Source: a virus. From it: a stretch of 64,000 nucleotides of DNA. The notes beneath the pieces were generated by a model that saw only the letters and a program-made list of their open reading frames with translations, did no database searches and was not told the DNA's origin. This document shows, piece after piece, positions 1-64,000 of this stretch (positions are counted from its first letter, which is position 1; every line of letters begins with the position of its first letter). The DNA lies in the IMG/VR virus record IMGVR_UViG_3300009370_001221, positions 124,001-188,000 of that record; one strand, given 5' to 3'. Made by a program: the position numbers and the translations under genes.

Positions 1-163
1 TTTCTTGAATTTCTGCTCTACGTGCTTTAGATAATTTGCCTAATTCACCGAGTGCTTTGCGAGCACGAGCGGCAGCTGCTTTAACACCTTTATCTTCGAA
101 TTTTGCTGATTCGCTCAAGTAACTATCTACTTGGTCTAAAATTTGTTGATGGATCGTTGCCAT
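1..163 (-). CDS. Histone H1-like (Hc1-type) DNA-binding protein, 3' truncated by window edge
   Basis: Reading the minus strand from an ATG at 163 gives 54 residues, open at the window edge. The start is preceded by a good ribosome binding site (AAAGGAG). The sequence contains KGVKAAAARARKALGELGKL followed by a basic, glutamate-containing helix. This closely matches the pattern of the small Hc1/histone H1-like family of bacteria (GNKAAGTRARKAL...LAKELRKEIQE). Such proteins bind and compact DNA, and marine T4-like phages sometimes carry one. It lies 26 bp downstream of gp46 on the same strand, so it is probably co-transcribed with the recombination genes. The family assignment comes from the motif by eye. 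The C-terminal part, normally a short Lys/Ala-rich tail, is outside the window. Confidence 0.6.
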   Translation of the reverse strand, partial: MATIHQQILDQVDSYLSESAKFEDKGVKAAAARARKALGELGKLSKARRAEIQE

Positions 164-189
164 TTTCTATACTCCTTTGGTATTTGTAT

Positions 190-1947
190 TTACATTATCT
201 GTACGTCATCACTGTAATTTGTGAATCCGTTCTCTTTTGTAACTGTCAAAACGCTATGTACTCGCCCTGCCAGTTCATCCTTATGGGATATTAGGAACAC
301 ACTTTTGTTTCTATCTCTACTAACTTTTTTAAGTATGCTGATACTACCTTCCAATCCCAAAGTATCCATTCCACTATCTACTAATTCATCTATAATTAAT
401 AAGTTTATATTATTATATAAATGTTCCCAAACGTCTCTAAATGCCCAACTTAAACTTAAAATAAGTCTATTGCGTTCGCCTCTACTTAAATTATCAAAGT
501 CTAAGTCACGGCCATACTCTGTAATTTCAACACTTAAATCATTTTGGAATTCTACAGTATGTGGTAATCCTATTCTATCTAAATAATAACTTAAACGTTT
601 ATTTAAGAATGCCAAGTTTTGATCTATTATACGTTTACGTATAAACGAATCCTTATTTACGAGCAAACGTAATAAAAATTCCTGATGTTCTCGCACTCTT
701 ACTATATCATTTAGTTTATCATAATTAACTTCTTGCAATACAGAATCTTGAAGATCTTCTATTTGACTGCTAAACGGATCAACTGCATCTATTTTAGTTG
801 CTAATTCCTTTTTTAAATACTCTAAACTTGAATCATGTTTATAAGCATCAGCAATCGTTTCATAAAATGTTTCTATTTCAGTATCTATATTATCTATCTC
901 ATCTATTTTTTTAATTATAGATTTTAAATTTTTCTTTTCCTTTTTTATTATGTCTTTATGTTCGTTTATCTGCGTGTTTATATCAGATAACATTTCTTGA
1001 TGCAATGCATCATGTAATGGTTGCCCACATGCATGACATTTTTTGTCTTCTGCTGATGCTAAATTAGTATTATAATTTTTCAGTTCTCTTTCATACTTTG
1101 TTAATGAACTCTCTGATGTTCTGCGTTCACGTTCATAACTGCGTAATTTGGATTCTATTTTTTCAATGTCTGCTTTTTTAGTATGTAATGCTAATTCATC
1201 CTCTATATTCACTGCTATTAATTTATCAATTGCTTTGTTTAGTTTATCTATTTCAGTATTTTTTGATTCTTCCCACGCTTTTTGTTTCAAACGCAAACTG
1301 TTTATTGTTGTCTCTATATTCTCATTTGCTTTTATTATACCTTTTATTGCGTATTCTTCTTCAGTTATTTTATCTTTAGTTACTTTTACTACTTCTCTTA
1401 AACTCTCTGCCTTTTCACTTAATAAAGTTATACCCAATAATTCCTCAATTACCTCACGTTGATCAGCAACACGCATCGCTAAAAATGGTTCAGTATATGT
1501 ATTAAGTGCTACAATATGTTTGAATATCGTATGCCCTAATCCTATATCACGCTCTATCTCTTCTTGTGTTTGCCTATTTTCACCTTGCGCCGAACTTTCT
1601 TCATCCTGCTTAAAATATTTTAATGTAGCAGGCCGTCTGCCGCGCTCTATACGATAGTCTTGACCATCCTTCTCATACTCAATAGTAACTAACATATTTT
1701 TACCGTTAGTTTTGTTTATGAGATTATCTTTTTTAATATTAGTTAATGCTGAACCATACAACACATAACTCAACGCATTAACAATAGTAGTCTTACCAGT
1801 ACCGTTACGAGCACCAGCATCATCGCCACCCAAGTCCAAATTCTCACCCAATACTAATGTAAGATCTTGTCTGTTTAAATCTACCGCTTGGGTTTGATTA
1901 CCCACGCTCATAAAATTTTTAACTGTTAGAGATTTTAATACTAACAC
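190..1947 (-). CDS. 46: gp46 recombination endonuclease subunit (SbcC/Rad50-like ATPase)
   Basis: This is the ATPase of the T4 gp46-gp47 nuclease complex, which resects DNA ends for recombination-dependent replication and helps degrade host DNA. The 585 residues show the full Rad50 plan. A Walker A (GARNGTGKTT, residues 45-54) is followed by a long charged coiled coil interrupted by a zinc hook (CHAC, C304 and C307). A second coiled coil, the ABC signature (LSRGER, 487-492), a Walker B ending in LIIDE (about 517-521) and an H-loop (LISHKDE) complete it. The length fits T4 gp46 (560). The start is GTG at 1947, and its G is shared with the TAG stop of gp47. An AGGAG motif sits inside the end of gp47, so translation is probably coupled. 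Assignment is firm. Confidence 0.96.
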   Translation of the reverse strand: MLVLKSLTVKNFMSVGNQTQAVDLNRQDLTLVLGENLDLGGDDAGARNGTGKTTIVNALSYVLYGSALTNIKKDNLINKTNGKNMLVTIEYEKDGQDYRIERGRRPATLKYFKQDEESSAQGENRQTQEEIERDIGLGHTIFKHIVALNTYTEPFLAMRVADQREVIEELLGITLLSEKAESLREVVKVTKDKITEEEYAIKGIIKANENIETTINSLRLKQKAWEESKNTEIDKLNKAIDKLIAVNIEDELALHTKKADIEKIESKLRSYERERRTSESSLTKYERELKNYNTNLASAEDKKCHACGQPLHDALHQEMLSDINTQINEHKDIIKKEKKNLKSIIKKIDEIDNIDTEIETFYETIADAYKHDSSLEYLKKELATKIDAVDPFSSQIEDLQDSVLQEVNYDKLNDIVRVREHQEFLLRLLVNKDSFIRKRIIDQNLAFLNKRLSYYLDRIGLPHTVEFQNDLSVEITEYGRDLDFDNLSRGERNRLILSLSWAFRDVWEHLYNNINLLIIDELVDSGMDTLGLEGSISILKKVSRDRNKSVFLISHKDELAGRVHSVLTVTKENGFTNYSDDVQIM

Positions 1948-2972
1948 TAAATGCTCCTATATATGTCTAGTAGCATTTGTGGATCATAATGTTCACTCTC
2001 AATATTAGAAAGTTGGTCTATAACTATAGAGTCAATACTGTCAAAATTTAACTCTATGTCTTCATTCAATATATCTAAATCTAATTTCTCCTTGTCTGGC
2101 AATAAACTTAACTCACGCATTTTAAATTGTTCAGCAAATGTCTCTTTAACATAGTTTGCCTCTTCGTAAGTAATATCAATATCCATAGTAACCCTAGCAT
2201 AGGTTTTCTCAGTTAGATAATAACCCGGATCATCCAGTAATTGCGATAATTTTAATGTTTTATATGAAGGTGCATCAGGCCACGCAACAAACTCTGGCTC
2301 GCCATCCCACTCCAACATCATCATACCTCGCTCATCATCCCAAGCATCACTGTAGTTGTGGGGGAAACAATTGCCTACATATACAACATTCTTGCGTTGC
2401 TGTCTTTTATGAAAGTGGCCGCTAAAAACATAATCTGCTTTATGCATATCTTCAGCATGTAACTCATTAGTTTCAGGCATTTGTATCATTGCGTTCATAT
2501 AGAAATGTGGCAACTCGAAATGTCCAAAGATATATTTTGCTTTTACTTTCTTTAATTTTTTGTAATCATCACCCACGAGCCAAGGCACAATAGCACAATT
2601 TCCCGCATTAAACGGTTCATCTACTATTGTTATACCAGAGAATCTACTAGCAAACTCTACACTATTAAGATCACGCCTATCTCTGTAATATAAGTCGTGA
2701 TTGCCCGTGATAAAGTAAAAATTATCAAACGAACTGCCTAGTTTTTCCAAACTACGCAGGCTATAGTTCAGTGTGCTGACATTGATGCTGGCTCTATGAT
2801 GGTGCCAGTCTCCCAAAAATATGGCAGTTTCGCAATTGTTTTCTTGTGCGGTTGCTATGAACCAATCTACAAAATCTTCGCAATCTTTATTGTGTGTTAT
2901 TGAGTTACTTTTATTACCAAAGTGAATGTCTGTACATACTGCTATTTTATTGAATAAATTATCCGTACTCAT
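1947..2972 (-). CDS. 47: gp47 recombination nuclease subunit (SbcD/Mre11-like)
   Basis: This is the metallophosphoesterase partner of gp46, the nuclease that processes double-strand ends. All the Mre11/SbcD metal-binding motifs are visible in 341 residues: D15-I-H17, G54-D55 (GDWHHHR), the N91-H92-D93 triad (TGNHD), H151 (FGHFELPHF) and G185-H-F-H188. The length matches T4 gp47 (339). The gene precedes gp46 with a one-base overlap, as expected for subunits made in equal amounts. The ATG at 2972 sits exactly seven bases below a TATAAT box with a consensus -35, so the mRNA may have no leader. The -35 box overlaps the end of the gp55 gene. Confidence 0.96.
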   Translation of the reverse strand: MSTDNLFNKIAVCTDIHFGNKSNSITHNKDCEDFVDWFIATAQENNCETAIFLGDWHHHRASINVSTLNYSLRSLEKLGSSFDNFYFITGNHDLYYRDRRDLNSVEFASRFSGITIVDEPFNAGNCAIVPWLVGDDYKKLKKVKAKYIFGHFELPHFYMNAMIQMPETNELHAEDMHKADYVFSGHFHKRQQRKNVVYVGNCFPHNYSDAWDDERGMMMLEWDGEPEFVAWPDAPSYKTLKLSQLLDDPGYYLTEKTYARVTMDIDITYEEANYVKETFAEQFKMRELSLLPDKEKLDLDILNEDIELNFDSIDSIVIDQLSNIESEHYDPQMLLDIYRSI

Positions 2973-2979
2973 TTATATT

Positions 2980-3008
2980 ATTATAACGTACTTAAAGTAA
3001 AGTGTCAA
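2980..3008 (-). promoter_or_regulatory. Consensus sigma70 promoter for gp47-gp46 (possibly leaderless)
   Basis: On the minus strand TTGACA (3008-3003) is followed by a 17-base spacer and TATAAT (2985-2980), both perfect sigma70 hexamers at the optimal distance. Seven bases separate the -10 box from the ATG of gp47 at 2972, so transcription should start at or next to the start codon. No Shine-Dalgarno sequence can be present. The same geometry occurs at 31370-31398. Confidence 0.85.
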
Positions 3009-3826
3009 GAAGACGATGGTGCTGTATTTGATGTATTTTGATTCTGTCTTGTATAACTTGGTGCAATATTATTCATCTCTAGAATATCATCACGAATATT
3101 TTGATTTTTCTTTTCTGTGTTTAATATTTTAGTAAAGGAATTAGTAATTATTGCTGTATAATAAGCAAATGGATTTTGACTTTTGCTTTCATCAAACAAC
3201 AATCCTACTTGAACTAGTTGTAATATTGCTTGGCCACGCATCTCATCATTATATGTATATCCACGCCAATTAGATCTTGTTCCGTATCTATCACACAATT
3301 TAATAAACATTCGTGCTAACGTATCAGTCATATGCCCATGTTCCTTACAGAATTCTCCCTTTTTTAAATCACCTTTCCAATGACTTTTACCAACGCATAT
3401 TAATACACTTTCTTTACTATCATCATTAAACCGAAAGTGTTGATAAGGCGGAAAAGGTAACTTTTCATAATGATCTGCGACAGATTTAGGAGTTTTTACT
3501 CTGCCGTGTTGTAGTGGTATGTGCTCAAATGACATTATTCTAAACACTAGATCAGATTTTGCTATCTTTTTCCAATTTACTTGAAAGTCAATTAATCTAG
3601 GTTTTTTCTTTTTATTTGTATTTTCTGCTACTGCAATAGCATGATTATTTTTTGCTATTTTCGCGGCTCTATTGCGTTTTGCTTGGGCAACAGAACGTAT
3701 GTTTATTTTTTCAATGTTAGGAAGGATTATATCATAATCCTGATCTGTTGGTGTTAAATAACTACTATAACTATTTTTTGATTTATGTATTTCTTCTAAT
3801 ATATCTTTGTTTCGTAAGTATATCAT
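3005..3826 (-). CDS. 55: gp55-type sigma factor for late transcription
   Basis: This is the phage sigma factor that directs host RNA polymerase to TATAAATA late promoters together with the gp45 clamp and gp33. The 273-residue protein is longer than T4 gp55 (185). A lysine-rich N-terminal region of about 90 residues is followed by the conserved part. That part includes the region-2-like stretch MTDTLARMFIKLCDRYGTR, a conserved WRGYTYNDEMRGQAIL and SQNPFAYYTAIITNSFTKI (near residues 217-235), which is characteristic of gp55 proteins. The C-terminus is Ser/Asn/Thr-rich and low complexity. Upstream lie both a sigma70 promoter and a perfect TATAAATA box, suggesting early expression followed by self-activation. 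A GGAG motif ten bases before the ATG serves as ribosome binding site. Confidence 0.9.
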   Translation of the reverse strand: MIYLRNKDILEEIHKSKNSYSSYLTPTDQDYDIILPNIEKINIRSVAQAKRNRAAKIAKNNHAIAVAENTNKKKKPRLIDFQVNWKKIAKSDLVFRIMSFEHIPLQHGRVKTPKSVADHYEKLPFPPYQHFRFNDDSKESVLICVGKSHWKGDLKKGEFCKEHGHMTDTLARMFIKLCDRYGTRSNWRGYTYNDEMRGQAILQLVQVGLLFDESKSQNPFAYYTAIITNSFTKILNTEKKNQNIRDDILEMNNIAPSYTRQNQNTSNTAPSSS

Positions 3827-3844
3827 TAAGGTTTCGCTCCATCA

Positions 3845-3852
3845 TATTTATA
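3845..3852 (-). promoter_or_regulatory. Perfect T4-type late promoter box upstream of gp55
   Basis: The minus strand reads TATAAATA, the exact T4 late-promoter consensus, 18 bases before the gp55 ATG. Transcripts from it would still include the GGAG ribosome binding site. It lies downstream of the sigma70 promoter for the same gene, so gp55 probably reinforces its own synthesis. Confidence 0.7.
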
Positions 3853-3856
3853 CTAT

Positions 3857-3885
3857 ATTATAATACACGTACATTAAAAAGTCAA
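3857..3885 (-). promoter_or_regulatory. sigma70-type promoter of gp55
   Basis: On the minus strand TTGACT (3885-3880, five of six consensus bases) is followed by a 17-base spacer and a perfect TATAAT (3862-3857). Unlike the gp47 promoter it leaves a leader of roughly 25 bases with a ribosome binding site before the ATG at 3826. Confidence 0.75.
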
Positions 3886-3892
3886 ATAAATA
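3885..3892 (+). promoter_or_regulatory. Late promoter box opening the structural module
   Basis: The plus strand reads AATAAATA, a one-base variant of the T4 late box TATAAATA, 23 bases before the ATG at 3916. An AGGAAAAAA ribosome binding site follows it. It overlaps the -35 region of the divergent gp55 promoter, so the switch from early to late transcription meets here. Confidence 0.6.
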
Positions 3893-3915
3893 ATGTTATA
3901 ATATAGGAAAAAAAT

Positions 3916-4656
3916 ATGGCTATACGTGGACTATCACCAAGACTAGGAAACTTACTTGCTAAAGCAATACCTTTTGGTGCTGGGTTATTTGGTAGCTCAG
4001 GTAGTGGGAATCCAACTATTAGATGGAATGGCCCAGCAAAAGAACACAATCATGACTGGCGAACAAAACTTACATTAAGTTCAGCTACCAAAAATTTATT
4101 AGTCGGTAGTACAGTACTGCGTCCATTACACGACACCGGCGGTATTATTTTTCCTTATACACCAACTATTTTTGTACAGCATTCAGCAAATTTTGGTTCT
4201 AGTCAATTAACACATAGCAATTATGACCACCCTGCATTTGATAGTCATACAATTGGTGATTTAACTATTACTGGTCAGTTTACTGCTAATAGTTCTGCAG
4301 AAGCAGACTATGTATTAGCAGTATTACATTTTTTAAGAACAACAACTAAAATGTTTTTCGGCCAGGATTCAGACTTTCCGCCAGGAACACCTCCTCCTGT
4401 TTTGAGATTAAATGGGTTTGGAGATCATATATTTAAAAATATACCAGTAGTAGTAATAAACTTTAACATGGAAATGCCGGGAACTGTTGACTATGTCAGA
4501 ACAACAAATACTTTGTCAATGATTCCAACATCTACTACTATAGCAATTACAGTTAAACCTGTATACTCTAGAGCATCTACTTCAAAACGATTTGGACTTA
4601 AAAAGTTTGCGAGTGGTGCGTTACTAGGTAGTGGTAGTGAAGGGGGATTTATTTAA
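3916..4656 (+). CDS. gp48-like baseplate tail-tube cap protein
   Basis: This is probably the protein joining the baseplate to the tail tube. The 246 residues begin with a glycine-rich amphipathic segment. The body includes FPYTPTIFVQHSANFGS, LTHSNYDHPAFDS and DLTITGQFTANS, typical of tube-fold proteins of myophage baseplates. A final NFNMEMPGTVDYVRT segment is followed by a Ser/Lys-rich tail. It is shorter than T4 gp48 (364). Its position immediately before gp53 and the hub genes supports a tail-tube cap or initiator. It could equally be the gp54 equivalent, and I cannot separate gp48 from gp54 by eye. Its stop overlaps the ATG of gp53 (TAATG). Confidence 0.6.
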   Translation: MAIRGLSPRLGNLLAKAIPFGAGLFGSSGSGNPTIRWNGPAKEHNHDWRTKLTLSSATKNLLVGSTVLRPLHDTGGIIFPYTPTIFVQHSANFGSSQLTHSNYDHPAFDSHTIGDLTITGQFTANSSAEADYVLAVLHFLRTTTKMFFGQDSDFPPGTPPPVLRLNGFGDHIFKNIPVVVINFNMEMPGTVDYVRTTNTLSMIPTSTTIAITVKPVYSRASTSKRFGLKKFASGALLGSGSEGGFI

Positions 4657-4958
4657 TGACAGTTACTTACTCAGCTGATAGTCCGTATGCCATTACTCCT
4701 ATAGCCAATAATAAATTAGATTTGATGACTTATAGAACATTTTCTTTTGAGCCAGATGATATGGTGTATACAATTGATCAACTTTACAACAATAGACCAG
4801 ATTTATTAGCGCATGATTTATATGGGAGATCCACTTTTTGGTGGGTTTTTACTGTACGTAATCCAGATATTATAGTAGATCCTATTTGGGATTTTACTAC
4901 TGGTACCACAATATATCTTCCACAATTATCTACGTTAACACGATCATTAGATGGATAA
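4656..4958 (+). CDS. 53: gp53 baseplate wedge protein, short form
   Basis: The 100-residue protein has the gp53 signature: an N-terminal MTYRTFSF segment, then DLLAHDLYGRSTFWWVFTVRNPDIIVDP and a GTTIYLP strand. This is the 'choose a dwelling, run it and place it' region shared by T4 gp53 and LysM-like baseplate proteins. gp53 completes the baseplate wedge and allows hub-wedge joining. T4 gp53 has 196 residues, so only the conserved N-terminal half is represented. It lies between the tube-cap gene and the hub gene, with a TAATG overlap upstream. Confidence 0.8.
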   Translation: MTVTYSADSPYAITPIANNKLDLMTYRTFSFEPDDMVYTIDQLYNNRPDLLAHDLYGRSTFWWVFTVRNPDIIVDPIWDFTTGTTIYLPQLSTLTRSLDG

Positions 4959-4964
4959 TATAGC

Positions 4965-7900
4965 ATGGCAGCTTCAGACGTAACATTAGATGGTACTGCG
5001 GCAACGAGCAGACATGCTGAATCAACTGGGCATTCTCCCCATGCGGCAACACCAGCAGACGCAGGCCAAGCTGATAGTAGTGGTGGGTTACAATCTGAAA
5101 TAAATGCTAACCAAACTATTATAGCAAACAAACCTGGCCCAGAATGCCCTGATAATATTTTACATAATTATGCCAATTATACATATAAAATTAGTTTAAT
5201 GACTTGGGATTCGATAGAAGATTATAATGCAGATATTCAAAATGGAAAATGGCCATTAAAAGAAAATAATAAAAAAGTATTATTTTCTAGTGGTGGTATT
5301 GCTGAGCATGGGCCCGGAGCAAGTGGTCCTCCAGGTAGAAATTATCCAACACCTGCTCCACGACATGAAGAATTTGATGTGGATTTTTATATATCTTCTT
5401 TTACTACAACGTCTATTATGGGACTCAGTGGTGAATCAAGAGCCACTAATATTTTTGAATGTAATATGGAAGTCGTTGAACCTATTGGCGCAACGCTTTT
5501 AGAAAGGTTCTATACATTAGTTACAAGAGATGGGCGAGAAAATTGGGCAGAATTTCCACTTCTTATTAAAATAGAATTTATTGGATATGATGAATCTGGG
5601 AAGCCTGAGCTTATTAAACCAGCAATGAGACAAATACCAGTGAGACTTATAAACATGGTGTTTGATGTTGCTGGGGATGGGTCGACGTGTGGTCTTCAAT
5701 TTGTTGCATCCACCACTATTAAAAAAGACCATCCGCGAAATATTAAAATGGAAAGTAATGAATTGTGGGGTGTAACAGTAGGAGAATTTTTAACTGAATT
5801 TGCTCAGATTTATAACGATAACCAAAAGCATAGAACACATATAGGCCCCAATATGGATGAGGCTCGTGCATTGGTGAGTCAGGGCGCCAGCGCCAACGCC
5901 GGCGGCGCCGGAACAAACACCGCCGCTTTTGATGATATGGGTTCTGGATCTGCCGCAATAGCAGGCCCTAAGGTTCAAGAAGTTGCTGATACAATAGAAT
6001 TTGATATTGATCCTGCGATAGCAAAAGCTAAGATAGTACTAGAGGTAGCAGAGGACGCTCAACTAGAGGAAAAACCAAAAGAAGATCCATTTAAAGATAT
6101 GCCGCCAATATGGGTAGGACACGGCGTTGGAGTGAAGGCCGTGAAGGCGAGAGCTGCTATTAGAAAAAAAGTAAAAGATAGAGAAGCAAAGGCAGAAGCC
6201 GAAAAAAGCAAAGGAATTATTCCTGTAAAAGAAGGCAACCCAGCAAAAGTATCTATTGCCGCAGGCACCAAACAATTGGCCGTTATTGAAAAAATTATTA
6301 CTTTTAGTGAATATATCACTGACCAATTAATAGATCCAGAGAATGCATTCGAAGGGGGAACAAACAAAAGTAACCTAAAAAATAAAGAACTTTTAAAAAA
6401 TCCAGATCAAGGATTATTATGGTGGAAAGTTACCTTTGTTCCTGTACTAAAAGAATGGGATGACGCAAGAGGCCAATATGGTATGCATACTATTATTCAA
6501 ATTACACCATACAGAGTAAATGATCCAGTAACTACTGGTGGTAAATGTGAGATAGGCGTGGGCGTAACAGCACCTGCTATGCGTAATTACCAATACATAT
6601 ATACTGGCCAAAATATAGATGTTAAAGATTTTGCAATTAGTTTTAATAATTCTTTTATGCAAAGTATGATAGGGCAAGGAACAGGAGATTCTAAAAAAGC
6701 AAAAGTAGATGAGAGTAAAAATTCAGGGACTGGCCCAGGCCTAGCAAAATCAAATGCTACAACACCTGCATCTGCTGATCAACATGATCGCAGATATAGT
6801 ACTGGATCAAACCATAATAGTAAACAAAAGGCGGCCGGCACTATATTAGAAAATTTATATAGAAAGTTAGGTTCTGATATGATGCAATGTACTATTAATA
6901 TTGTCGGGGATCCACTCTATATACAACAAGACGGTATTGTAAATGTAGGACGAAAGACTAAAACAGGAACCATTGATCATAATTGGGCCATAGATCCAGC
7001 AAATGGTGCCGCATTGGCTGACCATCAAGATGCCCATATATATCTTTCATACAAAACACCAACCGACTATAGTGAAGGGACTGGTTTAATGGACTTTAAT
7101 GCGGGGGATCCAAGACATAGATCAAGTACATTAAGTGGTTATTACAGAGTGTGGGAGGTTGTTAATACTTTTCAAGGTGGAGAATTCAATCAATCGTTAA
7201 ATTTAACTCGTGTATATAACCAATGGAGAGAACAAAAGTACAATCCTTTAGAGGAAGGGAGTTTTAATGATAGGTCAGATTTTACTCAAGGAGGAGCAAG
7301 CCTGGGTGCAGGTGCAAGCCTGGGGCAAATTGCAAATTCTATAGCAACATCAGGTGGATCCGCCAAAAGAGATACTACATCAGAAGCATCATTAACTACT
7401 AGACAACGCGATCAACTAGCCATACAACAAGATACATTAAAAAAAGAAATAGATCTTGAACGTACTATTCTAATGAATGAAGCAACGGACCCTGGTGTAT
7501 TAAGTGTGCGAGATTCAAGAACTACTTCTAGTAATGTGTTTGTTTCCAATGATAATGCCCGCAATAAACAAAATACAGATGAAAATAAAATAAGATTTGA
7601 TGCGGCACAAAAAAAATTAACTAATATTAACGCACTATCCGACACCTCATCAGTAGAACAACAAACCACATTTGCTGATAATGTAAATGCAATGGGAAAT
7701 AATACTGACACATTAAGTCAAACATTTGATAATGATAGTTTAACTCCAACCTTTTCTGAAAACAGCGGACACCCTAGCCAAACATCTGTAGCTGGATTAC
7801 GCAGTAGTGCATTACACAAAACATTAACAGGAGTAGCAAATGGTACAAGTATTGTTTCTACTACAAATAATGGTGCACCATTATTTGATTATAATAAAAA

Positions 7901-8165
7901 AGGTGGGCTATATGGAGTTGCTGAAAATGAAATTAATTTGTCTTCATACACAGCCGATGATAAGGCATCCATTAATACTAACGAAGAATTAATTAGAACA
8001 CAACGCGAAATTCTTATTGGAACAGGAAATTTAGTTGCTAAAAAGGCCGCATACACCATTGCGAATGACGCAAGTAAAACCAATCAAACAATTCATGGTA
8101 AGTATGGTAATATATACAGAACGTGGGAGGAAGTAGGTTATTTTCAAAACTTACTAATATCATAA
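4965..8165 (+). CDS. Large baseplate hub-like structural protein (candidate gp27 equivalent)
   Basis: A 1066-residue protein directly upstream of the gp5 spike. The N-terminal 70 residues are Ala/Ser/Gly-rich and probably disordered. Residues of about 70-260 form a conserved beta-rich domain (YTYKISLMTWDSIEDYN, EEFDVDFYISSFTT, IFECNMEVVEPIGATLLERFY) that recurs in marine myophage baseplate proteins. An Ala/Lys/Glu-rich helical stretch follows near 340-430, then a second beta domain (about 480-760) with a WREQKYNPLEEG segment. The C-terminal 300 residues are Asn/Thr/Ser-rich. In T4 the gp5 partner is gp27 (391 residues). Position and large beta domains suggest this protein provides the hub torus here, but that is inference. 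No enzymatic motif was seen. Confidence 0.5.
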   Translation: MAASDVTLDGTAATSRHAESTGHSPHAATPADAGQADSSGGLQSEINANQTIIANKPGPECPDNILHNYANYTYKISLMTWDSIEDYNADIQNGKWPLKENNKKVLFSSGGIAEHGPGASGPPGRNYPTPAPRHEEFDVDFYISSFTTTSIMGLSGESRATNIFECNMEVVEPIGATLLERFYTLVTRDGRENWAEFPLLIKIEFIGYDESGKPELIKPAMRQIPVRLINMVFDVAGDGSTCGLQFVASTTIKKDHPRNIKMESNELWGVTVGEFLTEFAQIYNDNQKHRTHIGPNMDEARALVSQGASANAGGAGTNTAAFDDMGSGSAAIAGPKVQEVADTIEFDIDPAIAKAKIVLEVAEDAQLEEKPKEDPFKDMPPIWVGHGVGVKAVKARAAIRKKVKDREAKAEAEKSKGIIPVKEGNPAKVSIAAGTKQLAVIEKIITFSEYITDQLIDPENAFEGGTNKSNLKNKELLKNPDQGLLWWKVTFVPVLKEWDDARGQYGMHTIIQITPYRVNDPVTTGGKCEIGVGVTAPAMRNYQYIYTGQNIDVKDFAISFNNSFMQSMIGQGTGDSKKAKVDESKNSGTGPGLAKSNATTPASADQHDRRYSTGSNHNSKQKAAGTILENLYRKLGSDMMQCTINIVGDPLYIQQDGIVNVGRKTKTGTIDHNWAIDPANGAALADHQDAHIYLSYKTPTDYSEGTGLMDFNAGDPRHRSSTLSGYYRVWEVVNTFQGGEFNQSLNLTRVYNQWREQKYNPLEEGSFNDRSDFTQGGASLGAGASLGQIANSIATSGGSAKRDTTSEASLTTRQRDQLAIQQDTLKKEIDLERTILMNEATDPGVLSVRDSRTTSSNVFVSNDNARNKQNTDENKIRFDAAQKKLTNINALSDTSSVEQQTTFADNVNAMGNNTDTLSQTFDNDSLTPTFSENSGHPSQTSVAGLRSSALHKTLTGVANGTSIVSTTNNGAPLFDYNKKGGLYGVAENEINLSSYTADDKASINTNEELIRTQREILIGTGNLVAKKAAYTIANDASKTNQTIHGKYGNIYRTWEEVGYFQNLLIS

Positions 8166-8166
8166 A

Positions 8167-9672
8167 ATGGTACGACGAGAATTTAATATAGGCGCACCTA
8201 CTGATGCTAAATCAAAAATTGAACGCCGTGGTCCAGGCCCATATGTTGGTATAGTAAAGGGATTTGGTGATCCATCTGGTATGAACAGAATTGCTGTTTA
8301 TATACCTGCATTGCAAAGCCAACGTCTATCATCTCAAACAACTAATCAAAAACAAGAAACTCGAGCAAATACTGTGTTATGTAATTTATTACTTCCATAT
8401 TATGGTAGAACAAATCGCACAGGTAATGAAAAATCATCGTATGCTGGTACATCAAAATCATACGGAATGTGGTTCCCTACACCAGACGTAGATAGTCTTG
8501 TAATGGTAATATTTGTTGATGGTAAGCAAGAAGAAGCATATATTATAGGAGGTGTTCCTGAGCCATATATGCTTCACATGGTACCAGGCATTGCAACTAG
8601 TCCAGCATTTCATCCCAATACTGCAACAACAAAAGCAGGAATAAAGTCTGTTATGGCCGGTGGTACTGCCGAATTACCAGTAGCAGAGTTTAATAGACAA
8701 GCCGCTGAAGAAAGAAATGACTTTTTAAACATTTTAAAACCATTACATCCATTAGCTGATATATTAATGTCACAAGGATTGCAAAATGATTATGTTAGAG
8801 GACTTTCAACATCTAGCGCACAACGTGAATCTCCGTCCAATGTTTTTGGTGTTTCTACTCCTGGACCATTAGATCCTAACGGTCCTAAAATAAAACAAGG
8901 ATTGGTTACTCCACAAAATCCTGGTTATGATTGGCCTGCTAATCGAGATAGTGGCCATACTTTTGTCATGGATGATGGTGACAATAGTGGTAGAAATAGA
9001 AACATTAGATTAAGAACAGGAACTGGCCATCAAATATTATTAAATGATACAGATGGTATAATTTATATAGGCAACGCAACTGGTACTACTTGGGTTGAAA
9101 TGACTAATGAAGGACAAATTGATGTGTTTAGTAAGCAAGATGTTAGTGTGCATACTGAAGGCAACATGAACTTTTTAGCAGATAAAAATGTTCATATACA
9201 ATCTGGTGAGGATTTAGTTATGCTTGCTGGGCACAATCTAAGAGTTGAAACAAATCCTGCCTCAGTAAGTGGTAAGGGACATGCCCATTTCTTTATTAAT
9301 GGTAATATGAAACAAACTGCTACAGGTACATTTAATATTAAATCAACAGACTGGTTTAATGTTACTGCCAAAGAAGCAATTAGTGTTACAACTTTAGCTT
9401 GTATGTATTTTAAAAGTGGCGGTGGCAAGGAGAATCCAATTAAACTTAATACAGAAGTAGGTAACCCGGCTGAAGAAGCATCGCATATTCCGTTATACGA
9501 AAAACCATGGGTTACGTTGGATGATAAAACTGAAACTTATAAAGTAGATGGCGAAAATCAATATACAATCGCAATGCAACGTGTTCCAATGCATGAACCA
9601 GATCCGCGCGATCATCAGAACGGCCTAGGGCCTACTGTTGGCAGTCCTCCACATGTAACTAAAAAACCATAG
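8167..9672 (+). CDS. 5: gp5-like baseplate central spike protein, no lysozyme domain
   Basis: The protein has an N-terminal OB-fold region (PGPYVGIVKGFGDPSGMNRIAVYIPAL, then TSKSYGMWFPTPDVDSLVMVIFVDG and EAYIIGGVPEP), typical of gp5/VgrG spikes. The C-terminal half carries the spaced glycine/valine pattern of a triple-stranded beta-helix (IDVFSKQDVSVHTEGNMNFL, HIQSGEDLVMLAGHNLRVET, MKQTATGTFNIKSTDWFNV). In T4, gp5 has a lysozyme domain between these two parts. Here the 501 residues show a Pro/Ser-rich linker instead, with no recognisable lysozyme catalytic pattern. It therefore probably punctures the outer membrane mechanically. A tail of His, Pro and Asp near the C-terminus may be a tip or metal site. 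It begins one base after the stop of the hub gene. Confidence 0.82.
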   Translation: MVRREFNIGAPTDAKSKIERRGPGPYVGIVKGFGDPSGMNRIAVYIPALQSQRLSSQTTNQKQETRANTVLCNLLLPYYGRTNRTGNEKSSYAGTSKSYGMWFPTPDVDSLVMVIFVDGKQEEAYIIGGVPEPYMLHMVPGIATSPAFHPNTATTKAGIKSVMAGGTAELPVAEFNRQAAEERNDFLNILKPLHPLADILMSQGLQNDYVRGLSTSSAQRESPSNVFGVSTPGPLDPNGPKIKQGLVTPQNPGYDWPANRDSGHTFVMDDGDNSGRNRNIRLRTGTGHQILLNDTDGIIYIGNATGTTWVEMTNEGQIDVFSKQDVSVHTEGNMNFLADKNVHIQSGEDLVMLAGHNLRVETNPASVSGKGHAHFFINGNMKQTATGTFNIKSTDWFNVTAKEAISVTTLACMYFKSGGGKENPIKLNTEVGNPAEEASHIPLYEKPWVTLDDKTETYKVDGENQYTIAMQRVPMHEPDPRDHQNGLGPTVGSPPHVTKKP

Positions 9673-9700
9673 TTATATATAGTAGCATATTATTAAATTA

Positions 9701-9708
9701 ACTAAATA
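9701..9708 (+). promoter_or_regulatory. Late promoter box before gp25, six bases from the ATG
   Basis: ACTAAATA, a late-box variant common in marine T4-like phages, ends six bases before the ATG of gp25 at 9715. With the usual spacing, transcription would start at about the ATG. No ribosome binding site fits in between. The same six-base spacing is seen at 28073. Confidence 0.55.
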
Positions 9709-9714
9709 TTGTAC

Positions 9715-10107
9715 ATGGCTATTACGTATAAAGGGTTTTCGACCTACAAAAAACAATTTTCCAACTCATACACTTTGAGTGGATTTGAACTTGCAAAACA
9801 AGATTTAACAAATCATTTTAACATTCGCAAGGGTGAAAAACTAATGAATCCAGAATTTGGGTCCATAGTTTGGGATGCATTATACGAGCCACTAACAGAC
9901 GAAATAGTATCTGAAATAGAAGAAGATATTAAAAGTATTATTGGGTATGATCCAAGATTGGAAGCAGAAAGCATATTGCTTGAACAGTATGAAAATGGAT
10001 TGCTTTTAGAATTACAAGTAAAATATATACCTGATCAAATATTAGGATCACTTTTGTTTGATTTTAATAACACATCTGGCCAAGTAACAGTGAGAGAAAC
10101 AGCATAA
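9715..10107 (+). CDS. 25: gp25 baseplate wedge protein
   Basis: A 130-residue member of the gp25/TssE family, a sheath-like wedge component found in all contractile injection systems. The conserved core is visible: DLTNHFNIRKGEKLMNPEFGS and WDALYEPLTDEI, followed by EEDIKSIIGYDPR. T4 gp25 has 132 residues. A TTG six bases upstream is in frame, but the ATG at 9715 gives the family-like N-terminus (MAITYKGFSTY) and is preferred. The stop overlaps the ATG of gp6 by one base (TAATG), as for co-translated wedge subunits. Confidence 0.9.
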   Translation: MAITYKGFSTYKKQFSNSYTLSGFELAKQDLTNHFNIRKGEKLMNPEFGSIVWDALYEPLTDEIVSEIEEDIKSIIGYDPRLEAESILLEQYENGLLLELQVKYIPDQILGSLLFDFNNTSGQVTVRETA

Positions 10108-13100
10108 TGGCATTAACAACAAGACAAAACACAATTTATCAAGCAGAAGATTGGAAGGTAGTATATCAATCTTTTATTAATGCTGATTTTGAAAGTTATG
10201 ATTTTGAAACATTGCGTAAGTCAATGATTGATTATCTTAAATTATATTACCCTGAAGATTTTAATGACTACGTTGAAAGTTCAGAGTTTATAGCATTAAT
10301 AGATCTTATTGCTTACATGGGACAAAATATTAGTTACAGAGTAGACTTAAACTCACGTGAAAACTTTCTTGCTACTGCTGAACGTAGAGAAAGCATATTA
10401 AGATTAGCAAGACTCGTTAGTTATAATTCTAAACGAAATATAAATGCTAGTGGAATGTTAAAATTGGCAAGTATTTCTACAACAGAAGATGTATATGATT
10501 CTAACGGAACAAACTTGGCAAATACTACTATTACATGGAATGACATTAACAATATTGATTATGCAGAGCAAGTTAATTTAATATTAAATGCCGCGATGGT
10601 AACAACACAAAAAGTTGGTACTCCCAATTTAAAAAGTACTCTCAATAATGTAAAAACAGAACAATATCAAATTAATATACCAGCAGGCACATTACCAATA
10701 TATTCTTTTACGAAAGAAGTAGAAGGCATTTCTATGGATTTTGAAATTACTAATGCTACATTTAAAGATAAAACTTATGTTTATGAACAGGCACCAAGTA
10801 ATGTATCCCCTTTTGGTATATTATATAGAAATGACGGTAAAGGAAACGGTAGTGCTAATACAGGATATTTTGTATATTTTAAACAAGGTATATTACAAAG
10901 TAGTAGTTTTACTATCAGTGATGCAATTCCTAATAGGCAAGTATTTGTTAATAATAGCAACATCTCTAATAATGATGTCTGGTTATATGAGTTAGATTCA
11001 AATAATGATTTATCTACGCTATGGACTCAAGTGCCGGCAGTAACAGGTAATAATATTATATTCAATAGTTTAAACAAAGATACAAGAACATTATATAGTG
11101 TAAACTCATTAGAAAGTGATCAAATATCATATGTTTTTGGTGATGGTATTTTTTCAAACATTCCACGCGGAACATATAGGGGTTACTTTAGACAAACCAA
11201 TGGTTTAGATTATATTATAAAAACAGACGACATGCAAAATGTTTCTATAGCCATGCCCTATATTAATAATAATAATTTAACGCATACATTAACATTTACA
11301 TTTAACTTGGAATCACAAGTTACAAATGCTACTACTAGAGAAACATTAGAGGACATTAAAACCAAAGCACCACAAAGTTATTATACACAAAATCGTATGG
11401 TAAATGGTGAAGATTATAATATATTTCCTATTACTTCTACAAATGAAATTATAAAAATTAAAGCAACAAATAGAACGTCGAGCGGTATTTCTCGCTACTT
11501 GGACGTAGTAGATCCAACAGCAAAATATTCTTCAACTAATATATTTGGCACAGATGGAATATTGTTTAGAGAATATTTCTCTAATACATTTGATTTTGAG
11601 TTTGCAAATGAAATGGATATATTACGAACAATTCGTGATAAGATAGAACCAATATTACGTGATGTGGGTAGTAAACATTATTACTTTGAAAAATATGATA
11701 GGATTACGGTTGGTGCAACGGTATGGGAACAAAGTACCACAAGTACTAATTCGAGCACCGGTTATTTTAAAAATAATTTAGGAGCATCTGTTCCTATAGG
11801 AGCATCTGCGCCAGCATCAGATAATAGAAAGTATTTGACCGGGAATGCCCTAGTAAAATTTAATGCACCAAGCGGCAAATATTTTAAATCAGATGGTAGT
11901 CTACATACTGGTAGTGTAGGCGATCCAGGTACATTTGCAAACATTTGGGCAATGATTAAAAGTGTAGTAGGTGATGGTCATAACAGTGGCGCAGGGAATT
12001 TAGCTAGCGGTGCCGGCCCAATTACAATTAGTGAGTTAATTGGTGATGGTGCTGAAGTTGCTGAAATTATTCCGCAGTTCATAACAGACTTGCCATCCGC
12101 TATGGAAACAGCAATGCTAACTAAAATCTTTAAACATGAAGAATTTGGTTTACGCTTTGATGCCACCACAAGAGAGTGGGTAATTATATTAGCGGCAGAC
12201 ATAGATACAACTTCTGAATTTTCATTTGCTTATGCTGGCGATACAACTAGTTTGAAAAGGGATGCAAGTTGGTTGATTAGATTTAAAAGTAACGGAACAA
12301 CATATACAACAACGTATAGAGGATTAAAGTATAGTATTGAAAGTGACATGGAAGCACGTTTTTACTTTGATAGTTCCGTTAAAATTTACAATTCACGCAC
12401 AGCAAAAACAGTCACAGATCAAGTTAATGTACTTGGTATTAATGCCCAACCTGATTCTAACACAGCAATGGATAAAGATCATATTTGGCAAATTTATGGA
12501 TTAGATACGGGTTTTTCAGGAGCAACAAATTCTCGCAGAGTACTAGTAACATTTTTGGATAGTGATGCTGACGGTATTCCAGATAATCCAGATCAATTTA
12601 CATTAGTTGTTGCCCCAACAGTAAATCCAAATACTAAATCAGTATTTTTTGAAAAGTTTACAGAAGAAAGTGGTGGGGAACAATGGAGATTAACTACTAA
12701 AACAGTTAATGTAACATATGCAACAGCAACAGCATTATCAGCTGCATCTACAACATTGTTTACTGATAAGGAAGTAATTTACTTGACTACAGATAAAGCA
12801 TTTAGAGTGTTCAATAAAACTGATAGTACATTTTTAGTCAGCACAGATTATAAAGTATATACTGGACGTAAATCACTTAAATTTAATTACAAACACAATT
12901 CACCATCAGATAGGAGAATTAATCCAGGGTTAAGCAATATTATTGATATGTATGTATTAACAAAAGCATATAGTAATGCATATACAAAGTACATTCAAGA
13001 TAATATAGGTATAGTTACTGAACCAACAACAAGTACAACAAACGAATTGAATACACAATTTAGTAACTTATTAGACTACAAAATGTTAAGTGATGAAATT

Positions 13101-13508
13101 ATTTTTCATCCAGTAAAATATAAACCATTATTTGGTGCAAAAGCATCAACTAACTTGCAAGCATCATTTAAAATTGTAAAAAATGCTAATTCAATAATAA
13201 CTGATACAGAAATTAAAACACAAACTATTGAAGCAATCAATGATTATTTTGATCAAAGTAATTGGGATTTTGGTGACACTTTTTATTTTACAGAATTATC
13301 AGCATATATTCACAATCAATTAACTCCGTATATTGCTACTGTTTTAATTGTACCAAAAGGTACGAATCAAAATTTTGGTAGTTTATTTGAAATACAAAGT
13401 AATAATGATGAAATTTTTATTAGTGATGCAAAAGTAGAAGATGTAGAAATTATAGATGCTGTAACTGCTTCTAAGATTAGAGCAAGCGGTACTATCATTA
13501 CTAGTTAG
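10107..13508 (+). CDS. 6: gp6 baseplate wedge protein (baseplate J-like), enlarged
   Basis: This is the central scaffold of the baseplate wedge, forming the iris-like ring with gp7 and gp53. The N-terminus is typical of gp6: DYLKLYYPEDFNDYVESSEF, LIDLIAYMGQNISYRVDLNSRENFLATAERRES. The first half contains the baseplate-J-like beta domains. The C-terminal region (FKIVKNANSIITDTEIKTQT and YFDQSNWDFGDTFYFTELSAYI) matches the gp6 dimerisation end. At 1133 residues it is about 470 longer than T4 gp6 (660). The extra length lies in the middle (about residues 560-900), a Ser/Thr/Gly-rich region that includes DSDADGIPDNPDQF, a calcium-loop-like DxDxDGxxD motif near residue 815. Confidence 0.92.
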   Translation: MALTTRQNTIYQAEDWKVVYQSFINADFESYDFETLRKSMIDYLKLYYPEDFNDYVESSEFIALIDLIAYMGQNISYRVDLNSRENFLATAERRESILRLARLVSYNSKRNINASGMLKLASISTTEDVYDSNGTNLANTTITWNDINNIDYAEQVNLILNAAMVTTQKVGTPNLKSTLNNVKTEQYQINIPAGTLPIYSFTKEVEGISMDFEITNATFKDKTYVYEQAPSNVSPFGILYRNDGKGNGSANTGYFVYFKQGILQSSSFTISDAIPNRQVFVNNSNISNNDVWLYELDSNNDLSTLWTQVPAVTGNNIIFNSLNKDTRTLYSVNSLESDQISYVFGDGIFSNIPRGTYRGYFRQTNGLDYIIKTDDMQNVSIAMPYINNNNLTHTLTFTFNLESQVTNATTRETLEDIKTKAPQSYYTQNRMVNGEDYNIFPITSTNEIIKIKATNRTSSGISRYLDVVDPTAKYSSTNIFGTDGILFREYFSNTFDFEFANEMDILRTIRDKIEPILRDVGSKHYYFEKYDRITVGATVWEQSTTSTNSSTGYFKNNLGASVPIGASAPASDNRKYLTGNALVKFNAPSGKYFKSDGSLHTGSVGDPGTFANIWAMIKSVVGDGHNSGAGNLASGAGPITISELIGDGAEVAEIIPQFITDLPSAMETAMLTKIFKHEEFGLRFDATTREWVIILAADIDTTSEFSFAYAGDTTSLKRDASWLIRFKSNGTTYTTTYRGLKYSIESDMEARFYFDSSVKIYNSRTAKTVTDQVNVLGINAQPDSNTAMDKDHIWQIYGLDTGFSGATNSRRVLVTFLDSDADGIPDNPDQFTLVVAPTVNPNTKSVFFEKFTEESGGEQWRLTTKTVNVTYATATALSAASTTLFTDKEVIYLTTDKAFRVFNKTDSTFLVSTDYKVYTGRKSLKFNYKHNSPSDRRINPGLSNIIDMYVLTKAYSNAYTKYIQDNIGIVTEPTTSTTNELNTQFSNLLDYKMLSDEIIFHPVKYKPLFGAKASTNLQASFKIVKNANSIITDTEIKTQTIEAINDYFDQSNWDFGDTFYFTELSAYIHNQLTPYIATVLIVPKGTNQNFGSLFEIQSNNDEIFISDAKVEDVEIIDAVTASKIRASGTIITS

Positions 13509-13516
13509 GAAACACC

Positions 13517-16500
13517 ATGGCCATACGTAAAACTGTAAATTTATTACCACAACAGTTCCAAACTGATGTAAATAAGAAATTTTTAAATGCTACATTAGAT
13601 CAATTAATATCTCCAGGAACAATGGAGATGTTATCTGGGTTTGTTGGGCGACGAGATGTTGATAATTTTAAAAATACAGATAGTTATATTGTTGAAACAG
13701 ATAATGATAGATTAAATTATCAACTTGAACCAGCAGTTACTATTAAAAAGGAATTGTCTGAAACAAAATATGATTTTGCCTCAACATATATAGATATTGT
13801 TAATTCAATTAGTGCCGCTGGCGGTGATAATAATAATCATGATAAACTGTTTAGTAATGAATATACAGTATGGTCACCACCAATTGATTATGACAAGACT
13901 ATTAACTATACAAAATATTACTGGCTACAAACAGGTCCAGATAGATGTGATATCACTGATCCTATCACTATTAGTGATATTGTAGGAAAGAAAACTTATA
14001 CATATACTTCAGTAGATGGCAATAAAACATTAAAATTTTCAACAGGACTTAAAGTACGATTTACTGGCACCGTTACGCCATCAACATACGCAAATATTGA
14101 TTATATTGTTGCGGACGTAGGCACAAGTATTAGATTAATTCCGTTAAGCGAATTATACACACCAGAGTCTGCTGTATATACATTAAGCAAAGATTACTTA
14201 ACTATCAAACGCGGTGCGATTGATGGTAACCAATGGAGTAATAATAACCGTTGGTTCCATGAAGAAATTATTGGAGTAACAGCAACATACAATAAAGATA
14301 CTGCTATATATGATTCAGCATTGCGAGCAAAAAGACCAATATTAGAATTTGATAATGATCTCAAATTATATGATTATGGTACAAAATTATTAACAACTGT
14401 TGATTTAGTTGATACAACTTTTACAGATGCTTTTACACAACTAGAAGGCGAGCCTGGCGGTTATATTGATGGTGTTGCATTGACCGCCGGACAAAAAGTT
14501 GTATTTACTGCCGATACTGATCCATTAGTAAATGGTTATATATATGATGTGCAATTTGTAACTATTGGCGGCGTAAGTGTTATTCATTTAGAAAAAAATA
14601 CTACTGTAGCAGATCCTGCAACAGATAATACTATTATTGTTAATAGCGGTGCTGATAATAAAGGCACACAATGGTATTACAAAAATAGTAAGTGGTACAA
14701 GGGACAAGTAAAAACTGGATTGAACCAAGCACCGATATTTGACGTATTTGATAAAAACGGAAATAGTTTTTCAACATACGCAAGTAGCACATTTGCTGGA
14801 TCAAATATCTTTAGTTATGCTGTAAACAGTGCCGGTACTGCTGACACAGAATTAGGCTTTGCCCTAACATATAAAAACTTTACTAACATTGGCGACATTA
14901 TTTTTAATGATAACCTAATTAAGGATAGTTTTTCATATACATCTGATGCCACAGCGGGCACTACAACATCCGTAAGACTTGCTACAGGATTCTTACATAA
15001 AAATACGGCTCTAACCACATATTCCACACTTTCTAATTGGGAAAAGGCTCCATTTGAAAGTAGACAATTTATACAAAATACTATTGTTGTAGGGTCAGAA
15101 TTAAAGCAATTTAAGGTAACTACTATTCCTAAAACGGAAACAACAGCAAAGAATTTAATTGTTACAGTAAATGGTAAGTTAAAAGAAAAAGGCACTGGTA
15201 CAACAACAAAAGATTATTATGTTACTACAGATACTGGATTTCAATATGTTAATTTTACAAACAATTTAACTATTGGCGATATATTAGTTATTAAGGTACA
15301 TACAGACACAAGTATTGAAAAATTAACTACTGGAGAGTTTTATACAATACCAACTAATTTAAGCAACAATCCACTAAATGATATGACAACTACTACTAAT
15401 TTTACATTAGGACAAGTTAGAGATCATATCAGTAGTTGTATTGAAAATAGTTTAGACTTTTCCGGTGCTACGTTAGGTAGTAATAATATTCGAGACATTG
15501 GCGATATTGCTACACTTGGTACTAAAATTATACAAAATACTGGCAGTTTGCTCAAAGCAGGTTATATGTTAACTAATGGAACATATAATTTAATTGACTC
15601 AATAACTCATGCTTCGAATGAATATAATAGATTTAAAAATCAATTTTTAAATAAAGCAAAAACTATTGGAGACTTTACAAGCACTTCAGATAGATTAGAC
15701 AAAACACTACGAGCAATGGCAGCTGAAAAAAATAGCACAATGCCATATTTTGATAGTGATATGGTAGCATTTTCAACAGACATTACGACATTATCATATA
15801 CAGTATTTGATATTGACAATAAACAATTTGAACTTAATACAACATATAATGACACAATCCCTGGACAAACAGCGGTATTAGTTTATAAAAATGATGTAAT
15901 GTTGTTAAAAGATCAAGACTATACTTTTTCTACTACCACACCGTTTGTTACTTTAACAAGTAACATTACATTGGCAGAAAACGATGTTATTAAACTTGTT
16001 GAATACACTAATACTGGTGGTAACTTTATTCCACCAACACCAACTAAATTAGGATTGTATCCTAAATATGTTCCAAGCAAATATTCTGATGACACATACA
16101 CAACTACTATTGACGTAATACAGGGACATGATGGATCTATTACACCAGCATATAGTGATTATAGAGATGATTTATTATTAGAGTTAGAAAGACGAATTTA
16201 TAATAATATAAAAGCAGTATATAACTTTAAGCTAGTAGATATTAATAGTGTAATACCATCTCGTTTTAGAAAAACACAATACTCAACAGACACTGTAAAC
16301 AACATATTAGCCATAGAATTAGCACAATGGGCGAATAATAATAATGTTGATTATACTAAAAATAGTTATTATGTTTCTGGTTCTGATTGGACTTACAATT
16401 ATAAAAACATAAAAGATACCTTAAGTGATGCGGAATTTTTACCAGGTTATTGGAGAGCAATTTACAAATACTTTTATGATACTGATCGCCCACACACTCA

Positions 16501-19500
16501 TCCGTGGGAAATGCTTGGATTTAGCATTAAACCAAGTTGGTGGGAAACAACTTACGGCCCTGCTCCATACACTAAAGACAACTTGGTGCTGTGGACAGAT
16601 ATAGAAGCAGGTAAAATTGTAAGTGGTGATAGAGCAGGCACATATATTGAATATGCTCGTCCTGGATTGGTGGCTACTTTTATACCAACTGACGCGGCCG
16701 GCGATTTAAAATCACCAACAAGTATTGGTATAGTTGGACTTGTGACTGGAGAAATTCAAGGAAACTTTTCAGTTGGGCACCAAGGCCCTGTTGAAACAGC
16801 ATGGCGCCGAAGCAGTTATTATCCTTTTGCAATTCAAATATTACTAGCCTTAACAAAACCAGCAAAATATTGTGAATTTATGTTTGATACAAGTAAAATA
16901 ACCACTAACATGTTGGGGCATTATGTTGATAAAACGACTACTTTACCTATTAAACCAAATGTATCTAAGATACATTCATACATTAATACAGATTCAACAG
17001 TTGATTATACATTAGGTTATAACAATTGGGTAGTAGATTATTCAAAATATTTAGGTCTTAATACAACAACATTTTATAAACAATTAAATGCTTTGGGTAT
17101 TAATTTAGCATATAAGATGTCGGGGTTTGCTGATAAAGATAAATTAAAAATCATACTAGAACAAATATCTCCTTCTAAATCCACAACAGATATTTTTATA
17201 CCACAAGAAGATTACAATTTTCATTTAATGGAAAGTAGTCCTATCCAAAGTATCAATTATAGTGGCGTAATTATTACAAGAAGCACGGGTGGTTGGAAAA
17301 TAGATGGTTATAATAAAAAACAACCAACATTTAAAATTTTACCAAGTATTATTACTAGTAATAGACGACGAACTGTAAGTGTTGGAGGATATGCTCCTAA
17401 ATGCTCAGAATTAATCACTGGGCGATCTTACTCTGTTAATGAATATATTAAATCTGGTGATATCTATTATCAAGTTAAAACTGCGTTTATAGCAGGTGAC
17501 GGTGATGACTTGGCTAATCTTACTCGCATTGCCAAATTACCCACAATTGGTGGCGTGTCAGCAACTCAATATGATGACTATAGCACAACAGTTGCAACTA
17601 TACCATATGGTAAAGAATACACAACAGTTCAAGAAGTATATGACTTTTTAATTAGTTATGGAAGATATTTAGAAAGTGTTGGCTTTGTATTTGATAATGT
17701 AACAAATGGGTTTGACTATATTGAAGATTGGAAAAATACTGCAAAAGAATTTTTATTCTGGACTTTGCATAACTTTTCTATAGGATCAATGATTACGTGT
17801 AGTGCTGGAGCAAATACTATTAAATTGAATTTAGTATCAGCACAAATTGATACAATGTCAAATAATATGTTACCATCGAGTGTTATAGATCAAAATAGAG
17901 ATAGAATTTCAGTAAACAATTTATTTTATAGTAGAATAGACAATAATTTTCAACTATCCGTTAGTGATAATACTGACGGTATATACGCGGCTACATTTAA
18001 TCCTATACAAACAGAACATTTATTAATACTTGAAAATGAAACAGTGTTTAAGGATGTTATTTGGTCATTATTTACTGGTAGTAGACAAAATAGAATTAAA
18101 CTAGTTGGTTATAAAACTGAACTATGGGATGGTACACAACAGTTACCAGGTTATGTATTATTAGATGATACCGTTGATGATTGGGACATTAATAAAAGTT
18201 ATCCAATTGGAGAAATAGTAAAATTTAAAGATAAATTTTATGCTAGTAAATTTAATCATGACCCAAATGATTTAACAGAACTTGGAAAATTTGACTTTAG
18301 TAAATGGAAATTATTAGATCGGGTTAATGGTGGCTTATTAACTAACCTAGACTCTAAAGCAGACAACTTTAGAGGTTATTATGAAATTGAAGATGATGGA
18401 AGAATTATAGAAACTGATACATTGGCATCTAATTTGATAGGTTTTCAAAATAGAAAATATTTAGAAAATTTACAAATTGGTGATATAGCTCAAAAGAAAT
18501 TCTATCAAGGATTTATTAAAGAGAAAGGCACATCATCTATTACTAATAAATTATTAAGAGCAAAACTACCAGCAATAGATAGCACACTTAACTTATACGA
18601 AGAGTGGGCATTTAGAGTTGGTGAGTACGGTTCTGTAGCAAGTTCACAAGTAATTGAATTTAAACTAAAAGAAAATGAATTTACAGATAATCCAGAACTA
18701 ATTGAGATTATTAATACTGCTGAACAATATAAAAATACAAATATTACACATAGGCCAAGTGACTTATATCAAAAACCACTTGAACCAAGACAGTTTAACA
18801 AAAATGTATTTAAAAATTTAGCAGAGGATATTAGCACAAGAGATTATTTGCCTGATGCTGGTTACGCACGTTTAGATGACGTACAGCACAAAGTATTAAG
18901 TCTAGAAAATTGGGTACCTAACAATACGGTAGACATTACTGAAAATATCAATATTGATACACAACTAATAGGTAAAACTTCTTATACTTCAACAGAAGGT
19001 ATAATCACAACACTAACAAATGGTATGGTAGTTAAATTTACTGGAATTAATACTATTCCTACCTCATATAAAACTGGTACTTGGATAGTAACTGGTGTTG
19101 ATGAATCTATAAAACTTACTGAAAAAAGCGAGTATTTAAATTCTCTAAATGTAGGTGATAAAATGTGGGTTGCAAATTCTGCTACATATCCACCAACATA
19201 CGCAGAAAATTCAAATGACTGGAATGTATATAGAATAACAAGTACTAAAAATAATCCTATATCTATAACAGGAGATACGATTGCAAATACTATTAAAGTA
19301 ACATTTAAAAATCCTGTAGATTCTATATTAGTAAATGAGATTATAATTTTACGAAGATTTGTTGATAGTACTATCCCTGCAATAGACTGGAGCGGGGTTT
19401 ACAAAGTTAAAACTAATTTTACTAGCGATGGACTCAATGTATTAGAATTATATGCCGATTTGGATCTATCTGCATCATTTGAAACTTTATCTTTAAATGA

Positions 19501-22500
19501 AACTAGTACACGTGGTGAATTTTTAAAGCTAGAAAGTGCTAGGTATGCAACTACTTCGGCACTAGTTAATAGAACAGAACCAACGCACGGGTGGGAAGAT
19601 GGTGATTATGCTTGGATTGATAATCATAATAGCACTAACAAATGGGCAGTACTTGAAAAGAAAGATCCTTATACATTAGGAAAAGAATTATATCCTAACG
19701 GTAAAGCAACCAATACAGGATTTGGACAAGGCGTTGCAGGCAATAAAGACTTGTCAACAATATTAGTTGGGTCAGTATATGATACAACATCAGCAGGTAG
19801 CATTGAGCAATGGACACGTGATGTTGCTACAGTGTTTGATGTTAAAAGTATATTTGTAAGTGATATCACTTCAAAGACAGCAGGCACATTAAATACTTCA
19901 GGTTACTTACTAACAGTAGAAAGTGATGGTTTACCACACCCAGCACCATTTGGAACATTTCCTACAACAGACGGAAAGAATCCAAATAGAGTTGTAACAC
20001 GCAACTATAAACATACATTTAAAACTCGTGTAGGAACAAATACTACAGCGGCACCACAAGTAGCAGTACCACTCGGTGGTATTGGCATAATGGCTAACGG
20101 TGTTGTAATAGCAAGTCCTTCAGCAACAGCAACATTACCAAACGACAATGGTCCAGCCAAGGGCGTTGCCCCAACAGGATTTGAATGGAACGCTGTAGAG
20201 AACGCAACGGCAGTTGGTATGGATGCATCACATGGGCATCCACAAGAAGATAATCAGTACCATTACCACAGCGGCAAATTTTTAAGCCAATGGGATTACC
20301 ATGTATATCAAGCAAATACATATTATCAAGGCACCAATTATAGTGGTGATCACTGGAGGCACACTGACGGTCATTCCAAAATCCTAGGCTATGCATATGA
20401 TGGTTATCCAATCTATGGCCCATTCGGCTACCAAACTGCCACTGATTCAACAACCACGCCACTGCGTATGACATCAGCATACCAAAAACACACAGATCCA
20501 GTATCTGGACGTGGTTATACATACACAGAATACCCTGCAGGTACATTTATAAATGACTATCAGTTTAATTCTGCTGTAGGAACATTAGACAAGCACAATG
20601 GTCGTTACTGTGTAACGCCAGATTATCCTGATGGAACTTATGCTTACTTCTTAACAATTACTAGTGCTGGCGTTCCAGTATATCCTTACATTATTGGACC
20701 AACATTTAAAGAGATACCAACATTAGAAACAGACACAGTGCCAGTAGATCCAGGTGGTAGTAATGCACAAACAATTGCATTAACGCCTGGAGAGTTCACA
20801 TATAGCAATACTGTTGTGGATGGTAGTAAATTAAAGAATAGTGGTTGGGCAGGCTGGCAATTTGATATGGCAGTTGACGATGACTATGTAGTAACAAGTG
20901 CGCCAAATAGTAATAGCGGACAAGGTTATGCTATTGTGCTTAAAAAGAAAACAGACAAAACATATGAACCATTTGACATTATGCGTTCACCAAGTCCCAC
21001 AACAAATGGGTATTTTGGTTATGATATTGCTGTAAGTAAAAGCGGCACGTATGTATTAGTAGGAGCTCCAGGTGAACTAAAAGCATATATGTATAAATTA
21101 GGAACAGGTGTTACAGCAAGTAATGAATACTTCAATGGCGATGGTTCAACTAATGTTTTTACTTTCTCTTCAACATCATTTAGTAATAGTAATGAACTAA
21201 CTGTAATTGTAGATGGCCAAATTAAAATTGAAACATTAGACTATACATTAAGTGCTACACAAATTACATTTGTAGCCGCTTCAATACCACCAAGTGGTAC
21301 TAATAATATCCATGTAAGAAAAGGAAATTATTATAGTGCAATCAAAACATTTACTGGCGCATCAGGTACAGACTTTGGCCGTAGTGTTGCATTAAGTGAC
21401 GATGGTACTATTGCATTTATTGGTCAACCAAACAAAGCAGATGGTACAGCATTATCTGCAGGTGCAACTGAAGTTTGGAGTAAAACACCAACAGACACAT
21501 ATTTTAAAATACAAGATATTAAAAGTAATATATCTAGTACTAATGAAAATTTTGGTAAGGAAGTAGAATGTGGTGTAGATGGTCATATAGTTGCTATTGG
21601 TTCACCAGGCACTGACTTTCTAGTAATAAAAGAAATAACTACGGATGCTATCAACGCCGGCCAAGTTGAATGCTGGATCGACAATACAAAACATACTGGT
21701 ACAATAACTGGCACAGTTGCTAATCCAACTGTAAGCATTGGTGATAAACTTGTTATTAATGATCAAGAAGTAACATTTACTGGTACAGCACTATCTAATG
21801 TAGTAAGTGATATTACTGCTAAAGCAATACCACATATAACAGCATCCGCAACAAGTGATAACAAGTTAAAAATTGTTAGCACAAAAACAGATGCTAACGC
21901 AAAACTTACAATACGTGCAGGCACAACAAACGGCGGGACAGTGTTTACAGCATTAGGCTTAACACTATACACATATAAATCAGCATTGCGCCATCCAGAT
22001 GGTCCGCAAAATGCTTTTTATGGTGAGCATATTAAATTTAATAATACTGCGACAATGATTACAATTGGATCACCTTCAAGCTCAAGTGAATTTGAATTAA
22101 CGTTAGATGGTAACTTGACAAAATTTGACCAGCAAAACACTATAATCACTGACGTTCAACCTGATTCTGGTTCTGCTTTAATATATGATATTAATACTGA
22201 CTTAACATATTCATTAATACAGCGAGTAGATTGGGCAAACCGTAAAAAGAATGACAAATTTGGTACAGGCCTTGCAATGATTGGTAATACAGCATTAATT
22301 GGTGCTCCTGGTGATGATTATTTTGTGGAGGAACTAAAAACTGCTGACGGTGTGGCAACTGCGTATGCTATAACAGGGCAATTTACTACTGATAATTTAG
22401 AAATTAGTATGAATGGTCGAACAATGTTACAAGCAGAATTTAGTAGTGACAACGCATCACCAAATAGTACTGTTACATTTACAACAGCACCAGTTGCAAC

Positions 22501-25500
22501 ATCAGCAATAGTGTTTAAAAAATACACACAAAATACTGGTTCTGTATTAGAAGCAACTAATACAAATAATAAAGTTGCATGGAATAGTAAACGCACTCAA
22601 TCCGATAAAATTGATATTGGTGCTATTAATAAAGTCATTACGTATGATAAATCAACTAATAAATTTATCGATTATATTGACTATCATGATCCAATTAAAG
22701 GCAAAATACCAGGCGTTGCTGATGAAGAAATTAGTTTTAAAACAATTTATGATCCAGCAGTATACAATGTTACTTTTAATGCAACAGTAGTTAATGACTT
22801 AAAAAATCATTGGGGTCCTAATGAAGTTGGGGTACTATGGTGGGATTTAACTAATACAAAATATATTGAGTATGAACAAGGTGAACTAGAGTATAAACGT
22901 CTTAACTGGGGCAAATTGTTCCCTGGTACACAAATTAATATATATGAGTGGATAGAGAGTGACTCATTACCCTCAACATATGTATCATTAGGAGGTGACG
23001 GCACTCCAAAATTTGCTGATGATTCAGCATATGTAGAGTATCAAAAGTATAATACATCTACAAATACGTTGGAGCCAATTTATTACTATTGGGTTAAAAA
23101 CAAAACATCTGTGCCAGAAGTTTCCAACGCATATTTGGACGCTAATGGACAAATTAAATTTGCGGCGCATGGTAAGGAACTTGAGTTAAAGAGTTTTATA
23201 CCAGCCGCTACGAGAAAATTGCCAGCAAAAACTGTCGCAACAATACTAACAAATCCTACTGCATATGGATTAAAATACATTGGTATTGCCGCACAGAATG
23301 CATTTATTGGATATAATCTACAAACAGGACTAACTGGTGAGAATATTATTTTAAGTATTGAATATGATACTGTTAAAAATGATATACCGTTACATACAGA
23401 ATGGCAACTAGTACAAAAGAATAATCCACTATCAAAACCAAACAATTATTTAATTACTAAACTAGGTGATAGTTTAGCAGGAAAAGATGTAAGTGAAAAT
23501 CTTGTACCAGATACAAACGTACATGTTGGATCACGGTATGGTATAATGGAATACCCACGTCAAAGTATGTTTATTGATAGATTGGGTGCTATTAAAGTAT
23601 TAGTAAACTTCTGTAATTCTGTATTTACTAAACACAGAATGGCATTAGATTATAGTTTAATAAAAATTTCATCAGCAGATAAAGCACCAACATATGGATA
23701 TGGTGAAACTGTAGCAACATATACTGAACTAACTTATATTAATACAAATACAATTACAGATGGTTATAAAGTAATTGTTGCAAGTGATGAAACAAGAGGC
23801 AATTATTGGGTAACATATCAATGGAGTGTTAGTGATAATAGATGGAATTTAGAGAAAAAACAAAAATATGATACAACAAAATATTGGGATTATATTGACT
23901 GGTATGCTACTGGTTATGACTCTAATACTATTATTGATTATACGGTCGCAACAGAAAATGACCGCGCAAAATTAGACACTAAACTTAACGATGTTGTTAA
24001 AGTATTAAATGATGGACAAAGCAAATGGATATTATATAAAAATACTAGTGCCTCAACTACTGATGTATACGATATAATTGGTCAAGAAAATGCTACAATT
24101 AAATTTAAAACAACATTATATACAACAACTACGCCGTTGGCAGAGTTGCGTTATATTATTGATGCATTAAACACACAATTATTTGTCAGTGACTTAGAAG
24201 TTGAATTTAATAAATTATGGTTTGAATTAATACATTTTATCTTGTATGATCAAAACTTACAAGTAGACTGGGCATTTAAAACTAGTTTTGTAACAATCAA
24301 TCAAACTGTACGTAAACTATCTGAATTAGTAAATTATAGTTATGATGTGCAAGATAGTGTTAGAGATTTTATTAATGAAGCAAAACCATACAGAACAAAT
24401 ATTAGAGAATATGTATACCGTTATGATTACACTGAATTACCACAAATAGGAAATACTGATTTTGATTTGCCAGGCTACTATGATACAACAGACAAATTAT
24501 TTAGATCACCTAATGTATATGAAGCAGACGACGATGCTCGTATGCTTACAGCACCTTGGGTTGATTGGAAAAATCATTATACAAAGAAAGTAGTTAGTGT
24601 TAATGTTTTAACTGCCGGCAGTGGTTATGCAACTACTGCAACATCAACATATGATGCAGTTGGTTATGATATTACTGGATATGATCACAGTGCAACTACA
24701 GCATCTCCACCAATAGTTACTATTTCAAGTGGCGCACAATGGAAATTAGGTTATACTTATGATGAAACCAAAATACCTGGCGCCGCAGGCGCACAGGCAG
24801 TTCTTGTAGTACCAGAACACAGTCCAGATACATTATGGTACTATAGTGGTACAGAACAAGGCACAACTCAATGGAAAGATATGGGTTGGAAAGTTACAAT
24901 AAAACCTAAATTAGCAACTAATGAAAGTAAAACGTTTGCTGTAACTGTAGTATTGGATGGCACAGGCAAACCAGATTTTTATATAGATGGCACAGAACGA
25001 CCTAACCTTATTTTGTACAGGGGGTCAACATACACATTCACACAAACAGACGTAAGCAATCTAGGTTACGGGTTCTTTAGGTTCTCGGCAATAGAAGATG
25101 GCACACATAGAGATGGCTCTGGCGCAACTGCTGTTCCTGTAATGAAAACACCTGGTTTAGCAAGTGTTGATTCTATTACAGTAACCAACGGTGGTACAGG
25201 TTATGTAACCACTCCAATAGTAACTATATCAGGCGGTAGTGGTAGTGGTGCAACTGGTTATGCTAATTTAGAAAACTATAAAGTAAGAGACCTTAAAGAA
25301 ACAATTAAATTTGATCGTGTTGATGCACCATCACATGTTAAAACAATTGCCGTAACTGCTGGAGGCAGTGGATATACCTCAGCACCTACGGTAACAATAA
25401 CAAATGCCTCAGGAGATACAACAGGCGTTGGTGCAAGTGCCAAAGCGGTTATTACCGGTGGAGCAGTAACAGCGGTTATTGTAGAACAAGAAGGCACAGG

Positions 25501-28069
25501 TTATACTGCCGCACCAACAATTAGTTTTACTGGTGGCGGTGGCAGTAGTGCTACAGCAACAGCAACAGTTTCATACTCATCCTATAATAAGTTAGAAACA
25601 GCACATGAGGCGGCCGCTAAAAAGCACAGCGATCGTTTAACATTATATTATGCTGGTGGACAAGCAGGCACAGGTAGTACAAAAACATGGGATAATAAGA
25701 CAGCTGACATTTTAACCTATGATGCAGTTATAGCAGACTCAGGATTACAATATAAAGCAAACAAAGTAACAGGTGCTACATTTGATATGGAACCTGGTTA
25801 TGATAGAGCATCATTCTCATCTTCGGCATTTGATGATTCTGAAATTAGTCCAGAAGGTATAGCAGTTATCTCAAGTGTAGATACTGATTTAGGCGGTGGT
25901 GACTTTAGTACAACTGGTGGTATAGATCCTGCTGATGTTGTAGTAGATGGTGACGGCTTTGTAACAGAATATACATCACATGCACCAGAAGAACAAGTAC
26001 CCGGTCGTGTATTTGATACATTGGATATTAAAGTATATGAAATGCCTTCACCACGTGAATCAGGCGTTACTATTAAAAAACATACATTTGAAGGTAATGG
26101 TTCAACTGTAACATATGATTTTACTGGCAAGGGCGGACTGCCTACAAATCTTGAAGGTATTGAAGTATATGTAAATAATTCATTAAAGAAACTAACAACC
26201 GATTATACTGTTTCTATTAGAAGTAATGATATAACAATGGTTTCTCCTGTGCCAACAGGACAATTAATACATTTTGTATTAATTGAAACAGGTGGTGATA
26301 CTGTTACATCAACTAAACAAGATTTTTATGGGGACGGTTCAACAACACAATATGTTGTGAATGTTCCATATGAATATGCACAATATTTGTATGTGACTGT
26401 AAACGGTGTAGAAAATAATCCAACATGGACAGCAACCAGTTATTATAAAAAAACAAAATTAACTTTTGCGTCAGCACCTCCAAGTGGCGGCCGCATACGA
26501 GTACATACATTCAATAAGTCAGGATTAACACTTACAAATGCAGGCAGTGGCTACACATCGGCTCCAGCAGTAACATTTAGTGGAGGTGGAGGTAGTGCGG
26601 CAGCTGCTACAGCAGTTATCAATGCTGAAGGCAAAGTAAGTGGATTAATTGTAACAAATGCAGGTACTGGATATACATCAGCACCAACTGTTACAATTGC
26701 AGGCACAGCAACCGCAACTGCTACTGTAACTGATGGTAAAATAGAAGCAATTAGACCATTTGTTAAGGTTGAAAGTGAAGAACAAACAATTACTGTTCCC
26801 GGCAGTCCAACATGGCCTGCAAGTTACACTTATACATATGGTCAGGATAACTTCTTTGATTTTGGTCCTGACGCCGCAAAAGTGTTTGTGTATTTAAATA
26901 ATGAACGATTGAATCCACCAGATACAGAATACTATACTGGTGATGGGTCAACTGCTGTATATGCCTGTCCGTCTAATCCAACTATTGCATATGCTTCAGT
27001 AACTGATGCAATGGTTCAGGTACACGTAGATGGTGTATTAAAAACACTTACAACAGATTATACATTTACTGGTGGAACACCACCACGTGATGAAATAACA
27101 TTTGCTGTTGGTAAAGTACCAGCGGCAGGTGCAGAAATAGCAATTACAGTTAGAAACGGGCAGTATTGGATTCCAAATGATTATCAAATTATACTTGAAA
27201 ATGGTAGCGGTGTATCTGTTACTGCTGGAACAATTGCTACAGGTGATAAATTGTTTATACAGTCATTTGCTAATCAGAGATATAGCAAAGGCAAAACAAT
27301 TGTAATAAAAGGCACATCAGTTGCAACGGCTACTTCACTAGAAAAATATGATGCAGTAATTTATGATTCGTCTGGTTATGCTGGTGATGTAAGTGTATCA
27401 ATCTCAACACCAATATATGATATATCCGCATTAGAAAATAATTCAAATTATGTATGGGTATGGTTAAATGGTGTACCACAAATTGCTAACCACGATTACT
27501 ATATAACTGGAACTAAACTAGTAATGACTCCATTAAGTGGTAGCATATTAGCGTCAGATATGATTACTGTTAGTGGTATGAGACAAGCAGAACAACGACC
27601 TGGTATTGCTTTTAGAATTTGGAAAGATATGTTTGACAAGACATCTTACTATAGAATTGCATCAGCAAATACAACAACACTGTCTACAGCATTAGCAATG
27701 ACAGATATAGAAATTAATGTAACAGACGCAACTAAATTGTTGACACCTGTTCCAACAACAGCAACGCCAGGTGTGATATTCATTAATGGCGAGCGTATAG
27801 AATATTGGGAAATAGATGGTAATAAACTAAAAAGAATACGTCGTGGCACATGGGGCACAGGTGCTCATGCTACACATGCTTCAGCAAGTGAAGTAGTAGA
27901 TGGCAGTAAACAACAATTAATTCCAGGATCAACAGTACATACTAAAGTTTGGTATGATCAAGGAACAACACCAGCCGCGGCTACAAACGGCTTAGGTTTG
28001 GGTATGGCAACTGGTAAGGAAGTAACGTTCCTTAAAGAGGCACCGCTATCAACTCCCAAGGTAATATAA
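13517..28069 (+). CDS. Giant multidomain virion structural protein (gp7/VrlC position), 4850 residues
   Basis: One uninterrupted frame of 4850 residues, nearly a quarter of the window, follows gp6 where T4 has gp7 and cyanophages have large VrlC-type proteins. The N-terminus (LLPQQFQTDVNKKFLNATLDQLISP) resembles marine phage baseplate-anchored proteins. About 2200 residues of beta-rich sequence follow. Next comes a YHYH domain (YHYH at 2248-2251, GYAYDGYPIYGPFGY near 2291, ending near 2385). Four FG-GAP-like blades follow (about 2445-2520, 2611-2655, 2678-2702 and 2911-2935). The last third has six GxGYTSAP-type repeats and four G-D-G-S-T strand repeats (near 2538, 4192, 4270 and 4473). The pattern suggests a baseplate-rooted fibre or receptor-binding arm. 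No catalytic residues were identified. The ATG at 13517 follows gp6 by eight bases with AGGAAA as ribosome binding site. Confidence 0.75.
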   Translation: MAIRKTVNLLPQQFQTDVNKKFLNATLDQLISPGTMEMLSGFVGRRDVDNFKNTDSYIVETDNDRLNYQLEPAVTIKKELSETKYDFASTYIDIVNSISAAGGDNNNHDKLFSNEYTVWSPPIDYDKTINYTKYYWLQTGPDRCDITDPITISDIVGKKTYTYTSVDGNKTLKFSTGLKVRFTGTVTPSTYANIDYIVADVGTSIRLIPLSELYTPESAVYTLSKDYLTIKRGAIDGNQWSNNNRWFHEEIIGVTATYNKDTAIYDSALRAKRPILEFDNDLKLYDYGTKLLTTVDLVDTTFTDAFTQLEGEPGGYIDGVALTAGQKVVFTADTDPLVNGYIYDVQFVTIGGVSVIHLEKNTTVADPATDNTIIVNSGADNKGTQWYYKNSKWYKGQVKTGLNQAPIFDVFDKNGNSFSTYASSTFAGSNIFSYAVNSAGTADTELGFALTYKNFTNIGDIIFNDNLIKDSFSYTSDATAGTTTSVRLATGFLHKNTALTTYSTLSNWEKAPFESRQFIQNTIVVGSELKQFKVTTIPKTETTAKNLIVTVNGKLKEKGTGTTTKDYYVTTDTGFQYVNFTNNLTIGDILVIKVHTDTSIEKLTTGEFYTIPTNLSNNPLNDMTTTTNFTLGQVRDHISSCIENSLDFSGATLGSNNIRDIGDIATLGTKIIQNTGSLLKAGYMLTNGTYNLIDSITHASNEYNRFKNQFLNKAKTIGDFTSTSDRLDKTLRAMAAEKNSTMPYFDSDMVAFSTDITTLSYTVFDIDNKQFELNTTYNDTIPGQTAVLVYKNDVMLLKDQDYTFSTTTPFVTLTSNITLAENDVIKLVEYTNTGGNFIPPTPTKLGLYPKYVPSKYSDDTYTTTIDVIQGHDGSITPAYSDYRDDLLLELERRIYNNIKAVYNFKLVDINSVIPSRFRKTQYSTDTVNNILAIELAQWANNNNVDYTKNSYYVSGSDWTYNYKNIKDTLSDAEFLPGYWRAIYKYFYDTDRPHTHPWEMLGFSIKPSWWETTYGPAPYTKDNLVLWTDIEAGKIVSGDRAGTYIEYARPGLVATFIPTDAAGDLKSPTSIGIVGLVTGEIQGNFSVGHQGPVETAWRRSSYYPFAIQILLALTKPAKYCEFMFDTSKITTNMLGHYVDKTTTLPIKPNVSKIHSYINTDSTVDYTLGYNNWVVDYSKYLGLNTTTFYKQLNALGINLAYKMSGFADKDKLKIILEQISPSKSTTDIFIPQEDYNFHLMESSPIQSINYSGVIITRSTGGWKIDGYNKKQPTFKILPSIITSNRRRTVSVGGYAPKCSELITGRSYSVNEYIKSGDIYYQVKTAFIAGDGDDLANLTRIAKLPTIGGVSATQYDDYSTTVATIPYGKEYTTVQEVYDFLISYGRYLESVGFVFDNVTNGFDYIEDWKNTAKEFLFWTLHNFSIGSMITCSAGANTIKLNLVSAQIDTMSNNMLPSSVIDQNRDRISVNNLFYSRIDNNFQLSVSDNTDGIYAATFNPIQTEHLLILENETVFKDVIWSLFTGSRQNRIKLVGYKTELWDGTQQLPGYVLLDDTVDDWDINKSYPIGEIVKFKDKFYASKFNHDPNDLTELGKFDFSKWKLLDRVNGGLLTNLDSKADNFRGYYEIEDDGRIIETDTLASNLIGFQNRKYLENLQIGDIAQKKFYQGFIKEKGTSSITNKLLRAKLPAIDSTLNLYEEWAFRVGEYGSVASSQVIEFKLKENEFTDNPELIEIINTAEQYKNTNITHRPSDLYQKPLEPRQFNKNVFKNLAEDISTRDYLPDAGYARLDDVQHKVLSLENWVPNNTVDITENINIDTQLIGKTSYTSTEGIITTLTNGMVVKFTGINTIPTSYKTGTWIVTGVDESIKLTEKSEYLNSLNVGDKMWVANSATYPPTYAENSNDWNVYRITSTKNNPISITGDTIANTIKVTFKNPVDSILVNEIIILRRFVDSTIPAIDWSGVYKVKTNFTSDGLNVLELYADLDLSASFETLSLNETSTRGEFLKLESARYATTSALVNRTEPTHGWEDGDYAWIDNHNSTNKWAVLEKKDPYTLGKELYPNGKATNTGFGQGVAGNKDLSTILVGSVYDTTSAGSIEQWTRDVATVFDVKSIFVSDITSKTAGTLNTSGYLLTVESDGLPHPAPFGTFPTTDGKNPNRVVTRNYKHTFKTRVGTNTTAAPQVAVPLGGIGIMANGVVIASPSATATLPNDNGPAKGVAPTGFEWNAVENATAVGMDASHGHPQEDNQYHYHSGKFLSQWDYHVYQANTYYQGTNYSGDHWRHTDGHSKILGYAYDGYPIYGPFGYQTATDSTTTPLRMTSAYQKHTDPVSGRGYTYTEYPAGTFINDYQFNSAVGTLDKHNGRYCVTPDYPDGTYAYFLTITSAGVPVYPYIIGPTFKEIPTLETDTVPVDPGGSNAQTIALTPGEFTYSNTVVDGSKLKNSGWAGWQFDMAVDDDYVVTSAPNSNSGQGYAIVLKKKTDKTYEPFDIMRSPSPTTNGYFGYDIAVSKSGTYVLVGAPGELKAYMYKLGTGVTASNEYFNGDGSTNVFTFSSTSFSNSNELTVIVDGQIKIETLDYTLSATQITFVAASIPPSGTNNIHVRKGNYYSAIKTFTGASGTDFGRSVALSDDGTIAFIGQPNKADGTALSAGATEVWSKTPTDTYFKIQDIKSNISSTNENFGKEVECGVDGHIVAIGSPGTDFLVIKEITTDAINAGQVECWIDNTKHTGTITGTVANPTVSIGDKLVINDQEVTFTGTALSNVVSDITAKAIPHITASATSDNKLKIVSTKTDANAKLTIRAGTTNGGTVFTALGLTLYTYKSALRHPDGPQNAFYGEHIKFNNTATMITIGSPSSSSEFELTLDGNLTKFDQQNTIITDVQPDSGSALIYDINTDLTYSLIQRVDWANRKKNDKFGTGLAMIGNTALIGAPGDDYFVEELKTADGVATAYAITGQFTTDNLEISMNGRTMLQAEFSSDNASPNSTVTFTTAPVATSAIVFKKYTQNTGSVLEATNTNNKVAWNSKRTQSDKIDIGAINKVITYDKSTNKFIDYIDYHDPIKGKIPGVADEEISFKTIYDPAVYNVTFNATVVNDLKNHWGPNEVGVLWWDLTNTKYIEYEQGELEYKRLNWGKLFPGTQINIYEWIESDSLPSTYVSLGGDGTPKFADDSAYVEYQKYNTSTNTLEPIYYYWVKNKTSVPEVSNAYLDANGQIKFAAHGKELELKSFIPAATRKLPAKTVATILTNPTAYGLKYIGIAAQNAFIGYNLQTGLTGENIILSIEYDTVKNDIPLHTEWQLVQKNNPLSKPNNYLITKLGDSLAGKDVSENLVPDTNVHVGSRYGIMEYPRQSMFIDRLGAIKVLVNFCNSVFTKHRMALDYSLIKISSADKAPTYGYGETVATYTELTYINTNTITDGYKVIVASDETRGNYWVTYQWSVSDNRWNLEKKQKYDTTKYWDYIDWYATGYDSNTIIDYTVATENDRAKLDTKLNDVVKVLNDGQSKWILYKNTSASTTDVYDIIGQENATIKFKTTLYTTTTPLAELRYIIDALNTQLFVSDLEVEFNKLWFELIHFILYDQNLQVDWAFKTSFVTINQTVRKLSELVNYSYDVQDSVRDFINEAKPYRTNIREYVYRYDYTELPQIGNTDFDLPGYYDTTDKLFRSPNVYEADDDARMLTAPWVDWKNHYTKKVVSVNVLTAGSGYATTATSTYDAVGYDITGYDHSATTASPPIVTISSGAQWKLGYTYDETKIPGAAGAQAVLVVPEHSPDTLWYYSGTEQGTTQWKDMGWKVTIKPKLATNESKTFAVTVVLDGTGKPDFYIDGTERPNLILYRGSTYTFTQTDVSNLGYGFFRFSAIEDGTHRDGSGATAVPVMKTPGLASVDSITVTNGGTGYVTTPIVTISGGSGSGATGYANLENYKVRDLKETIKFDRVDAPSHVKTIAVTAGGSGYTSAPTVTITNASGDTTGVGASAKAVITGGAVTAVIVEQEGTGYTAAPTISFTGGGGSSATATATVSYSSYNKLETAHEAAAKKHSDRLTLYYAGGQAGTGSTKTWDNKTADILTYDAVIADSGLQYKANKVTGATFDMEPGYDRASFSSSAFDDSEISPEGIAVISSVDTDLGGGDFSTTGGIDPADVVVDGDGFVTEYTSHAPEEQVPGRVFDTLDIKVYEMPSPRESGVTIKKHTFEGNGSTVTYDFTGKGGLPTNLEGIEVYVNNSLKKLTTDYTVSIRSNDITMVSPVPTGQLIHFVLIETGGDTVTSTKQDFYGDGSTTQYVVNVPYEYAQYLYVTVNGVENNPTWTATSYYKKTKLTFASAPPSGGRIRVHTFNKSGLTLTNAGSGYTSAPAVTFSGGGGSAAAATAVINAEGKVSGLIVTNAGTGYTSAPTVTIAGTATATATVTDGKIEAIRPFVKVESEEQTITVPGSPTWPASYTYTYGQDNFFDFGPDAAKVFVYLNNERLNPPDTEYYTGDGSTAVYACPSNPTIAYASVTDAMVQVHVDGVLKTLTTDYTFTGGTPPRDEITFAVGKVPAAGAEIAITVRNGQYWIPNDYQIILENGSGVSVTAGTIATGDKLFIQSFANQRYSKGKTIVIKGTSVATATSLEKYDAVIYDSSGYAGDVSVSISTPIYDISALENNSNYVWVWLNGVPQIANHDYYITGTKLVMTPLSGSILASDMITVSGMRQAEQRPGIAFRIWKDMFDKTSYYRIASANTTTLSTALAMTDIEINVTDATKLLTPVPTTATPGVIFINGERIEYWEIDGNKLKRIRRGTWGTGAHATHASASEVVDGSKQQLIPGSTVHTKVWYDQGTTPAAATNGLGLGMATGKEVTFLKEAPLSTPKVI
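24601..26720 (+). repeat. Six GxGYTSAP-type repeats inside the giant structural gene
   Basis: Six related segments of about 20 residues, of the form VTNxGxGYTSAPxVTxxGGxG, start near residues 3699, 3883, 3943, 3989, 4336 and 4378 of the giant protein. Coding is also repetitive at the DNA level (ggcagtggttat and ggtacaggttat variants). The Gly and beta-strand alternation suggests short beta-prism or fibre-shaft units. Confidence 0.75.
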
Positions 28070-28072
28070 TAG

Positions 28073-28080
28073 GATAAATA
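28073..28080 (+). promoter_or_regulatory. Late promoter box, six bases before ATG
   Basis: GATAAATA lies immediately after the stop of the giant gene and ends six bases before the ATG at 28087. This is the same spacing as at the gp25 gene, and it leaves no room for a ribosome binding site in the transcript. Confidence 0.6.
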
Positions 28081-28086
28081 CTTCAG

Positions 28087-28761
28087 ATGGAAAACAATGA
28101 AATCAAGCAAGAAACCAGTGAAGAGCAAGAAGAAATGCAAGAGAAACAACCTAACGAAATTCCAGGCGTAAACGTCGAGGGTTTTATTAAAATATTTGAT
28201 CCAGATTCGGAAGAAGTATTTGTAGAACAACGTAACGCTATTCATTATGAAAACTTTTCCAAAGCATTAGCAGACAGTATTTCTAATCAGACTACTGGCT
28301 TTATACACGAAATGCACTTCGGTAATGGTGGCACATCCGTGTCTACTACAGGCATTATAACATATCTACCTGCTAACAATTCAGGTGCGTCTTCGGATTT
28401 GTATAATAAAACTTATTACAAAGTTGTTGATGGAACTAGTTCCTCAAATACAGATCCTACAAGAAATAAAATGACTATAAGCCACACAAGTGGTACAATT
28501 TATACTGATATTTTAGTAACTTGTTTGCTTGATTATGGAGAGCCTGCAGGGCAAGAGGCATTTGATAACTCATCAGCACTAGATGGGTCATATGTTTTTG
28601 ATGAATTAGGGTTAAAAAGTTGGGAATCAGGTGGTATTGCTACAGGTAATTTATTAACACATGTAGTATTTCACCCAGTACAAAAATCACTTAATCGGTT
28701 AATTCAAATAGATTATACGATAAGGATACAAACATTAACGAATCTAAGTAGTGCAACATAA
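28087..28761 (+). CDS. Putative virion structural protein, baseplate/fibre module
   Basis: A 224-residue protein with a very acidic, Gln/Glu-rich first 25 residues that is probably disordered. A compact conserved core follows: VEGFIKIFDPDSEEVFVEQRNAIHYENFSKALADSI, GFIHEMHFGNGGTSVSTTGIITYLP, then a beta-rich end (LLTHVVFHPVQKSLNRLIQIDYTIRIQT). The core pattern is familiar from structural proteins of marine myophages between the giant gene and the fibre genes. I do not recognise a specific T4 counterpart, and the sequence does not look like T4 gp8. It has its own late promoter and is followed by another one. Confidence 0.6.
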   Translation: MENNEIKQETSEEQEEMQEKQPNEIPGVNVEGFIKIFDPDSEEVFVEQRNAIHYENFSKALADSISNQTTGFIHEMHFGNGGTSVSTTGIITYLPANNSGASSDLYNKTYYKVVDGTSSSNTDPTRNKMTISHTSGTIYTDILVTCLLDYGEPAGQEAFDNSSALDGSYVFDELGLKSWESGGIATGNLLTHVVFHPVQKSLNRLIQIDYTIRIQTLTNLSSAT

Positions 28762-28763
28762 TA

Positions 28764-28771
28764 GATAAATA
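28764..28771 (+). promoter_or_regulatory. Late promoter box before fibre gene
   Basis: GATAAATA lies two bases after the preceding stop codon and 43 bases before the GTG start at 28815. Here the leader is long enough to hold the AGGAGA ribosome binding site seen 10-15 bases before the start. Confidence 0.6.
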
Positions 28772-28814
28772 GAAATATACGTATTTTAAAAAGTCGACTC
28801 AGGAGAGATAAAAA

Positions 28815-30359
28815 GTGGCATATACAGTTAACAAAACGAGTGGTGCAGTTTTATCCGTAATTGCGGATGGAACATTAGACACTACAACGAATTTAACCTT
28901 AATTGGTAAAAACTATTCCGGTTATGGTGAAGTTCAAAATGAAAACTTCGTAAAACTACTAGAAAACTTTGCTAACTCCTCCCAACCGTCCTCACCACTC
29001 GCTGGCCAGCTCTGGTGGGACACAACAAATACCGCACTCAAAGTATATACCGGAACAGCTTGGGTAGAATCAGGTGGTGTTACATCCGCATCTTCAGCAC
29101 CTTCGAGCCCAGTAGAAGGTGATTTATGGTTTGATACTACAAATGATCAATTAAAAGCATGGAATGGTTCAGCGTGGATTGTTATTGGACCAAGTTATTC
29201 GGGTGGTGTATTAAGTGGAGCAATAGTAGATACAATAGTAGATAATGCATCAGGAACACACACAGTAGTAAAAATGTATGTTGCTAATACATTAGTAGGA
29301 ATTGTTTCTAAAGATAGTGTTTTTACACCAAACGTTGCTATATCAGGATTTGCAACAGTAAGTCCAGGATATAATTTAAGTACAAATGTAACAGGCGCAA
29401 AATATACAGGCACAGCAACAGACTCCGATAAGTTGGGTGGTGTTGCGGCCGCAAATTATTTGCGTTCAAATGCTAACGATACAACAAGTGGAACACTTGG
29501 CGTTGTCAATGATAATGGTATGACCATTGGTGTCGACTCTGATTTATCAATGAGTGTATCTGGTAATGATGTAACAATTAAGAACGTTACAAGCAACGGT
29601 AATTTACTATTTGGTATTAACCAAGGTGGTTCACCAGCAACTGCTATTACTATTAGTGGTTCAACAAACTCAGTAACTATCGCAGGTGACTTAACAGTTA
29701 GTGGCACAACTACTACACTTAATACAAACAACTTACTTGTAGAAGATCCATTAATTGTTCTTGCTAAGAATGTAACCGGCGCACCATCATTTGATTCTGG
29801 TTTAATAGTAGAGCGTGGCACTCAGCCTAACACAGGTTGGATTTGGGATGAATCTCAAGACCAATGGGCCGCAGTTAATACAACTGAAACAGGTTCAACA
29901 GCAGGCAATGTAGCAATTGATTCATACGCAAACATACAATGTGCTACAATGACGGGTATTTCAACACAAGCGAAATATGCTGACTTGGCGGAAAACTTTA
30001 CAGCAGATTATGCATATGATCCAGGAACAGTATTGCAAATTGGTGGTGAGCATGAAGTTACTATGTGTGAAACTGATGCTTCAGAAGATGTGCTAGGTGT
30101 TGTTAGTTCATATCCAGCATACTTAATGAACAGTGAAGAAGACGGCGTCACAGTAGCAATTGCAGGTCGTGTACCAGTTAAAGTATCAGGCCCAGTTACT
30201 AAGGGTGATAGATTAGTTTCAGCAGGTAATGGCACAGCAAGAAAAGCTTCTAAAGAAGAATGCACTCCATGGAATGTTATTGGGCGGGCCTTAGAAAGCG
30301 ATATTGATAAAGAGGAAACACATATTACATTAGTTATGTGCATTGTTAAAGTAGTTTAA
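28815..30359 (+). CDS. Putative tail fibre protein
   Basis: A 514-residue protein starting with GTG after a strong AGGAGA site. The N-terminal part has tandem modules ending in PSSPLAGQLWWDTTNTALKVY and PSSPVEGDLWFDTTNDQLKAW, the W-D-T-x-N signature of phage fibre shaft modules. The middle is Thr/Ser/Gly-rich beta structure (LTVSGTTTTLNTNNLLVEDPLIVLA). The C-terminal 130 residues form a conserved head (YADLAENFTADYAYDPGTVL, then EVTMCETDASEDVLGVVS, VAIAGRVPVKVSGPVTKGDRLV), which is widespread at the ends of fibre proteins of marine myoviruses. Possible autoproteolytic function of this head is not demonstrated by the sequence. Confidence 0.7.
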   Translation: MAYTVNKTSGAVLSVIADGTLDTTTNLTLIGKNYSGYGEVQNENFVKLLENFANSSQPSSPLAGQLWWDTTNTALKVYTGTAWVESGGVTSASSAPSSPVEGDLWFDTTNDQLKAWNGSAWIVIGPSYSGGVLSGAIVDTIVDNASGTHTVVKMYVANTLVGIVSKDSVFTPNVAISGFATVSPGYNLSTNVTGAKYTGTATDSDKLGGVAAANYLRSNANDTTSGTLGVVNDNGMTIGVDSDLSMSVSGNDVTIKNVTSNGNLLFGINQGGSPATAITISGSTNSVTIAGDLTVSGTTTTLNTNNLLVEDPLIVLAKNVTGAPSFDSGLIVERGTQPNTGWIWDESQDQWAAVNTTETGSTAGNVAIDSYANIQCATMTGISTQAKYADLAENFTADYAYDPGTVLQIGGEHEVTMCETDASEDVLGVVSSYPAYLMNSEEDGVTVAIAGRVPVKVSGPVTKGDRLVSAGNGTARKASKEECTPWNVIGRALESDIDKEETHITLVMCIVKVV

Positions 30360-30374
30360 AAACTATTTGCTTTT

Positions 30375-30382
30375 GCTAAATA
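30375..30382 (+). promoter_or_regulatory. Late promoter box before last structural gene
   Basis: GCTAAATA, as at 9701, lies 69 bases before the ATG at 30452. The leader contains an inverted repeat (cgatatacg...) and ends in a strong CTAGGAGAAA ribosome binding site. Confidence 0.5.
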
Positions 30383-30451
30383 TAGATACATAACGATATA
30401 CGTTATTCTCGAGAAAGAAAAAACGATAATTTATCCTAGGAGAAATCGAAT

Positions 30452-31366
30452 ATGGCATATACATCAGGTGATACGATTCTAGCAGCTCACTATAACAGTT
30501 TCGTATCTGATTTTAATACTAACTGGGGGACAGGAAGTGGTGATCAAGGCTACGGCCAATCAAATACACTTTCCTCGGTCTCAGCTGGTGATACTGTAAC
30601 TGCCACCCAATGGTCTACACTTTTAGCAAGAGAGACAAGCGCCGCGGCACACCAAGGCACTACTCTAACGTCGATTACCTCACCAAACGCAGGCGATACA
30701 ATTAGTGCATTTACAGCATTAGCTGCAAATACAGCATTGATTAACACAAATAGACACAATATTGACAGTGGAAAATATGCTGATACCACAAGCACAGAGA
30801 GTGGTTCAGGAAGTTGGACAACAAGTACAGTACATACTTTTACATTAACTTTTGCCAGTGCTGATGCGGCAAGATATTATTACAATTGTGGCGGTTCAAC
30901 CCGCTTTAGTTTTAGTAGATCAGGCGGTACTTCACATACAAAGAATACAGAATGGTCGAATTTGGCAACAGCGTGTGGTACAGTTATTTTTGCTGTACAA
31001 GGCACAACCAAGTCAGGTGGTTCTGGATCAACAACAACCTTGGCAACAACTATTGGTTATCAAGATATGACAACATCAAACCAAACATTGTTTAAACAGA
31101 TGGAAGGTGATAACCCTTATACTGCTAACTTTATTCAGATAGAAGCAAAAACTAATGCTGTTGATAGTGGCGGCAATGGTGATAATGGACACATACTAAC
31201 ATTTGTAGTTACATGGTCTGATGCGGCTGGTGATACATTTAATGATACTGTAGATGGTACAGTAACAGATACTATTACACATAGAACACCAAACACAAGT
31301 TCATTAAATAATGCAAGTTGGAGTGCGGCACCTTCATATAGTAATACAAGTTTTAGTCAGTCATAA
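30452..31366 (+). CDS. Putative virion/fibre protein
   Basis: A 304-residue Ser/Thr/Gly/Asn-rich protein. It starts MAYTSGDTILAAHYNSFVSDFN and contains two related segments (SAGDTVTATQWSTLLAR and NAGDTISAFTALAANTALIN), so the N-terminal 100 residues look internally duplicated. The rest is beta-rich (HTFTLTFASADAARYYYNCGG, ILTFVVTWSDAAGD). Proteins of this type stand at the end of structural modules in marine phages and are thought to be fibre or decoration components. This is the last gene of the late module, and a sigma70 promoter follows within 10 bases. Confidence 0.6.
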   Translation: MAYTSGDTILAAHYNSFVSDFNTNWGTGSGDQGYGQSNTLSSVSAGDTVTATQWSTLLARETSAAAHQGTTLTSITSPNAGDTISAFTALAANTALINTNRHNIDSGKYADTTSTESGSGSWTTSTVHTFTLTFASADAARYYYNCGGSTRFSFSRSGGTSHTKNTEWSNLATACGTVIFAVQGTTKSGGSGSTTTLATTIGYQDMTTSNQTLFKQMEGDNPYTANFIQIEAKTNAVDSGGNGDNGHILTFVVTWSDAAGDTFNDTVDGTVTDTITHRTPNTSSLNNASWSAAPSYSNTSFSQS

Positions 31367-31369
31367 TAG

Positions 31370-31398
31370 TTGACAATTTGTTGTATCTAATGTATAAT
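31370..31398 (+). promoter_or_regulatory. Consensus sigma70 promoter opening the accessory module (possibly leaderless)
   Basis: TTGACA (31370-31375), a 17-base spacer and TATAAT (31393-31398) form a perfect sigma70 promoter. Seven bases separate TATAAT from the ATG at 31406, exactly as upstream of gp47, so transcription should begin at the start codon or one base before it. No ribosome binding site precedes this ATG. It is the only clear early promoter for the following 28 kb of same-strand genes. Confidence 0.88.
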
Positions 31399-31405
31399 AT
31401 TTTAT

Positions 31406-31756
31406 ATGAGTGTGAAAGATACAGTAAAAAAGAAATTTAACCAAAAAGTGGCTCACGCAACAAAGCGTGAGACCACTTTAGGTTTACTATCCCTCCCTTA
31501 TAACAGCGGTTTATTTAAAATAACAAGAGAATTAATTAATTTTGCCGAATTAATGTCGCTACGTTCCGCGATAGCAGAGTCGGCAGACTTAAAAGCAAAT
31601 CCCACAGTAGTATTAGATTCATATGATAATCCTATATTAATAGAAAATCCACGAGACTTTACTGAGAAACTGTGGCAACGATACTATGAAGTCAATAACG
31701 AATATCTCGAAGATATCAAAACTATTAGGGCAACAAGAAAACCCGAACAAATCTAA
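31406..31756 (+). CDS. Small basic/helical protein of unknown function
   Basis: A 116-residue protein with a basic N-terminus (VKDTVKKKFNQKVAHATKRETT) and helical body (LFKITRELINFAELMSLRSAIAESADL), ending NPRDFTEKLWQRYYEVNNEYLEDI. I do not recognise its family. It is the first gene under the sigma70 promoter, so it is expected to be made early and strongly. Its TAA stop overlaps the next ATG. Function cannot be stated from the sequence. Confidence 0.75.
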   Translation: MSVKDTVKKKFNQKVAHATKRETTLGLLSLPYNSGLFKITRELINFAELMSLRSAIAESADLKANPTVVLDSYDNPILIENPRDFTEKLWQRYYEVNNEYLEDIKTIRATRKPEQI

Positions 31757-32595
31757 TGCCTACCGAAAATGGCGTACTATTATTTGCATACGATAACGAA
31801 TCTATAAAATATACAGAACTTGCCAAACTCTGTGCGTTACTTGTACGCAAACACTTACCTAATACAGGAGTTACATTAGTCACTGATAACTCTATCGATG
31901 GTCCTTTTGATGATGTTATATTGGTCGAGACAGGTAACAGTGGACGTAGAACATTTAGAAACCCTAATGGAGAGACAGAAGAAGTCACTTGGCATAATAA
32001 AACTCGCCCACAAGCATACGATTTAACTCCGTATGAAAAAACATTACTGCTAGATGTAGACTATCTAATGTTTAATAACTCATTGCAGTGGCTATTTCAA
32101 TCTGATAAAGAGTTAATATGCCACAATACCGCTTATGATATTACAGGAAAAGAAAGTCTTATAGACGAAAAAATGCTACATTGGAGTAGTATTCCAATGT
32201 TATGGGCAACTGTATTATACTTTACTAAAAATAATACAGCAAAAGAATTTTTTAATCTAGTTAAATTAGTACAAGACAACTATCAATACTATTATAACTT
32301 ATATAATTTCAAGATGGGTCCATACAGGAATGACTATGCTATAAGTATTGCATATAATTTATTAAGTTTGGAACATTATATCTTAGATCCACTCTTTACC
32401 CTCCCCTCACAATTTACACTTGAAAATGTTCGAGAAGATGGAACTCTTGTGTATAACGCTGATGGAGAGATAGCATACATAAAAAATACTAATGTGCATA
32501 TTATGAACAAACATAGTATTATAGAACATGTAGATGAAATATTAAGATACGCAACACAACCAACACTTACACATGAAGCGAATCAAGGAACATGA
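31756..32595 (+). CDS. GT-A-fold glycosyltransferase-like protein
   Basis: A 279-residue protein with a Rossmann-like start (GVLLFAYDNESIKYTELAKLCALLVRKHLP, VTLVTDN) and a D100-V-D102 motif in KTLLLDVDYLMFN. This is the metal/nucleotide-sugar binding DxD of GT-A enzymes. A later NDYAISIAYNLL segment is where GT8-like enzymes place acceptor and metal contacts. It likely transfers a sugar from a nucleotide donor; donor and acceptor are unknown. It resembles the next gene in plan, and the two overlap by 23 bases, suggesting a related pair. Confidence 0.65.
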   Translation: MPTENGVLLFAYDNESIKYTELAKLCALLVRKHLPNTGVTLVTDNSIDGPFDDVILVETGNSGRRTFRNPNGETEEVTWHNKTRPQAYDLTPYEKTLLLDVDYLMFNNSLQWLFQSDKELICHNTAYDITGKESLIDEKMLHWSSIPMLWATVLYFTKNNTAKEFFNLVKLVQDNYQYYYNLYNFKMGPYRNDYAISIAYNLLSLEHYILDPLFTLPSQFTLENVREDGTLVYNADGEIAYIKNTNVHIMNKHSIIEHVDEILRYATQPTLTHEANQGT

Positions 32596-33436
32596 TGAAC
32601 AAATTGGGTATTTTACATTTGTTCAGAATAACGACGATACTGATTATTTAAAACTAGCATACGCCTGTGGATTAAGTTTAAAAGCAACACAAACCATAAA
32701 CAAGTTTGCTATTGCTGTAGACAACAATACTAAACAACAATTAACAGAGAAACATTACAAAGTATTTGACTATGTAATAGACATTCCGTGGGGTGATGAT
32801 AGTGAGGATGACGCATGGAAATTAGGCAATGAATGGAAAGCATGGTCAATAACACCATTTAAAGAGACAGTTAAGTTAGATTGTGATATTGTGTTTACAC
32901 GCAATATAGATCATTGGTGGACATTTATGCGTGAGCAGGAAGTAATGATTGCGACAAATGTTCGCAAACTAGACGGTTCTATATCTAACTCACGCAAGTA
33001 CAGAAAACTCTTTGATATCAATAACTTACCTAACACTTATAGTGGGTTTATGTACTTCAGGTATGGTGAAAATAGTCTAAAACTATTTAAAACATTAAAA
33101 TGGGTTTATAAAAATTGGGATGAAGTATCACAACAATTAAAGAATTGTAGGGATGAAAAGCCTACAACTGATGTTGCGTTGGCAATAGCATTAGTGTTAC
33201 AAGAAGCAGAGTATACACATACAAACAATGTATTAGATTATCCAACATTTGTGCATATGAAAAATAGCATACTAGGTTGGCCAGAATCGCATAAGATAGA
33301 AGATATTATTAATATAGAGTATAGTGATGATGTTGGATTAATATTAGGTGTAGAGCCACAAATATATCCTGTACATGGCGCAGAGTGTAAAGAATACCTA
33401 GCAGATAAAACAATAGAATACTATGAAAGGAATTAA
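32573..33436 (+). CDS. GT-A-fold glycosyltransferase-like protein
   Basis: A 287-residue protein built like its upstream neighbour. The Rossmann-type start is IGYFTFVQNNDDTDYLKLAYACGLSL. The DxD motif is D103-C-D105 in ETVKLDCDIVFTRNIDHWW, and an acceptor-side segment reads NTYSGFMYFRYG and TTDVALAIALVL. The ATG lies inside the end of the previous gene. It is probably a cytoplasmic glycosyltransferase with unknown sugar and acceptor. Together with 31756 and 34386 it forms the glycosyltransferase front of the accessory module. Confidence 0.65.
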   Translation: MKRIKEHDEQIGYFTFVQNNDDTDYLKLAYACGLSLKATQTINKFAIAVDNNTKQQLTEKHYKVFDYVIDIPWGDDSEDDAWKLGNEWKAWSITPFKETVKLDCDIVFTRNIDHWWTFMREQEVMIATNVRKLDGSISNSRKYRKLFDINNLPNTYSGFMYFRYGENSLKLFKTLKWVYKNWDEVSQQLKNCRDEKPTTDVALAIALVLQEAEYTHTNNVLDYPTFVHMKNSILGWPESHKIEDIINIEYSDDVGLILGVEPQIYPVHGAECKEYLADKTIEYYERN

Positions 33437-33860
33437 GCCATTAAACAAAAGTTCTGCTATAAAAGGCATTGATGATTTAATTGAAGCAATTGAAACTCAT
33501 GTTGAATTAGAATATGAAAAGCCTGACTATTGTTTATATTATACTGATCAAGGTATAATATATGAAGCATCGCCAGAAGAAGATATAAGAACACATATCA
33601 AGGTTCCTTCTAAATGGTTAGATACTAATCACATTACTGACTGGGTAATAGTTAAAGGCAAGTTAGAACCAGTTAAACATGATGTACATGACCGTTTAAG
33701 AAAATATACTAAAGTAACACACGCAACAGAATTAGATCCTGACTTGCCTGTGTATGTAACAGAAAAAGATCATAGAATTATCAAAAAAGTCATTACTGCT
33801 GATGAAGTAGTATTCAATAGAGATGAAAATTATTATCAATTACAACAGGAGAAAAGATGA
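33423..33860 (+). CDS. Hypothetical protein
   Basis: A 145-residue acidic and basic mixed protein. Recognisable features are the helical IKGIDDLIEAIETHVEL, a beta segment PDYCLYYTDQGIIYEAS and HIKVPSKWLDTNHITDWVIVKGK. No known motif was found. It overlaps both neighbours (14 bases upstream, ATGA downstream), so it belongs to the same translation-coupled set as the glycosyltransferases. Confidence 0.7.
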   Translation: MKGIKPLNKSSAIKGIDDLIEAIETHVELEYEKPDYCLYYTDQGIIYEASPEEDIRTHIKVPSKWLDTNHITDWVIVKGKLEPVKHDVHDRLRKYTKVTHATELDPDLPVYVTEKDHRIIKKVITADEVVFNRDENYYQLQQEKR

Positions 33861-34084
33861 TTGTAAAACATGCTAAATTCCCTTGGGAAGTAAAGAAGGG
33901 GGAAATTATCAAAAATAAAGATTTTAAAAAAGCAATTAAAATTTACAGAAGCGTTAAGTCGTGGTGTGAAGAAAATTGTAAGAATGAATATATATTAGAT
34001 GATACTGTCTACGCCTTAGGTGTAAAAGTGTCATTCGAGAAAAAGGCGGAAGCCAATAAATTTGAAAAGGAATTCAATACATGA
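33857..34084 (+). CDS. Small hypothetical protein
   Basis: A 75-residue, lysine-rich protein (KKGEIIKNKDFKKAIKIYRSVKSWCEENCKNEYILDD) with two cysteines five residues apart. Its ATG overlaps the previous stop (ATGA). No family is recognised. The coding call rests on tight packing and the matching strand. Confidence 0.6.
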   Translation: MIVKHAKFPWEVKKGEIIKNKDFKKAIKIYRSVKSWCEENCKNEYILDDTVYALGVKVSFEKKAEANKFEKEFNT

Positions 34085-34093
34085 GGAAATACA

Positions 34094-34393
34094 ATGTGGG
34101 AACCATGGTTATTAATGATAATGTTAAGTGTGGGTCCATTTAATGGACAATACAATGGTGAGAATGATATTTGGTATAATATACGAATGCATTCAGAAGG
34201 AGAATGCCGACAAGCGGCAAGAGATATGATGAGAACACATCGTATATTCCAGCACCTCAATCCTACTTTACATATGGATGTTATATGTAGAAAAGAATTA
34301 CTTGCAGGAACATACAATCAAACAAACTCAAATTTTCCAAAATGTATTAATTATCGTCAATGTCTTGACATGTTTAAAAAAGAATATGACTGA
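34094..34393 (+). CDS. Small cysteine-containing, possibly exported protein
   Basis: A 99-residue protein after a good AGGAAA ribosome binding site. The first 20 residues (WEPWLLMIMLSVGPF) are hydrophobic and could be a membrane anchor or signal, but there is no positive charge before them and no clear cleavage site. The body has four cysteines (C39, C65, C84, C89), allowing two disulfides, which would fit a periplasmic location. No family is recognised. The end overlaps the next gene by eight bases. Confidence 0.55.
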   Translation: MWEPWLLMIMLSVGPFNGQYNGENDIWYNIRMHSEGECRQAARDMMRTHRIFQHLNPTLHMDVICRKELLAGTYNQTNSNFPKCINYRQCLDMFKKEYD

Positions 34394-35312
34394 AATAGTT
34401 GACATTGCTGACTTAGATTGCGTATACTTAACATACGACGAGCCACAAAAAGATGAGTTTTGGGCCAAGATACTAAACATGGTACCTTGGGCAATACACA
34501 TTGATGGTGTATATGGTTCGGATGCCGCCCATAAAGCGGCTGCCAATGCTTGTGATACTGAGCGATTTGTTTTAATAGATGGTGATAATTTACCTGATCC
34601 AGAGTTTTTTAACTTACAACTAACACTAGATGATGTTACTAAACATTGTGTGTTTAGATGGAAGGGTCGTAATGTTATTAACGGACTAATGTATGGCAAT
34701 GGTGGTTTAAGTTGCTGGCCTGTAGACTTTGTTTTAAACATGACTACACATGAAAACACTGATGGTTCTGATGAAACATTAGTAGAGTTTTGTTTTGACG
34801 ATAATTACAGACCAATGCATAACTGCTATAGTACAACATACCCAAATGGCTCAGCATTACACGCATGGCGTGCTGGGTTTAGAGAAGGTGTTAAAATGGT
34901 TTTAAACAAAGGAACTAAACCTGATTTAAAAACATTTGAAGAGCAAGTACATGCTCGCAACTTCGATAACTTATGCATATGGCAAACTGTTGGGCGTGAT
35001 GTTGAGCATGGCATATGGAGTATATACGGCGCACGTTTAGGGACATTTTTAACAATGCTTACTGATTGGGAGCATGTTAATGTAAGGGACTTCAAATATT
35101 TAAATGAAATGTTTAATGCAGAATATAAAGATAAGGATCCTGAAATAGAATCACAAGTAATAGGTGAAATATTACAAAACAAACTAAACATGCCTATATG
35201 TGAGATGAGTGCTGAGGCAAGTGTGTTCTTTAAAGCACATTACAGCAAGCATACAAACTACGATATAATGATACAAGAATTAGATGTAATACGCGGCATT
35301 GAAGGTTGGTAA
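34386..35312 (+). CDS. GT-A-like glycosyltransferase-family protein
   Basis: The frame is open further upstream, but the ATG at 34386 gives a sensible N-terminus (MTEIVDIADLDCVYLTYDEP) and an eight-base overlap with the previous gene. The 308-residue protein has a DxD-like D65-G-D67 in ERFVLIDGDNLPDPEFF, preceded by HIDGVYGSDAAHKAAANAC. Later come GLSCWPVDFVLNM and ALHAWRAGFREGVKM. The same order (YDE...DGV...A-x-A, then AWR-x-x-FRE) appears in the C-terminal domain of the repeat protein at 55878-59099, so the two are probably homologous. Likely role: sugar transfer to a surface or virion glycan; substrate unknown. Confidence 0.6.
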   Translation: MTEIVDIADLDCVYLTYDEPQKDEFWAKILNMVPWAIHIDGVYGSDAAHKAAANACDTERFVLIDGDNLPDPEFFNLQLTLDDVTKHCVFRWKGRNVINGLMYGNGGLSCWPVDFVLNMTTHENTDGSDETLVEFCFDDNYRPMHNCYSTTYPNGSALHAWRAGFREGVKMVLNKGTKPDLKTFEEQVHARNFDNLCIWQTVGRDVEHGIWSIYGARLGTFLTMLTDWEHVNVRDFKYLNEMFNAEYKDKDPEIESQVIGEILQNKLNMPICEMSAEASVFFKAHYSKHTNYDIMIQELDVIRGIEGW

Positions 35313-36739
35313 TGGAACTTTATAAAGATAATAAGGGCGACAAAATAGAAGTTAAGGATGGAAAGTTTAAGTCAGATTTCTATAGAAGTGCTGAGGATAT
35401 TAAAGTACAGTTAGACTCAGTGTCTCCATCCTTTTGTCTTGCTAAATGGAATCAAGTTAGTTTACATTTACCTACAGGCTTAAACAACAGTTGCTATCAT
35501 CCACCACTGCATAAAATGGAGTTAGACACTCCATCTGCATTACATAATACACAACATAAGAAAGAAATGCGTAAACTTATGCTAGAAGGCGAACGTCCTA
35601 GCGAGTGCCAGTACTGTTGGAACATAGAAGATACTGGGCATATGAGTGATAGACATTACAGAAGTGGTGAGCCGTGGGCACAGATGGACTTTGATAATAT
35701 AGTTAATGCTCCGTGGGATGCAGATAAGAACCCGCGTTATGTAGAAGTAAACTTTAATCATAACTGTAACTTAAAATGTAGTTACTGTAGTCCACAGTTT
35801 AGTACTGCGTGGGAAAAGGAAATGAAACAACACGGTGCATGGCCTACATCTAAACCACATAACGCACCTGAACACTTTGAGATTAATCCTTGCATACCAC
35901 ACAGCAAATATAATCCTTATGTACATGCGTTTTGGGAATGGTGGCCTGACTTATATAAAGACTTAAAGCATTTCCGTATGACTGGTGGTGAACCTATGAT
36001 GGATAAAAATACGCATAAAGTATTTGATTACATTATAGACAACCCCAAAAGCGACTTACATTTAAACGTTACAAGTAACTTTAGTCCTGTAGACAACAAA
36101 TTGTTTGACAAGTATTTAGATAAAGTTAAACGTATATGTTTAGATGAGAAGGTAGAACACTTTATGCAATACGTTAGTGTAGATAGTTGGATGGAACAAG
36201 CAGAGTATATACGTAATGGGTTAGATTTTAATAAGATGTGTGATAACATCAACACATACTTAACGGAAGTTCCGTATAGAAACTCTTTAACGTTTATTAT
36301 AACATATAATAATTTAAGTGTTTCAGGAATGGATAAGTTATTAGCCTATATACACGGTTTGCGACAAGCATACAGCGAAACTTATCAACGTGTATGGTTT
36401 GATACGCCGTTATTGCGACAGCCTGCTTGGCAAAGCATACAGTTATTGCCTGAACCATATCAAGATATACACGATGAGAACATATGTTGGATGTTGGATA
36501 ACATGGAAGATGAGAAAACTCGCTTTAAAGGCTTTAAGGATTATGAAGTCCAACGTATGCAACGCGACTTGGCGTGGTGGCAAGAGAGTGATAAGTTAGA
36601 TCCAGAGTATATAGACAACTGTAAAGCAGACTTTTATCGCTTTTTTACTGAGCACGACAAACGTCGTGGCACTAATTTTATAAAAACATTCCCTGAAATG
36701 ATATATTGGTGGGAAGAATGTGAGAGGTTAGCACGTTGA
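35312..36739 (+). CDS. Radical SAM protein with N-terminal twitch-like region (no. 1)
   Basis: A 475-residue radical SAM enzyme. The CX3CX2C motif binding the SAM-cleaving iron-sulfur cluster is C152-x3-C156-x2-C159 (HNCNLKCSYC). The GGEP motif is at 225-228 in FRMTGGEP. On the N-terminal side lie further cysteines (C42 in SPSFCLAKW, the cysteine of NSCYHPP, and C99/C102 in CQYCW). These fit an auxiliary-cluster twitch domain placed before the core, as in the N-terminal-twitch family. The ATG at 35312 overlaps the previous stop (TAATG); the in-frame TTG two codons earlier is less likely. It resembles the protein at 37641 (SPSFC, HNT, ERP..C.YCW.IED.G), so these are paralogs. Reaction unknown. 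Confidence 0.85.
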   Translation: MELYKDNKGDKIEVKDGKFKSDFYRSAEDIKVQLDSVSPSFCLAKWNQVSLHLPTGLNNSCYHPPLHKMELDTPSALHNTQHKKEMRKLMLEGERPSECQYCWNIEDTGHMSDRHYRSGEPWAQMDFDNIVNAPWDADKNPRYVEVNFNHNCNLKCSYCSPQFSTAWEKEMKQHGAWPTSKPHNAPEHFEINPCIPHSKYNPYVHAFWEWWPDLYKDLKHFRMTGGEPMMDKNTHKVFDYIIDNPKSDLHLNVTSNFSPVDNKLFDKYLDKVKRICLDEKVEHFMQYVSVDSWMEQAEYIRNGLDFNKMCDNINTYLTEVPYRNSLTFIITYNNLSVSGMDKLLAYIHGLRQAYSETYQRVWFDTPLLRQPAWQSIQLLPEPYQDIHDENICWMLDNMEDEKTRFKGFKDYEVQRMQRDLAWWQESDKLDPEYIDNCKADFYRFFTEHDKRRGTNFIKTFPEMIYWWEECERLAR

Positions 36740-37644
36740 CTTTTGTAGCGGATATTAAAAAATTACATGTAGAACCCACTACAGTATGCCAGGCAGAGTG
36801 TCCTATGTGTATTAGAACTCTACAGGGTTATCATAGGACTATGGAAAATAAAGAATTATCATTTAATCAATTTAAAACATTAGTAAAACCATTAATACAC
36901 AACTTAGACCATGTACAATTTTGTGGTTCATTTGGAGATCCTATCGCGTGTAAAGATTTACGCATAATGATGTTATGGATTGGACAAATGAATCAACAAA
37001 CGCATGTTTCAATACACACAAATGGTGGGATAGGAAGCACAAAATTATGGACTCATATTGCTTATCTAACAAGAAGCAACCCTGCTAGTCGTGTTATATT
37101 TGCTATTGATGGATTAGAAGATACTAATCATTTATATAGAAAAAATGTTGTATGGAAAACCTTAATGAAAAATGCTAAAACATTTATCAATGCAGGAGGT
37201 GTAGGGCAAGTGGACATGATTGTATTTAAACACAACGAACACCAGATAGACGAAGCAAAACAATTAGCAAAGGATATGGGATTTAAAGCATTTAAAACTA
37301 AAGCAACTAGCAGATTTGCACATAACCCCAACACTGGATTGGAGCCGCCTACCAATCATTCATTTGAAATGAAAGATAAAGAGTTTGCATGCCACGTGGA
37401 AAAACAGAAAAGTGTTTATTTAAGTGCAGAAGGATTATGGTATCCATGTTGTTGGACACACGTAGCACATGCACAAAAAGATGACCAGTGGGGTGATCCT
37501 ATAGTAAATATCAATGATAGATCAACGAAATGGTATAATTTAGAAAAGAACATACTATCTAAACATTTAGATAAAGTATGCCATAGAGCGTGTGCTACAA
37601 CAGCATTTAGCGGTCAATGGACAACTGAGCAATACTTCTCATGA
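36736..37644 (+). CDS. Radical SAM protein with C-terminal SPASM-like cysteines (no. 2)
   Basis: A 302-residue radical SAM protein of the classical order. The cluster motif is near the N-terminus (C18-x3-C22-x2-C25), and the GGEP-equivalent segment is CGSFGDP. The C-terminus is cysteine-rich (FACHV, WYPCCWTH, KVCHRACATT) and resembles a SPASM/twitch auxiliary-cluster domain. It therefore differs in layout from its neighbours, in which the extra cysteines precede the core. The start is TTG at 36736, overlapping the TGA of the previous gene, with GAGAGG upstream; no ATG is available nearby. It may act in the same pathway as the flanking enzymes. Confidence 0.82.
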   Translation: MTFVADIKKLHVEPTTVCQAECPMCIRTLQGYHRTMENKELSFNQFKTLVKPLIHNLDHVQFCGSFGDPIACKDLRIMMLWIGQMNQQTHVSIHTNGGIGSTKLWTHIAYLTRSNPASRVIFAIDGLEDTNHLYRKNVVWKTLMKNAKTFINAGGVGQVDMIVFKHNEHQIDEAKQLAKDMGFKAFKTKATSRFAHNPNTGLEPPTNHSFEMKDKEFACHVEKQKSVYLSAEGLWYPCCWTHVAHAQKDDQWGDPIVNINDRSTKWYNLEKNILSKHLDKVCHRACATTAFSGQWTTEQYFS

Positions 37645-39005
37645 CATTAAGAACACCAGGTAGAGAATCAGATTTAAAAATTAAACGATGGCTTAACGAG
37701 ACAGTAAGTCCATCATTTTGTATGGCCAAGTGGCGAAACGCTACTATATGGCTTGGAAGTGGTATGACTACTAGTTGTCACCACCCGCCGGCACACAAAA
37801 TAGATATTAAAGAACTACTAAATAATTCATCAGCTATTCATAATACAAAACAAAAAAAGCAAGATAGAGAACAAATGCTTGCAGGCGAAAGGCCACCCGG
37901 TTGTGAATACTGTTGGAAAATAGAAGATATTGGGCCCGATGCTATATCCGATCGTGTCCATAAAAGCGTCATATATGATGAGGAGGACGTACATTATGTT
38001 AGACAAAAAGATGCCGAAGAAAACTTTGCATTACGCACTCTCGAGGCCGCCTTTGATAGGACTTGCAATTTTGCTTGTTCTTATTGCAATCCTGCTTTTA
38101 GTAGTACCTGGGTAAAGGATATAAAGAACAATGGTTCCTACGAGAAATTAAAGTCAGACGGCCGTAACCATTTCACACATCAACACAACGAAGCACAGTT
38201 ATATAAGCACGACGAAACAAATCCATTTACAGAAGCCTTTTGGCAATGGTGGCAAGAAGAACTACACGAAACACTAGATGAGTTTAGGATAACTGGTGGC
38301 GAACCCTTAATGTCGGGCGAAATATGGAAGTTATTTGAATGGTTCAAACTAACAGACAAAAAGTCCGATATGAGGCTCGCTATCAATTCTAACTTAGGTG
38401 CTAAAGACGAACTAATAGATCGCTTTATAGAGAACGCACAACATATTCCACACTTACATCTATATACATCTTGTGAAGCATTCGGCGCACAAGCAGAGTA
38501 TATTAGAGACGGATTAGTATGGGATAAATGGGTAGAAAACTGCCATCGTGTATGTAGGGACGGTAATTTAGAAGGCTTCCATATGATGTGTACTATTAAC
38601 AGTTTGTGCTTGGATTCCTTGCCAAAGTTCTTAGATCACGTAATGAGTTTTAAACAACAGTACGGACGTGACTTTCCTACGTTTACTTTAAACATATTAA
38701 GGTTTCCATCCTTCCAATCTCCACTAGTGCTACCGCAATCAATACGGCAACAATACAGAGACAACTTAGAGCAATGGCTTGTTTTAAACGAAGACAATCT
38801 ACACGAAATGGAAGGCAATCACATACTACGACTGTTAGATTATTTAAGTGTAGTAGATAAACCACACAGCGATACGTTCGAACCAGAAGCACTACAGAAC
38901 GACTTTTATCACTTCTATAAACAATACGACACACGACGAAACAAGAACTTTACAGAGACTTTCCCTAACTTAAAACAATGGTATGAGGAACTACCCCATG
39001 ACTAA
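37641..39005 (+). CDS. Radical SAM protein with N-terminal twitch-like region (no. 3)
   Basis: A 454-residue paralog of protein no. 1. The N-terminal auxiliary region (SPSFCMAKW, TSCHHPP, CEYCWKIEDIG) precedes the radical SAM motif C142-x3-C146-x2-C149 (TCNFACSYC) and the GGEP motif at 219-222. The C-terminal end (DTRRNKNFTETFPNLKQWYEE) matches the DKRRGTNFIKTFPEM end of no. 1. The ATG overlaps the previous stop (ATGA). The gene is followed by a GC-rich hairpin and T-run, where this transcription unit may end. Confidence 0.85.
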   Translation: MTLRTPGRESDLKIKRWLNETVSPSFCMAKWRNATIWLGSGMTTSCHHPPAHKIDIKELLNNSSAIHNTKQKKQDREQMLAGERPPGCEYCWKIEDIGPDAISDRVHKSVIYDEEDVHYVRQKDAEENFALRTLEAAFDRTCNFACSYCNPAFSSTWVKDIKNNGSYEKLKSDGRNHFTHQHNEAQLYKHDETNPFTEAFWQWWQEELHETLDEFRITGGEPLMSGEIWKLFEWFKLTDKKSDMRLAINSNLGAKDELIDRFIENAQHIPHLHLYTSCEAFGAQAEYIRDGLVWDKWVENCHRVCRDGNLEGFHMMCTINSLCLDSLPKFLDHVMSFKQQYGRDFPTFTLNILRFPSFQSPLVLPQSIRQQYRDNLEQWLVLNEDNLHEMEGNHILRLLDYLSVVDKPHSDTFEPEALQNDFYHFYKQYDTRRNKNFTETFPNLKQWYEELPHD

Positions 39006-39022
39006 TACGCTAAAGTGGGCGG

Positions 39023-39067
39023 GGCCGAGTCACACCCAGCCGAAACACCTGGTTTGGCGAAATTTTT
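39023..39067 (+). repeat. Inverted element copy A (45 nt), pairs with 53287-53331
   Basis: This intergenic stretch reads GGCCGAGTCACACCCA, an 8-base variable spacer, ACCTGGT, one variable base, then TGGCGAAATTTTT. The reverse complement of 53287-53331 has the same three blocks with the same spacing. In total 36 of 36 bases in the conserved blocks match, and only the spacer and one base differ. Both copies lie outside genes and bracket 14.2 kb. Confidence 0.85.
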
Positions 39068-39068
39068 T
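39039..39068 (+). terminator. Possible intrinsic terminator after radical SAM gene 3
   Basis: Within repeat copy A, GCCGAAAC and GGTTTGGC can pair (one G-T and one mismatch) around an ACCT loop. GAAATTTTTT follows. The position 34 bases after a stop codon fits a Rho-independent terminator. Copy B lacks this stem in its spacer, so the hairpin is specific to copy A. Confidence 0.45.
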
Positions 39069-39122
39069 ACACAGTAGATACCATATCGGAACATAACAAT
39101 GCAGGGCGGAGGATTTGAATAT

Positions 39123-39296
39123 ATGAATTATTTAAAAAACATACCACGTTGGGGTACTGCACTACTATTAATAGTGTGTGGCATCTGCATAGGAATACTG
39201 TTATCACTAACTTTATTATGTGGTACGGGTGAGCATGAAGTAATCGTAAACAACTTCCTAGGGTATGAGCAACTAATGGTAATTAAACGCTTATGA
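39123..39296 (+). CDS. Small single-pass membrane protein
   Basis: A 57-residue protein. The ATG at 39123 has GGAGG ten bases upstream, which is why I choose it over the ATG at 39099. After a short basic start (MNYLKNIPRWG) there is one hydrophobic segment of about 22 residues (TALLLIVCGICIGILLSLTLLC), then a short tail (EHEVIVNNFLGYEQ). It is likely an inner-membrane protein. Its TGA overlaps the next ATG (ATGA), so it forms a pair with 39293-39535. No family is recognised. Confidence 0.6.
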   Translation: MNYLKNIPRWGTALLLIVCGICIGILLSLTLLCGTGEHEVIVNNFLGYEQLMVIKRL

Positions 39297-39535
39297 TAAT
39301 AAAACTATTAAAAACAATAAAGAACGTAGTGGATCCTAACTACTGGGCAAGTGAGATAGGCAATAAAACAGGTGCGTACGACAAAGCACATAACAGTAAG
39401 TTGGCTAATTGGTCACGTAGTCTTACAGGATGGAAGTGGTGGGCATGGCAACTAGGCGGAGGTTTGGTGTTTGTTATTGTGATGGAACTGTTATTAAATC
39501 TGCTGGGTATGAGTATGTTACCCTGGAGATGGTAG
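39293..39535 (+). CDS. Small membrane protein
   Basis: An 80-residue protein. A basic, Lys/Asn-rich N-terminal half (MIIKLLKTIKNVVDPNYW, AHNSKLANWSRS) is followed by a tryptophan-rich step (GWKWWAWQLGGG) and a hydrophobic segment (LVFVIVMELLLNLLGMSML). It probably sits in the membrane with the N-terminus inside. Its ATG overlaps the stop of the other small membrane protein. The pair could be host-envelope active, but there is no specific evidence. Confidence 0.6.
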   Translation: MIIKLLKTIKNVVDPNYWASEIGNKTGAYDKAHNSKLANWSRSLTGWKWWAWQLGGGLVFVIVMELLLNLLGMSMLPWRW

Positions 39536-39720
39536 GGTCGGGTTATCTGTCGGGTTGTCGAACGACGGGGAAAATTTTTTCCTATAGGGCAGAATATTTC
39601 GAGCGACAAAAAAAATTAGAAACATACAACATGCCCGATTTGTTTTTTCTACCACATGCATTGTCACTACGCCCCAACTCTTTTTTCTTTTTCAAAAAGT
39701 TTTTTTTATTTTAAAATATT
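39536..39720 (+). other. Longest intergenic stretch of the accessory module (185 nt)
   Basis: No gene is seen. The left part is GC-rich (GTCGGGTTATCTGTCGGGTT, then GTCGAACGAC) and runs into GGGGAAAATTTTTT. A perfect CCTATAGG palindrome is at 39571-39578. The right part is T-rich, with CTTTTT-C-AAAAAG (39687-39699) followed by a run of eight Ts just before the ATG at 39721. No sigma70 or late box is recognised. It separates the small membrane genes from radical SAM genes 4-7. Confidence 0.6.
39687..39707 (+). terminator. Weak A/T hairpin with T-run
   Basis: CTTTTT and AAAAAG can fold (effectively four base pairs with a small loop) and are followed by TTTTTTTT. It resembles an intrinsic terminator, but its closeness to the next ATG (14 bases) makes this uncertain. 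It could instead reduce read-through between modules. Confidence 0.3.
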
Positions 39721-41049
39721 ATGGATAAAGGTTACCTTAACAAAGATACACCATTCAATACCACTACACTGTTATTGGATCGTAATAAACAATCGTTGCC
39801 TAATAGCTTCTTTACTATAGAAGAACGTGACTTATTATGTAATAGTGATGTATTCTGTATGCTACCGTGGATCCATATACACGGATGGTCCGATGGTAAT
39901 GCTTACCCGTGCTGTATGGCAGAGCCTAATGAACCTATAGGTAATCTTAGAGATTATACACTCGAAGAAGTATGGAACAATGCCTCCTATAGGACTATGC
40001 GACACAATATGCTCAATGGCATACCGTGTAAGGAGTGTAATAAGTGTTATGAGAAGGAGCGTAATGGGTTTTATTCATTACGTAATGAGAGTAATAGAAA
40101 TTTCGCATATAGTATAAAGGATATCACCACCACTCCTGATGGTTCATCACCAGTTAATCCAATCTATTGGGATGTTCGCTTTACCAATATGTGTAACTTT
40201 AAGTGTAGGATGTGTGGGCCACAGTTTAGTTCTAATTGGGTAAACGAGTATAACAGTATGTATGGGCAATCGGATATAGAGAAAATAAGTTATACGAGAG
40301 GTAATAAGCAATTAAACTGGGAAATGATAGAGCCATATATAGACAATCTCCATAAGATATACTGGGCAGGAGGTGAGCCTTTAATGATGGAAGAACATTG
40401 GCGTATAATGGATGAATTGATTAAGCGAGATAAGTTAGATGTATCGTTAGTATACAATACTAACTTTAGCGAAGTCAAGTATAAGGGGCGTTCAGTATTC
40501 GATATGTGGAGATTATTCGATGATGTCAGTATAGGAGCATCGTTAGATGGAATGGGTGATAGAGCAGAGTATATACGTAAGGGAACGGTGTGGGATACTA
40601 TAGTAAGGAATCGTTACGACATGCTCGATGTGTGCCCAGACGTAGACTTTTTTCCCAGTGCCACATTGCAGGTATTAAACGCATACCACCTACCAGACTT
40701 TCATAACGATTGGGTAGAGCGCGGCCTTATAGGCGTATACGACTTTCATGTAAACATTCTCCAAGGGCCCGACTATTATAGACTCAGTATACTACCCGAC
40801 TATATGAAGGAAGAAGTTAAGTCACTATACGAAGAACACATAAGTAGTATAGCAGATGCCGACGACATTAAGCGAGCCACCAATGGTTTCGAGAGTGCAA
40901 TCAACTTTATGTATAGTGAAGATAGAACGGATCTTATACCAGAGTTCCGTAAAGAAATTACCAAGTATGATAACCACCGTAATGAAGATTTTCAAACGGT
41001 ATTCCCAGAGTTGATACCACTATTCAAAACCTTCCCGGAGAGGTCTTAA
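39721..41049 (+). CDS. Radical SAM protein with N-terminal twitch-like region (no. 4)
   Basis: A 442-residue enzyme. The N-terminal region has FCMLPWIHIHGW, PCCMAEP (C64, C65), IGNLRDYTLEEVWNN and CKECNKCYEKERNG. This pattern normally marks the C-terminal SPASM/twitch domain but here comes first. The core follows: IYWDVRFTNMCNFKCRMCGPQFSSNW with C158, C162 and C165, then AGGEP with GGEP at 217-220. A conserved IGASLDG, AEYIRKGTVWD and RATNGFESAINF complete the family pattern. It is closely related to the next gene, so they are probably tandem duplicates. The substrate is unknown. Genes of this type occur in bacterial surface-polysaccharide loci, which agrees with the neighbours here. Confidence 0.87.
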   Translation: MDKGYLNKDTPFNTTTLLLDRNKQSLPNSFFTIEERDLLCNSDVFCMLPWIHIHGWSDGNAYPCCMAEPNEPIGNLRDYTLEEVWNNASYRTMRHNMLNGIPCKECNKCYEKERNGFYSLRNESNRNFAYSIKDITTTPDGSSPVNPIYWDVRFTNMCNFKCRMCGPQFSSNWVNEYNSMYGQSDIEKISYTRGNKQLNWEMIEPYIDNLHKIYWAGGEPLMMEEHWRIMDELIKRDKLDVSLVYNTNFSEVKYKGRSVFDMWRLFDDVSIGASLDGMGDRAEYIRKGTVWDTIVRNRYDMLDVCPDVDFFPSATLQVLNAYHLPDFHNDWVERGLIGVYDFHVNILQGPDYYRLSILPDYMKEEVKSLYEEHISSIADADDIKRATNGFESAINFMYSEDRTDLIPEFRKEITKYDNHRNEDFQTVFPELIPLFKTFPERS

Positions 41050-41071
41050 TAGACAGGGCCCTAGAATAACG

Positions 41072-42316
41072 ATGGACTATAATGATAAAAAGCCACTAAA
41101 GATTGATTGGAATGATCTTTCACTATACCAACAATTGGTATTAGAAGAAAACCCATCATTCTGTATGTATCCTTGGACACATTTACACGCATACCCAGAT
41201 AGTTCTGTTCATCTATGCTGTATGAGTGAGATGGATATGCCAGTCGGTAATCTAAATGATAACACGCTGGAGGAAATTTGGCATAGCGAACATATGGTGA
41301 ATATACGTAATAGAATGATTGATGGACTACACAATCCAGAATGCGTCAAGTGTTATGAACAAGATAAGAATGGCTTTATGAGCGGCCGGGTATCAGCGAA
41401 TAAACATTTCGGACACCATATAGCAAAGGCCAATAGTATAGAACCAGACTATGAGATAATATACTGGGATGTTCGGTTTAGCAACCTATGCAATTTTCGC
41501 TGTCGAACGTGTGGTCCCCTGTTTTCAAGCAATTGGTATCAGGATTATGTTAAATTACACCAAAATTCCCCTACAAATAGTAAGGTTATTACGTGTAATC
41601 TGGATATCGAAGAGTGTATCAGGCATATACCATACGTAGAACAGATATATTTCGCTGGTGGAGAACCCCTAATGATGGCCGCACATTGGGAGATTATTGC
41701 CGAATTACTAAAGCAAAATAGAACCGACGTTAAGTTAATATACAATACCAATTTTTCGCAACTCAAATATAAGCAATTGAGTATACTGGATATGTGGAAA
41801 GAGTTTGACTCCGTTAGTATAGGTGCTTCATTAGACGGTTCGGGTATGCGAGGAGAGTATATAAGGAAAGAAACTGTATGGAAAGATATAGTCGATAATA
41901 GAGAACAGATGTTACGAGTATGCCCAAACGTTGATTTCTATATAAGTTGCACGTTGAGTATACTGAATTCGTATCATATGCCAGACTTTCATAAAGAATG
42001 GATCAACTATGGCCTAATAGGAGCACCTGACTTTAACGTGAATATACTAATGAATCCTCCGCATTACCGTATAGACAATTTACCAATGCCAGATAAGGAG
42101 GCGGTAATAGAAAAATACAAACGACATATCGACTATCTTAGTCCAATCGATCCTCTCCAACGTGCAACCAATGGTTTTCAAAGTGCAATTAACTTTATTG
42201 AACAACCGAGCAATGCTAGACTATTCTTAGAGTTTATGGCACTCACCGCTAAAATGGATAAGATTCGTTCTGAGTCGTTTAATGAAACCTTTCCGGAGTT
42301 TAGTTTTGTCAATTAA
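41072..42316 (+). CDS. Radical SAM protein with N-terminal twitch-like region (no. 5)
   Basis: A 414-residue close paralog of no. 4. The N-terminal cysteines are in FCMYPWTHLHAY, LCCMSEMDMPVGNL and CVKCYEQDKNG. The core motif is C140-x3-C144-x2-C147 in YWDVRFSNLCNFRCRTCGPL, and GGEP is at 196-199. It shares IGASLDG, EYIRKETVW and RATNGFQSAINF with no. 4, in the same places. The end of the gene overlaps the start assigned to no. 6 by 35 bases. No Cys is missing relative to its paralog, so it should be active. Confidence 0.87.
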   Translation: MDYNDKKPLKIDWNDLSLYQQLVLEENPSFCMYPWTHLHAYPDSSVHLCCMSEMDMPVGNLNDNTLEEIWHSEHMVNIRNRMIDGLHNPECVKCYEQDKNGFMSGRVSANKHFGHHIAKANSIEPDYEIIYWDVRFSNLCNFRCRTCGPLFSSNWYQDYVKLHQNSPTNSKVITCNLDIEECIRHIPYVEQIYFAGGEPLMMAAHWEIIAELLKQNRTDVKLIYNTNFSQLKYKQLSILDMWKEFDSVSIGASLDGSGMRGEYIRKETVWKDIVDNREQMLRVCPNVDFYISCTLSILNSYHMPDFHKEWINYGLIGAPDFNVNILMNPPHYRIDNLPMPDKEAVIEKYKRHIDYLSPIDPLQRATNGFQSAINFIEQPSNARLFLEFMALTAKMDKIRSESFNETFPEFSFVN

Positions 42317-43667
42317 GGATGATCTCAACCGTGTTCGAAACCCTGCGTTCAAAGCAATTCCTACTCTGTGTTACTTACCGTTTATTCATTTAGAAGCGTC
42401 TGCAATTGGGGACGTAAAGCCTTGTTGTATGACGGAAGGTCCTGTCCTGGATGAAGATCGTAATCCTTATAACTTATCAACTTGTACTCTGAAGGAGGCG
42501 TTTAACTCTCAGCATATGAAACAAATGAGGGCAGACTTTCTGCAAGGTAAAAAGCCTTCTAACTGTAAGAAGTGTTGGGATGAAGAGTCTCAAGGAATAA
42601 CTTCTAAACGTTTAATTTGGGCAGAGCAATTCAGTTTAAAATACCCAGAGTTGGACTACGTTTTTACAAATGAAGTCAATGACTCGAACCTGGTTTATTT
42701 AGACTTAAAACTAGGAACCATTTGCAACTTAAAGTGTCGTATTTGTGGGCCGATGAGTAGTTCAAAGTGGGCGCAGGATGAAATAGATGTCGCTGTTCAG
42801 TTTGAAGGTGTTCAAAAGAGTGAAATAAAGGACTTAAAAGCGTACCAGTGGCAAAAGCAAGGGCAGTGGCCTCGAACAAACGATCGCTTCTGGCGCAACT
42901 TGGAAGAGATTCTGCCGGGAGTGGTTCATTTAGAGTTTACTGGAGGAGAGCCTTGGTTAATTAACGAGCACTTTGAGTTGTTAGAGCAGGCCGTTCGGGA
43001 TGGTTTTGCAGGTCGCATCTACCTTCATTACAACACAAATGGTACGCAGTTGCCTCTCCATGCTTTGGAAAACATTTGGCCTCATTTCAAAGGGGTCAAG
43101 GCTTCCTTTTCTGTGGATGACGTTGGGGAGAAGTTTGAGTACCAACGGTCTGGCGCCAAGTGGGACGAGGTTAATTACAACATTAATTACTTGTGTGCAA
43201 ATAAATTAGAAAATATGGAGACTGAGATTTGTACCACCCTGTCTTTGTTTAATATTGCGTCTCTAATTCATCTCCAGCAGTGGATCAGGGACATTGAAAA
43301 CTTAGACACTTGGTACCTTAATCTCATGCACCAGCCAGAGCACTTTAACATTTCAATTCTACCCGATTGGGCCAAGGACGAGATTGCTTACGGACTCCTC
43401 CATTACAATTGGAACGCGGTTGACAGGCTCACTGCGTTTAAACACCGGGATGAGTTCTTGAAGGTAATTAAAAGTATTGTAGAGTACATGTATTACCATG
43501 AAGTCAGTGACTTGGAGCATGAACGTGCGTATTTGCATGACGTAATTTACAAAATAGACGCGATTCGGGGGCAGAAACTCGTGGAGGTCGACCCCAGATT
43601 GTGCGAATTTCTGGGTTACAGGCACCAAGGGCAGAAAGAAAAATGGAAAGCAAAAAACCAACCGTAA
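42282..43667 (+). CDS. Radical SAM protein with N-terminal twitch-like region (no. 6), higher GC
   Basis: A 461-residue member of the same family. N-terminal cysteines are in LCYLPFIHLEAS, KPCCMTEGP and CKKCWDEESQG. The core is C148-x3-C152-x2-C155 (TICNLKCRICGPMSSSKW) with GGEP at 221-224. The gene is visibly richer in G and C than its surroundings: 28 of 60 bases in two sampled lines at 42901 and 43081, versus 16 of 60 at 33481. It uses codons such as GCG and CTG that are rare nearby, which suggests a separate, recent origin. The ATG at 42282 lies inside the previous gene. An in-frame TTG at 42306 with GGAG upstream is an alternative start. Confidence 0.85.
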   Translation: MKPFRSLVLSIKDDLNRVRNPAFKAIPTLCYLPFIHLEASAIGDVKPCCMTEGPVLDEDRNPYNLSTCTLKEAFNSQHMKQMRADFLQGKKPSNCKKCWDEESQGITSKRLIWAEQFSLKYPELDYVFTNEVNDSNLVYLDLKLGTICNLKCRICGPMSSSKWAQDEIDVAVQFEGVQKSEIKDLKAYQWQKQGQWPRTNDRFWRNLEEILPGVVHLEFTGGEPWLINEHFELLEQAVRDGFAGRIYLHYNTNGTQLPLHALENIWPHFKGVKASFSVDDVGEKFEYQRSGAKWDEVNYNINYLCANKLENMETEICTTLSLFNIASLIHLQQWIRDIENLDTWYLNLMHQPEHFNISILPDWAKDEIAYGLLHYNWNAVDRLTAFKHRDEFLKVIKSIVEYMYYHEVSDLEHERAYLHDVIYKIDAIRGQKLVEVDPRLCEFLGYRHQGQKEKWKAKNQP

Positions 43668-44959
43668 AACCAAAATCGCTCTGTCTTGCCCCTTTCGTGC
43701 ATACCTACATTTCACCACAGTCCGAAAGACGCTTATGTTGTGCGTCTAGAGAGCCGGCCAACGCTTTTAAGCAGTATATCGACACTGATTCTGGCTCTGG
43801 AACGTATAAACCAATGACATTAGAGCAACATTGGAACAGTGACCACATGAAAAGAGTAAGAAAGGCGCACATGAACGGTGACATCATACCCGAATGCCAA
43901 GTGTGTAATGAGAAATTACTCAATACCGACGTATACCGGGACTACTTTTGGCATTTGTTTAAAGAAAAATACAATGACATATGGGAAAAAACGGATGACA
44001 CGGGTTATACTACCATGAAACCTGTCAGCTGGGACTACCGATTTAGTAATTTGTGTAACTTTAAGTGCCGAATGTGTGGTGACATGTTAAGTAGTGCGTG
44101 GGAATCGGAAGAAAAAGTCAATGACATGGTAGATTACAATGACATTTCTAATAATTGGATGCGACCGGACGTAAGAAAAAAGATAAGTGAGTTCCAAAGT
44201 AGTGTAGTTGAGCAAGAATTTAGTGACGCAGTTAATGACCACCGTGTGGAAGAGATATATTGGGTAGGTGGAGAGCCATTAATGATGGAAGAACACTGGC
44301 GTTACATGAAAAAAATTATAGAACTAGGTGACGGAGCAAAAGTTTATGCAAGATACAACACAAACCTGTCAAGAATTGAGTACAAGGGATGTCATTTGTT
44401 TAAAGACATCCTTGACAACATAAGAGATTGGCAAATTTGTGCGTCAATTGACGGAACTAATGTCATTGGTGAGTACATTAGGGATGGTTTACACTATGAC
44501 ACGTGGTTGGAATACTACAAATTAGGAATGGAACACCAAAAAACTCCAAACCAAATGCGTTTGGACTTCACTTTAACCCTTCCGGGCCTTTACGAAGTAA
44601 AAAATATGTTTGACTTGAGTAAAGAATTGGATACTCCACTGTTGGCCAAGGTGACATTTGCATTTACCCCTGACATAATCATGTCTCCCATGTCATTACC
44701 TAGGGGAATACTAAATAGTTTTATAGACGAACTGTTAGAATATTGTCAACCTTATACATGGAAGCAAAAACCTTTAATAGATGTCCTAGAGAACATGAAA
44801 AATCGACCCAACTTCGAGGAACAATGGCCCGAAGAATACGTAAAGGGTGCAAAGGGTGGCAAGAAAAGAGTATTAAGAATAGAAAAAATACGAAACGATA
44901 AAGTTCGTTTAGAAGATATACTTAAGGATCAATTATTATCATGGTGGGAGGCATTATGA
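43643..44959 (+). CDS. Radical SAM protein with N-terminal twitch-like region (no. 7)
   Basis: A 438-residue member. The ATG at 43643 is preferred over an in-frame GTG at 43601 because it gives a family-like start (MESKKPTVKPKSLCLAPFVHTY) and a short 25-base overlap. Auxiliary cysteines are in ERRLCCASREP and CQVC. The core is C138-x3-C142-x2-C145 (RFSNLCNFKCRMCGDMLSS) with GGEP at 209-212 (YWVGGEPLMMEEHWRYM, nearly the same as no. 4). The C-terminus is basic (KGAKGGKKRVLRIEKIRNDK), unlike its paralogs. The TGA overlaps the ATG of glutamine synthetase (ATGA), so the two are translationally coupled. Confidence 0.86.
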   Translation: MESKKPTVKPKSLCLAPFVHTYISPQSERRLCCASREPANAFKQYIDTDSGSGTYKPMTLEQHWNSDHMKRVRKAHMNGDIIPECQVCNEKLLNTDVYRDYFWHLFKEKYNDIWEKTDDTGYTTMKPVSWDYRFSNLCNFKCRMCGDMLSSAWESEEKVNDMVDYNDISNNWMRPDVRKKISEFQSSVVEQEFSDAVNDHRVEEIYWVGGEPLMMEEHWRYMKKIIELGDGAKVYARYNTNLSRIEYKGCHLFKDILDNIRDWQICASIDGTNVIGEYIRDGLHYDTWLEYYKLGMEHQKTPNQMRLDFTLTLPGLYEVKNMFDLSKELDTPLLAKVTFAFTPDIIMSPMSLPRGILNSFIDELLEYCQPYTWKQKPLIDVLENMKNRPNFEEQWPEEYVKGAKGGKKRVLRIEKIRNDKVRLEDILKDQLLSWWEAL

Positions 44960-46011
44960 ATCACGGAAAAAAGTTTGAGTATGTCTGGCTAGATGGTTAT
45001 ACGCCAGAACCTTCATTAAGAAGTAAAGTAAAAATTGATAACAACGCAGTAAGATGGTCATTTGATGGTTCATCAACGCAACAAGCGGAAGGTGGAAGTT
45101 CAGATTGTATTTTAAATCCTGTTTCACAGTATTATATGCTTGATAGAATTAGACCAGATGCAACAAGACGTATGACAGGCGAAGACATGAGTGCAACTTA
45201 TGTCATGTGTGAGGTTTTAGACTCAGAAAATAAAGCACATCCTAGTAATACACGTCACGCAGTTAAGAATGTTAGTGACGATTGGTGGTTTGGATTTGAA
45301 CAAGAGTACTTTATGTACCAGGATGGACGTCCATTAGGCTGGCCTAAAAAAGGAGAGCCAAGGGCACAAGGAGATTACTACTGTGGTGTAGGTAGTGACA
45401 ATGTTGTTGGTAGAGAAATTGTTGACCGACATACCGAAGCATGTATGAATGCAGAAATTGGCATTACAGGAACCAATGCAGAGGTTGCCTTAGGGCAATG
45501 GGAGTTCCAAGTTTTAGGAAAAGGAGTTAAAGCAGGCGATGACCTTTGGATGGCAAGATATATTTTAATTAAAATTGCTGAAAAACATGGCGTGTCAATT
45601 AACCTTGCACCTAAACCTGTAAAGGGTGACTGGAATGGCACAGGTATGCATACAAATTTCTCTAATAATAACATGAGAAGTTATGGAACGGAGCAATTAA
45701 TGACCAATATGTGTGAAGCATTAGGAAAGGTTCACGAAATTGGCATCAAAGAGTATGGTTCAGACAACGACCAACGTTTAACAGGGTTACATGAAACACA
45801 AAGCATAGATGAATTTAGTTATGGTGTTAGTGATCGCGGTGCAAGTATACGAATTCCAATTTATACTACACAAAATGATTGGCACGGTTACTTGGAAGAT
45901 AGGCGTCCAGCAGGTAATGCAGACCCGTATCGTATTATTAAACATATTACAGATACATGTGACGGTGTTACCAACGGTCAAAAGACTGGATCAATATACG
46001 ACGAAAGGTAA
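44956..46011 (+). CDS. Type II (eukaryote-like) glutamine synthetase
   Basis: A 351-residue GSII enzyme, which forms glutamine from glutamate, ammonia and ATP. The signatures are clear: FDGSS (36-40), FGFEQEYF (112-119), the loop QGDYYCGVG (138-146), QWEFQ (181-185), [11 protein letters not shown] (226-236), then DRGASIRIP and [12 protein letters not shown]. The length fits the eukaryotic and GlnII type, not the longer bacterial type I. I take the ATG at 44956 because GGGAGG precedes it and the overlap with the previous TGA is the usual ATGA. Glutamine is the nitrogen donor for purine and amino-sugar synthesis. PurC and PurE follow, and a sugar aminotransferase is nearby, so it may feed these. 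Confidence 0.92.
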
Positions 46012-46022
46012 AGGAAGGTGAC

Positions 46023-46238
46023 ATGAAGAAAGATATACATCCAAAGTATGAAGTAATAAAAGTAAAGTGCCATTGTGGCAATGAATTCGAAACCAGGTCC
46101 ACCTTATGTAAAGATTTATACGTGGAAGTATGCTCTAATTGTCACCCTTTCTATACAGGTGGAGCAGGCAAAGTAAAAGTTGAGGGACGAGTAAGTAAGT
46201 TCCAAGAAAAGTATGGAAGAAAGGACATAAAAAAATGA
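46023..46238 (+). CDS. rpmE: Ribosomal protein bL31, zinc-binding type
   Basis: A 71-residue homolog of bL31, which bridges the large and small ribosomal subunits. [36 protein letters not shown] and [11 protein letters not shown] match the family along its whole length. The four zinc ligands (C16, C18, C37, C40) are present, so it is the C+ form. Viral ribosomal proteins are known from marine phage genomes. Incorporation into host ribosomes would be the expected role. Its end overlaps the purC ATG by four bases. Confidence 0.95.
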
Positions 46239-46966
46239 AATACGTTAAGAATAATATGTTATACGAAGGTAAAGCAAAGAAGATTTGGTCAATCGAAGGG
46301 TTGCAATTTCGTAATCAAGTCATTATGTACTTTAAAGATGATGCTACTGCGTTTAACGCGGAAAAGAAAAGCGAGTTTGATGGCAAAGGTGAACTTAATT
46401 GTTGGATTAGTGACGTACTTTTACGTGCAATGGAACATTTAGGTGTACCGACACACTATGTAGAGAAGATTAGTGACAGAGAAATTGTTGCTGATCACGT
46501 GGCTATAATTCCTATAGAGGTAATTGTACGTAATGTTGCCGCAGGAACATTTTGTAAACGTTATGGTTTAGAAAATGGAACTAAACTTAATCATGCTATT
46601 GTAGAGTATTGTGTTAAAGATGATGATTTAGGTGATCCACCTATAGCATGGGAGGCAATTACAGCATTAGAACCTTCTCGTGAAAAAGAATTAAAAGCAA
46701 TGACTGCAATGACTAGAGATGTTAATAAGTATCTCAAGGCAATTTTTTACACTTTGGGATTAGTGCTAGTAGATTTCAAGTTAGAATTTGGAATTAACCA
46801 ATATGGTGACATAGTTTTAGCAGATGAAATTTGTCCTGACACAATGCGTCTATGGGATGTTAATACAATGCAGTCCTTTGACAAAGATTTGTTTAGGTTT
46901 GACAAAGGTGACTTGTTAGCAGGATACAAGGAAGTTAAAAGGAGGCTAGAAGCATGGCAGGATTAG
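46235..46966 (+). CDS. purC: SAICAR synthetase
   Basis: This enzyme catalyses step 8 of purine synthesis, joining CAIR and aspartate with ATP. The 243 residues show [52 protein letters not shown] and [14 protein letters not shown], at full bacterial length. With PurE directly downstream (overlap 13 bases) it covers two consecutive steps of the pathway. Marine phages often carry purine genes to meet nucleotide demand. Confidence 0.96.
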
Positions 46967-47364
46967 TAGGAATTATCATGGGAAGTCCATCCGATAGTGA
47001 ATGCATGAACAACTGTGTTGATATTTTAGAGGAGGAAGATATACCCTTTGACTATATTGTAGCATCAGCACACAGAGATCCGGAGAAAGTTAAACAATGG
47101 GTAGAAGAAGCAGAAGAAAGAGGCAACAGAATAATTATTGCCGCCGCTGGTATGGCGGCCGCATTGCCTGGCGTATGCGCCGCATACACAAGTCTGCCAG
47201 TTATTGGCGTACCCATGTCGTCCGAACTAAATGGCATGGATAGTTTGTTAAGTATTTCACAAATGCCAAAGGGTGTACCAGTTGCATGTATGTCTATTGG
47301 CAAAGCAGGTGCAATAAATGCCGCGTATTTGTCAAAACGAATACTAGATTTACTAGATGCTTAA
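46954..47364 (+). CDS. purE: N5-CAIR mutase
   Basis: A 136-residue PurE, which moves the carboxylate of N5-CAIR to form CAIR, the substrate of the upstream PurC. Conserved parts are GSPSD (10-14), SAHRD (38-42, containing the catalytic His), AGMAAALPG, VIGVPM and GKAGAINAA. The E. coli protein has AAHLPG where this has AAALPG. The main catalytic His of SAHRD is kept, so I take it as active. It is shorter than E. coli PurE (169), lacking the C-terminal extension. It overlaps purC and yqeY. Confidence 0.94.
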   Translation: MAGLVGIIMGSPSDSECMNNCVDILEEEDIPFDYIVASAHRDPEKVKQWVEEAEERGNRIIIAAAGMAAALPGVCAAYTSLPVIGVPMSSELNGMDSLLSISQMPKGVPVACMSIGKAGAINAAYLSKRILDLLDA

Positions 47365-47797
47365 AGATAAAATTACGCAAGACATGAAGGACGCAATGCG
47401 TTCAAAGGACAAGCAAAGGTTGGAAGCAATCCGTTTGCTACGTGCCGCTATTCAAAGACGTGAAGTTGATGATCGTGCTGAGTTAGACGAAGCAGGAGTA
47501 ATAAGTGTCATTGAAAAAATGGTAAAACAAGGCAAAGACTCCATTGAACAATTTGCAAAGGGTAATAGGCAAGACCTTGTTGCTAAAGAAGAGTCTACTT
47601 TGGTAGTAATAGAGGAATATTTGCCTAAACAATTAAGCGAAGCAGAAGTAGATGCGTTAATAGACGAAGCCTTTAAGGAAACTGGCGCAAAAACAATTAA
47701 AGAGATGGGTAAAGTAATGGGTTGGATAAAACCCAAAGGGCAAGGAAAGGTAGACATGGGTGCTGTTAGTGCTAAAATTAAAAAAAGGTTAACATGA
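47357..47797 (+). CDS. YqeY/GatB-type domain protein
   Basis: A 146-residue YqeY family member (LKDKITQDMKDAMRSKDKQRLEAIRLLRAAIQ, then EEYLPKQLSEAEVDALIDEA, GKVMGWIKPKGQGKVDMGAVSAKIK). The fold matches the tRNA-binding C-terminal part of GatB, the amidotransferase subunit. In bacteria yqeY commonly neighbours ribosomal protein S21 and primase genes. Its presence with bL31 and glutamine synthetase hints at a translation or amidation role. The function of YqeY proteins is not well known. It overlaps purE by eight bases. Confidence 0.9.
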   Translation: MLKDKITQDMKDAMRSKDKQRLEAIRLLRAAIQRREVDDRAELDEAGVISVIEKMVKQGKDSIEQFAKGNRQDLVAKEESTLVVIEEYLPKQLSEAEVDALIDEAFKETGAKTIKEMGKVMGWIKPKGQGKVDMGAVSAKIKKRLT

Positions 47798-48900
47798 AAA
47801 TACTTGATAAACTAACAATGCGTTTACGTAGTGATGATTTTAGCACTATGGAAGTGTACATGGATGTTTATGACACACCTTTAGGACGTAAATGGTTAAC
47901 TGCACTAAACGACATACTTAATCAAAACTTAATACTAGAAAAAAACTATTGTTTCATGGGATTTATTTTTGGCCAAAGGGACGGTGAAGTAATTTTAAAT
48001 GAAATAAATCACGCAATTAAATTTATAAACGAACATAGTAATATAGATTATAAAATAGAAACAGATGAATACAATTTAGAAAATTGTTTACAGTATGGAG
48101 ATGTTGGTATAGACTTGCCTGGACTAATGGTTAATCATGAAAGGTTTAATTGGTTACACAGATGGTTTGAAGAATTGCAAGGACACGATACTGGTGACGT
48201 AAAAACATCAATGACGTATCATTATTGGAGAGCAGACAAAGAAACAAAATACTATATTAGGCAATTAAACTTATTATGTCACGAGTTTGAAACGTGGGCA
48301 TTAAGTAATCGTAAGTTAGTACAAGCACCAGAATGGATGCAAAAGTCGCAATTAATGTGTTGGCTAAACGCTCCTAGATTCAACTTAGATTCCGACGAGG
48401 ACTTTACGGAGTTTGGTGTCCACGCACTAACAAAAAACTTCGGCGGTGTATATGTAGGTGTTAATAAAGCAGTAGGCAAGACTCATTGGGAAGTATTTAA
48501 TGACGAAGGAGGTGAATCGGGCTCACTGGGAGAAATAACAACTGCTTTATACACACAAACTAAAGCCGCCGGCGATTTTGATATAAATTGGTCGCCTAAT
48601 GAACATTTTTCAGAGCATGAATGGAGAGAACGAAAAATAATTGAGTTTTGTGATTGGCTACGAAGTAATAATTTAGATCCAGATGATCCTTCATTAACAT
48701 TAGGGCACCCAAAGGTAGGACAAGTTGACTTAGAACGTTCTTTTAATACGGAGAATACTCCTATTGTTTGGTATGTTTTAAATAACTTTTTAGATGTACA
48801 AAGTTTAAAAACATCAGACGCATATGCAGAATGGAATTATCGTTGGTATGATGATAAATTTGTTAATATGTCAATAGAGGCCATGCCTGGTGTCTGTTAA
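47794..48900 (+). CDS. Hypothetical protein, 368 residues
   Basis: I do not recognise the family. The protein begins MKILDKLTMRLRSDD, is Asn/Asp- and Trp-rich, and contains FNWLHRWFEELQGHD, LLCHEFETWALSNRKL and FGVHALTKNFGGVYVGVNKAVGKTHW. No catalytic motif, signal peptide or membrane segment is seen. It is coupled to yqeY (ATGA) and to the first SGNH gene. Conserved aromatic and Asp/His content allows an enzyme, but nothing points to one. Confidence 0.75.
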   Translation: MKILDKLTMRLRSDDFSTMEVYMDVYDTPLGRKWLTALNDILNQNLILEKNYCFMGFIFGQRDGEVILNEINHAIKFINEHSNIDYKIETDEYNLENCLQYGDVGIDLPGLMVNHERFNWLHRWFEELQGHDTGDVKTSMTYHYWRADKETKYYIRQLNLLCHEFETWALSNRKLVQAPEWMQKSQLMCWLNAPRFNLDSDEDFTEFGVHALTKNFGGVYVGVNKAVGKTHWEVFNDEGGESGSLGEITTALYTQTKAAGDFDINWSPNEHFSEHEWRERKIIEFCDWLRSNNLDPDDPSLTLGHPKVGQVDLERSFNTENTPIVWYVLNNFLDVQSLKTSDAYAEWNYRWYDDKFVNMSIEAMPGVC

Positions 48901-49864
48901 ATTAGTAATATCAGGTGGTGATAGTTTTACCTTTGGCAGTGAGTTGTCAGATATTGATGAAACTGGAAAGACGCTTGTCCAGCTAATGCCAAGTAAATTT
49001 TCCTGGGCAGATCTAGTAGCACAAAAATTAAAAGCAATACATATTAATACTGCTTGGCCTAGTCGAAGTAATAGTTTTATTACTAGGCATATCATACACG
49101 AAGTATCTAAAGCATTACACTACAATCAGAACATTAATTCCGGAATACTCGGACGGCCAGGCCGAATTCGTCCGTATAGACCTAATGAAATATTCGTTCA
49201 AGTAATGTGGACATATCTTGGAAGACACGAAGTTCTTGTTAATAATTTACTTCACGAGTATGATCGAGGAGGCAAAGCAGGCAAGCCTGGAACTGGTCCA
49301 ATATATTATGATAGACCGGATTCTCCATGGTTTAATGTAGATCCACATAGTGCTTTAGATGATGTTGATAATAAACTTATAGGGTTTGCAAATTATATAG
49401 AAGAGTATTATAAAGTTACTGGAGAGTTAACTGATCATTATATATCTCTTAAAGAAATTTTATTTTTACAAGAATTTTTAGAGAATAGAAACATTAAATA
49501 TATGTTTACGTATGTACACTCTGAGGTTATAGATCAACTTACTGGTATAGATGTAAAAAATGAATATACAACAGATTTAGATACACCTATAGATATTATT
49601 GATGAACTGCGTAGAGAAATAAAATTTGATGAGTGGTTTAGTTTTTCTTCTTGGGAAATGTTTGATAGAAAATCGTATGGTGGATTTAAACGCCCAGAAA
49701 AAGATTATATTGGTTTTTGGAATTGGGCAGCCGGATCACAACGCACAAGTCCAACAAAGAAGAGGAAAAAATATAAATTTGGTCCTGGAGGCCACCCATT
49801 AGAACAAGCACATATAGATGCGGCGGAGATAATATATGATCACATTAGTAATCTCTGGGGGTGA
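48890..49864 (+). CDS. SGNH-hydrolase-like protein (no. 1)
   Basis: A 324-residue protein starting with GTG inside the end of the previous gene. Block I of the SGNH/GDSL fold is clear (LVISGGDSFTFGSEL; catalytic Ser at 12). The C-terminal His block is GPGGHPLEQAHIDAA. Between them are a Trp/Asn region (RSNSFITRHIIHEV) and IFVQVMWTYLGRHEV, which fit blocks II-III. Such enzymes deacetylate or esterify sugars and lipids. The next gene is a tandem copy. No signal peptide is present, so it should act in the cytoplasm. Confidence 0.75.
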   Translation: MSVKLVISGGDSFTFGSELSDIDETGKTLVQLMPSKFSWADLVAQKLKAIHINTAWPSRSNSFITRHIIHEVSKALHYNQNINSGILGRPGRIRPYRPNEIFVQVMWTYLGRHEVLVNNLLHEYDRGGKAGKPGTGPIYYDRPDSPWFNVDPHSALDDVDNKLIGFANYIEEYYKVTGELTDHYISLKEILFLQEFLENRNIKYMFTYVHSEVIDQLTGIDVKNEYTTDLDTPIDIIDELRREIKFDEWFSFSSWEMFDRKSYGGFKRPEKDYIGFWNWAAGSQRTSPTKKRKKYKFGPGGHPLEQAHIDAAEIIYDHISNLWG

Positions 49865-50744
49865 TAGTTTCACGTTTGGTAGTGAATTGTCAGATGATTG
49901 TGGCACGATGCACGTGCCGGTAGTCACCAGCACACCCTATCATCGACCAACTCAACCTATAAGGCTAGGGCCATTCGCAGCTGCAAGTAAACATTCTTGG
50001 GCCAATTTAACAGCAAATAAATTAAATGCAAAACATATTAACACGGGAGAGAGTGGCCGTAGTAATTCCTATATTGTTAGGCATATTATTAATATAATAT
50101 ATGAAGCATTAGAACACAACTATAAACCTGACGAAATATTTGTTCAAGTAATGTGGACATTTGTGGCAAGACAAGAAATTGCTGTAAATTTTGACATAAA
50201 AAGGTATGATAGTCCGTGGTTTGCTGTAGATCCTTATGTATGTGAGGATGAGACTAAATCAAATTGGTTTAAAAAAGTATCCAAAAGTGTGCCAAATTGG
50301 CAAGAAGTACATGATGATATGCATAAGCGATATTTAATAAACAAAGATTTAGGGTTAGTAGACTATGCAAAATCATATTATACAGTTGTAAGTGATTTGC
50401 ATGACAAATATACATCACTACAGAAAATTTTAATGCTACAAGACTTTTTAGAGAGTAGAAATGTTAAATATATGTTTACATATGTCAATGAACATGTAAT
50501 GAAAGGCCTTATTAGTATAGATAAGTTTACTAATGGCTTACATAGTTTTATAAAATTTGATGAGTGGTTTAAATTTCCCGGCGATAAAGAGTTTATGGGG
50601 TTCGATGATTGGGCAAAAGCAAATGGTTATCCATATGCTACGTCACATCCACTTGAACAGGCACATAAAGATGCCGCGGAACTGTTATATGAAAAAGCCA
50701 AACAAATTATCACAGGAAGCGTGGGGCCAATACCCGGAGAGTGA
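49836..50744 (+). CDS. SGNH-hydrolase-like protein (no. 2), tandem copy
   Basis: A 302-residue paralog of the preceding protein. The GDSFTFGSEL block (Ser 11), GRSNSYIVRHIINIIYEAL, IFVQVMWTFVARQEI, NVKYMFTYVNEH and SHPLEQAHKDAAELL are nearly shared with no. 1 and lie in the same order. It begins within the end of no. 1 (29-base overlap). It therefore arose by duplication, and both copies keep the catalytic Ser and His. Confidence 0.75.
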   Translation: MITLVISGGDSFTFGSELSDDCGTMHVPVVTSTPYHRPTQPIRLGPFAAASKHSWANLTANKLNAKHINTGESGRSNSYIVRHIINIIYEALEHNYKPDEIFVQVMWTFVARQEIAVNFDIKRYDSPWFAVDPYVCEDETKSNWFKKVSKSVPNWQEVHDDMHKRYLINKDLGLVDYAKSYYTVVSDLHDKYTSLQKILMLQDFLESRNVKYMFTYVNEHVMKGLISIDKFTNGLHSFIKFDEWFKFPGDKEFMGFDDWAKANGYPYATSHPLEQAHKDAAELLYEKAKQIITGSVGPIPGE

Positions 50745-50895
50745 TGTGCAAGAAAAATTAAAAAGTTTAATAGTACACAAACCTAGTAAAGGTTATCGTT
50801 GGTTACGGGATAAGATACTTACTATTAAACGAGAACTTAAATATCGTAAACGTTTAAAAGAATTGAAAAAGAAAGATCCATTTATATATAAATGA
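50689..50895 (+). CDS. Small basic hypothetical protein
   Basis: A 68-residue protein if it starts at the ATG at 50689, inside the end of the second SGNH gene (56-base overlap). Upstream in-frame ATGs exist but would overlap even more. The C-terminus is strongly basic and helical (YRWLRDKILTIKRELKYRKRLKELKKKDPF), so it may bind nucleic acid. Its end overlaps the Smr gene by four bases (ATGA), which supports it being real. No family is recognised. Confidence 0.5.
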   Translation: MKKPNKLSQEAWGQYPESDVQEKLKSLIVHKPSKGYRWLRDKILTIKRELKYRKRLKELKKKDPFIYK

Positions 50896-51134
50896 ACATA
50901 TTAGATTTACACGGTTATAACTTACAAGATGCATACAACGAAACATTAAGTTTTCTCAGAGATATGCACAAAGACAAAGAGAAAAAAGTAAAAGTTATTA
51001 CTGGTAAAGGAGCAATTGCAAAAGAATTCCCTTTTTGGATAGAAAAAAGTTCTTATATAAAAAGGTTTGAACCAACAAATGATGGAGGTTGTTGGTACAT
51101 CACTATGGCTGATCAATACCGACCAACAATGTAA
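50892..51134 (+). CDS. Smr-domain protein
   Basis: An 80-residue protein made almost only of an Smr domain: LDLHG (4-8), VKVITGKG (TGKG 37-40) and a final GGCWYITM strand. Smr domains bind nucleic acids and some nick them; the same domain ends bacterial MutS2 and eukaryotic proteins. A stand-alone phage copy could act on RNA or DNA. The C-terminal signature is slightly shorter than usual. Confidence 0.75.
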   Translation: MNILDLHGYNLQDAYNETLSFLRDMHKDKEKKVKVITGKGAIAKEFPFWIEKSSYIKRFEPTNDGGCWYITMADQYRPTM

Positions 51135-51721
51135 TGATTTTTACCAATGGTGATAGTTTTACTTACGGAGATGAATTAGATAAACCGTATAGCGAAGCAT
51201 GGCCGTATATTTTATCACAGATGCTTAATTTAGACGTAGTAAATTTTGGTGAAAATGGTAAAGATAATGCTGGTATAGTACAAACAACAAAAGATTATTG
51301 GTCTATTACTGGTAGTTTTTCTGAAGCCTTCCCGCCTACAATTTGGATTATACAGTGGTCAACATTCAGACGATTTAACGACAACCCCCCAATAGATGTA
51401 ATATTACAAAAATTAGACAAGCAATATTTGCTTGATTTATACTTTGTACATGTAAGAGACTTACAAGATTGGTTTGAAGAGCATAATTTTTCTTATATAA
51501 TGTTTAATGGTTTTGATAATGAAAAATACATAAGTGATAGTGATTCAGAGTTTAAGCAACTAGTTGACGATAAGTATTTTATAGGCTGGCCAGATGAAGC
51601 AGTAGTAAATTGGGTATATGAATATGAACATGGTCCTAGAGGCCACCCAAGAGCAGAAGGCCATAGAAGAATAGCGGAAATACTCTATGAAAATATTAGG
51701 AGTAAGTTGCGGTTTCCATGA
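51134..51721 (+). CDS. SGNH-hydrolase-like protein (no. 3)
   Basis: A 195-residue shorter relative of no. 1 and no. 2. It has block I GDSFTYGDEL (Ser 8), block III-like NFGENGKDNAGIVQT, block V-like WIIQWSTFRRF and a His block GPRGHPRAEGHRRIAEIL. It is close in size to minimal GDSL esterases. The ATG overlaps the Smr stop (TAATG). Its own end overlaps the carbamoyltransferase start by 35 bases, so they are probably co-translated. Confidence 0.75.
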   Translation: MIFTNGDSFTYGDELDKPYSEAWPYILSQMLNLDVVNFGENGKDNAGIVQTTKDYWSITGSFSEAFPPTIWIIQWSTFRRFNDNPPIDVILQKLDKQYLLDLYFVHVRDLQDWFEEHNFSYIMFNGFDNEKYISDSDSEFKQLVDDKYFIGWPDEAVVNWVYEYEHGPRGHPRAEGHRRIAEILYENIRSKLRFP

Positions 51722-53288
51722 TGCGGCAATTAGTTTAATAGATGACGGTGAAATATTGTTCGCTGGACACGCAGAACGTTATAGCAAAGTAAAACACGAT
51801 AAAGAATTAAACAGCAAGTTACTTAACAACGCATTAGATTATGGTTACCCCGATTTTGTCTCATACTATGAAAATCCGTGGCTTAAGAAAACTAGACAGT
51901 TGTATTCCGGGCAATGGAAAGACTTGTTTACAGAGTTTAGCATTAAAAAGAAAATAGCATACAACACAGGGTTTAGATGGAACAAAACTAGTTTTAATTA
52001 TCATAATCATCACCACAGCCACGCCGCCGCAGGCTTCCAAACAAGTCCTTTTAATGATGCCACTGTAGTAGTAATAGATGCTATTGGAGAATGGGATTGT
52101 ATTACGTTATGGAATGCATATTATGATGGTAATGGCCAAGCCTGCTATGAAAGAATTTGGGGAGCAAAGTATCCTAATAGTGTAGGACTGTTTTACAGTG
52201 CGATGACGCAAAAAGTTGGCTTGCGGCCGTTAGATGAAGAGTATATTTTAATGGGTATGGCAGCATATGGAGAGCCAATTTATAATAGAGAAATACTAGA
52301 TAAGTTTTGGAAAATTGGCGGTCCGAAAATACTTCGTGCAAGAGAAAACTTACATTTAGGCACTGATTGGCACAGTGGCCCGCCATGGACGTCACAAGAT
52401 GACGATATGGTAGAACAAGACCAATACGATATAGCCGCTTCTGCTCAAGTTGCACTAGAACAAGTTGTAACATACATAATGAATTTTGCACGGCGTATTG
52501 GCAAGTCTCCTAATTTAGTTTACATGGGAGGTGTTGCGTTAAATTGCGTTTGTAATACTAATATTTCCCGCATTTGGGAGGATGTTTGGATTATGCCCAA
52601 TCCTGGTGATGCTGGCAGTAGTTTAGGCGCGGCCGCCCTAACATATGGTAAGAAACTAAACTGGCGAGGGCCGTTCCTGGGGTATGATATAAAAGGTGAA
52701 TACCCAGATGGAGAAATTATAAAAGAATTAATGTCCTCACGTCAAATTGTGGGCGTTGCCAACGGTAGAGCGGAGTTTGGTCCAAGGGCACTAGGCAATA
52801 GGACATTGTTTGCTGATCCACGCGGGCCAGACATTAAAGATAAAGTAAATGAGATAAAGCGTCGGCAAAAGTTTAGGCCGTTTGCTCCAATGATACTCGA
52901 AGAGAGATCAGAAGAGTACTTTGAAATGCCACTAGTAACTACACCAGCACATCCTTCTACACGCCCTTCTTTTTCCGTACATAAGTCAGGTCAACCGCAT
53001 CATTTTACAATGACACACATTCCAAGTCCGTTTATGCAGTATGTAGGACGGTGTAGACAGCCAGATAAGTTTCCGGCGATTGTACATAAGGATGGCACAA
53101 GCAGAGTGCAGACGGTAGGGCCAAATGATAATCCTAATGTACGTAAATTGCTTAAGATGTGGGAATATTATACAGGTTGTCCAATGTTGTTAAATACTAG
53201 TTTAAACATTAGAGGCGAGCCAATGGTAAATGACATTGAAGACGCCAAGCGTTTTACTGAACTATATGGTGTAAAAGTATGCACATAA
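51687..53288 (+). CDS. Carbamoyltransferase, NodU/CmcH family
   Basis: This enzyme transfers a carbamoyl group, made from carbamoyl phosphate via carbamoyl-AMP, to a hydroxyl of a sugar or natural product. In 533 residues the N-terminal YrdC/TobZ-type kinase fold is marked by MKILGVSCGFHDAAISL, the metal-binding NHHHSHA (107-113), and GGVALN (281-286). The C-terminal part has AEFGPRALGNRT (362-373) and QKFRPFAPMI. The family is common in marine phages and in glycan loci. Neighbouring SGNH and sulfotransferase genes suggest that it modifies the same glycan. The stop lies two bases inside repeat copy B. Confidence 0.93.
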   Translation: MKILGVSCGFHDAAISLIDDGEILFAGHAERYSKVKHDKELNSKLLNNALDYGYPDFVSYYENPWLKKTRQLYSGQWKDLFTEFSIKKKIAYNTGFRWNKTSFNYHNHHHSHAAAGFQTSPFNDATVVVIDAIGEWDCITLWNAYYDGNGQACYERIWGAKYPNSVGLFYSAMTQKVGLRPLDEEYILMGMAAYGEPIYNREILDKFWKIGGPKILRARENLHLGTDWHSGPPWTSQDDDMVEQDQYDIAASAQVALEQVVTYIMNFARRIGKSPNLVYMGGVALNCVCNTNISRIWEDVWIMPNPGDAGSSLGAAALTYGKKLNWRGPFLGYDIKGEYPDGEIIKELMSSRQIVGVANGRAEFGPRALGNRTLFADPRGPDIKDKVNEIKRRQKFRPFAPMILEERSEEYFEMPLVTTPAHPSTRPSFSVHKSGQPHHFTMTHIPSPFMQYVGRCRQPDKFPAIVHKDGTSRVQTVGPNDNPNVRKLLKMWEYYTGCPMLLNTSLNIRGEPMVNDIEDAKRFTELYGVKVCT

Positions 53289-53331
53289 AAATTTCGCCAC
53301 ACCAGGTAGTTTATTTGGGTGTGACTCGGCC
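53287..53331 (-). repeat. Inverted element copy B (45 nt), pairs with 39023-39067
   Basis: On the minus strand this reads GGCCGAGTCACACCCA, a different 8-base spacer, ACCTGGT, G, TGGCGAAATTTTT. On the plus strand CACACC and GGTGTG can form a six-pair hairpin directly in front of the ATG at 53332. There is no Shine-Dalgarno motif in it. Confidence 0.85.
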
Positions 53332-54021
53332 ATGACCTCCATTGCATTTTGTGGTGATAGTTTTTGTAAAATATATGACGAACAACCATATCTGGGATGG
53401 CCAAATTTATTATGGCACCATTATGATGCTAACATTGTATGTGACGGTATGGCCGGCTGTGCTTTAATTCATTCGTATGAAAAGCTTTTACCAGTGGTAG
53501 ATAAAGCAGATTATGTAATATTTTGTATTACAGATCCTGCTAGGTTACCAAATAGAGAAGCATTGCCAATGTTTTACAATCCAAGGCCCTGGATTGGATG
53601 CTCCGGGGACCGCGGCCCACCTTCTACAATCGAACAATCCGCTCTTAAATATTATAAACATATTTTTTATGAAGAATATCATAACATGGCACAAAAAGGT
53701 ATATTAATGCAAATAGATGAATTAATGGTTCAAAAACAAAAAAAATGTATTTGGTTTCCTTGTTTTGAAAATAGTATGCAAGAATATATACCACAAAGTG
53801 GACCAATTGCTGATATTAGCTTAGGAGAAATTAGCTTCAATGAATATAAAAATAAAGGTTTTTCTAAGAAAAAATACAGTGATGTAAAAATAGAAGATGA
53901 TAGAATATGTCATTTGAGTGAAGAAAATAATATTAAGATGGCTAATTTAATTATTGATATAATTAAAAATGATAATTTTAATCCTAAAGAAATAAAACTG
54001 GGAGATTATTTTAATGGCTAA
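53332..54021 (+). CDS. SGNH-hydrolase-like protein (no. 4), divergent
   Basis: A 229-residue protein with block I reading AFCGDSFCKIY (Ser 10). A C-terminal DDRICHLSEENN segment resembles the Asp-x-x-His block. The middle is less like the other three: GMAGCALIHSYEKLL, then ADYVIFCITDPARLP. The ATG lies immediately after repeat copy B, and no ribosome binding site is seen, so expression may depend on that element. The last eight bases overlap the sulfotransferase-like gene. Confidence 0.65.
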   Translation: MTSIAFCGDSFCKIYDEQPYLGWPNLLWHHYDANIVCDGMAGCALIHSYEKLLPVVDKADYVIFCITDPARLPNREALPMFYNPRPWIGCSGDRGPPSTIEQSALKYYKHIFYEEYHNMAQKGILMQIDELMVQKQKKCIWFPCFENSMQEYIPQSGPIADISLGEISFNEYKNKGFSKKKYSDVKIEDDRICHLSEENNIKMANLIIDIIKNDNFNPKEIKLGDYFNG

Positions 54022-54706
54022 AAACGGAAAGAGTGATGTTAGTAAACATGATTTTGAAAAACTAGCAAATAGTAAGAAAAGTAAAGACAGAACACCATTC
54101 CCTGCAGGGAAGGTTCCTGAACGTGAATCAGAAGATACTATAGTTATCTATGGTGCTAAACGTGCTGGTAATCATTACTTACAGAGTTATTTTCATTCAA
54201 TTGGTGAGAAGTGTGAGTTTAGGCATGAAGCAGCTCATGCTAAAAAGTTATTTTTAACAAAAGGCAAACAGTTAATTATACTTGTACGTAATCCAGAAGA
54301 CCAGATAATATCTAATACCTATAGTATGTTTAATGCTGATAAAGATGGGTATGGTGTTGGTACAAAAGATCGACCATTAAAAGATTTATCTGCCCAGGCT
54401 ATACCTTATCAAGTAGTAGGACAAGCATGTGAATATTTAAAAAAATTCACAGACACTATGATTACATTAACTATGTCATATCCATTTCAATTCGTATTGT
54501 ATGATACCATAATACAGAATAAATTAAATAGTATATACACGCAACGTGATCCACAGTACTATAAAGATTATATATTAAATTACGACGATATTTTAATAAT
54601 GTTAGCAAATAGCGATATTTGTGAATATTGTTTAACACATTGGCGTGCTTATAACTTACAACAAACTGTCTACTATCCAGAATTAGCAAATGTTAATAAA
54701 TCGTAA
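54014..54706 (+). CDS. Sulfotransferase-fold protein
   Basis: A 230-residue protein whose two co-substrate loops fit PAPS-dependent sulfotransferases: the 5'-phosphosulfate loop GAKRAGNHYLQSYF (47-60) and the 3'-phosphate site LVRNPEDQIISNTYSMF (91-107; R92, S100). A basic, disordered N-terminal region of 40 residues precedes them. It probably sulfates a sugar or lipid, although no PAPS-forming genes are in the window. Its end overlaps radical SAM no. 8 by 17 bases. Confidence 0.65.
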   Translation: MAKNGKSDVSKHDFEKLANSKKSKDRTPFPAGKVPERESEDTIVIYGAKRAGNHYLQSYFHSIGEKCEFRHEAAHAKKLFLTKGKQLIILVRNPEDQIISNTYSMFNADKDGYGVGTKDRPLKDLSAQAIPYQVVGQACEYLKKFTDTMITLTMSYPFQFVLYDTIIQNKLNSIYTQRDPQYYKDYILNYDDILIMLANSDICEYCLTHWRAYNLQQTVYYPELANVNKS

Positions 54707-55871
54707 AATTCTCTCAAATACTACGGCAACTAAATTCCAAGTAAGAAGAAAATATAGAGAACGTAAAGGTCCTTTATTAGAAAAAGATTATACATGTTGG
54801 TATCCACATCGTAGTCTAACAATTGATCAACTAGGAGAATGTTATATATGTACATGTGAAGCATGGTTACCTTATTCTGTTGGAAATATTTTAGAATTCG
54901 ATGATCTTACCGACATTTGGACTAATAATATTGCTAGAAAACTCCAAAACAATACTAAAACCGGCACAACATTTAAATTTTGTGATACTTCAATTTGTAA
55001 TCCGTGGTCAAAATCGTATCAACAAGCAAGAGCGTTACCATATCAAATTGCAATTTGTACAGATGATAGTTGTAATTTGCGATGCCCTAGTTGTCGTACT
55101 GATCTGATTCATTTTAATAAAGGTCCAATATACGAAAAAAGAAAATTATATACTGATAGAATTACATCGTTAATGAAAGACTTTGATCTACCTGTTTCGT
55201 GTGCTTTGGGTGGTAGTGGAGAGATTTTTAGTTCTAAAATTTTGTCTGATGTTTTGTATAATTATGAGCCAAATGATAAACATCGATTTAAAATTAAAAC
55301 TAATGGAACTCTTATAGATAACCGAGTTAAAGATAGTCCAATTATGCAAAAACTTTCAGAATTTACAATCAGTATTGATGCTGGGAGCAAATCAGTATAT
55401 GATGTTGTAAGACCTCCGGCTAACTGGAATAAATTAAGATCAAATTTAGATTTTTTAAGGGAAAATAATTTTCAATTATCTTTTAATTTTGTCCTCCAAA
55501 AAGCCAATTTATATGATGTAATTAATTTTGCAGATTTATGTGAGCATTATGGTGCTATAGGACACTATGAAGGTATAAATGATTGGGGTACATGGAATTA
55601 CGAAACTTATTTAAAACAAAGAATCCATCAACCTGAAGATGAATTATATTCCGAGTGGAATAAAATTAAAGAACAACTTCTTCAGCATTCATGGAGAGAT
55701 TATTTAATATTTGCTTCTAATATTGATACAGAAAACCAATTTACATATGAGAGATTATATTCCAAACACCCAAACAAGAATTATTTACCGCTAGGATACA
55801 ATGAAAATGATGGGACATACCACAGTGAAAGACATCCGATGCTAGGTCTTAAATGGACATTAGATAATTAA
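54690..55871 (+). CDS. Radical SAM protein with N-terminal auxiliary cysteines (no. 8)
   Basis: A 393-residue radical SAM protein. The first 120 residues hold CWYPHRSLTIDQLGECYICTCEAW, VGNILEFDDLTDIW and FCDTSICNPW, again an auxiliary-cluster pattern before the core. The core motif is C128-x3-C132-x2-C135 (SCNLRCPSCR), with GGSGE at 174-178 replacing GGEP, and FTISIDAGSKSVYDVVR after it. It is more divergent than nos. 4-7 and stands 10 kb away, between the sulfotransferase-like and the WHP-repeat genes. Confidence 0.8.
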   Translation: MLINRKILSNTTATKFQVRRKYRERKGPLLEKDYTCWYPHRSLTIDQLGECYICTCEAWLPYSVGNILEFDDLTDIWTNNIARKLQNNTKTGTTFKFCDTSICNPWSKSYQQARALPYQIAICTDDSCNLRCPSCRTDLIHFNKGPIYEKRKLYTDRITSLMKDFDLPVSCALGGSGEIFSSKILSDVLYNYEPNDKHRFKIKTNGTLIDNRVKDSPIMQKLSEFTISIDAGSKSVYDVVRPPANWNKLRSNLDFLRENNFQLSFNFVLQKANLYDVINFADLCEHYGAIGHYEGINDWGTWNYETYLKQRIHQPEDELYSEWNKIKEQLLQHSWRDYLIFASNIDTENQFTYERLYSKHPNKNYLPLGYNENDGTYHSERHPMLGLKWTLDN

Positions 55872-55877
55872 TTAGTT

Positions 55878-58800
55878 ATGTACGACAAAATATATAGGAA
55901 AGATTATGATATTCAACAGGCGTCCGAAAGATGTAAAACGAGACATTATTGGTACATTGATAATGGGGTTGATTGTAGTGATTTTGATTTTAATTGGACT
56001 CCTGTTCCATGGGAATCTAGATTTACTCACGTATTCCCTAGTAAATGGCAACGTGACGGAGGTATTAGGTTAGTAAACAAAGACTATCCTAATGGCGATG
56101 TTAAATTTAATAAAGAAAAGCAAGTTAGTAGAGTTCCCATTAAAGATAAATGGGTACTTGATCCTGATACTGATTATATCCATTTTGATTTTAGCTGGCA
56201 TCCAGATACATTTACAGGGGTATATACTTATGTCTTCCCATCACAGTGGCAACGTGATGGAGGTACTAGGTATGTAATAGAGCCTGACGCTCCTATTAAA
56301 TACGTATCTGATCAAGTAACAGTAAGAATACCAAATAAGGATAATTGGAGGCTGAACAAATATACTGACTATACTAATTTCGACTTTAGTTGGCATCCAG
56401 ATTTATCGCAAGGCGTGTATAATTATATATTCCCATCACAGTGGCAACGTGATGGCGGCACACAATATATGGTTGACCGGCTCGCTTTTCCTAAGTACGT
56501 ATCCGATCAAATAACAAAACGCATTAGTGATTTAAGATATTGGACAATACCAGATGATGTAGATACTGATGCGTTTGACTTTAGTTGGCATCCTGATCCA
56601 GCACATGGATCATGGACATACGTTTTTCCTTCATTATGGCAACGTAATAGTAGCGTAACGTATCGTATAATGCCAGACGCACCAAAAAAATATGTAAGTG
56701 ATCAAGTAATACGTCCACTACCTAATAAAAAAGATTGGATAATTCCTGACAATATAGATGAGGATAGTTTTGATTTTAGTTGGATGCCTGACCCAGATGA
56801 TCCTCCATACATATATGTTTTTGGCACACAATGGCAAAAGGATGGCGGCCCAATATATAAAGTAGAAGGTGCTACTGAAATATCTTACTGTACTGAACAA
56901 TATGCAAAAGCAGTACCGGGTAGAATGCGTCACTGGCATATAACACCAACAGGCACAGACTATAGTTCATTTGATTTTAGTTGGCATCCAGAAGAGGCAC
57001 AAAAAGACTATAAACACATATTTGGTACACAATGGCAAAGAACAAGTCCTATATATTACTATAGCGGAAGTGATCCTAACCCTAAAGTAAATTACGTAAG
57101 TGACCAACGTGTTACAATGAAAAGTAATGCGTTGCCACGTTACACAATAGAAACAACACTAGAAGATTTAATAGAATCACATCCTGAAGAACGCTTTTGG
57201 GCGTTAAATGCAGAGATGGATTATGACAAGTTTGATTTTAGTTGGCATCCTGATTTAAGTCAAATGGATTATGTCCATGTGTTTGGTTCTCAGTGGCAAA
57301 AGCATAGTCAAACATACTATGTTAATGCTCCTGCTTATTTGAAAGGTAATACCCACTTAAATTTTGTGGGTGATCAAAAGGTAGTAGCGAATAGTACTCT
57401 AGATATATTTTATATGGACAGAGGTGGTGAAGGAAGTAAGGAACGCTTCAATTCACTGGCTCTGAGACACTCTCAGACGCTCAAGACACGCTACTTTGGT
57501 AATACTCGCGATACTTTACTGCGTTGTGCTAAAAAATGCAAGACAAAGCGTTTTTGGGCGGTGTCAAGTGAGAATAGTTATGGTGATTTTAATTTTGACT
57601 GGCATTGTGAGCCATGGCAAAATGGTATGCTCCATGTGTTTGGTTCAAAATGGAATAAATGGAGTAATACGTTCCTTGTAAATGCTGATGACTTTATTCG
57701 TACGTTTGATTGGGCAGATAAAATAGAGGATGTGTATAATTTAAACTTCGTAGAGGATCAACTAGTAACTACACTGGATGATTTAAACAATATTATATTT
57801 TTGGACTTTGGTAACAGTAATGCTGAAGAAGCATATGAAACTGTATACAGTAAGCACCCAAGAGTTAAACGTATACGCTTTTTTGACAACTATTTGGATA
57901 CATTTAAGAGAATAATGGCCAAAGCCGATACAGATTATTTTTGGGTCACTAGTAGCATATGCGATTATAGCCAATTTGACTTTAGTTGGCAACCGGAGCC
58001 GTGGCAGGACACAATGTTACACACATTCCAAAGCGGAGAACAGAAGTTTGGTGATACTTTCTATGTTAATAAGGCACATGCAGAGGAACAGTTAAAAGAT
58101 ATTAAGTTATTGGACTGGTATGACAAAGTAAACTATTGTAATGAGCAAATAGTAACAAGAACAGAGTGGCCTGAAGTAATATATGACACAGATTTAGTTA
58201 CTGCTATAAAAGAACACACATTTGAGTCACCTTATGTTGCTTTTAAACATAGATCAATGGCCGAATATAAAACAAATTACGACCCAAGTGTTTGGCGCTC
58301 AGAAGATCGCTCTTTACACGTACTTTCACAGAGTGGATCTGTGTCCGTAGTACCGAAAGACTGTAAAGAGCAAATTTCAAGGCAAGTTTATGACTATCCC
58401 TATATCTTGCGCCACGAAGGCATTTATATGCCCGATAAACCACAAGATATAGTGTTTATTTCATATGATGAAAAGAATGCCCAGGAAAACTATGAAGTGT
58501 TATTAAAATCCTTTCCATATGCTAAACGAGTTGATGGCGTAGAGGGTATGCTTAATGCTATGCAAGAAGCGGCACGTATATGTGAAACTCCATACTTTTA
58601 TGCTGTATTTGCTAAAACAGTATTGCATGAAAACTTTAAATTCAACTACCAACCCGATTGGTTATCTAATCCTAAAAACTATGTCTTTTATGCGTATAAT
58701 CCTGTGTTAGACTATAGTTATGGACACGGTAGTATTGTTATGTACGATGCAGAGTGGCTTAAGGATGTTACAGAGGCAGAATTAGATATAGATTTTACAA

Positions 58801-59099
58801 CTACACACGAAATAGAAGTAATACCTGAGGTAAGTTGTATAAACGTATTTGACAGTGAATATAGTGCGTGGCGCACAGCGTTTAGAGAAGCATATAAGTT
58901 ATGTGCCAGTAATACTGTAGAGGACAAGTATAGATTAAAGTTATGGACTACAAAAGACAATACAGAGTTTGGAGAGTATAGTAAGCAAGGTGCTTTATGT
59001 GGTGTAGAACATTACAGCAAAATACAAGATGATTTTAATATTACTGACTGGAAGTGGTTAAGGAAGCAATTTGATCTATGGTATTCGCGACCTGTATAG
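55878..59099 (+). CDS. Large WHP-repeat protein with C-terminal glycosyltransferase-like domain
   Basis: A 1073-residue protein. Residues of about 24-760 consist of nine units of the form W-(x9)-DFDFSWHPD-(x8)-YVFPSQWQRDGGxxY...YVSDQ. The first six recur every 65-67 residues, and the later ones carry inserts with a Rossmann-like pattern (IIFLDFGNSNAEEAYETVYSKHPRVKRIRF). The C-terminal third (VFISYDEKNAQENYEVLLKSFP, YAKRVDGVEGMLNAM, SAWRTAFREAYKLC) parallels the protein at 34386-35312. The family occurs in marine phages and is usually called glycosyltransferase-like; activity is unproven. The last 59 bases overlap, tail to tail, with the opposite-strand oxidoreductase gene. Confidence 0.75.
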   Translation: MYDKIYRKDYDIQQASERCKTRHYWYIDNGVDCSDFDFNWTPVPWESRFTHVFPSKWQRDGGIRLVNKDYPNGDVKFNKEKQVSRVPIKDKWVLDPDTDYIHFDFSWHPDTFTGVYTYVFPSQWQRDGGTRYVIEPDAPIKYVSDQVTVRIPNKDNWRLNKYTDYTNFDFSWHPDLSQGVYNYIFPSQWQRDGGTQYMVDRLAFPKYVSDQITKRISDLRYWTIPDDVDTDAFDFSWHPDPAHGSWTYVFPSLWQRNSSVTYRIMPDAPKKYVSDQVIRPLPNKKDWIIPDNIDEDSFDFSWMPDPDDPPYIYVFGTQWQKDGGPIYKVEGATEISYCTEQYAKAVPGRMRHWHITPTGTDYSSFDFSWHPEEAQKDYKHIFGTQWQRTSPIYYYSGSDPNPKVNYVSDQRVTMKSNALPRYTIETTLEDLIESHPEERFWALNAEMDYDKFDFSWHPDLSQMDYVHVFGSQWQKHSQTYYVNAPAYLKGNTHLNFVGDQKVVANSTLDIFYMDRGGEGSKERFNSLALRHSQTLKTRYFGNTRDTLLRCAKKCKTKRFWAVSSENSYGDFNFDWHCEPWQNGMLHVFGSKWNKWSNTFLVNADDFIRTFDWADKIEDVYNLNFVEDQLVTTLDDLNNIIFLDFGNSNAEEAYETVYSKHPRVKRIRFFDNYLDTFKRIMAKADTDYFWVTSSICDYSQFDFSWQPEPWQDTMLHTFQSGEQKFGDTFYVNKAHAEEQLKDIKLLDWYDKVNYCNEQIVTRTEWPEVIYDTDLVTAIKEHTFESPYVAFKHRSMAEYKTNYDPSVWRSEDRSLHVLSQSGSVSVVPKDCKEQISRQVYDYPYILRHEGIYMPDKPQDIVFISYDEKNAQENYEVLLKSFPYAKRVDGVEGMLNAMQEAARICETPYFYAVFAKTVLHENFKFNYQPDWLSNPKNYVFYAYNPVLDYSYGHGSIVMYDAEWLKDVTEAELDIDFTTTHEIEVIPEVSCINVFDSEYSAWRTAFREAYKLCASNTVEDKYRLKLWTTKDNTEFGEYSKQGALCGVEHYSKIQDDFNITDWKWLRKQFDLWYSRPV
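55947..58160 (+). repeat. Nine DFDFSWHP-type coding repeats
   Basis: FDFSW-type cores occur near residues 36, 103, 168, 233, 298, 365, 452, 571 and 700 of the protein. Units share W, D-F-D/S-W-H-P, V-F-x-S-Q-W-Q and Y-V-S-D-Q positions. Repeats 2-4 are most alike at DNA level (tttagttggcatcc is repeated), suggesting recent duplication. A degenerate tenth unit may lie near residue 930. Confidence 0.8.
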
Positions 59100-59952
59100 C
59101 ATTAGTAACATCTGATTTTGGTGTTTCGCGTGTTTCCACGCAATCTATAAAGTGTCCTAATTCGTTTTCTAAAGGCGTTCTTCCTGTATAAGGAATAACT
59201 TCAGTTTGTATATCTTTATTCAACCTATTGTTTTCTAACTTACTATGATTAGTAATAGTTAAAGTTTCCTCGTCAGTATCCCATATAGCACAGCCTTTGG
59301 TGCCTATTACTGTAACTATTCGTTTACGCATAGGACTATACCAACCAACATCTACTTCTACAGAAACACCGTAACAATGCCCAGTAAAATGTATTCTGTC
59401 ATAAGTTGTAGCATAGTTATTACTTAAATTATAAACGTTAACGTCCTTTACAACTATGGAATTATCCATAAGGTACTGTATAATACTAATGTCATGTGGT
59501 GCTAAACTTAATAATGGTGTTGTTTTAGTTTGATATATGCCCCAATTAAGACGCTCTGTTTTAATATGTCTTATCTCACCTAATACGCCGTCTGTTATTA
59601 GTTGTTTTAGTGTTATACAATGGGGATGATATAAAAATATATGTCCTACCATTAAAACTTGATCATCTTGTAATATGTCGCGTAACTCTTTACATTGCTC
59701 TAATGTTTCTGCTAACGGTTTTTCAACGTAAACATCATGGCCGTTTAGTATTAGTTTTCTTGCTGATGTATAATGATCCCATAATGGTGTAGCAAGTATA
59801 ACAGGGTCTAACGTGTCTATTTCATCAATAGTTTGTCCGTTTTTAATGTCTATAATTTGTGGTACTATGCCCTGCCTTTCAATAGCATGGGCCACCTTTG
59901 TACCCCAGTAGCCTGCGCCAACTAACCAAATTTTATTAATATCAAAAGCCAT
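59041..59952 (-). CDS. Gfo/Idh/MocA-family sugar oxidoreductase
   Basis: A 303-residue NAD(P)-dependent oxidoreductase. The Rossmann motif is VGAGYWG (11-17), the conserved catalytic-region EKP is at 77-79 (VYVEKPLAET), and SLAPHDISIIQYL holds the usual substrate-site His. Such enzymes oxidise nucleotide sugars, for example before transamination. It starts within the end of the aminotransferase gene (11-base overlap). Its 3' end overlaps the plus-strand repeat gene by 59 bases. Confidence 0.9.
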   Translation of the reverse strand: MAFDINKIWLVGAGYWGTKVAHAIERQGIVPQIIDIKNGQTIDEIDTLDPVILATPLWDHYTSARKLILNGHDVYVEKPLAETLEQCKELRDILQDDQVLMVGHIFLYHPHCITLKQLITDGVLGEIRHIKTERLNWGIYQTKTTPLLSLAPHDISIIQYLMDNSIVVKDVNVYNLSNNYATTYDRIHFTGHCYGVSVEVDVGWYSPMRKRIVTVIGTKGCAIWDTDEETLTITNHSKLENNRLNKDIQTEVIPYTGRTPLENELGHFIDCVETRETPKSDVTNAIQVANTIDQIASLTTSSQ

Positions 59953-61075
59953 TTGCTGTTTCTATAATATAATCTTGTTGTTCGTCTGTTAAACTATGAT
60001 AGCAAGGTAGACTTACTATGCTATGAGCAACTCTTTCTGCATTTGGACAATTACCCGGATAATTTTCATAAGCAGGTTGTTTTGTCATTGGAACACGATA
60101 ATGTACATTACATTGTATGCCGTTATTGTTCATATAGCTTATAAAATCATCCCTGTATTGCTCAAGTAATGTACCAAAGTATCCAGGAATTTCCCGCATC
60201 ATTATAACGTAAACATACCAGGTATGTGTATTATCAGGAAGTGCTTGTGGTGTTACAAACTTATCTTGATCAAGCATTTCATTATATTTTGTGCATATTT
60301 CACGTTTACGTTCAAGCCAATTGGCCAAATAAGGTAATTTTGCCTCTACAATTTTTGCTTGTATGTTATCTATTCTAGCATTATAACCCATTGTGTGATA
60401 TAACCACTTATCATTCCTGCCATGATCTCTATACATTCGTGCCTTGTCAATTAGTCCTTTCTTGCCAGTAATAGCACCAGCGTCACCCATCGCACCTAAA
60501 TTTTTAACAGGATTAAAACTAAAACAAGTTAAGTCTACTAAATTACCAACACGTTGTCCTTTATATTTTGCACCAAAACTTTGTGCGGCATCTTCAATTA
60601 ACCGCAAGCCATGATAATCGTCACTAGAATGGTTATCTACTATCTCTTTTAGTTTATCAATATCTGGTGTTTGCCCATAAGTGTCTACAAACAATATTGC
60701 TCGAGTCTTAGTGTTTATTGCTTCTTCTACTTTGTTTACATCAATTAAATAATTATGGTCTATATCCACAAATACAGGAGTAGCACCTACTTGTAAAATT
60801 GCTTCAGCCGTGCTTACAAAAGTATGTGGTGTAGTAATTATTTCTTGTCCGGTCCAGTCCAATTGAAGTGATAACAATGCACACAATAAAGCAGTTGATC
60901 CACTACCTGTTGAAGCACATGCTTCAGCACCTGTGTATTCTGCCATAACGTTTTCAAAATTATCTGTTACTGGACCAGTAATAAAATGACTGCCGTCTAT
61001 ACAATATTGTATAGCGGCGTCTATATCTTCTTTTGCTTCAATATATTGACTTTTAAGATCTGTAAAAGGAATCAT
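59942..61075 (-). CDS. DegT/DnrJ/EryC1-family sugar aminotransferase
   Basis: A 377-residue PLP enzyme that makes an amino sugar from a keto sugar, usually with glutamate. Motifs: CASTGSGSTALLCAL (PLP phosphate site), RLIEDAAQSFGA (161-169), and FSFNPVKNLGAMGDAGAI with the PLP lysine at 191. The C-terminal substrate region NVHYRVPMTKQPAY is typical. With the epimerase and the oxidoreductase it forms a three-gene amino-sugar cassette. Glutamine synthetase nearby may keep the nitrogen supply. Confidence 0.93.
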   Translation of the reverse strand: MIPFTDLKSQYIEAKEDIDAAIQYCIDGSHFITGPVTDNFENVMAEYTGAEACASTGSGSTALLCALLSLQLDWTGQEIITTPHTFVSTAEAILQVGATPVFVDIDHNYLIDVNKVEEAINTKTRAILFVDTYGQTPDIDKLKEIVDNHSSDDYHGLRLIEDAAQSFGAKYKGQRVGNLVDLTCFSFNPVKNLGAMGDAGAITGKKGLIDKARMYRDHGRNDKWLYHTMGYNARIDNIQAKIVEAKLPYLANWLERKREICTKYNEMLDQDKFVTPQALPDNTHTWYVYVIMMREIPGYFGTLLEQYRDDFISYMNNNGIQCNVHYRVPMTKQPAYENYPGNCPNAERVAHSIVSLPCYHSLTDEQQDYIIETANGF

Positions 61076-62042
61076 CTTTATCTCTTAACCATTCCCAAGT
61101 ATCAACAAACCCTTCTTCAATGTCTATTATGGGATCATATCCGAGTAAGTTTCTTGCTTTAGTATTACTACATGTGCCACGTTTACCAAACGCTTCGTTA
61201 TGCTCTGCTATTTTTATTTGACTATTGCTGTTAGTTACTTCAATTGCTACTGTTGCCGCTTCAACTAGAGTGCGGCTTCTTTCTCTTGTAATGTTGAATG
61301 TTTCATCAGCGGCCCTATCGTTTAATACACATTGCACCATACCTTTTATAAAGTCATCCATGTGTGTAAAGTCTATACTTGAGTCTCCATTAACATATAT
61401 AGTTTCATTGTTTGCGGCCTGCAATAAAAATTTCGGAACAACTCTGTCTATTATATCACGTGGTCCATATACAGCACTCGGACGTACAATAGTATATTCT
61501 ACATTGTGTTCGTTACAGTATCGTTTAACAATGCCTTCACTCGCTAGTTTTAATATACCATAATCGCTTTTGGGTTGCATTTGATTCCAATCTTCTCTCA
61601 TGCCATAAAAATGTCCGCCTGATGGCCAATCACCATATACCATACTGCTACTAACGTGGATAAATCGTTTAATGATACCTTGACTACCATATAATAAATT
61701 GTATACGCCTTTAACAAGGGAGTCGCAAGCCATTACGGGGTCATATTGTACTAATTTTACGCGAGAGAATGCCGCTAGGTTAACTATAATGTCTGGTTCG
61801 TATTTCTCTATTACCCTAGCAATACCTTTAGTGTTTTTAATATTTTCGTGTACAGGTGCCCGTAGTTTAGTTTGACTCATAAACTTTTGGCGATTAGAGG
61901 TCGTTATCCAAAACTCTCTAGGAGGGATTACGCCGTAATCAGTCTGTATATCTACAATAAGGATAGAGTGGCCAAGTGTTTCTAGTGCAACGGATAAATT
62001 ATGCCCTATAAACCCTGCGCCACCAGCAATTAGTATTTTCAT
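61053..62042 (-). CDS. NAD-dependent nucleotide-sugar epimerase/dehydratase
   Basis: An extended short-chain dehydrogenase of 329 residues. GGAGFIG is at 7-13, the catalytic YxxxK is Y161/K165 (SDYGILKLAS), the Ser cluster is HVSSSMVYGD, and VRPSAVYGP follows. It likely acts on a UDP- or dTDP-sugar and provides the precursor for the aminotransferase downstream. I choose the ATG at 62042, which overlaps the thyX stop (ATGA); a TTG six bases upstream is possible. Confidence 0.92.
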   Translation of the reverse strand: MKILIAGGAGFIGHNLSVALETLGHSILIVDIQTDYGVIPPREFWITTSNRQKFMSQTKLRAPVHENIKNTKGIARVIEKYEPDIIVNLAAFSRVKLVQYDPVMACDSLVKGVYNLLYGSQGIIKRFIHVSSSMVYGDWPSGGHFYGMREDWNQMQPKSDYGILKLASEGIVKRYCNEHNVEYTIVRPSAVYGPRDIIDRVVPKFLLQAANNETIYVNGDSSIDFTHMDDFIKGMVQCVLNDRAADETFNITRERSRTLVEAATVAIEVTNSNSQIKIAEHNEAFGKRGTCSNTKARNLLGYDPIIDIEEGFVDTWEWLRDKDDSFYRS

Positions 62043-62941
62043 AGCCAAGTTGATTTAAATTCATTAAGGTCCCTTTTACTTATACCATATTTTTTAGCAA
62101 CGCCGTCTTCGCCTCTAAAATCCTCTAATATGTTAAGCCACTTTTCTTTATCAATTAGTCTTTTAAGTATATCAACTTCCATTCTGCTTAAAGTGTGTGC
62201 GTTTTCTATAAAATCTTCATATGCTTCAGAGGCAATTGGAAACTTTTCTTTGACTAAACTATACATTGTGCGAGCAAGTTCTTGTATTTCCCACTGAGCG
62301 TGTTCATCCGCTCGTAGTTTGGTGTAATGGAAAAAGTTGTTTAAGTCTATTTTCCAATATAGTTCTGTGTAGTTGTTAAGTGGCAACACGATACGAGACA
62401 GTTCCCTAGACAAGCCTTGGCGATCTACAAAGTTATAATTGTCGTTCGGGTGCTCTCCTAAAAGACTTAAATAATCGTCGTAGTTTGATGCACCAATACG
62501 TTTAATAGTATTAAAGCACATCTGCTCTTCCATAGGAGGTAGTTTACCTCCGCGGCCTTGCTTGTTACTTGTACTCTGTGGCTTTAGATTGTCTCTATTT
62601 GGGATATAGAATTCGTCTGACATAACACTATATCTTCCAGAGTACTCGTTTAAGTTTGCTGTCCTATGTCGTACGTGTTGCCTCATAACGAAGATAGGCA
62701 TCTTTAAGTGGAACTTAACTTCGCACATTTCTACGGGAGATGTATGTTTGTGCTTAACTAGATATCTTATTAATGCTCTATCGTTTCTAGTTCCTTTGGT
62801 ACCCTTACCATAAGAAACACGGGCCGCTTGGACTATCGACTCATCAGTTCCCATAGTGTCTATGAGTCCTACGAAGCCGTGGTCCAAATACTTTACATAG
62901 TTTGTACTGCTTTCAAAATCAATGTCATTAACTTGTGTCAT
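62039..62941 (-). CDS. thyX: Flavin-dependent thymidylate synthase
   Basis: A 300-residue ThyX, which converts dUMP to dTMP with FAD and methylene-folate. The signature RHRTANLNEYSGRY (91-104) fits the RHRxxSxNExSxRY motif with S replaced by N. Also seen are VSYGKGTKGTRNDRALIRYLVKHKHTSPVE and a C-terminal FHYTKLRADEHAQWEI. It supports phage DNA synthesis, like the purine genes on the other strand. It overlaps the neighbouring gene by four bases on each side. Confidence 0.96.
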   Translation of the reverse strand: MTQVNDIDFESSTNYVKYLDHGFVGLIDTMGTDESIVQAARVSYGKGTKGTRNDRALIRYLVKHKHTSPVEMCEVKFHLKMPIFVMRQHVRHRTANLNEYSGRYSVMSDEFYIPNRDNLKPQSTSNKQGRGGKLPPMEEQMCFNTIKRIGASNYDDYLSLLGEHPNDNYNFVDRQGLSRELSRIVLPLNNYTELYWKIDLNNFFHYTKLRADEHAQWEIQELARTMYSLVKEKFPIASEAYEDFIENAHTLSRMEVDILKRLIDKEKWLNILEDFRGEDGVAKKYGISKRDLNEFKSTWL

Positions 62942-63261
62942 AAATTTTTCAATGTTTCGTCTGTGGTTGATTGAATATCCGTTGATATTTTTCCGATGTT
63001 TAAAATATAATCAACGGAGACTATTTCATCTTCAAATTCTTCCATTCGTTCTTCTAAAGCAATTTCTAAATCTTCTGGTGGAATGCCTTGTTGTAATAAT
63101 TCTACTACACTAACAATAATTTCTTGTTTACCTATAGTATGTACTACTAAATGGTCAATATATTCCACAGGTATGTTGGTTATATCAACCCCCTCTATTA
63201 TTGTCTCCCACCTATTTAAAAATGCTCTAGTTAAACAAATACTATCATTAGGCTGTGGCAC
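62938..63261 (-). CDS. Conserved marine-phage hypothetical protein, acidic
   Basis: A 107-residue protein with GTG start. Helical acidic core: VEYIDHLVVHTIGKQEIIVSVVELLQQGIPPEDLEIALEERMEEFEDEI. Similar small proteins stand beside thyX or late regulators in marine T4-like phages, but I do not know a function. It overlaps the upstream gene by 14 bases and thyX by four, which supports translation. Confidence 0.7.
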   Translation of the reverse strand: MPQPNDSICLTRAFLNRWETIIEGVDITNIPVEYIDHLVVHTIGKQEIIVSVVELLQQGIPPEDLEIALEERMEEFEDEIVSVDYILNIGKISTDIQSTTDETLKNL

Positions 63262-63817
63262 GAGCCTTAGTCTTCTTTTTAGTTGTTGCTTTCTTTTTGA
63301 CTGTTTTTGGCATCAACTCATCTGCCTCTTCTCTTAACCTCGCCGCTTCTGATTCCATCATTGCAGCTTGATTATTAAGACTTTCAGCAATTTGTGCATC
63401 ACTCATTACACTTCCATCTTCTGTTTGACTTTGCTGTGCAACTACGGCGGGACTGCCAGTATCACTACTTACTTCATTTGCTCTAATTGCATCATTTACT
63501 TGATTTAATGGAACTGCATTCTGTGAATCAGGCGTTAGTGCTACATCGTTTGTTGGAAGTTTCATTATTTTGCGAGTAGAATGTAATGTTTCCAAAATAG
63601 GACGTCCTTCTTTATTCATATGGTGATGTAGCACATCAGCCAATTGATTGGATTGTTGCCCTTCAAGGCCCTCTAATACTGCCATTAAAGAGTCGTGTTC
63701 TGTCTCTGGTAACGATCTTGTCTTTACCACTAAACAATTATCTGGCTCGCCGGGAACTTCCCTGAAAAGTACTACTACTTTGTCGCTTGTTGATATTTGC
63801 TTGCCAACGTGTTTCAT
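63248..63817 (-). CDS. Conserved T4-like marine-phage hypothetical protein
   Basis: A 189-residue protein. The N-terminal 100 residues (MKHVGKQISTSDKVVVLFREVPGEPDNCLVV, ETLHSTRKIMKLPTNDVALTPDS) match a small conserved family I recall from marine T4-like phages. The C-terminal 90 are Gln/Asn/Ala-rich, ending in a Lys/Thr/Ala-rich basic tail (KTVKKKATTKKKTKARA) that may bind nucleic acid. A strong AGGAGAAATAT site precedes the ATG. Function unknown. Confidence 0.75.
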   Translation of the reverse strand: MKHVGKQISTSDKVVVLFREVPGEPDNCLVVKTRSLPETEHDSLMAVLEGLEGQQSNQLADVLHHHMNKEGRPILETLHSTRKIMKLPTNDVALTPDSQNAVPLNQVNDAIRANEVSSDTGSPAVVAQQSQTEDGSVMSDAQIAESLNNQAAMMESEAARLREEADELMPKTVKKKATTKKKTKARATA

Positions 63818-63826
63818 ATATTTCTC

Positions 63827-64000
63827 CTATTCCTCATCTGCAGGTGGTTCAATCTCTGCTGTTGGTGTATCATCATCTTCAGCTGGTGTATCTGGTGCTG
63901 GAACATGATGTTGTAAAAATGCTATTAATCTATCATAAGTCATACCAACTGCCGATAGTTCAGCGGCATTGAAAGCACCCCTACGGGAACTTACTTCAAT
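63827..64000 (-). CDS. C-terminal end of a gene continuing beyond the window
   Basis: An open minus-strand frame of 57 residues ends at TAG (63827-63829), nine bases before the next ATG. It has a short conserved-looking helix (NAAELSAVGMTYDRLIAFLQHH) and an acidic, Pro/Thr/Glu-rich tail (APDTPAEDDDTPTAEIEPPADEE). The start is outside the window. The tail resembles low-complexity ends of phage regulatory or scaffold proteins, and no family can be named. Confidence 0.55.
   Translation of the reverse strand: MEVSSRRGAFNAAELSAVGMTYDRLIAFLQHHVPAPDTPAEDDDTPTAEIEPPADEE

Follow-up and report, generated by a model that had tools for sequence, protein, structure and literature searches.

Sequence analysis of this phage points, very probably, to a reusable promoter-start cassette of 35 to 36 nt through which early genes lying tightly behind others would be expressed from leaderless mRNAs. 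The cassette has a set geometry, occurs in excess over chance, prefers AUG, lacks a Shine-Dalgarno (SD) motif, is tightly packed and is conserved, with a constraint that extends to the -35 box. The genes it serves are provisionally classed as early from their consensus sigma70 promoters and their functions, and the ferredoxin relatives suggest an alphaproteobacterial host. The window, that is, the whole stretch of 64,000 nucleotides analyzed, holds two consensus sites:

1947..2972, minus strand: gp47 / SbcD-like nuclease subunit, 341 aa, predicted leaderless (phrog_100)
2973..2979, minus strand: seven-base gap AATATAA from the -10 box to the gp47 ATG; predicted 5' leader of 0-1 nt, without SD
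2980..3008, minus strand: consensus sigma70 promoter of gp47, TTGACA-N17-TATAAT
3005..3826, minus strand: gp55-like late sigma factor (phrog_12791)
3857..3885, minus strand: near-consensus gp55 promoter, TTGACT-N17-TATAAT, with 30 nt from -10 to ATG and an SD-like GGAG in the leader
31370..31398, plus strand: consensus sigma70 promoter of the 116-aa gene, TTGACA-N17-TATAAT
31399..31405, plus strand: seven-base gap ATTTTAT ahead of the 116-aa-gene ATG; N7/N6 in relatives
31406..31756, plus strand: 116-aa protein (open reading frame), predicted leaderless; heads the block of genes that follows

The original observation that both sites read TTGACA-N17-TATAAT-N7-ATG is exact, and a zero-mismatch scan found them to be the only perfect promoters in the window. 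For gp47, TTGACA (3008-3003), a 17-nt spacer and TATAAT (2985-2980) are followed by AATATAA and ATG (2972-2970), and the TGA stop (3007-3005) of the gp55-like gene falls within the -35 box. For the 116-aa gene, TTGACA (31370-31375), a 17-nt spacer and TATAAT (31393-31398) are followed by ATTTTAT and ATG at 31406; its product has no Pfam or PHROG match. The gp55 promoter, with its longer spacing and SD-like motif, contrasts with the SD-less N7 arrangement of gp47. When two mismatches were allowed, the promoter pattern occurred at chance level in the window (29 versus 24.9 expected), so that the signal lies in the perfect sites and their spacing to the ATG. An exact-match search of the window for the T4-type late promoter TATAAATA found none upstream of the gp47 or 116-aa-gene start; the sole exact copy, at 3852, is inside the gp55 leader.

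Across the whole record (235,363 bp, with the reversed sequence as control), there are 10 perfect TTGACA-N17-TATAAT promoters versus none in the control, as befits a sigma70 signal, and the pattern TTGAC-N18-TANNNT-N5-8-ATG occurs at 14 sites versus one. Eight of the 10 ATGs at N6 or N7 start long ORFs (109-354 aa) and none of the four at N5 or N8 starts one of 109 aa or more, leaving six of the 14 sites without a long ORF. All eight long-ORF genes are co-directional with the gene upstream, 12 to 47 nt separate the upstream stop from the ATG, and no SD was found at any of them (0/8), in agreement with what had been predicted for such starts. The leadered promoters of the record occupy gaps of 54 to 299 nt where measured, with an SD in 7 of 11. 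A search for the geometry at other genes had been set beforehand as a test of the idea; it was found at several further genes of DNA replication and of nucleotide and other metabolism. Spacings of N6 and N7 put the first T of TANNNT at -12/-13, matching the hallmark described for leaderless genes in bacteria, a TA-signal ∼12 bp ahead of the start (PMC3160421). The -10 box and ATG alone were rejected as the signal, since TATAAT-N4-9-ATG without a -35 box was not enriched (62 versus 84 in the reversed control). A nucleotide search against phage records returned no match.

Among relatives, the distance from -10 to ATG is bimodal, with a sharp N6 peak and a class of 16 to 30 nt that often has an SD (N6, 30; N7, 10; remaining distances, mostly 0-7; within-family sequences are related and these counts are not independent). 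SD-like motifs are present in 1 of 50 leaders at N5-8 versus 25 of 51 at 15 to 30 nt. ATG at N6/N7 was found 49 times versus 3 in reversed controls, and of 31 that were examined, 24 begin ORFs of 60 aa or more, whereas GTG and TTG were not enriched at these spacings (12 versus 13 in the control). The preference is thus for AUG, with GTG exceptions at the primase of L384 and of PA5oct. The commonest spacing, genome- and clade-wide, is six, which places the canonical +1 at the A of the ATG, and the next is seven. The idea of a leaderless design is supported as regards a recurrent, selected geometry with predicted leaders of 0 to 1 nt, but the fixed seven-base rule attached to it was rejected, the mode being N6.

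Conservation differs from gene to gene. The 116-aa gene has N7 or N6 in six of six distinct relatives. The geometry of gp47 is not universal: N7 recurs in relatives L073-L080, relatives at 80% identity have N11-N15, and others have 16- to 25-nt leaders with an SD. At the primase, 42 of 43 distinct upstream sequences retain N6-N8, the range of relatives reaching as low as ∼43% protein identity, and so do eight of nine clusters (75% identity clustering), compared with 0.26% of non-start ATGs and 0.21% of shuffles; none of the 42 has an SD. Where the primase -35 box overlaps the upstream gene, its Asp codon is GAC in 26 of 26 cases versus a 31% background, and the residue before it varies (I, V, L or F) with a codon that is always xTT. 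Coding constraint as the only cause of TTGACA was rejected on this codon choice and because the box is kept when the reading context changes; the pattern indicates that the box is held at the DNA level inside the neighboring gene. The geometry is not a general T4-like trait, an idea that was rejected because it was not seen in T4, KVP40, RaK2, GAP32, HTVC008M, Atu_ph07, Phosso or 2.275.O.

The closest cultured parallels are PA5oct and Paride (Wroclawvirus, Pseudomonas jumbo phages), which have another host and in which few such sites were seen, but whose gp47 is 50% identical. The exonuclease ortholog of PA5oct (43% identical) has TTGACA-N17-TATAAT-N7-ATG at its annotated start. Its primase has TTGACA-N17-TATAAT-N6-GTG straight after the upstream structural gene, and the primase geometry is probably kept there too, although the gene is annotated from a GTG that abuts the -10 box, out of reach of that promoter's transcript.

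We propose that each cassette acts as a strong, host-type sigma70 promoter whose -35 box sits on or beside the stop codon of the preceding gene, which runs in the same direction. With the -10 box ending 6 to 7 nt ahead of the ATG, transcription should begin on the ATG or one base earlier, and ribosomes would have to recognize the 5'-AUG of such a leaderless mRNA directly. The driver may be a shortage of space, a gene with timing of its own being placed where a 5' UTR with an SD could not fit. As a counterpoint, all eight genes sit behind same-strand genes, and read-through mRNA could also carry them.

Several other accounts were weighed against the cassette. That TATAAT-like strings fall beside ATGs by coincidence in an AT-rich (36% GC) genome agrees with the chance-level behavior of loosely scored promoters and of -10 boxes taken without a -35; with the -35 included, a strong excess is confined to N6/N7 and ATG and predicts long ORFs, and together with the primase frequencies this makes coincidence scarcely credible. 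It is also improbable, if less so, that the real start codons lie further downstream on mRNAs with ordinary leaders. Some genes do have a second in-frame ATG (at +24 in the primase of this record), but tblastn alignments of primase relatives start at residue 1 and share a conserved N-terminus (MN-IQ...SGW-SFNAPC), and gp47 homologs of the near clade and homologs of the 116-aa protein likewise align from residue 1. Compaction alone, with promoters squeezed into minimal gaps and the leaderless start a tolerated by-product without translational role, is a serious contender that we rate at a little under an even chance; it retains the leaderless mRNA and parts from our proposal on purpose only. 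The cassette nearly exactly fills its gap, often sharing the upstream stop codon, and lies behind co-directional genes, SD-led promoters occupying wider gaps. Against compaction alone, N6-N8 is kept across the primase family and GTG/TTG is not enriched, which shows that selection acts on the position of the start.

A regulatory device, in which leaderless mRNAs are favored for 70S, stress or host-take-over translation in phages without IF3, which disfavors such mRNAs, seems unlikely. IF3 inhibits and ppGpp activates leaderless translation (PMC9031893), and the PA5oct-like Paride replicates in dormant cells, where it needs ppGpp signaling (PMC10761892). Five IF3-encoding jumbo phages (RaK2, GAP32, Atu_ph07, Phosso and 2.275.O) gave no N6/N7 match, and the primase or exonuclease starts read in them have an SD (for GAP32, the exonuclease only), while none of 10 records with leaderless starts gave an IF3 match (5/9 versus 0/10, Fisher p ∼0.01, calculated by hand and post hoc). 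However, the IF3 groups are phylogenetically clustered and were picked in retrospect, several of the records are fragments, neither IF3 nor the geometry is present in T4, KVP40 or HTVC008M, and SD leaders are retained at many genes of the same phages. The more specific version, that IF3-less T4-like jumbo phages keep a lineage-wide leaderless primase and exonuclease for 70S or stress initiation when ordinary initiation is limiting, and that IF3 encoders use SD leaders, is slightly more doubtful still.

It had also been suggested that altered ribosomes might be involved, with the remark that the phage encodes bL31:

46023..46238, plus strand: bL31 ribosomal protein gene (PF01197, 100.6 bits over 46023-46217)

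Among 27 records, some of them fragments, bL31 was found in two, this phage and its closest relative G001, and in none of the others sharing the geometry, PA5oct included. A tie between bL31 and the leaderless pattern is not supported, and neither is the altered-ribosome suggestion.

Phage leaderless mRNAs are usually quoted as isolated cases. Leaderless genes as such are already known; what appears to be new is that T4-like jumbo phages use them across a lineage and with deep conservation. The cassette resembles the TA-led genes of Actinobacteria, Deinococcus and some Proteobacteria (PMC3160421) and the leaderless TSS class of S. meliloti (PMC3616915) in its TANNNT -10 box ∼12 bp before an AUG start without SD, but differs in having full TTGACA -35 boxes, in occurring in lytic jumbo phage genomes, and in serving some of the replication and metabolism genes, packed against the upstream stop codon. 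Leaderless initiation was found in lambda (PMC3160421), whose cI mRNA, the first leaderless phage mRNA, also begins at AUG (PMC9031893), yet cI is one regulatory gene in a temperate phage rather than a recurrent jumbo-phage layout conserved at the primase. The jumbo phage AR9, with two multisubunit RNA polymerases and mapped early and late promoters, has 5' UTRs of 26 to 491 nt (PMC5312081), and so its messages are not leaderless.

If the proposed cassette is correct, leaderless core replication genes conserved across a broad group of jumbo phages would let leaderless initiation be studied in a natural setting relevant to infection, and the start codons and operons annotated for cultured phages, such as those of the PA5oct primase, would be corrected. 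It would also raise the question of whether leaderless genes were abandoned by phages supplying IF3 themselves. Tiny ORFs in leaderless position before the NadM-like, Hsp20, UvsX and gp32 genes are not counted among the proposed cases; the one before Hsp20 differs between close relatives (8 aa in L062, 3 aa in L249).

The window holds only two perfect promoters, and both match exactly the TTGACA-N17-TATAAT-N7-ATG geometry of the original prediction (numbers before the start codon, here N7, count the nucleotides between the -10 box and that codon).

TTGACA 3008-3003, 17 nt, TATAAT 2985-2980, AATATAA, ATG 2972; minus strand; promoter opening gp47 (SbcD-like nuclease subunit, 341 aa)
TTGACA 31370-31375, 17 nt, TATAAT 31393-31398, ATTTTAT, ATG 31406; plus strand; promoter opening a 116-aa ORF

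The pair belongs to a broader arrangement that is under selection. At N6 the canonical +1 would be the A of the ATG, and at N7 that A or the base before it; judged from sequence, mRNAs from these promoters are likely to be leaderless. Using the reversed pattern as a control, the 235,363-bp record containing the window holds 10 copies of TTGACA-N17-TATAAT against 0, and 14 of TTGAC-N18-TANNNT-N5-8-ATG against 1, so that the suggested scan of the rest of the genome did yield further sites. Real genes are opened by 8 of the 10 N6 and N7 sites, encoding a deoxyribosyltransferase-like protein, a PD-(D/E)XK-type exonuclease, DNA primase, gp47, the 116-aa protein, a 7Fe-type ferredoxin, a 109-aa protein and an IMPDH/GMP-reductase-family protein, and by none of the four N5 and N8 sites. 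With the -35 box left out, TATAAT followed by ATG is not enriched in this record, indicating that the promoter is what matters. ORFs of 4-34 aa also begin 5-8 nt past perfect promoters at four loci (L060, L062, L065 and L066), ahead of NadM-like, Hsp20, UvsX and gp32 genes; these may be chance occurrences or leader peptides.

In all eight cases the neighbouring upstream gene is co-directional. Between its end and the ATG lie 12-47 nt, a gap that the promoter fills, and the -35 box often includes or touches the upstream stop codon (for gp47, that of the gp55-like late sigma factor gene at 3007-3005). None of the eight has a Shine-Dalgarno (SD) motif, whereas among the 11 leadered promoters examined the measured gaps span 54-299 nt and 7 promoters carry an SD. 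Such an anatomy favours reading the layout as a compact promoter-start cassette. The simplest reason for leaderless mRNAs here would be compaction, and a translational advantage is possible. In the openly accessible papers that we searched, systematic use of leaderless early genes by T4-like jumbo phages was not described.

We surveyed this record and 19 relatives obtained through gp47 for promoters whose -10 box lies 0-30 nt before an ATG. Among the matches listed, with G004 and G005 outside the binned counts, the distances were bimodal, with at least 30 sites at N6, 10 at N7 and 7 at N8 against 0-7 elsewhere, and a further, spread-out group at 16-30 nt; SD-like motifs occurred in 1/50 leaders at N5-8 versus 25/51 at 15-30 nt. 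N6 sites are present in both G004 and G005, and the latter also has several near-identical TTGACCTTTGGCGCTA...TATAATGTATATAACAGTTAG promoters with short leaders, a different repeated class. In ten relatives, N6/N7 sites with ATG numbered 49 against 3 reversed controls, and 24 of 31 examined sites (30 from these relatives, one from the cultured Pseudomonas phage PA5oct) lead into ORFs of 60 aa or more. GTG or TTG in place of ATG gave no excess (12 versus 13 in the control); leaderless mRNAs are known to depend on AUG (PMC3616915).

Orthologs were then compared with start codons set independently of the promoter, by homology. For the primase, 42 of the 43 different upstream sequences (~43 to 100% identity), spread over 8 of 9 clusters (75% identity), have the promoter at N6-N8 and lack an SD, against backgrounds of 0.26% of non-start ATGs and 0.21% of shuffled upstreams; the lone exception, L375, has TATAAT at N7 and a weak -35. 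The 116-aa gene has N6/N7 in 6/6. The exonuclease has N6 in this phage and G005, and N7 in L281, PA5oct and Paride. Results for gp47 were mixed, with N7 in its own close cluster, N6 in L114, L125, L139/L143, L145 and L150, N11-N15 in relatives that share 80% identity, and in many others a distance of 16-25 nt together with an SD. For the IMPDH/GMP-reductase-family gene the spacing is N6 among near-clade members and N7 in G003; other relatives mostly show neither. In another lineage of this family (L446, L449, L454, L456 and L459), a -10-like TANNTT or TANATT box lies at N6 and an SD-like GGAG falls within the promoter spacer, where it would be untranscribed if that promoter is used.

The -35 box of many primase relatives falls within the terminal part of the preceding gene, ...(I/V/L/F)DK-LYR*. 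Its Asp is encoded by GAC in 26/26, versus 31% of Asp codons overall (binomial p = 8e-14, ignoring shared ancestry), and the preceding residue varies but its codon is always xTT, so that TTGACA is retained. In this phage the box is made instead with the upstream TGA stop, ...KVLYRP*. In the annotations of PA5oct and Atu_ph07 this upstream gene is structural, so that the cassette stands between a structural and a replication gene.

A search of isolates gave no N6/N7 match in T4, KVP40, RaK2, GAP32, HTVC008M, Atu_ph07, Phosso or 2.275.O, and one each in P-SSM2 and SCTP-2. The SCTP-2 primase has a weaker TTGACA-N16-TAGCAT-N6-ATG, and that of PA5oct a GTG rather than an ATG start, TTGACA-N17-TATAAT-N6-GTG (NC_071039 145855-145890, locus L478). 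Its annotated GTG at 145884 directly adjoins the -10 box and could not be on an mRNA from that promoter; the in-frame GTG at 145890 (N6) fits promoter and homologues better.

The phage also encodes a ribosomal protein, which had been tentatively linked to the leaderless design.

46023-46238: phage-encoded bL31 gene

It is not a correlate, because of the 27 records compared only this phage and G001, its closest relative, have it. IF3, which disfavours leaderless mRNAs (PMC9031893), is encoded by five jumbo phages in which the cassette was not seen (RaK2, GAP32, Atu_ph07, Phosso and 2.275.O), and was not found in any record with the cassette. A link to translation initiation mode is a lead and not a result, since the groups were picked post hoc and are phylogenetically clustered. 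The ferredoxin gene (FdxA-like, DUF3470 tail; G000:C1:215574, locus L070), itself predicted leaderless, has listed relatives at 60-70% identity, and those whose record titles give such detail are all alphaproteobacterial, which suggests an alphaproteobacterial host; 171 leaderless starts have been mapped in S. meliloti (PMC3616915).
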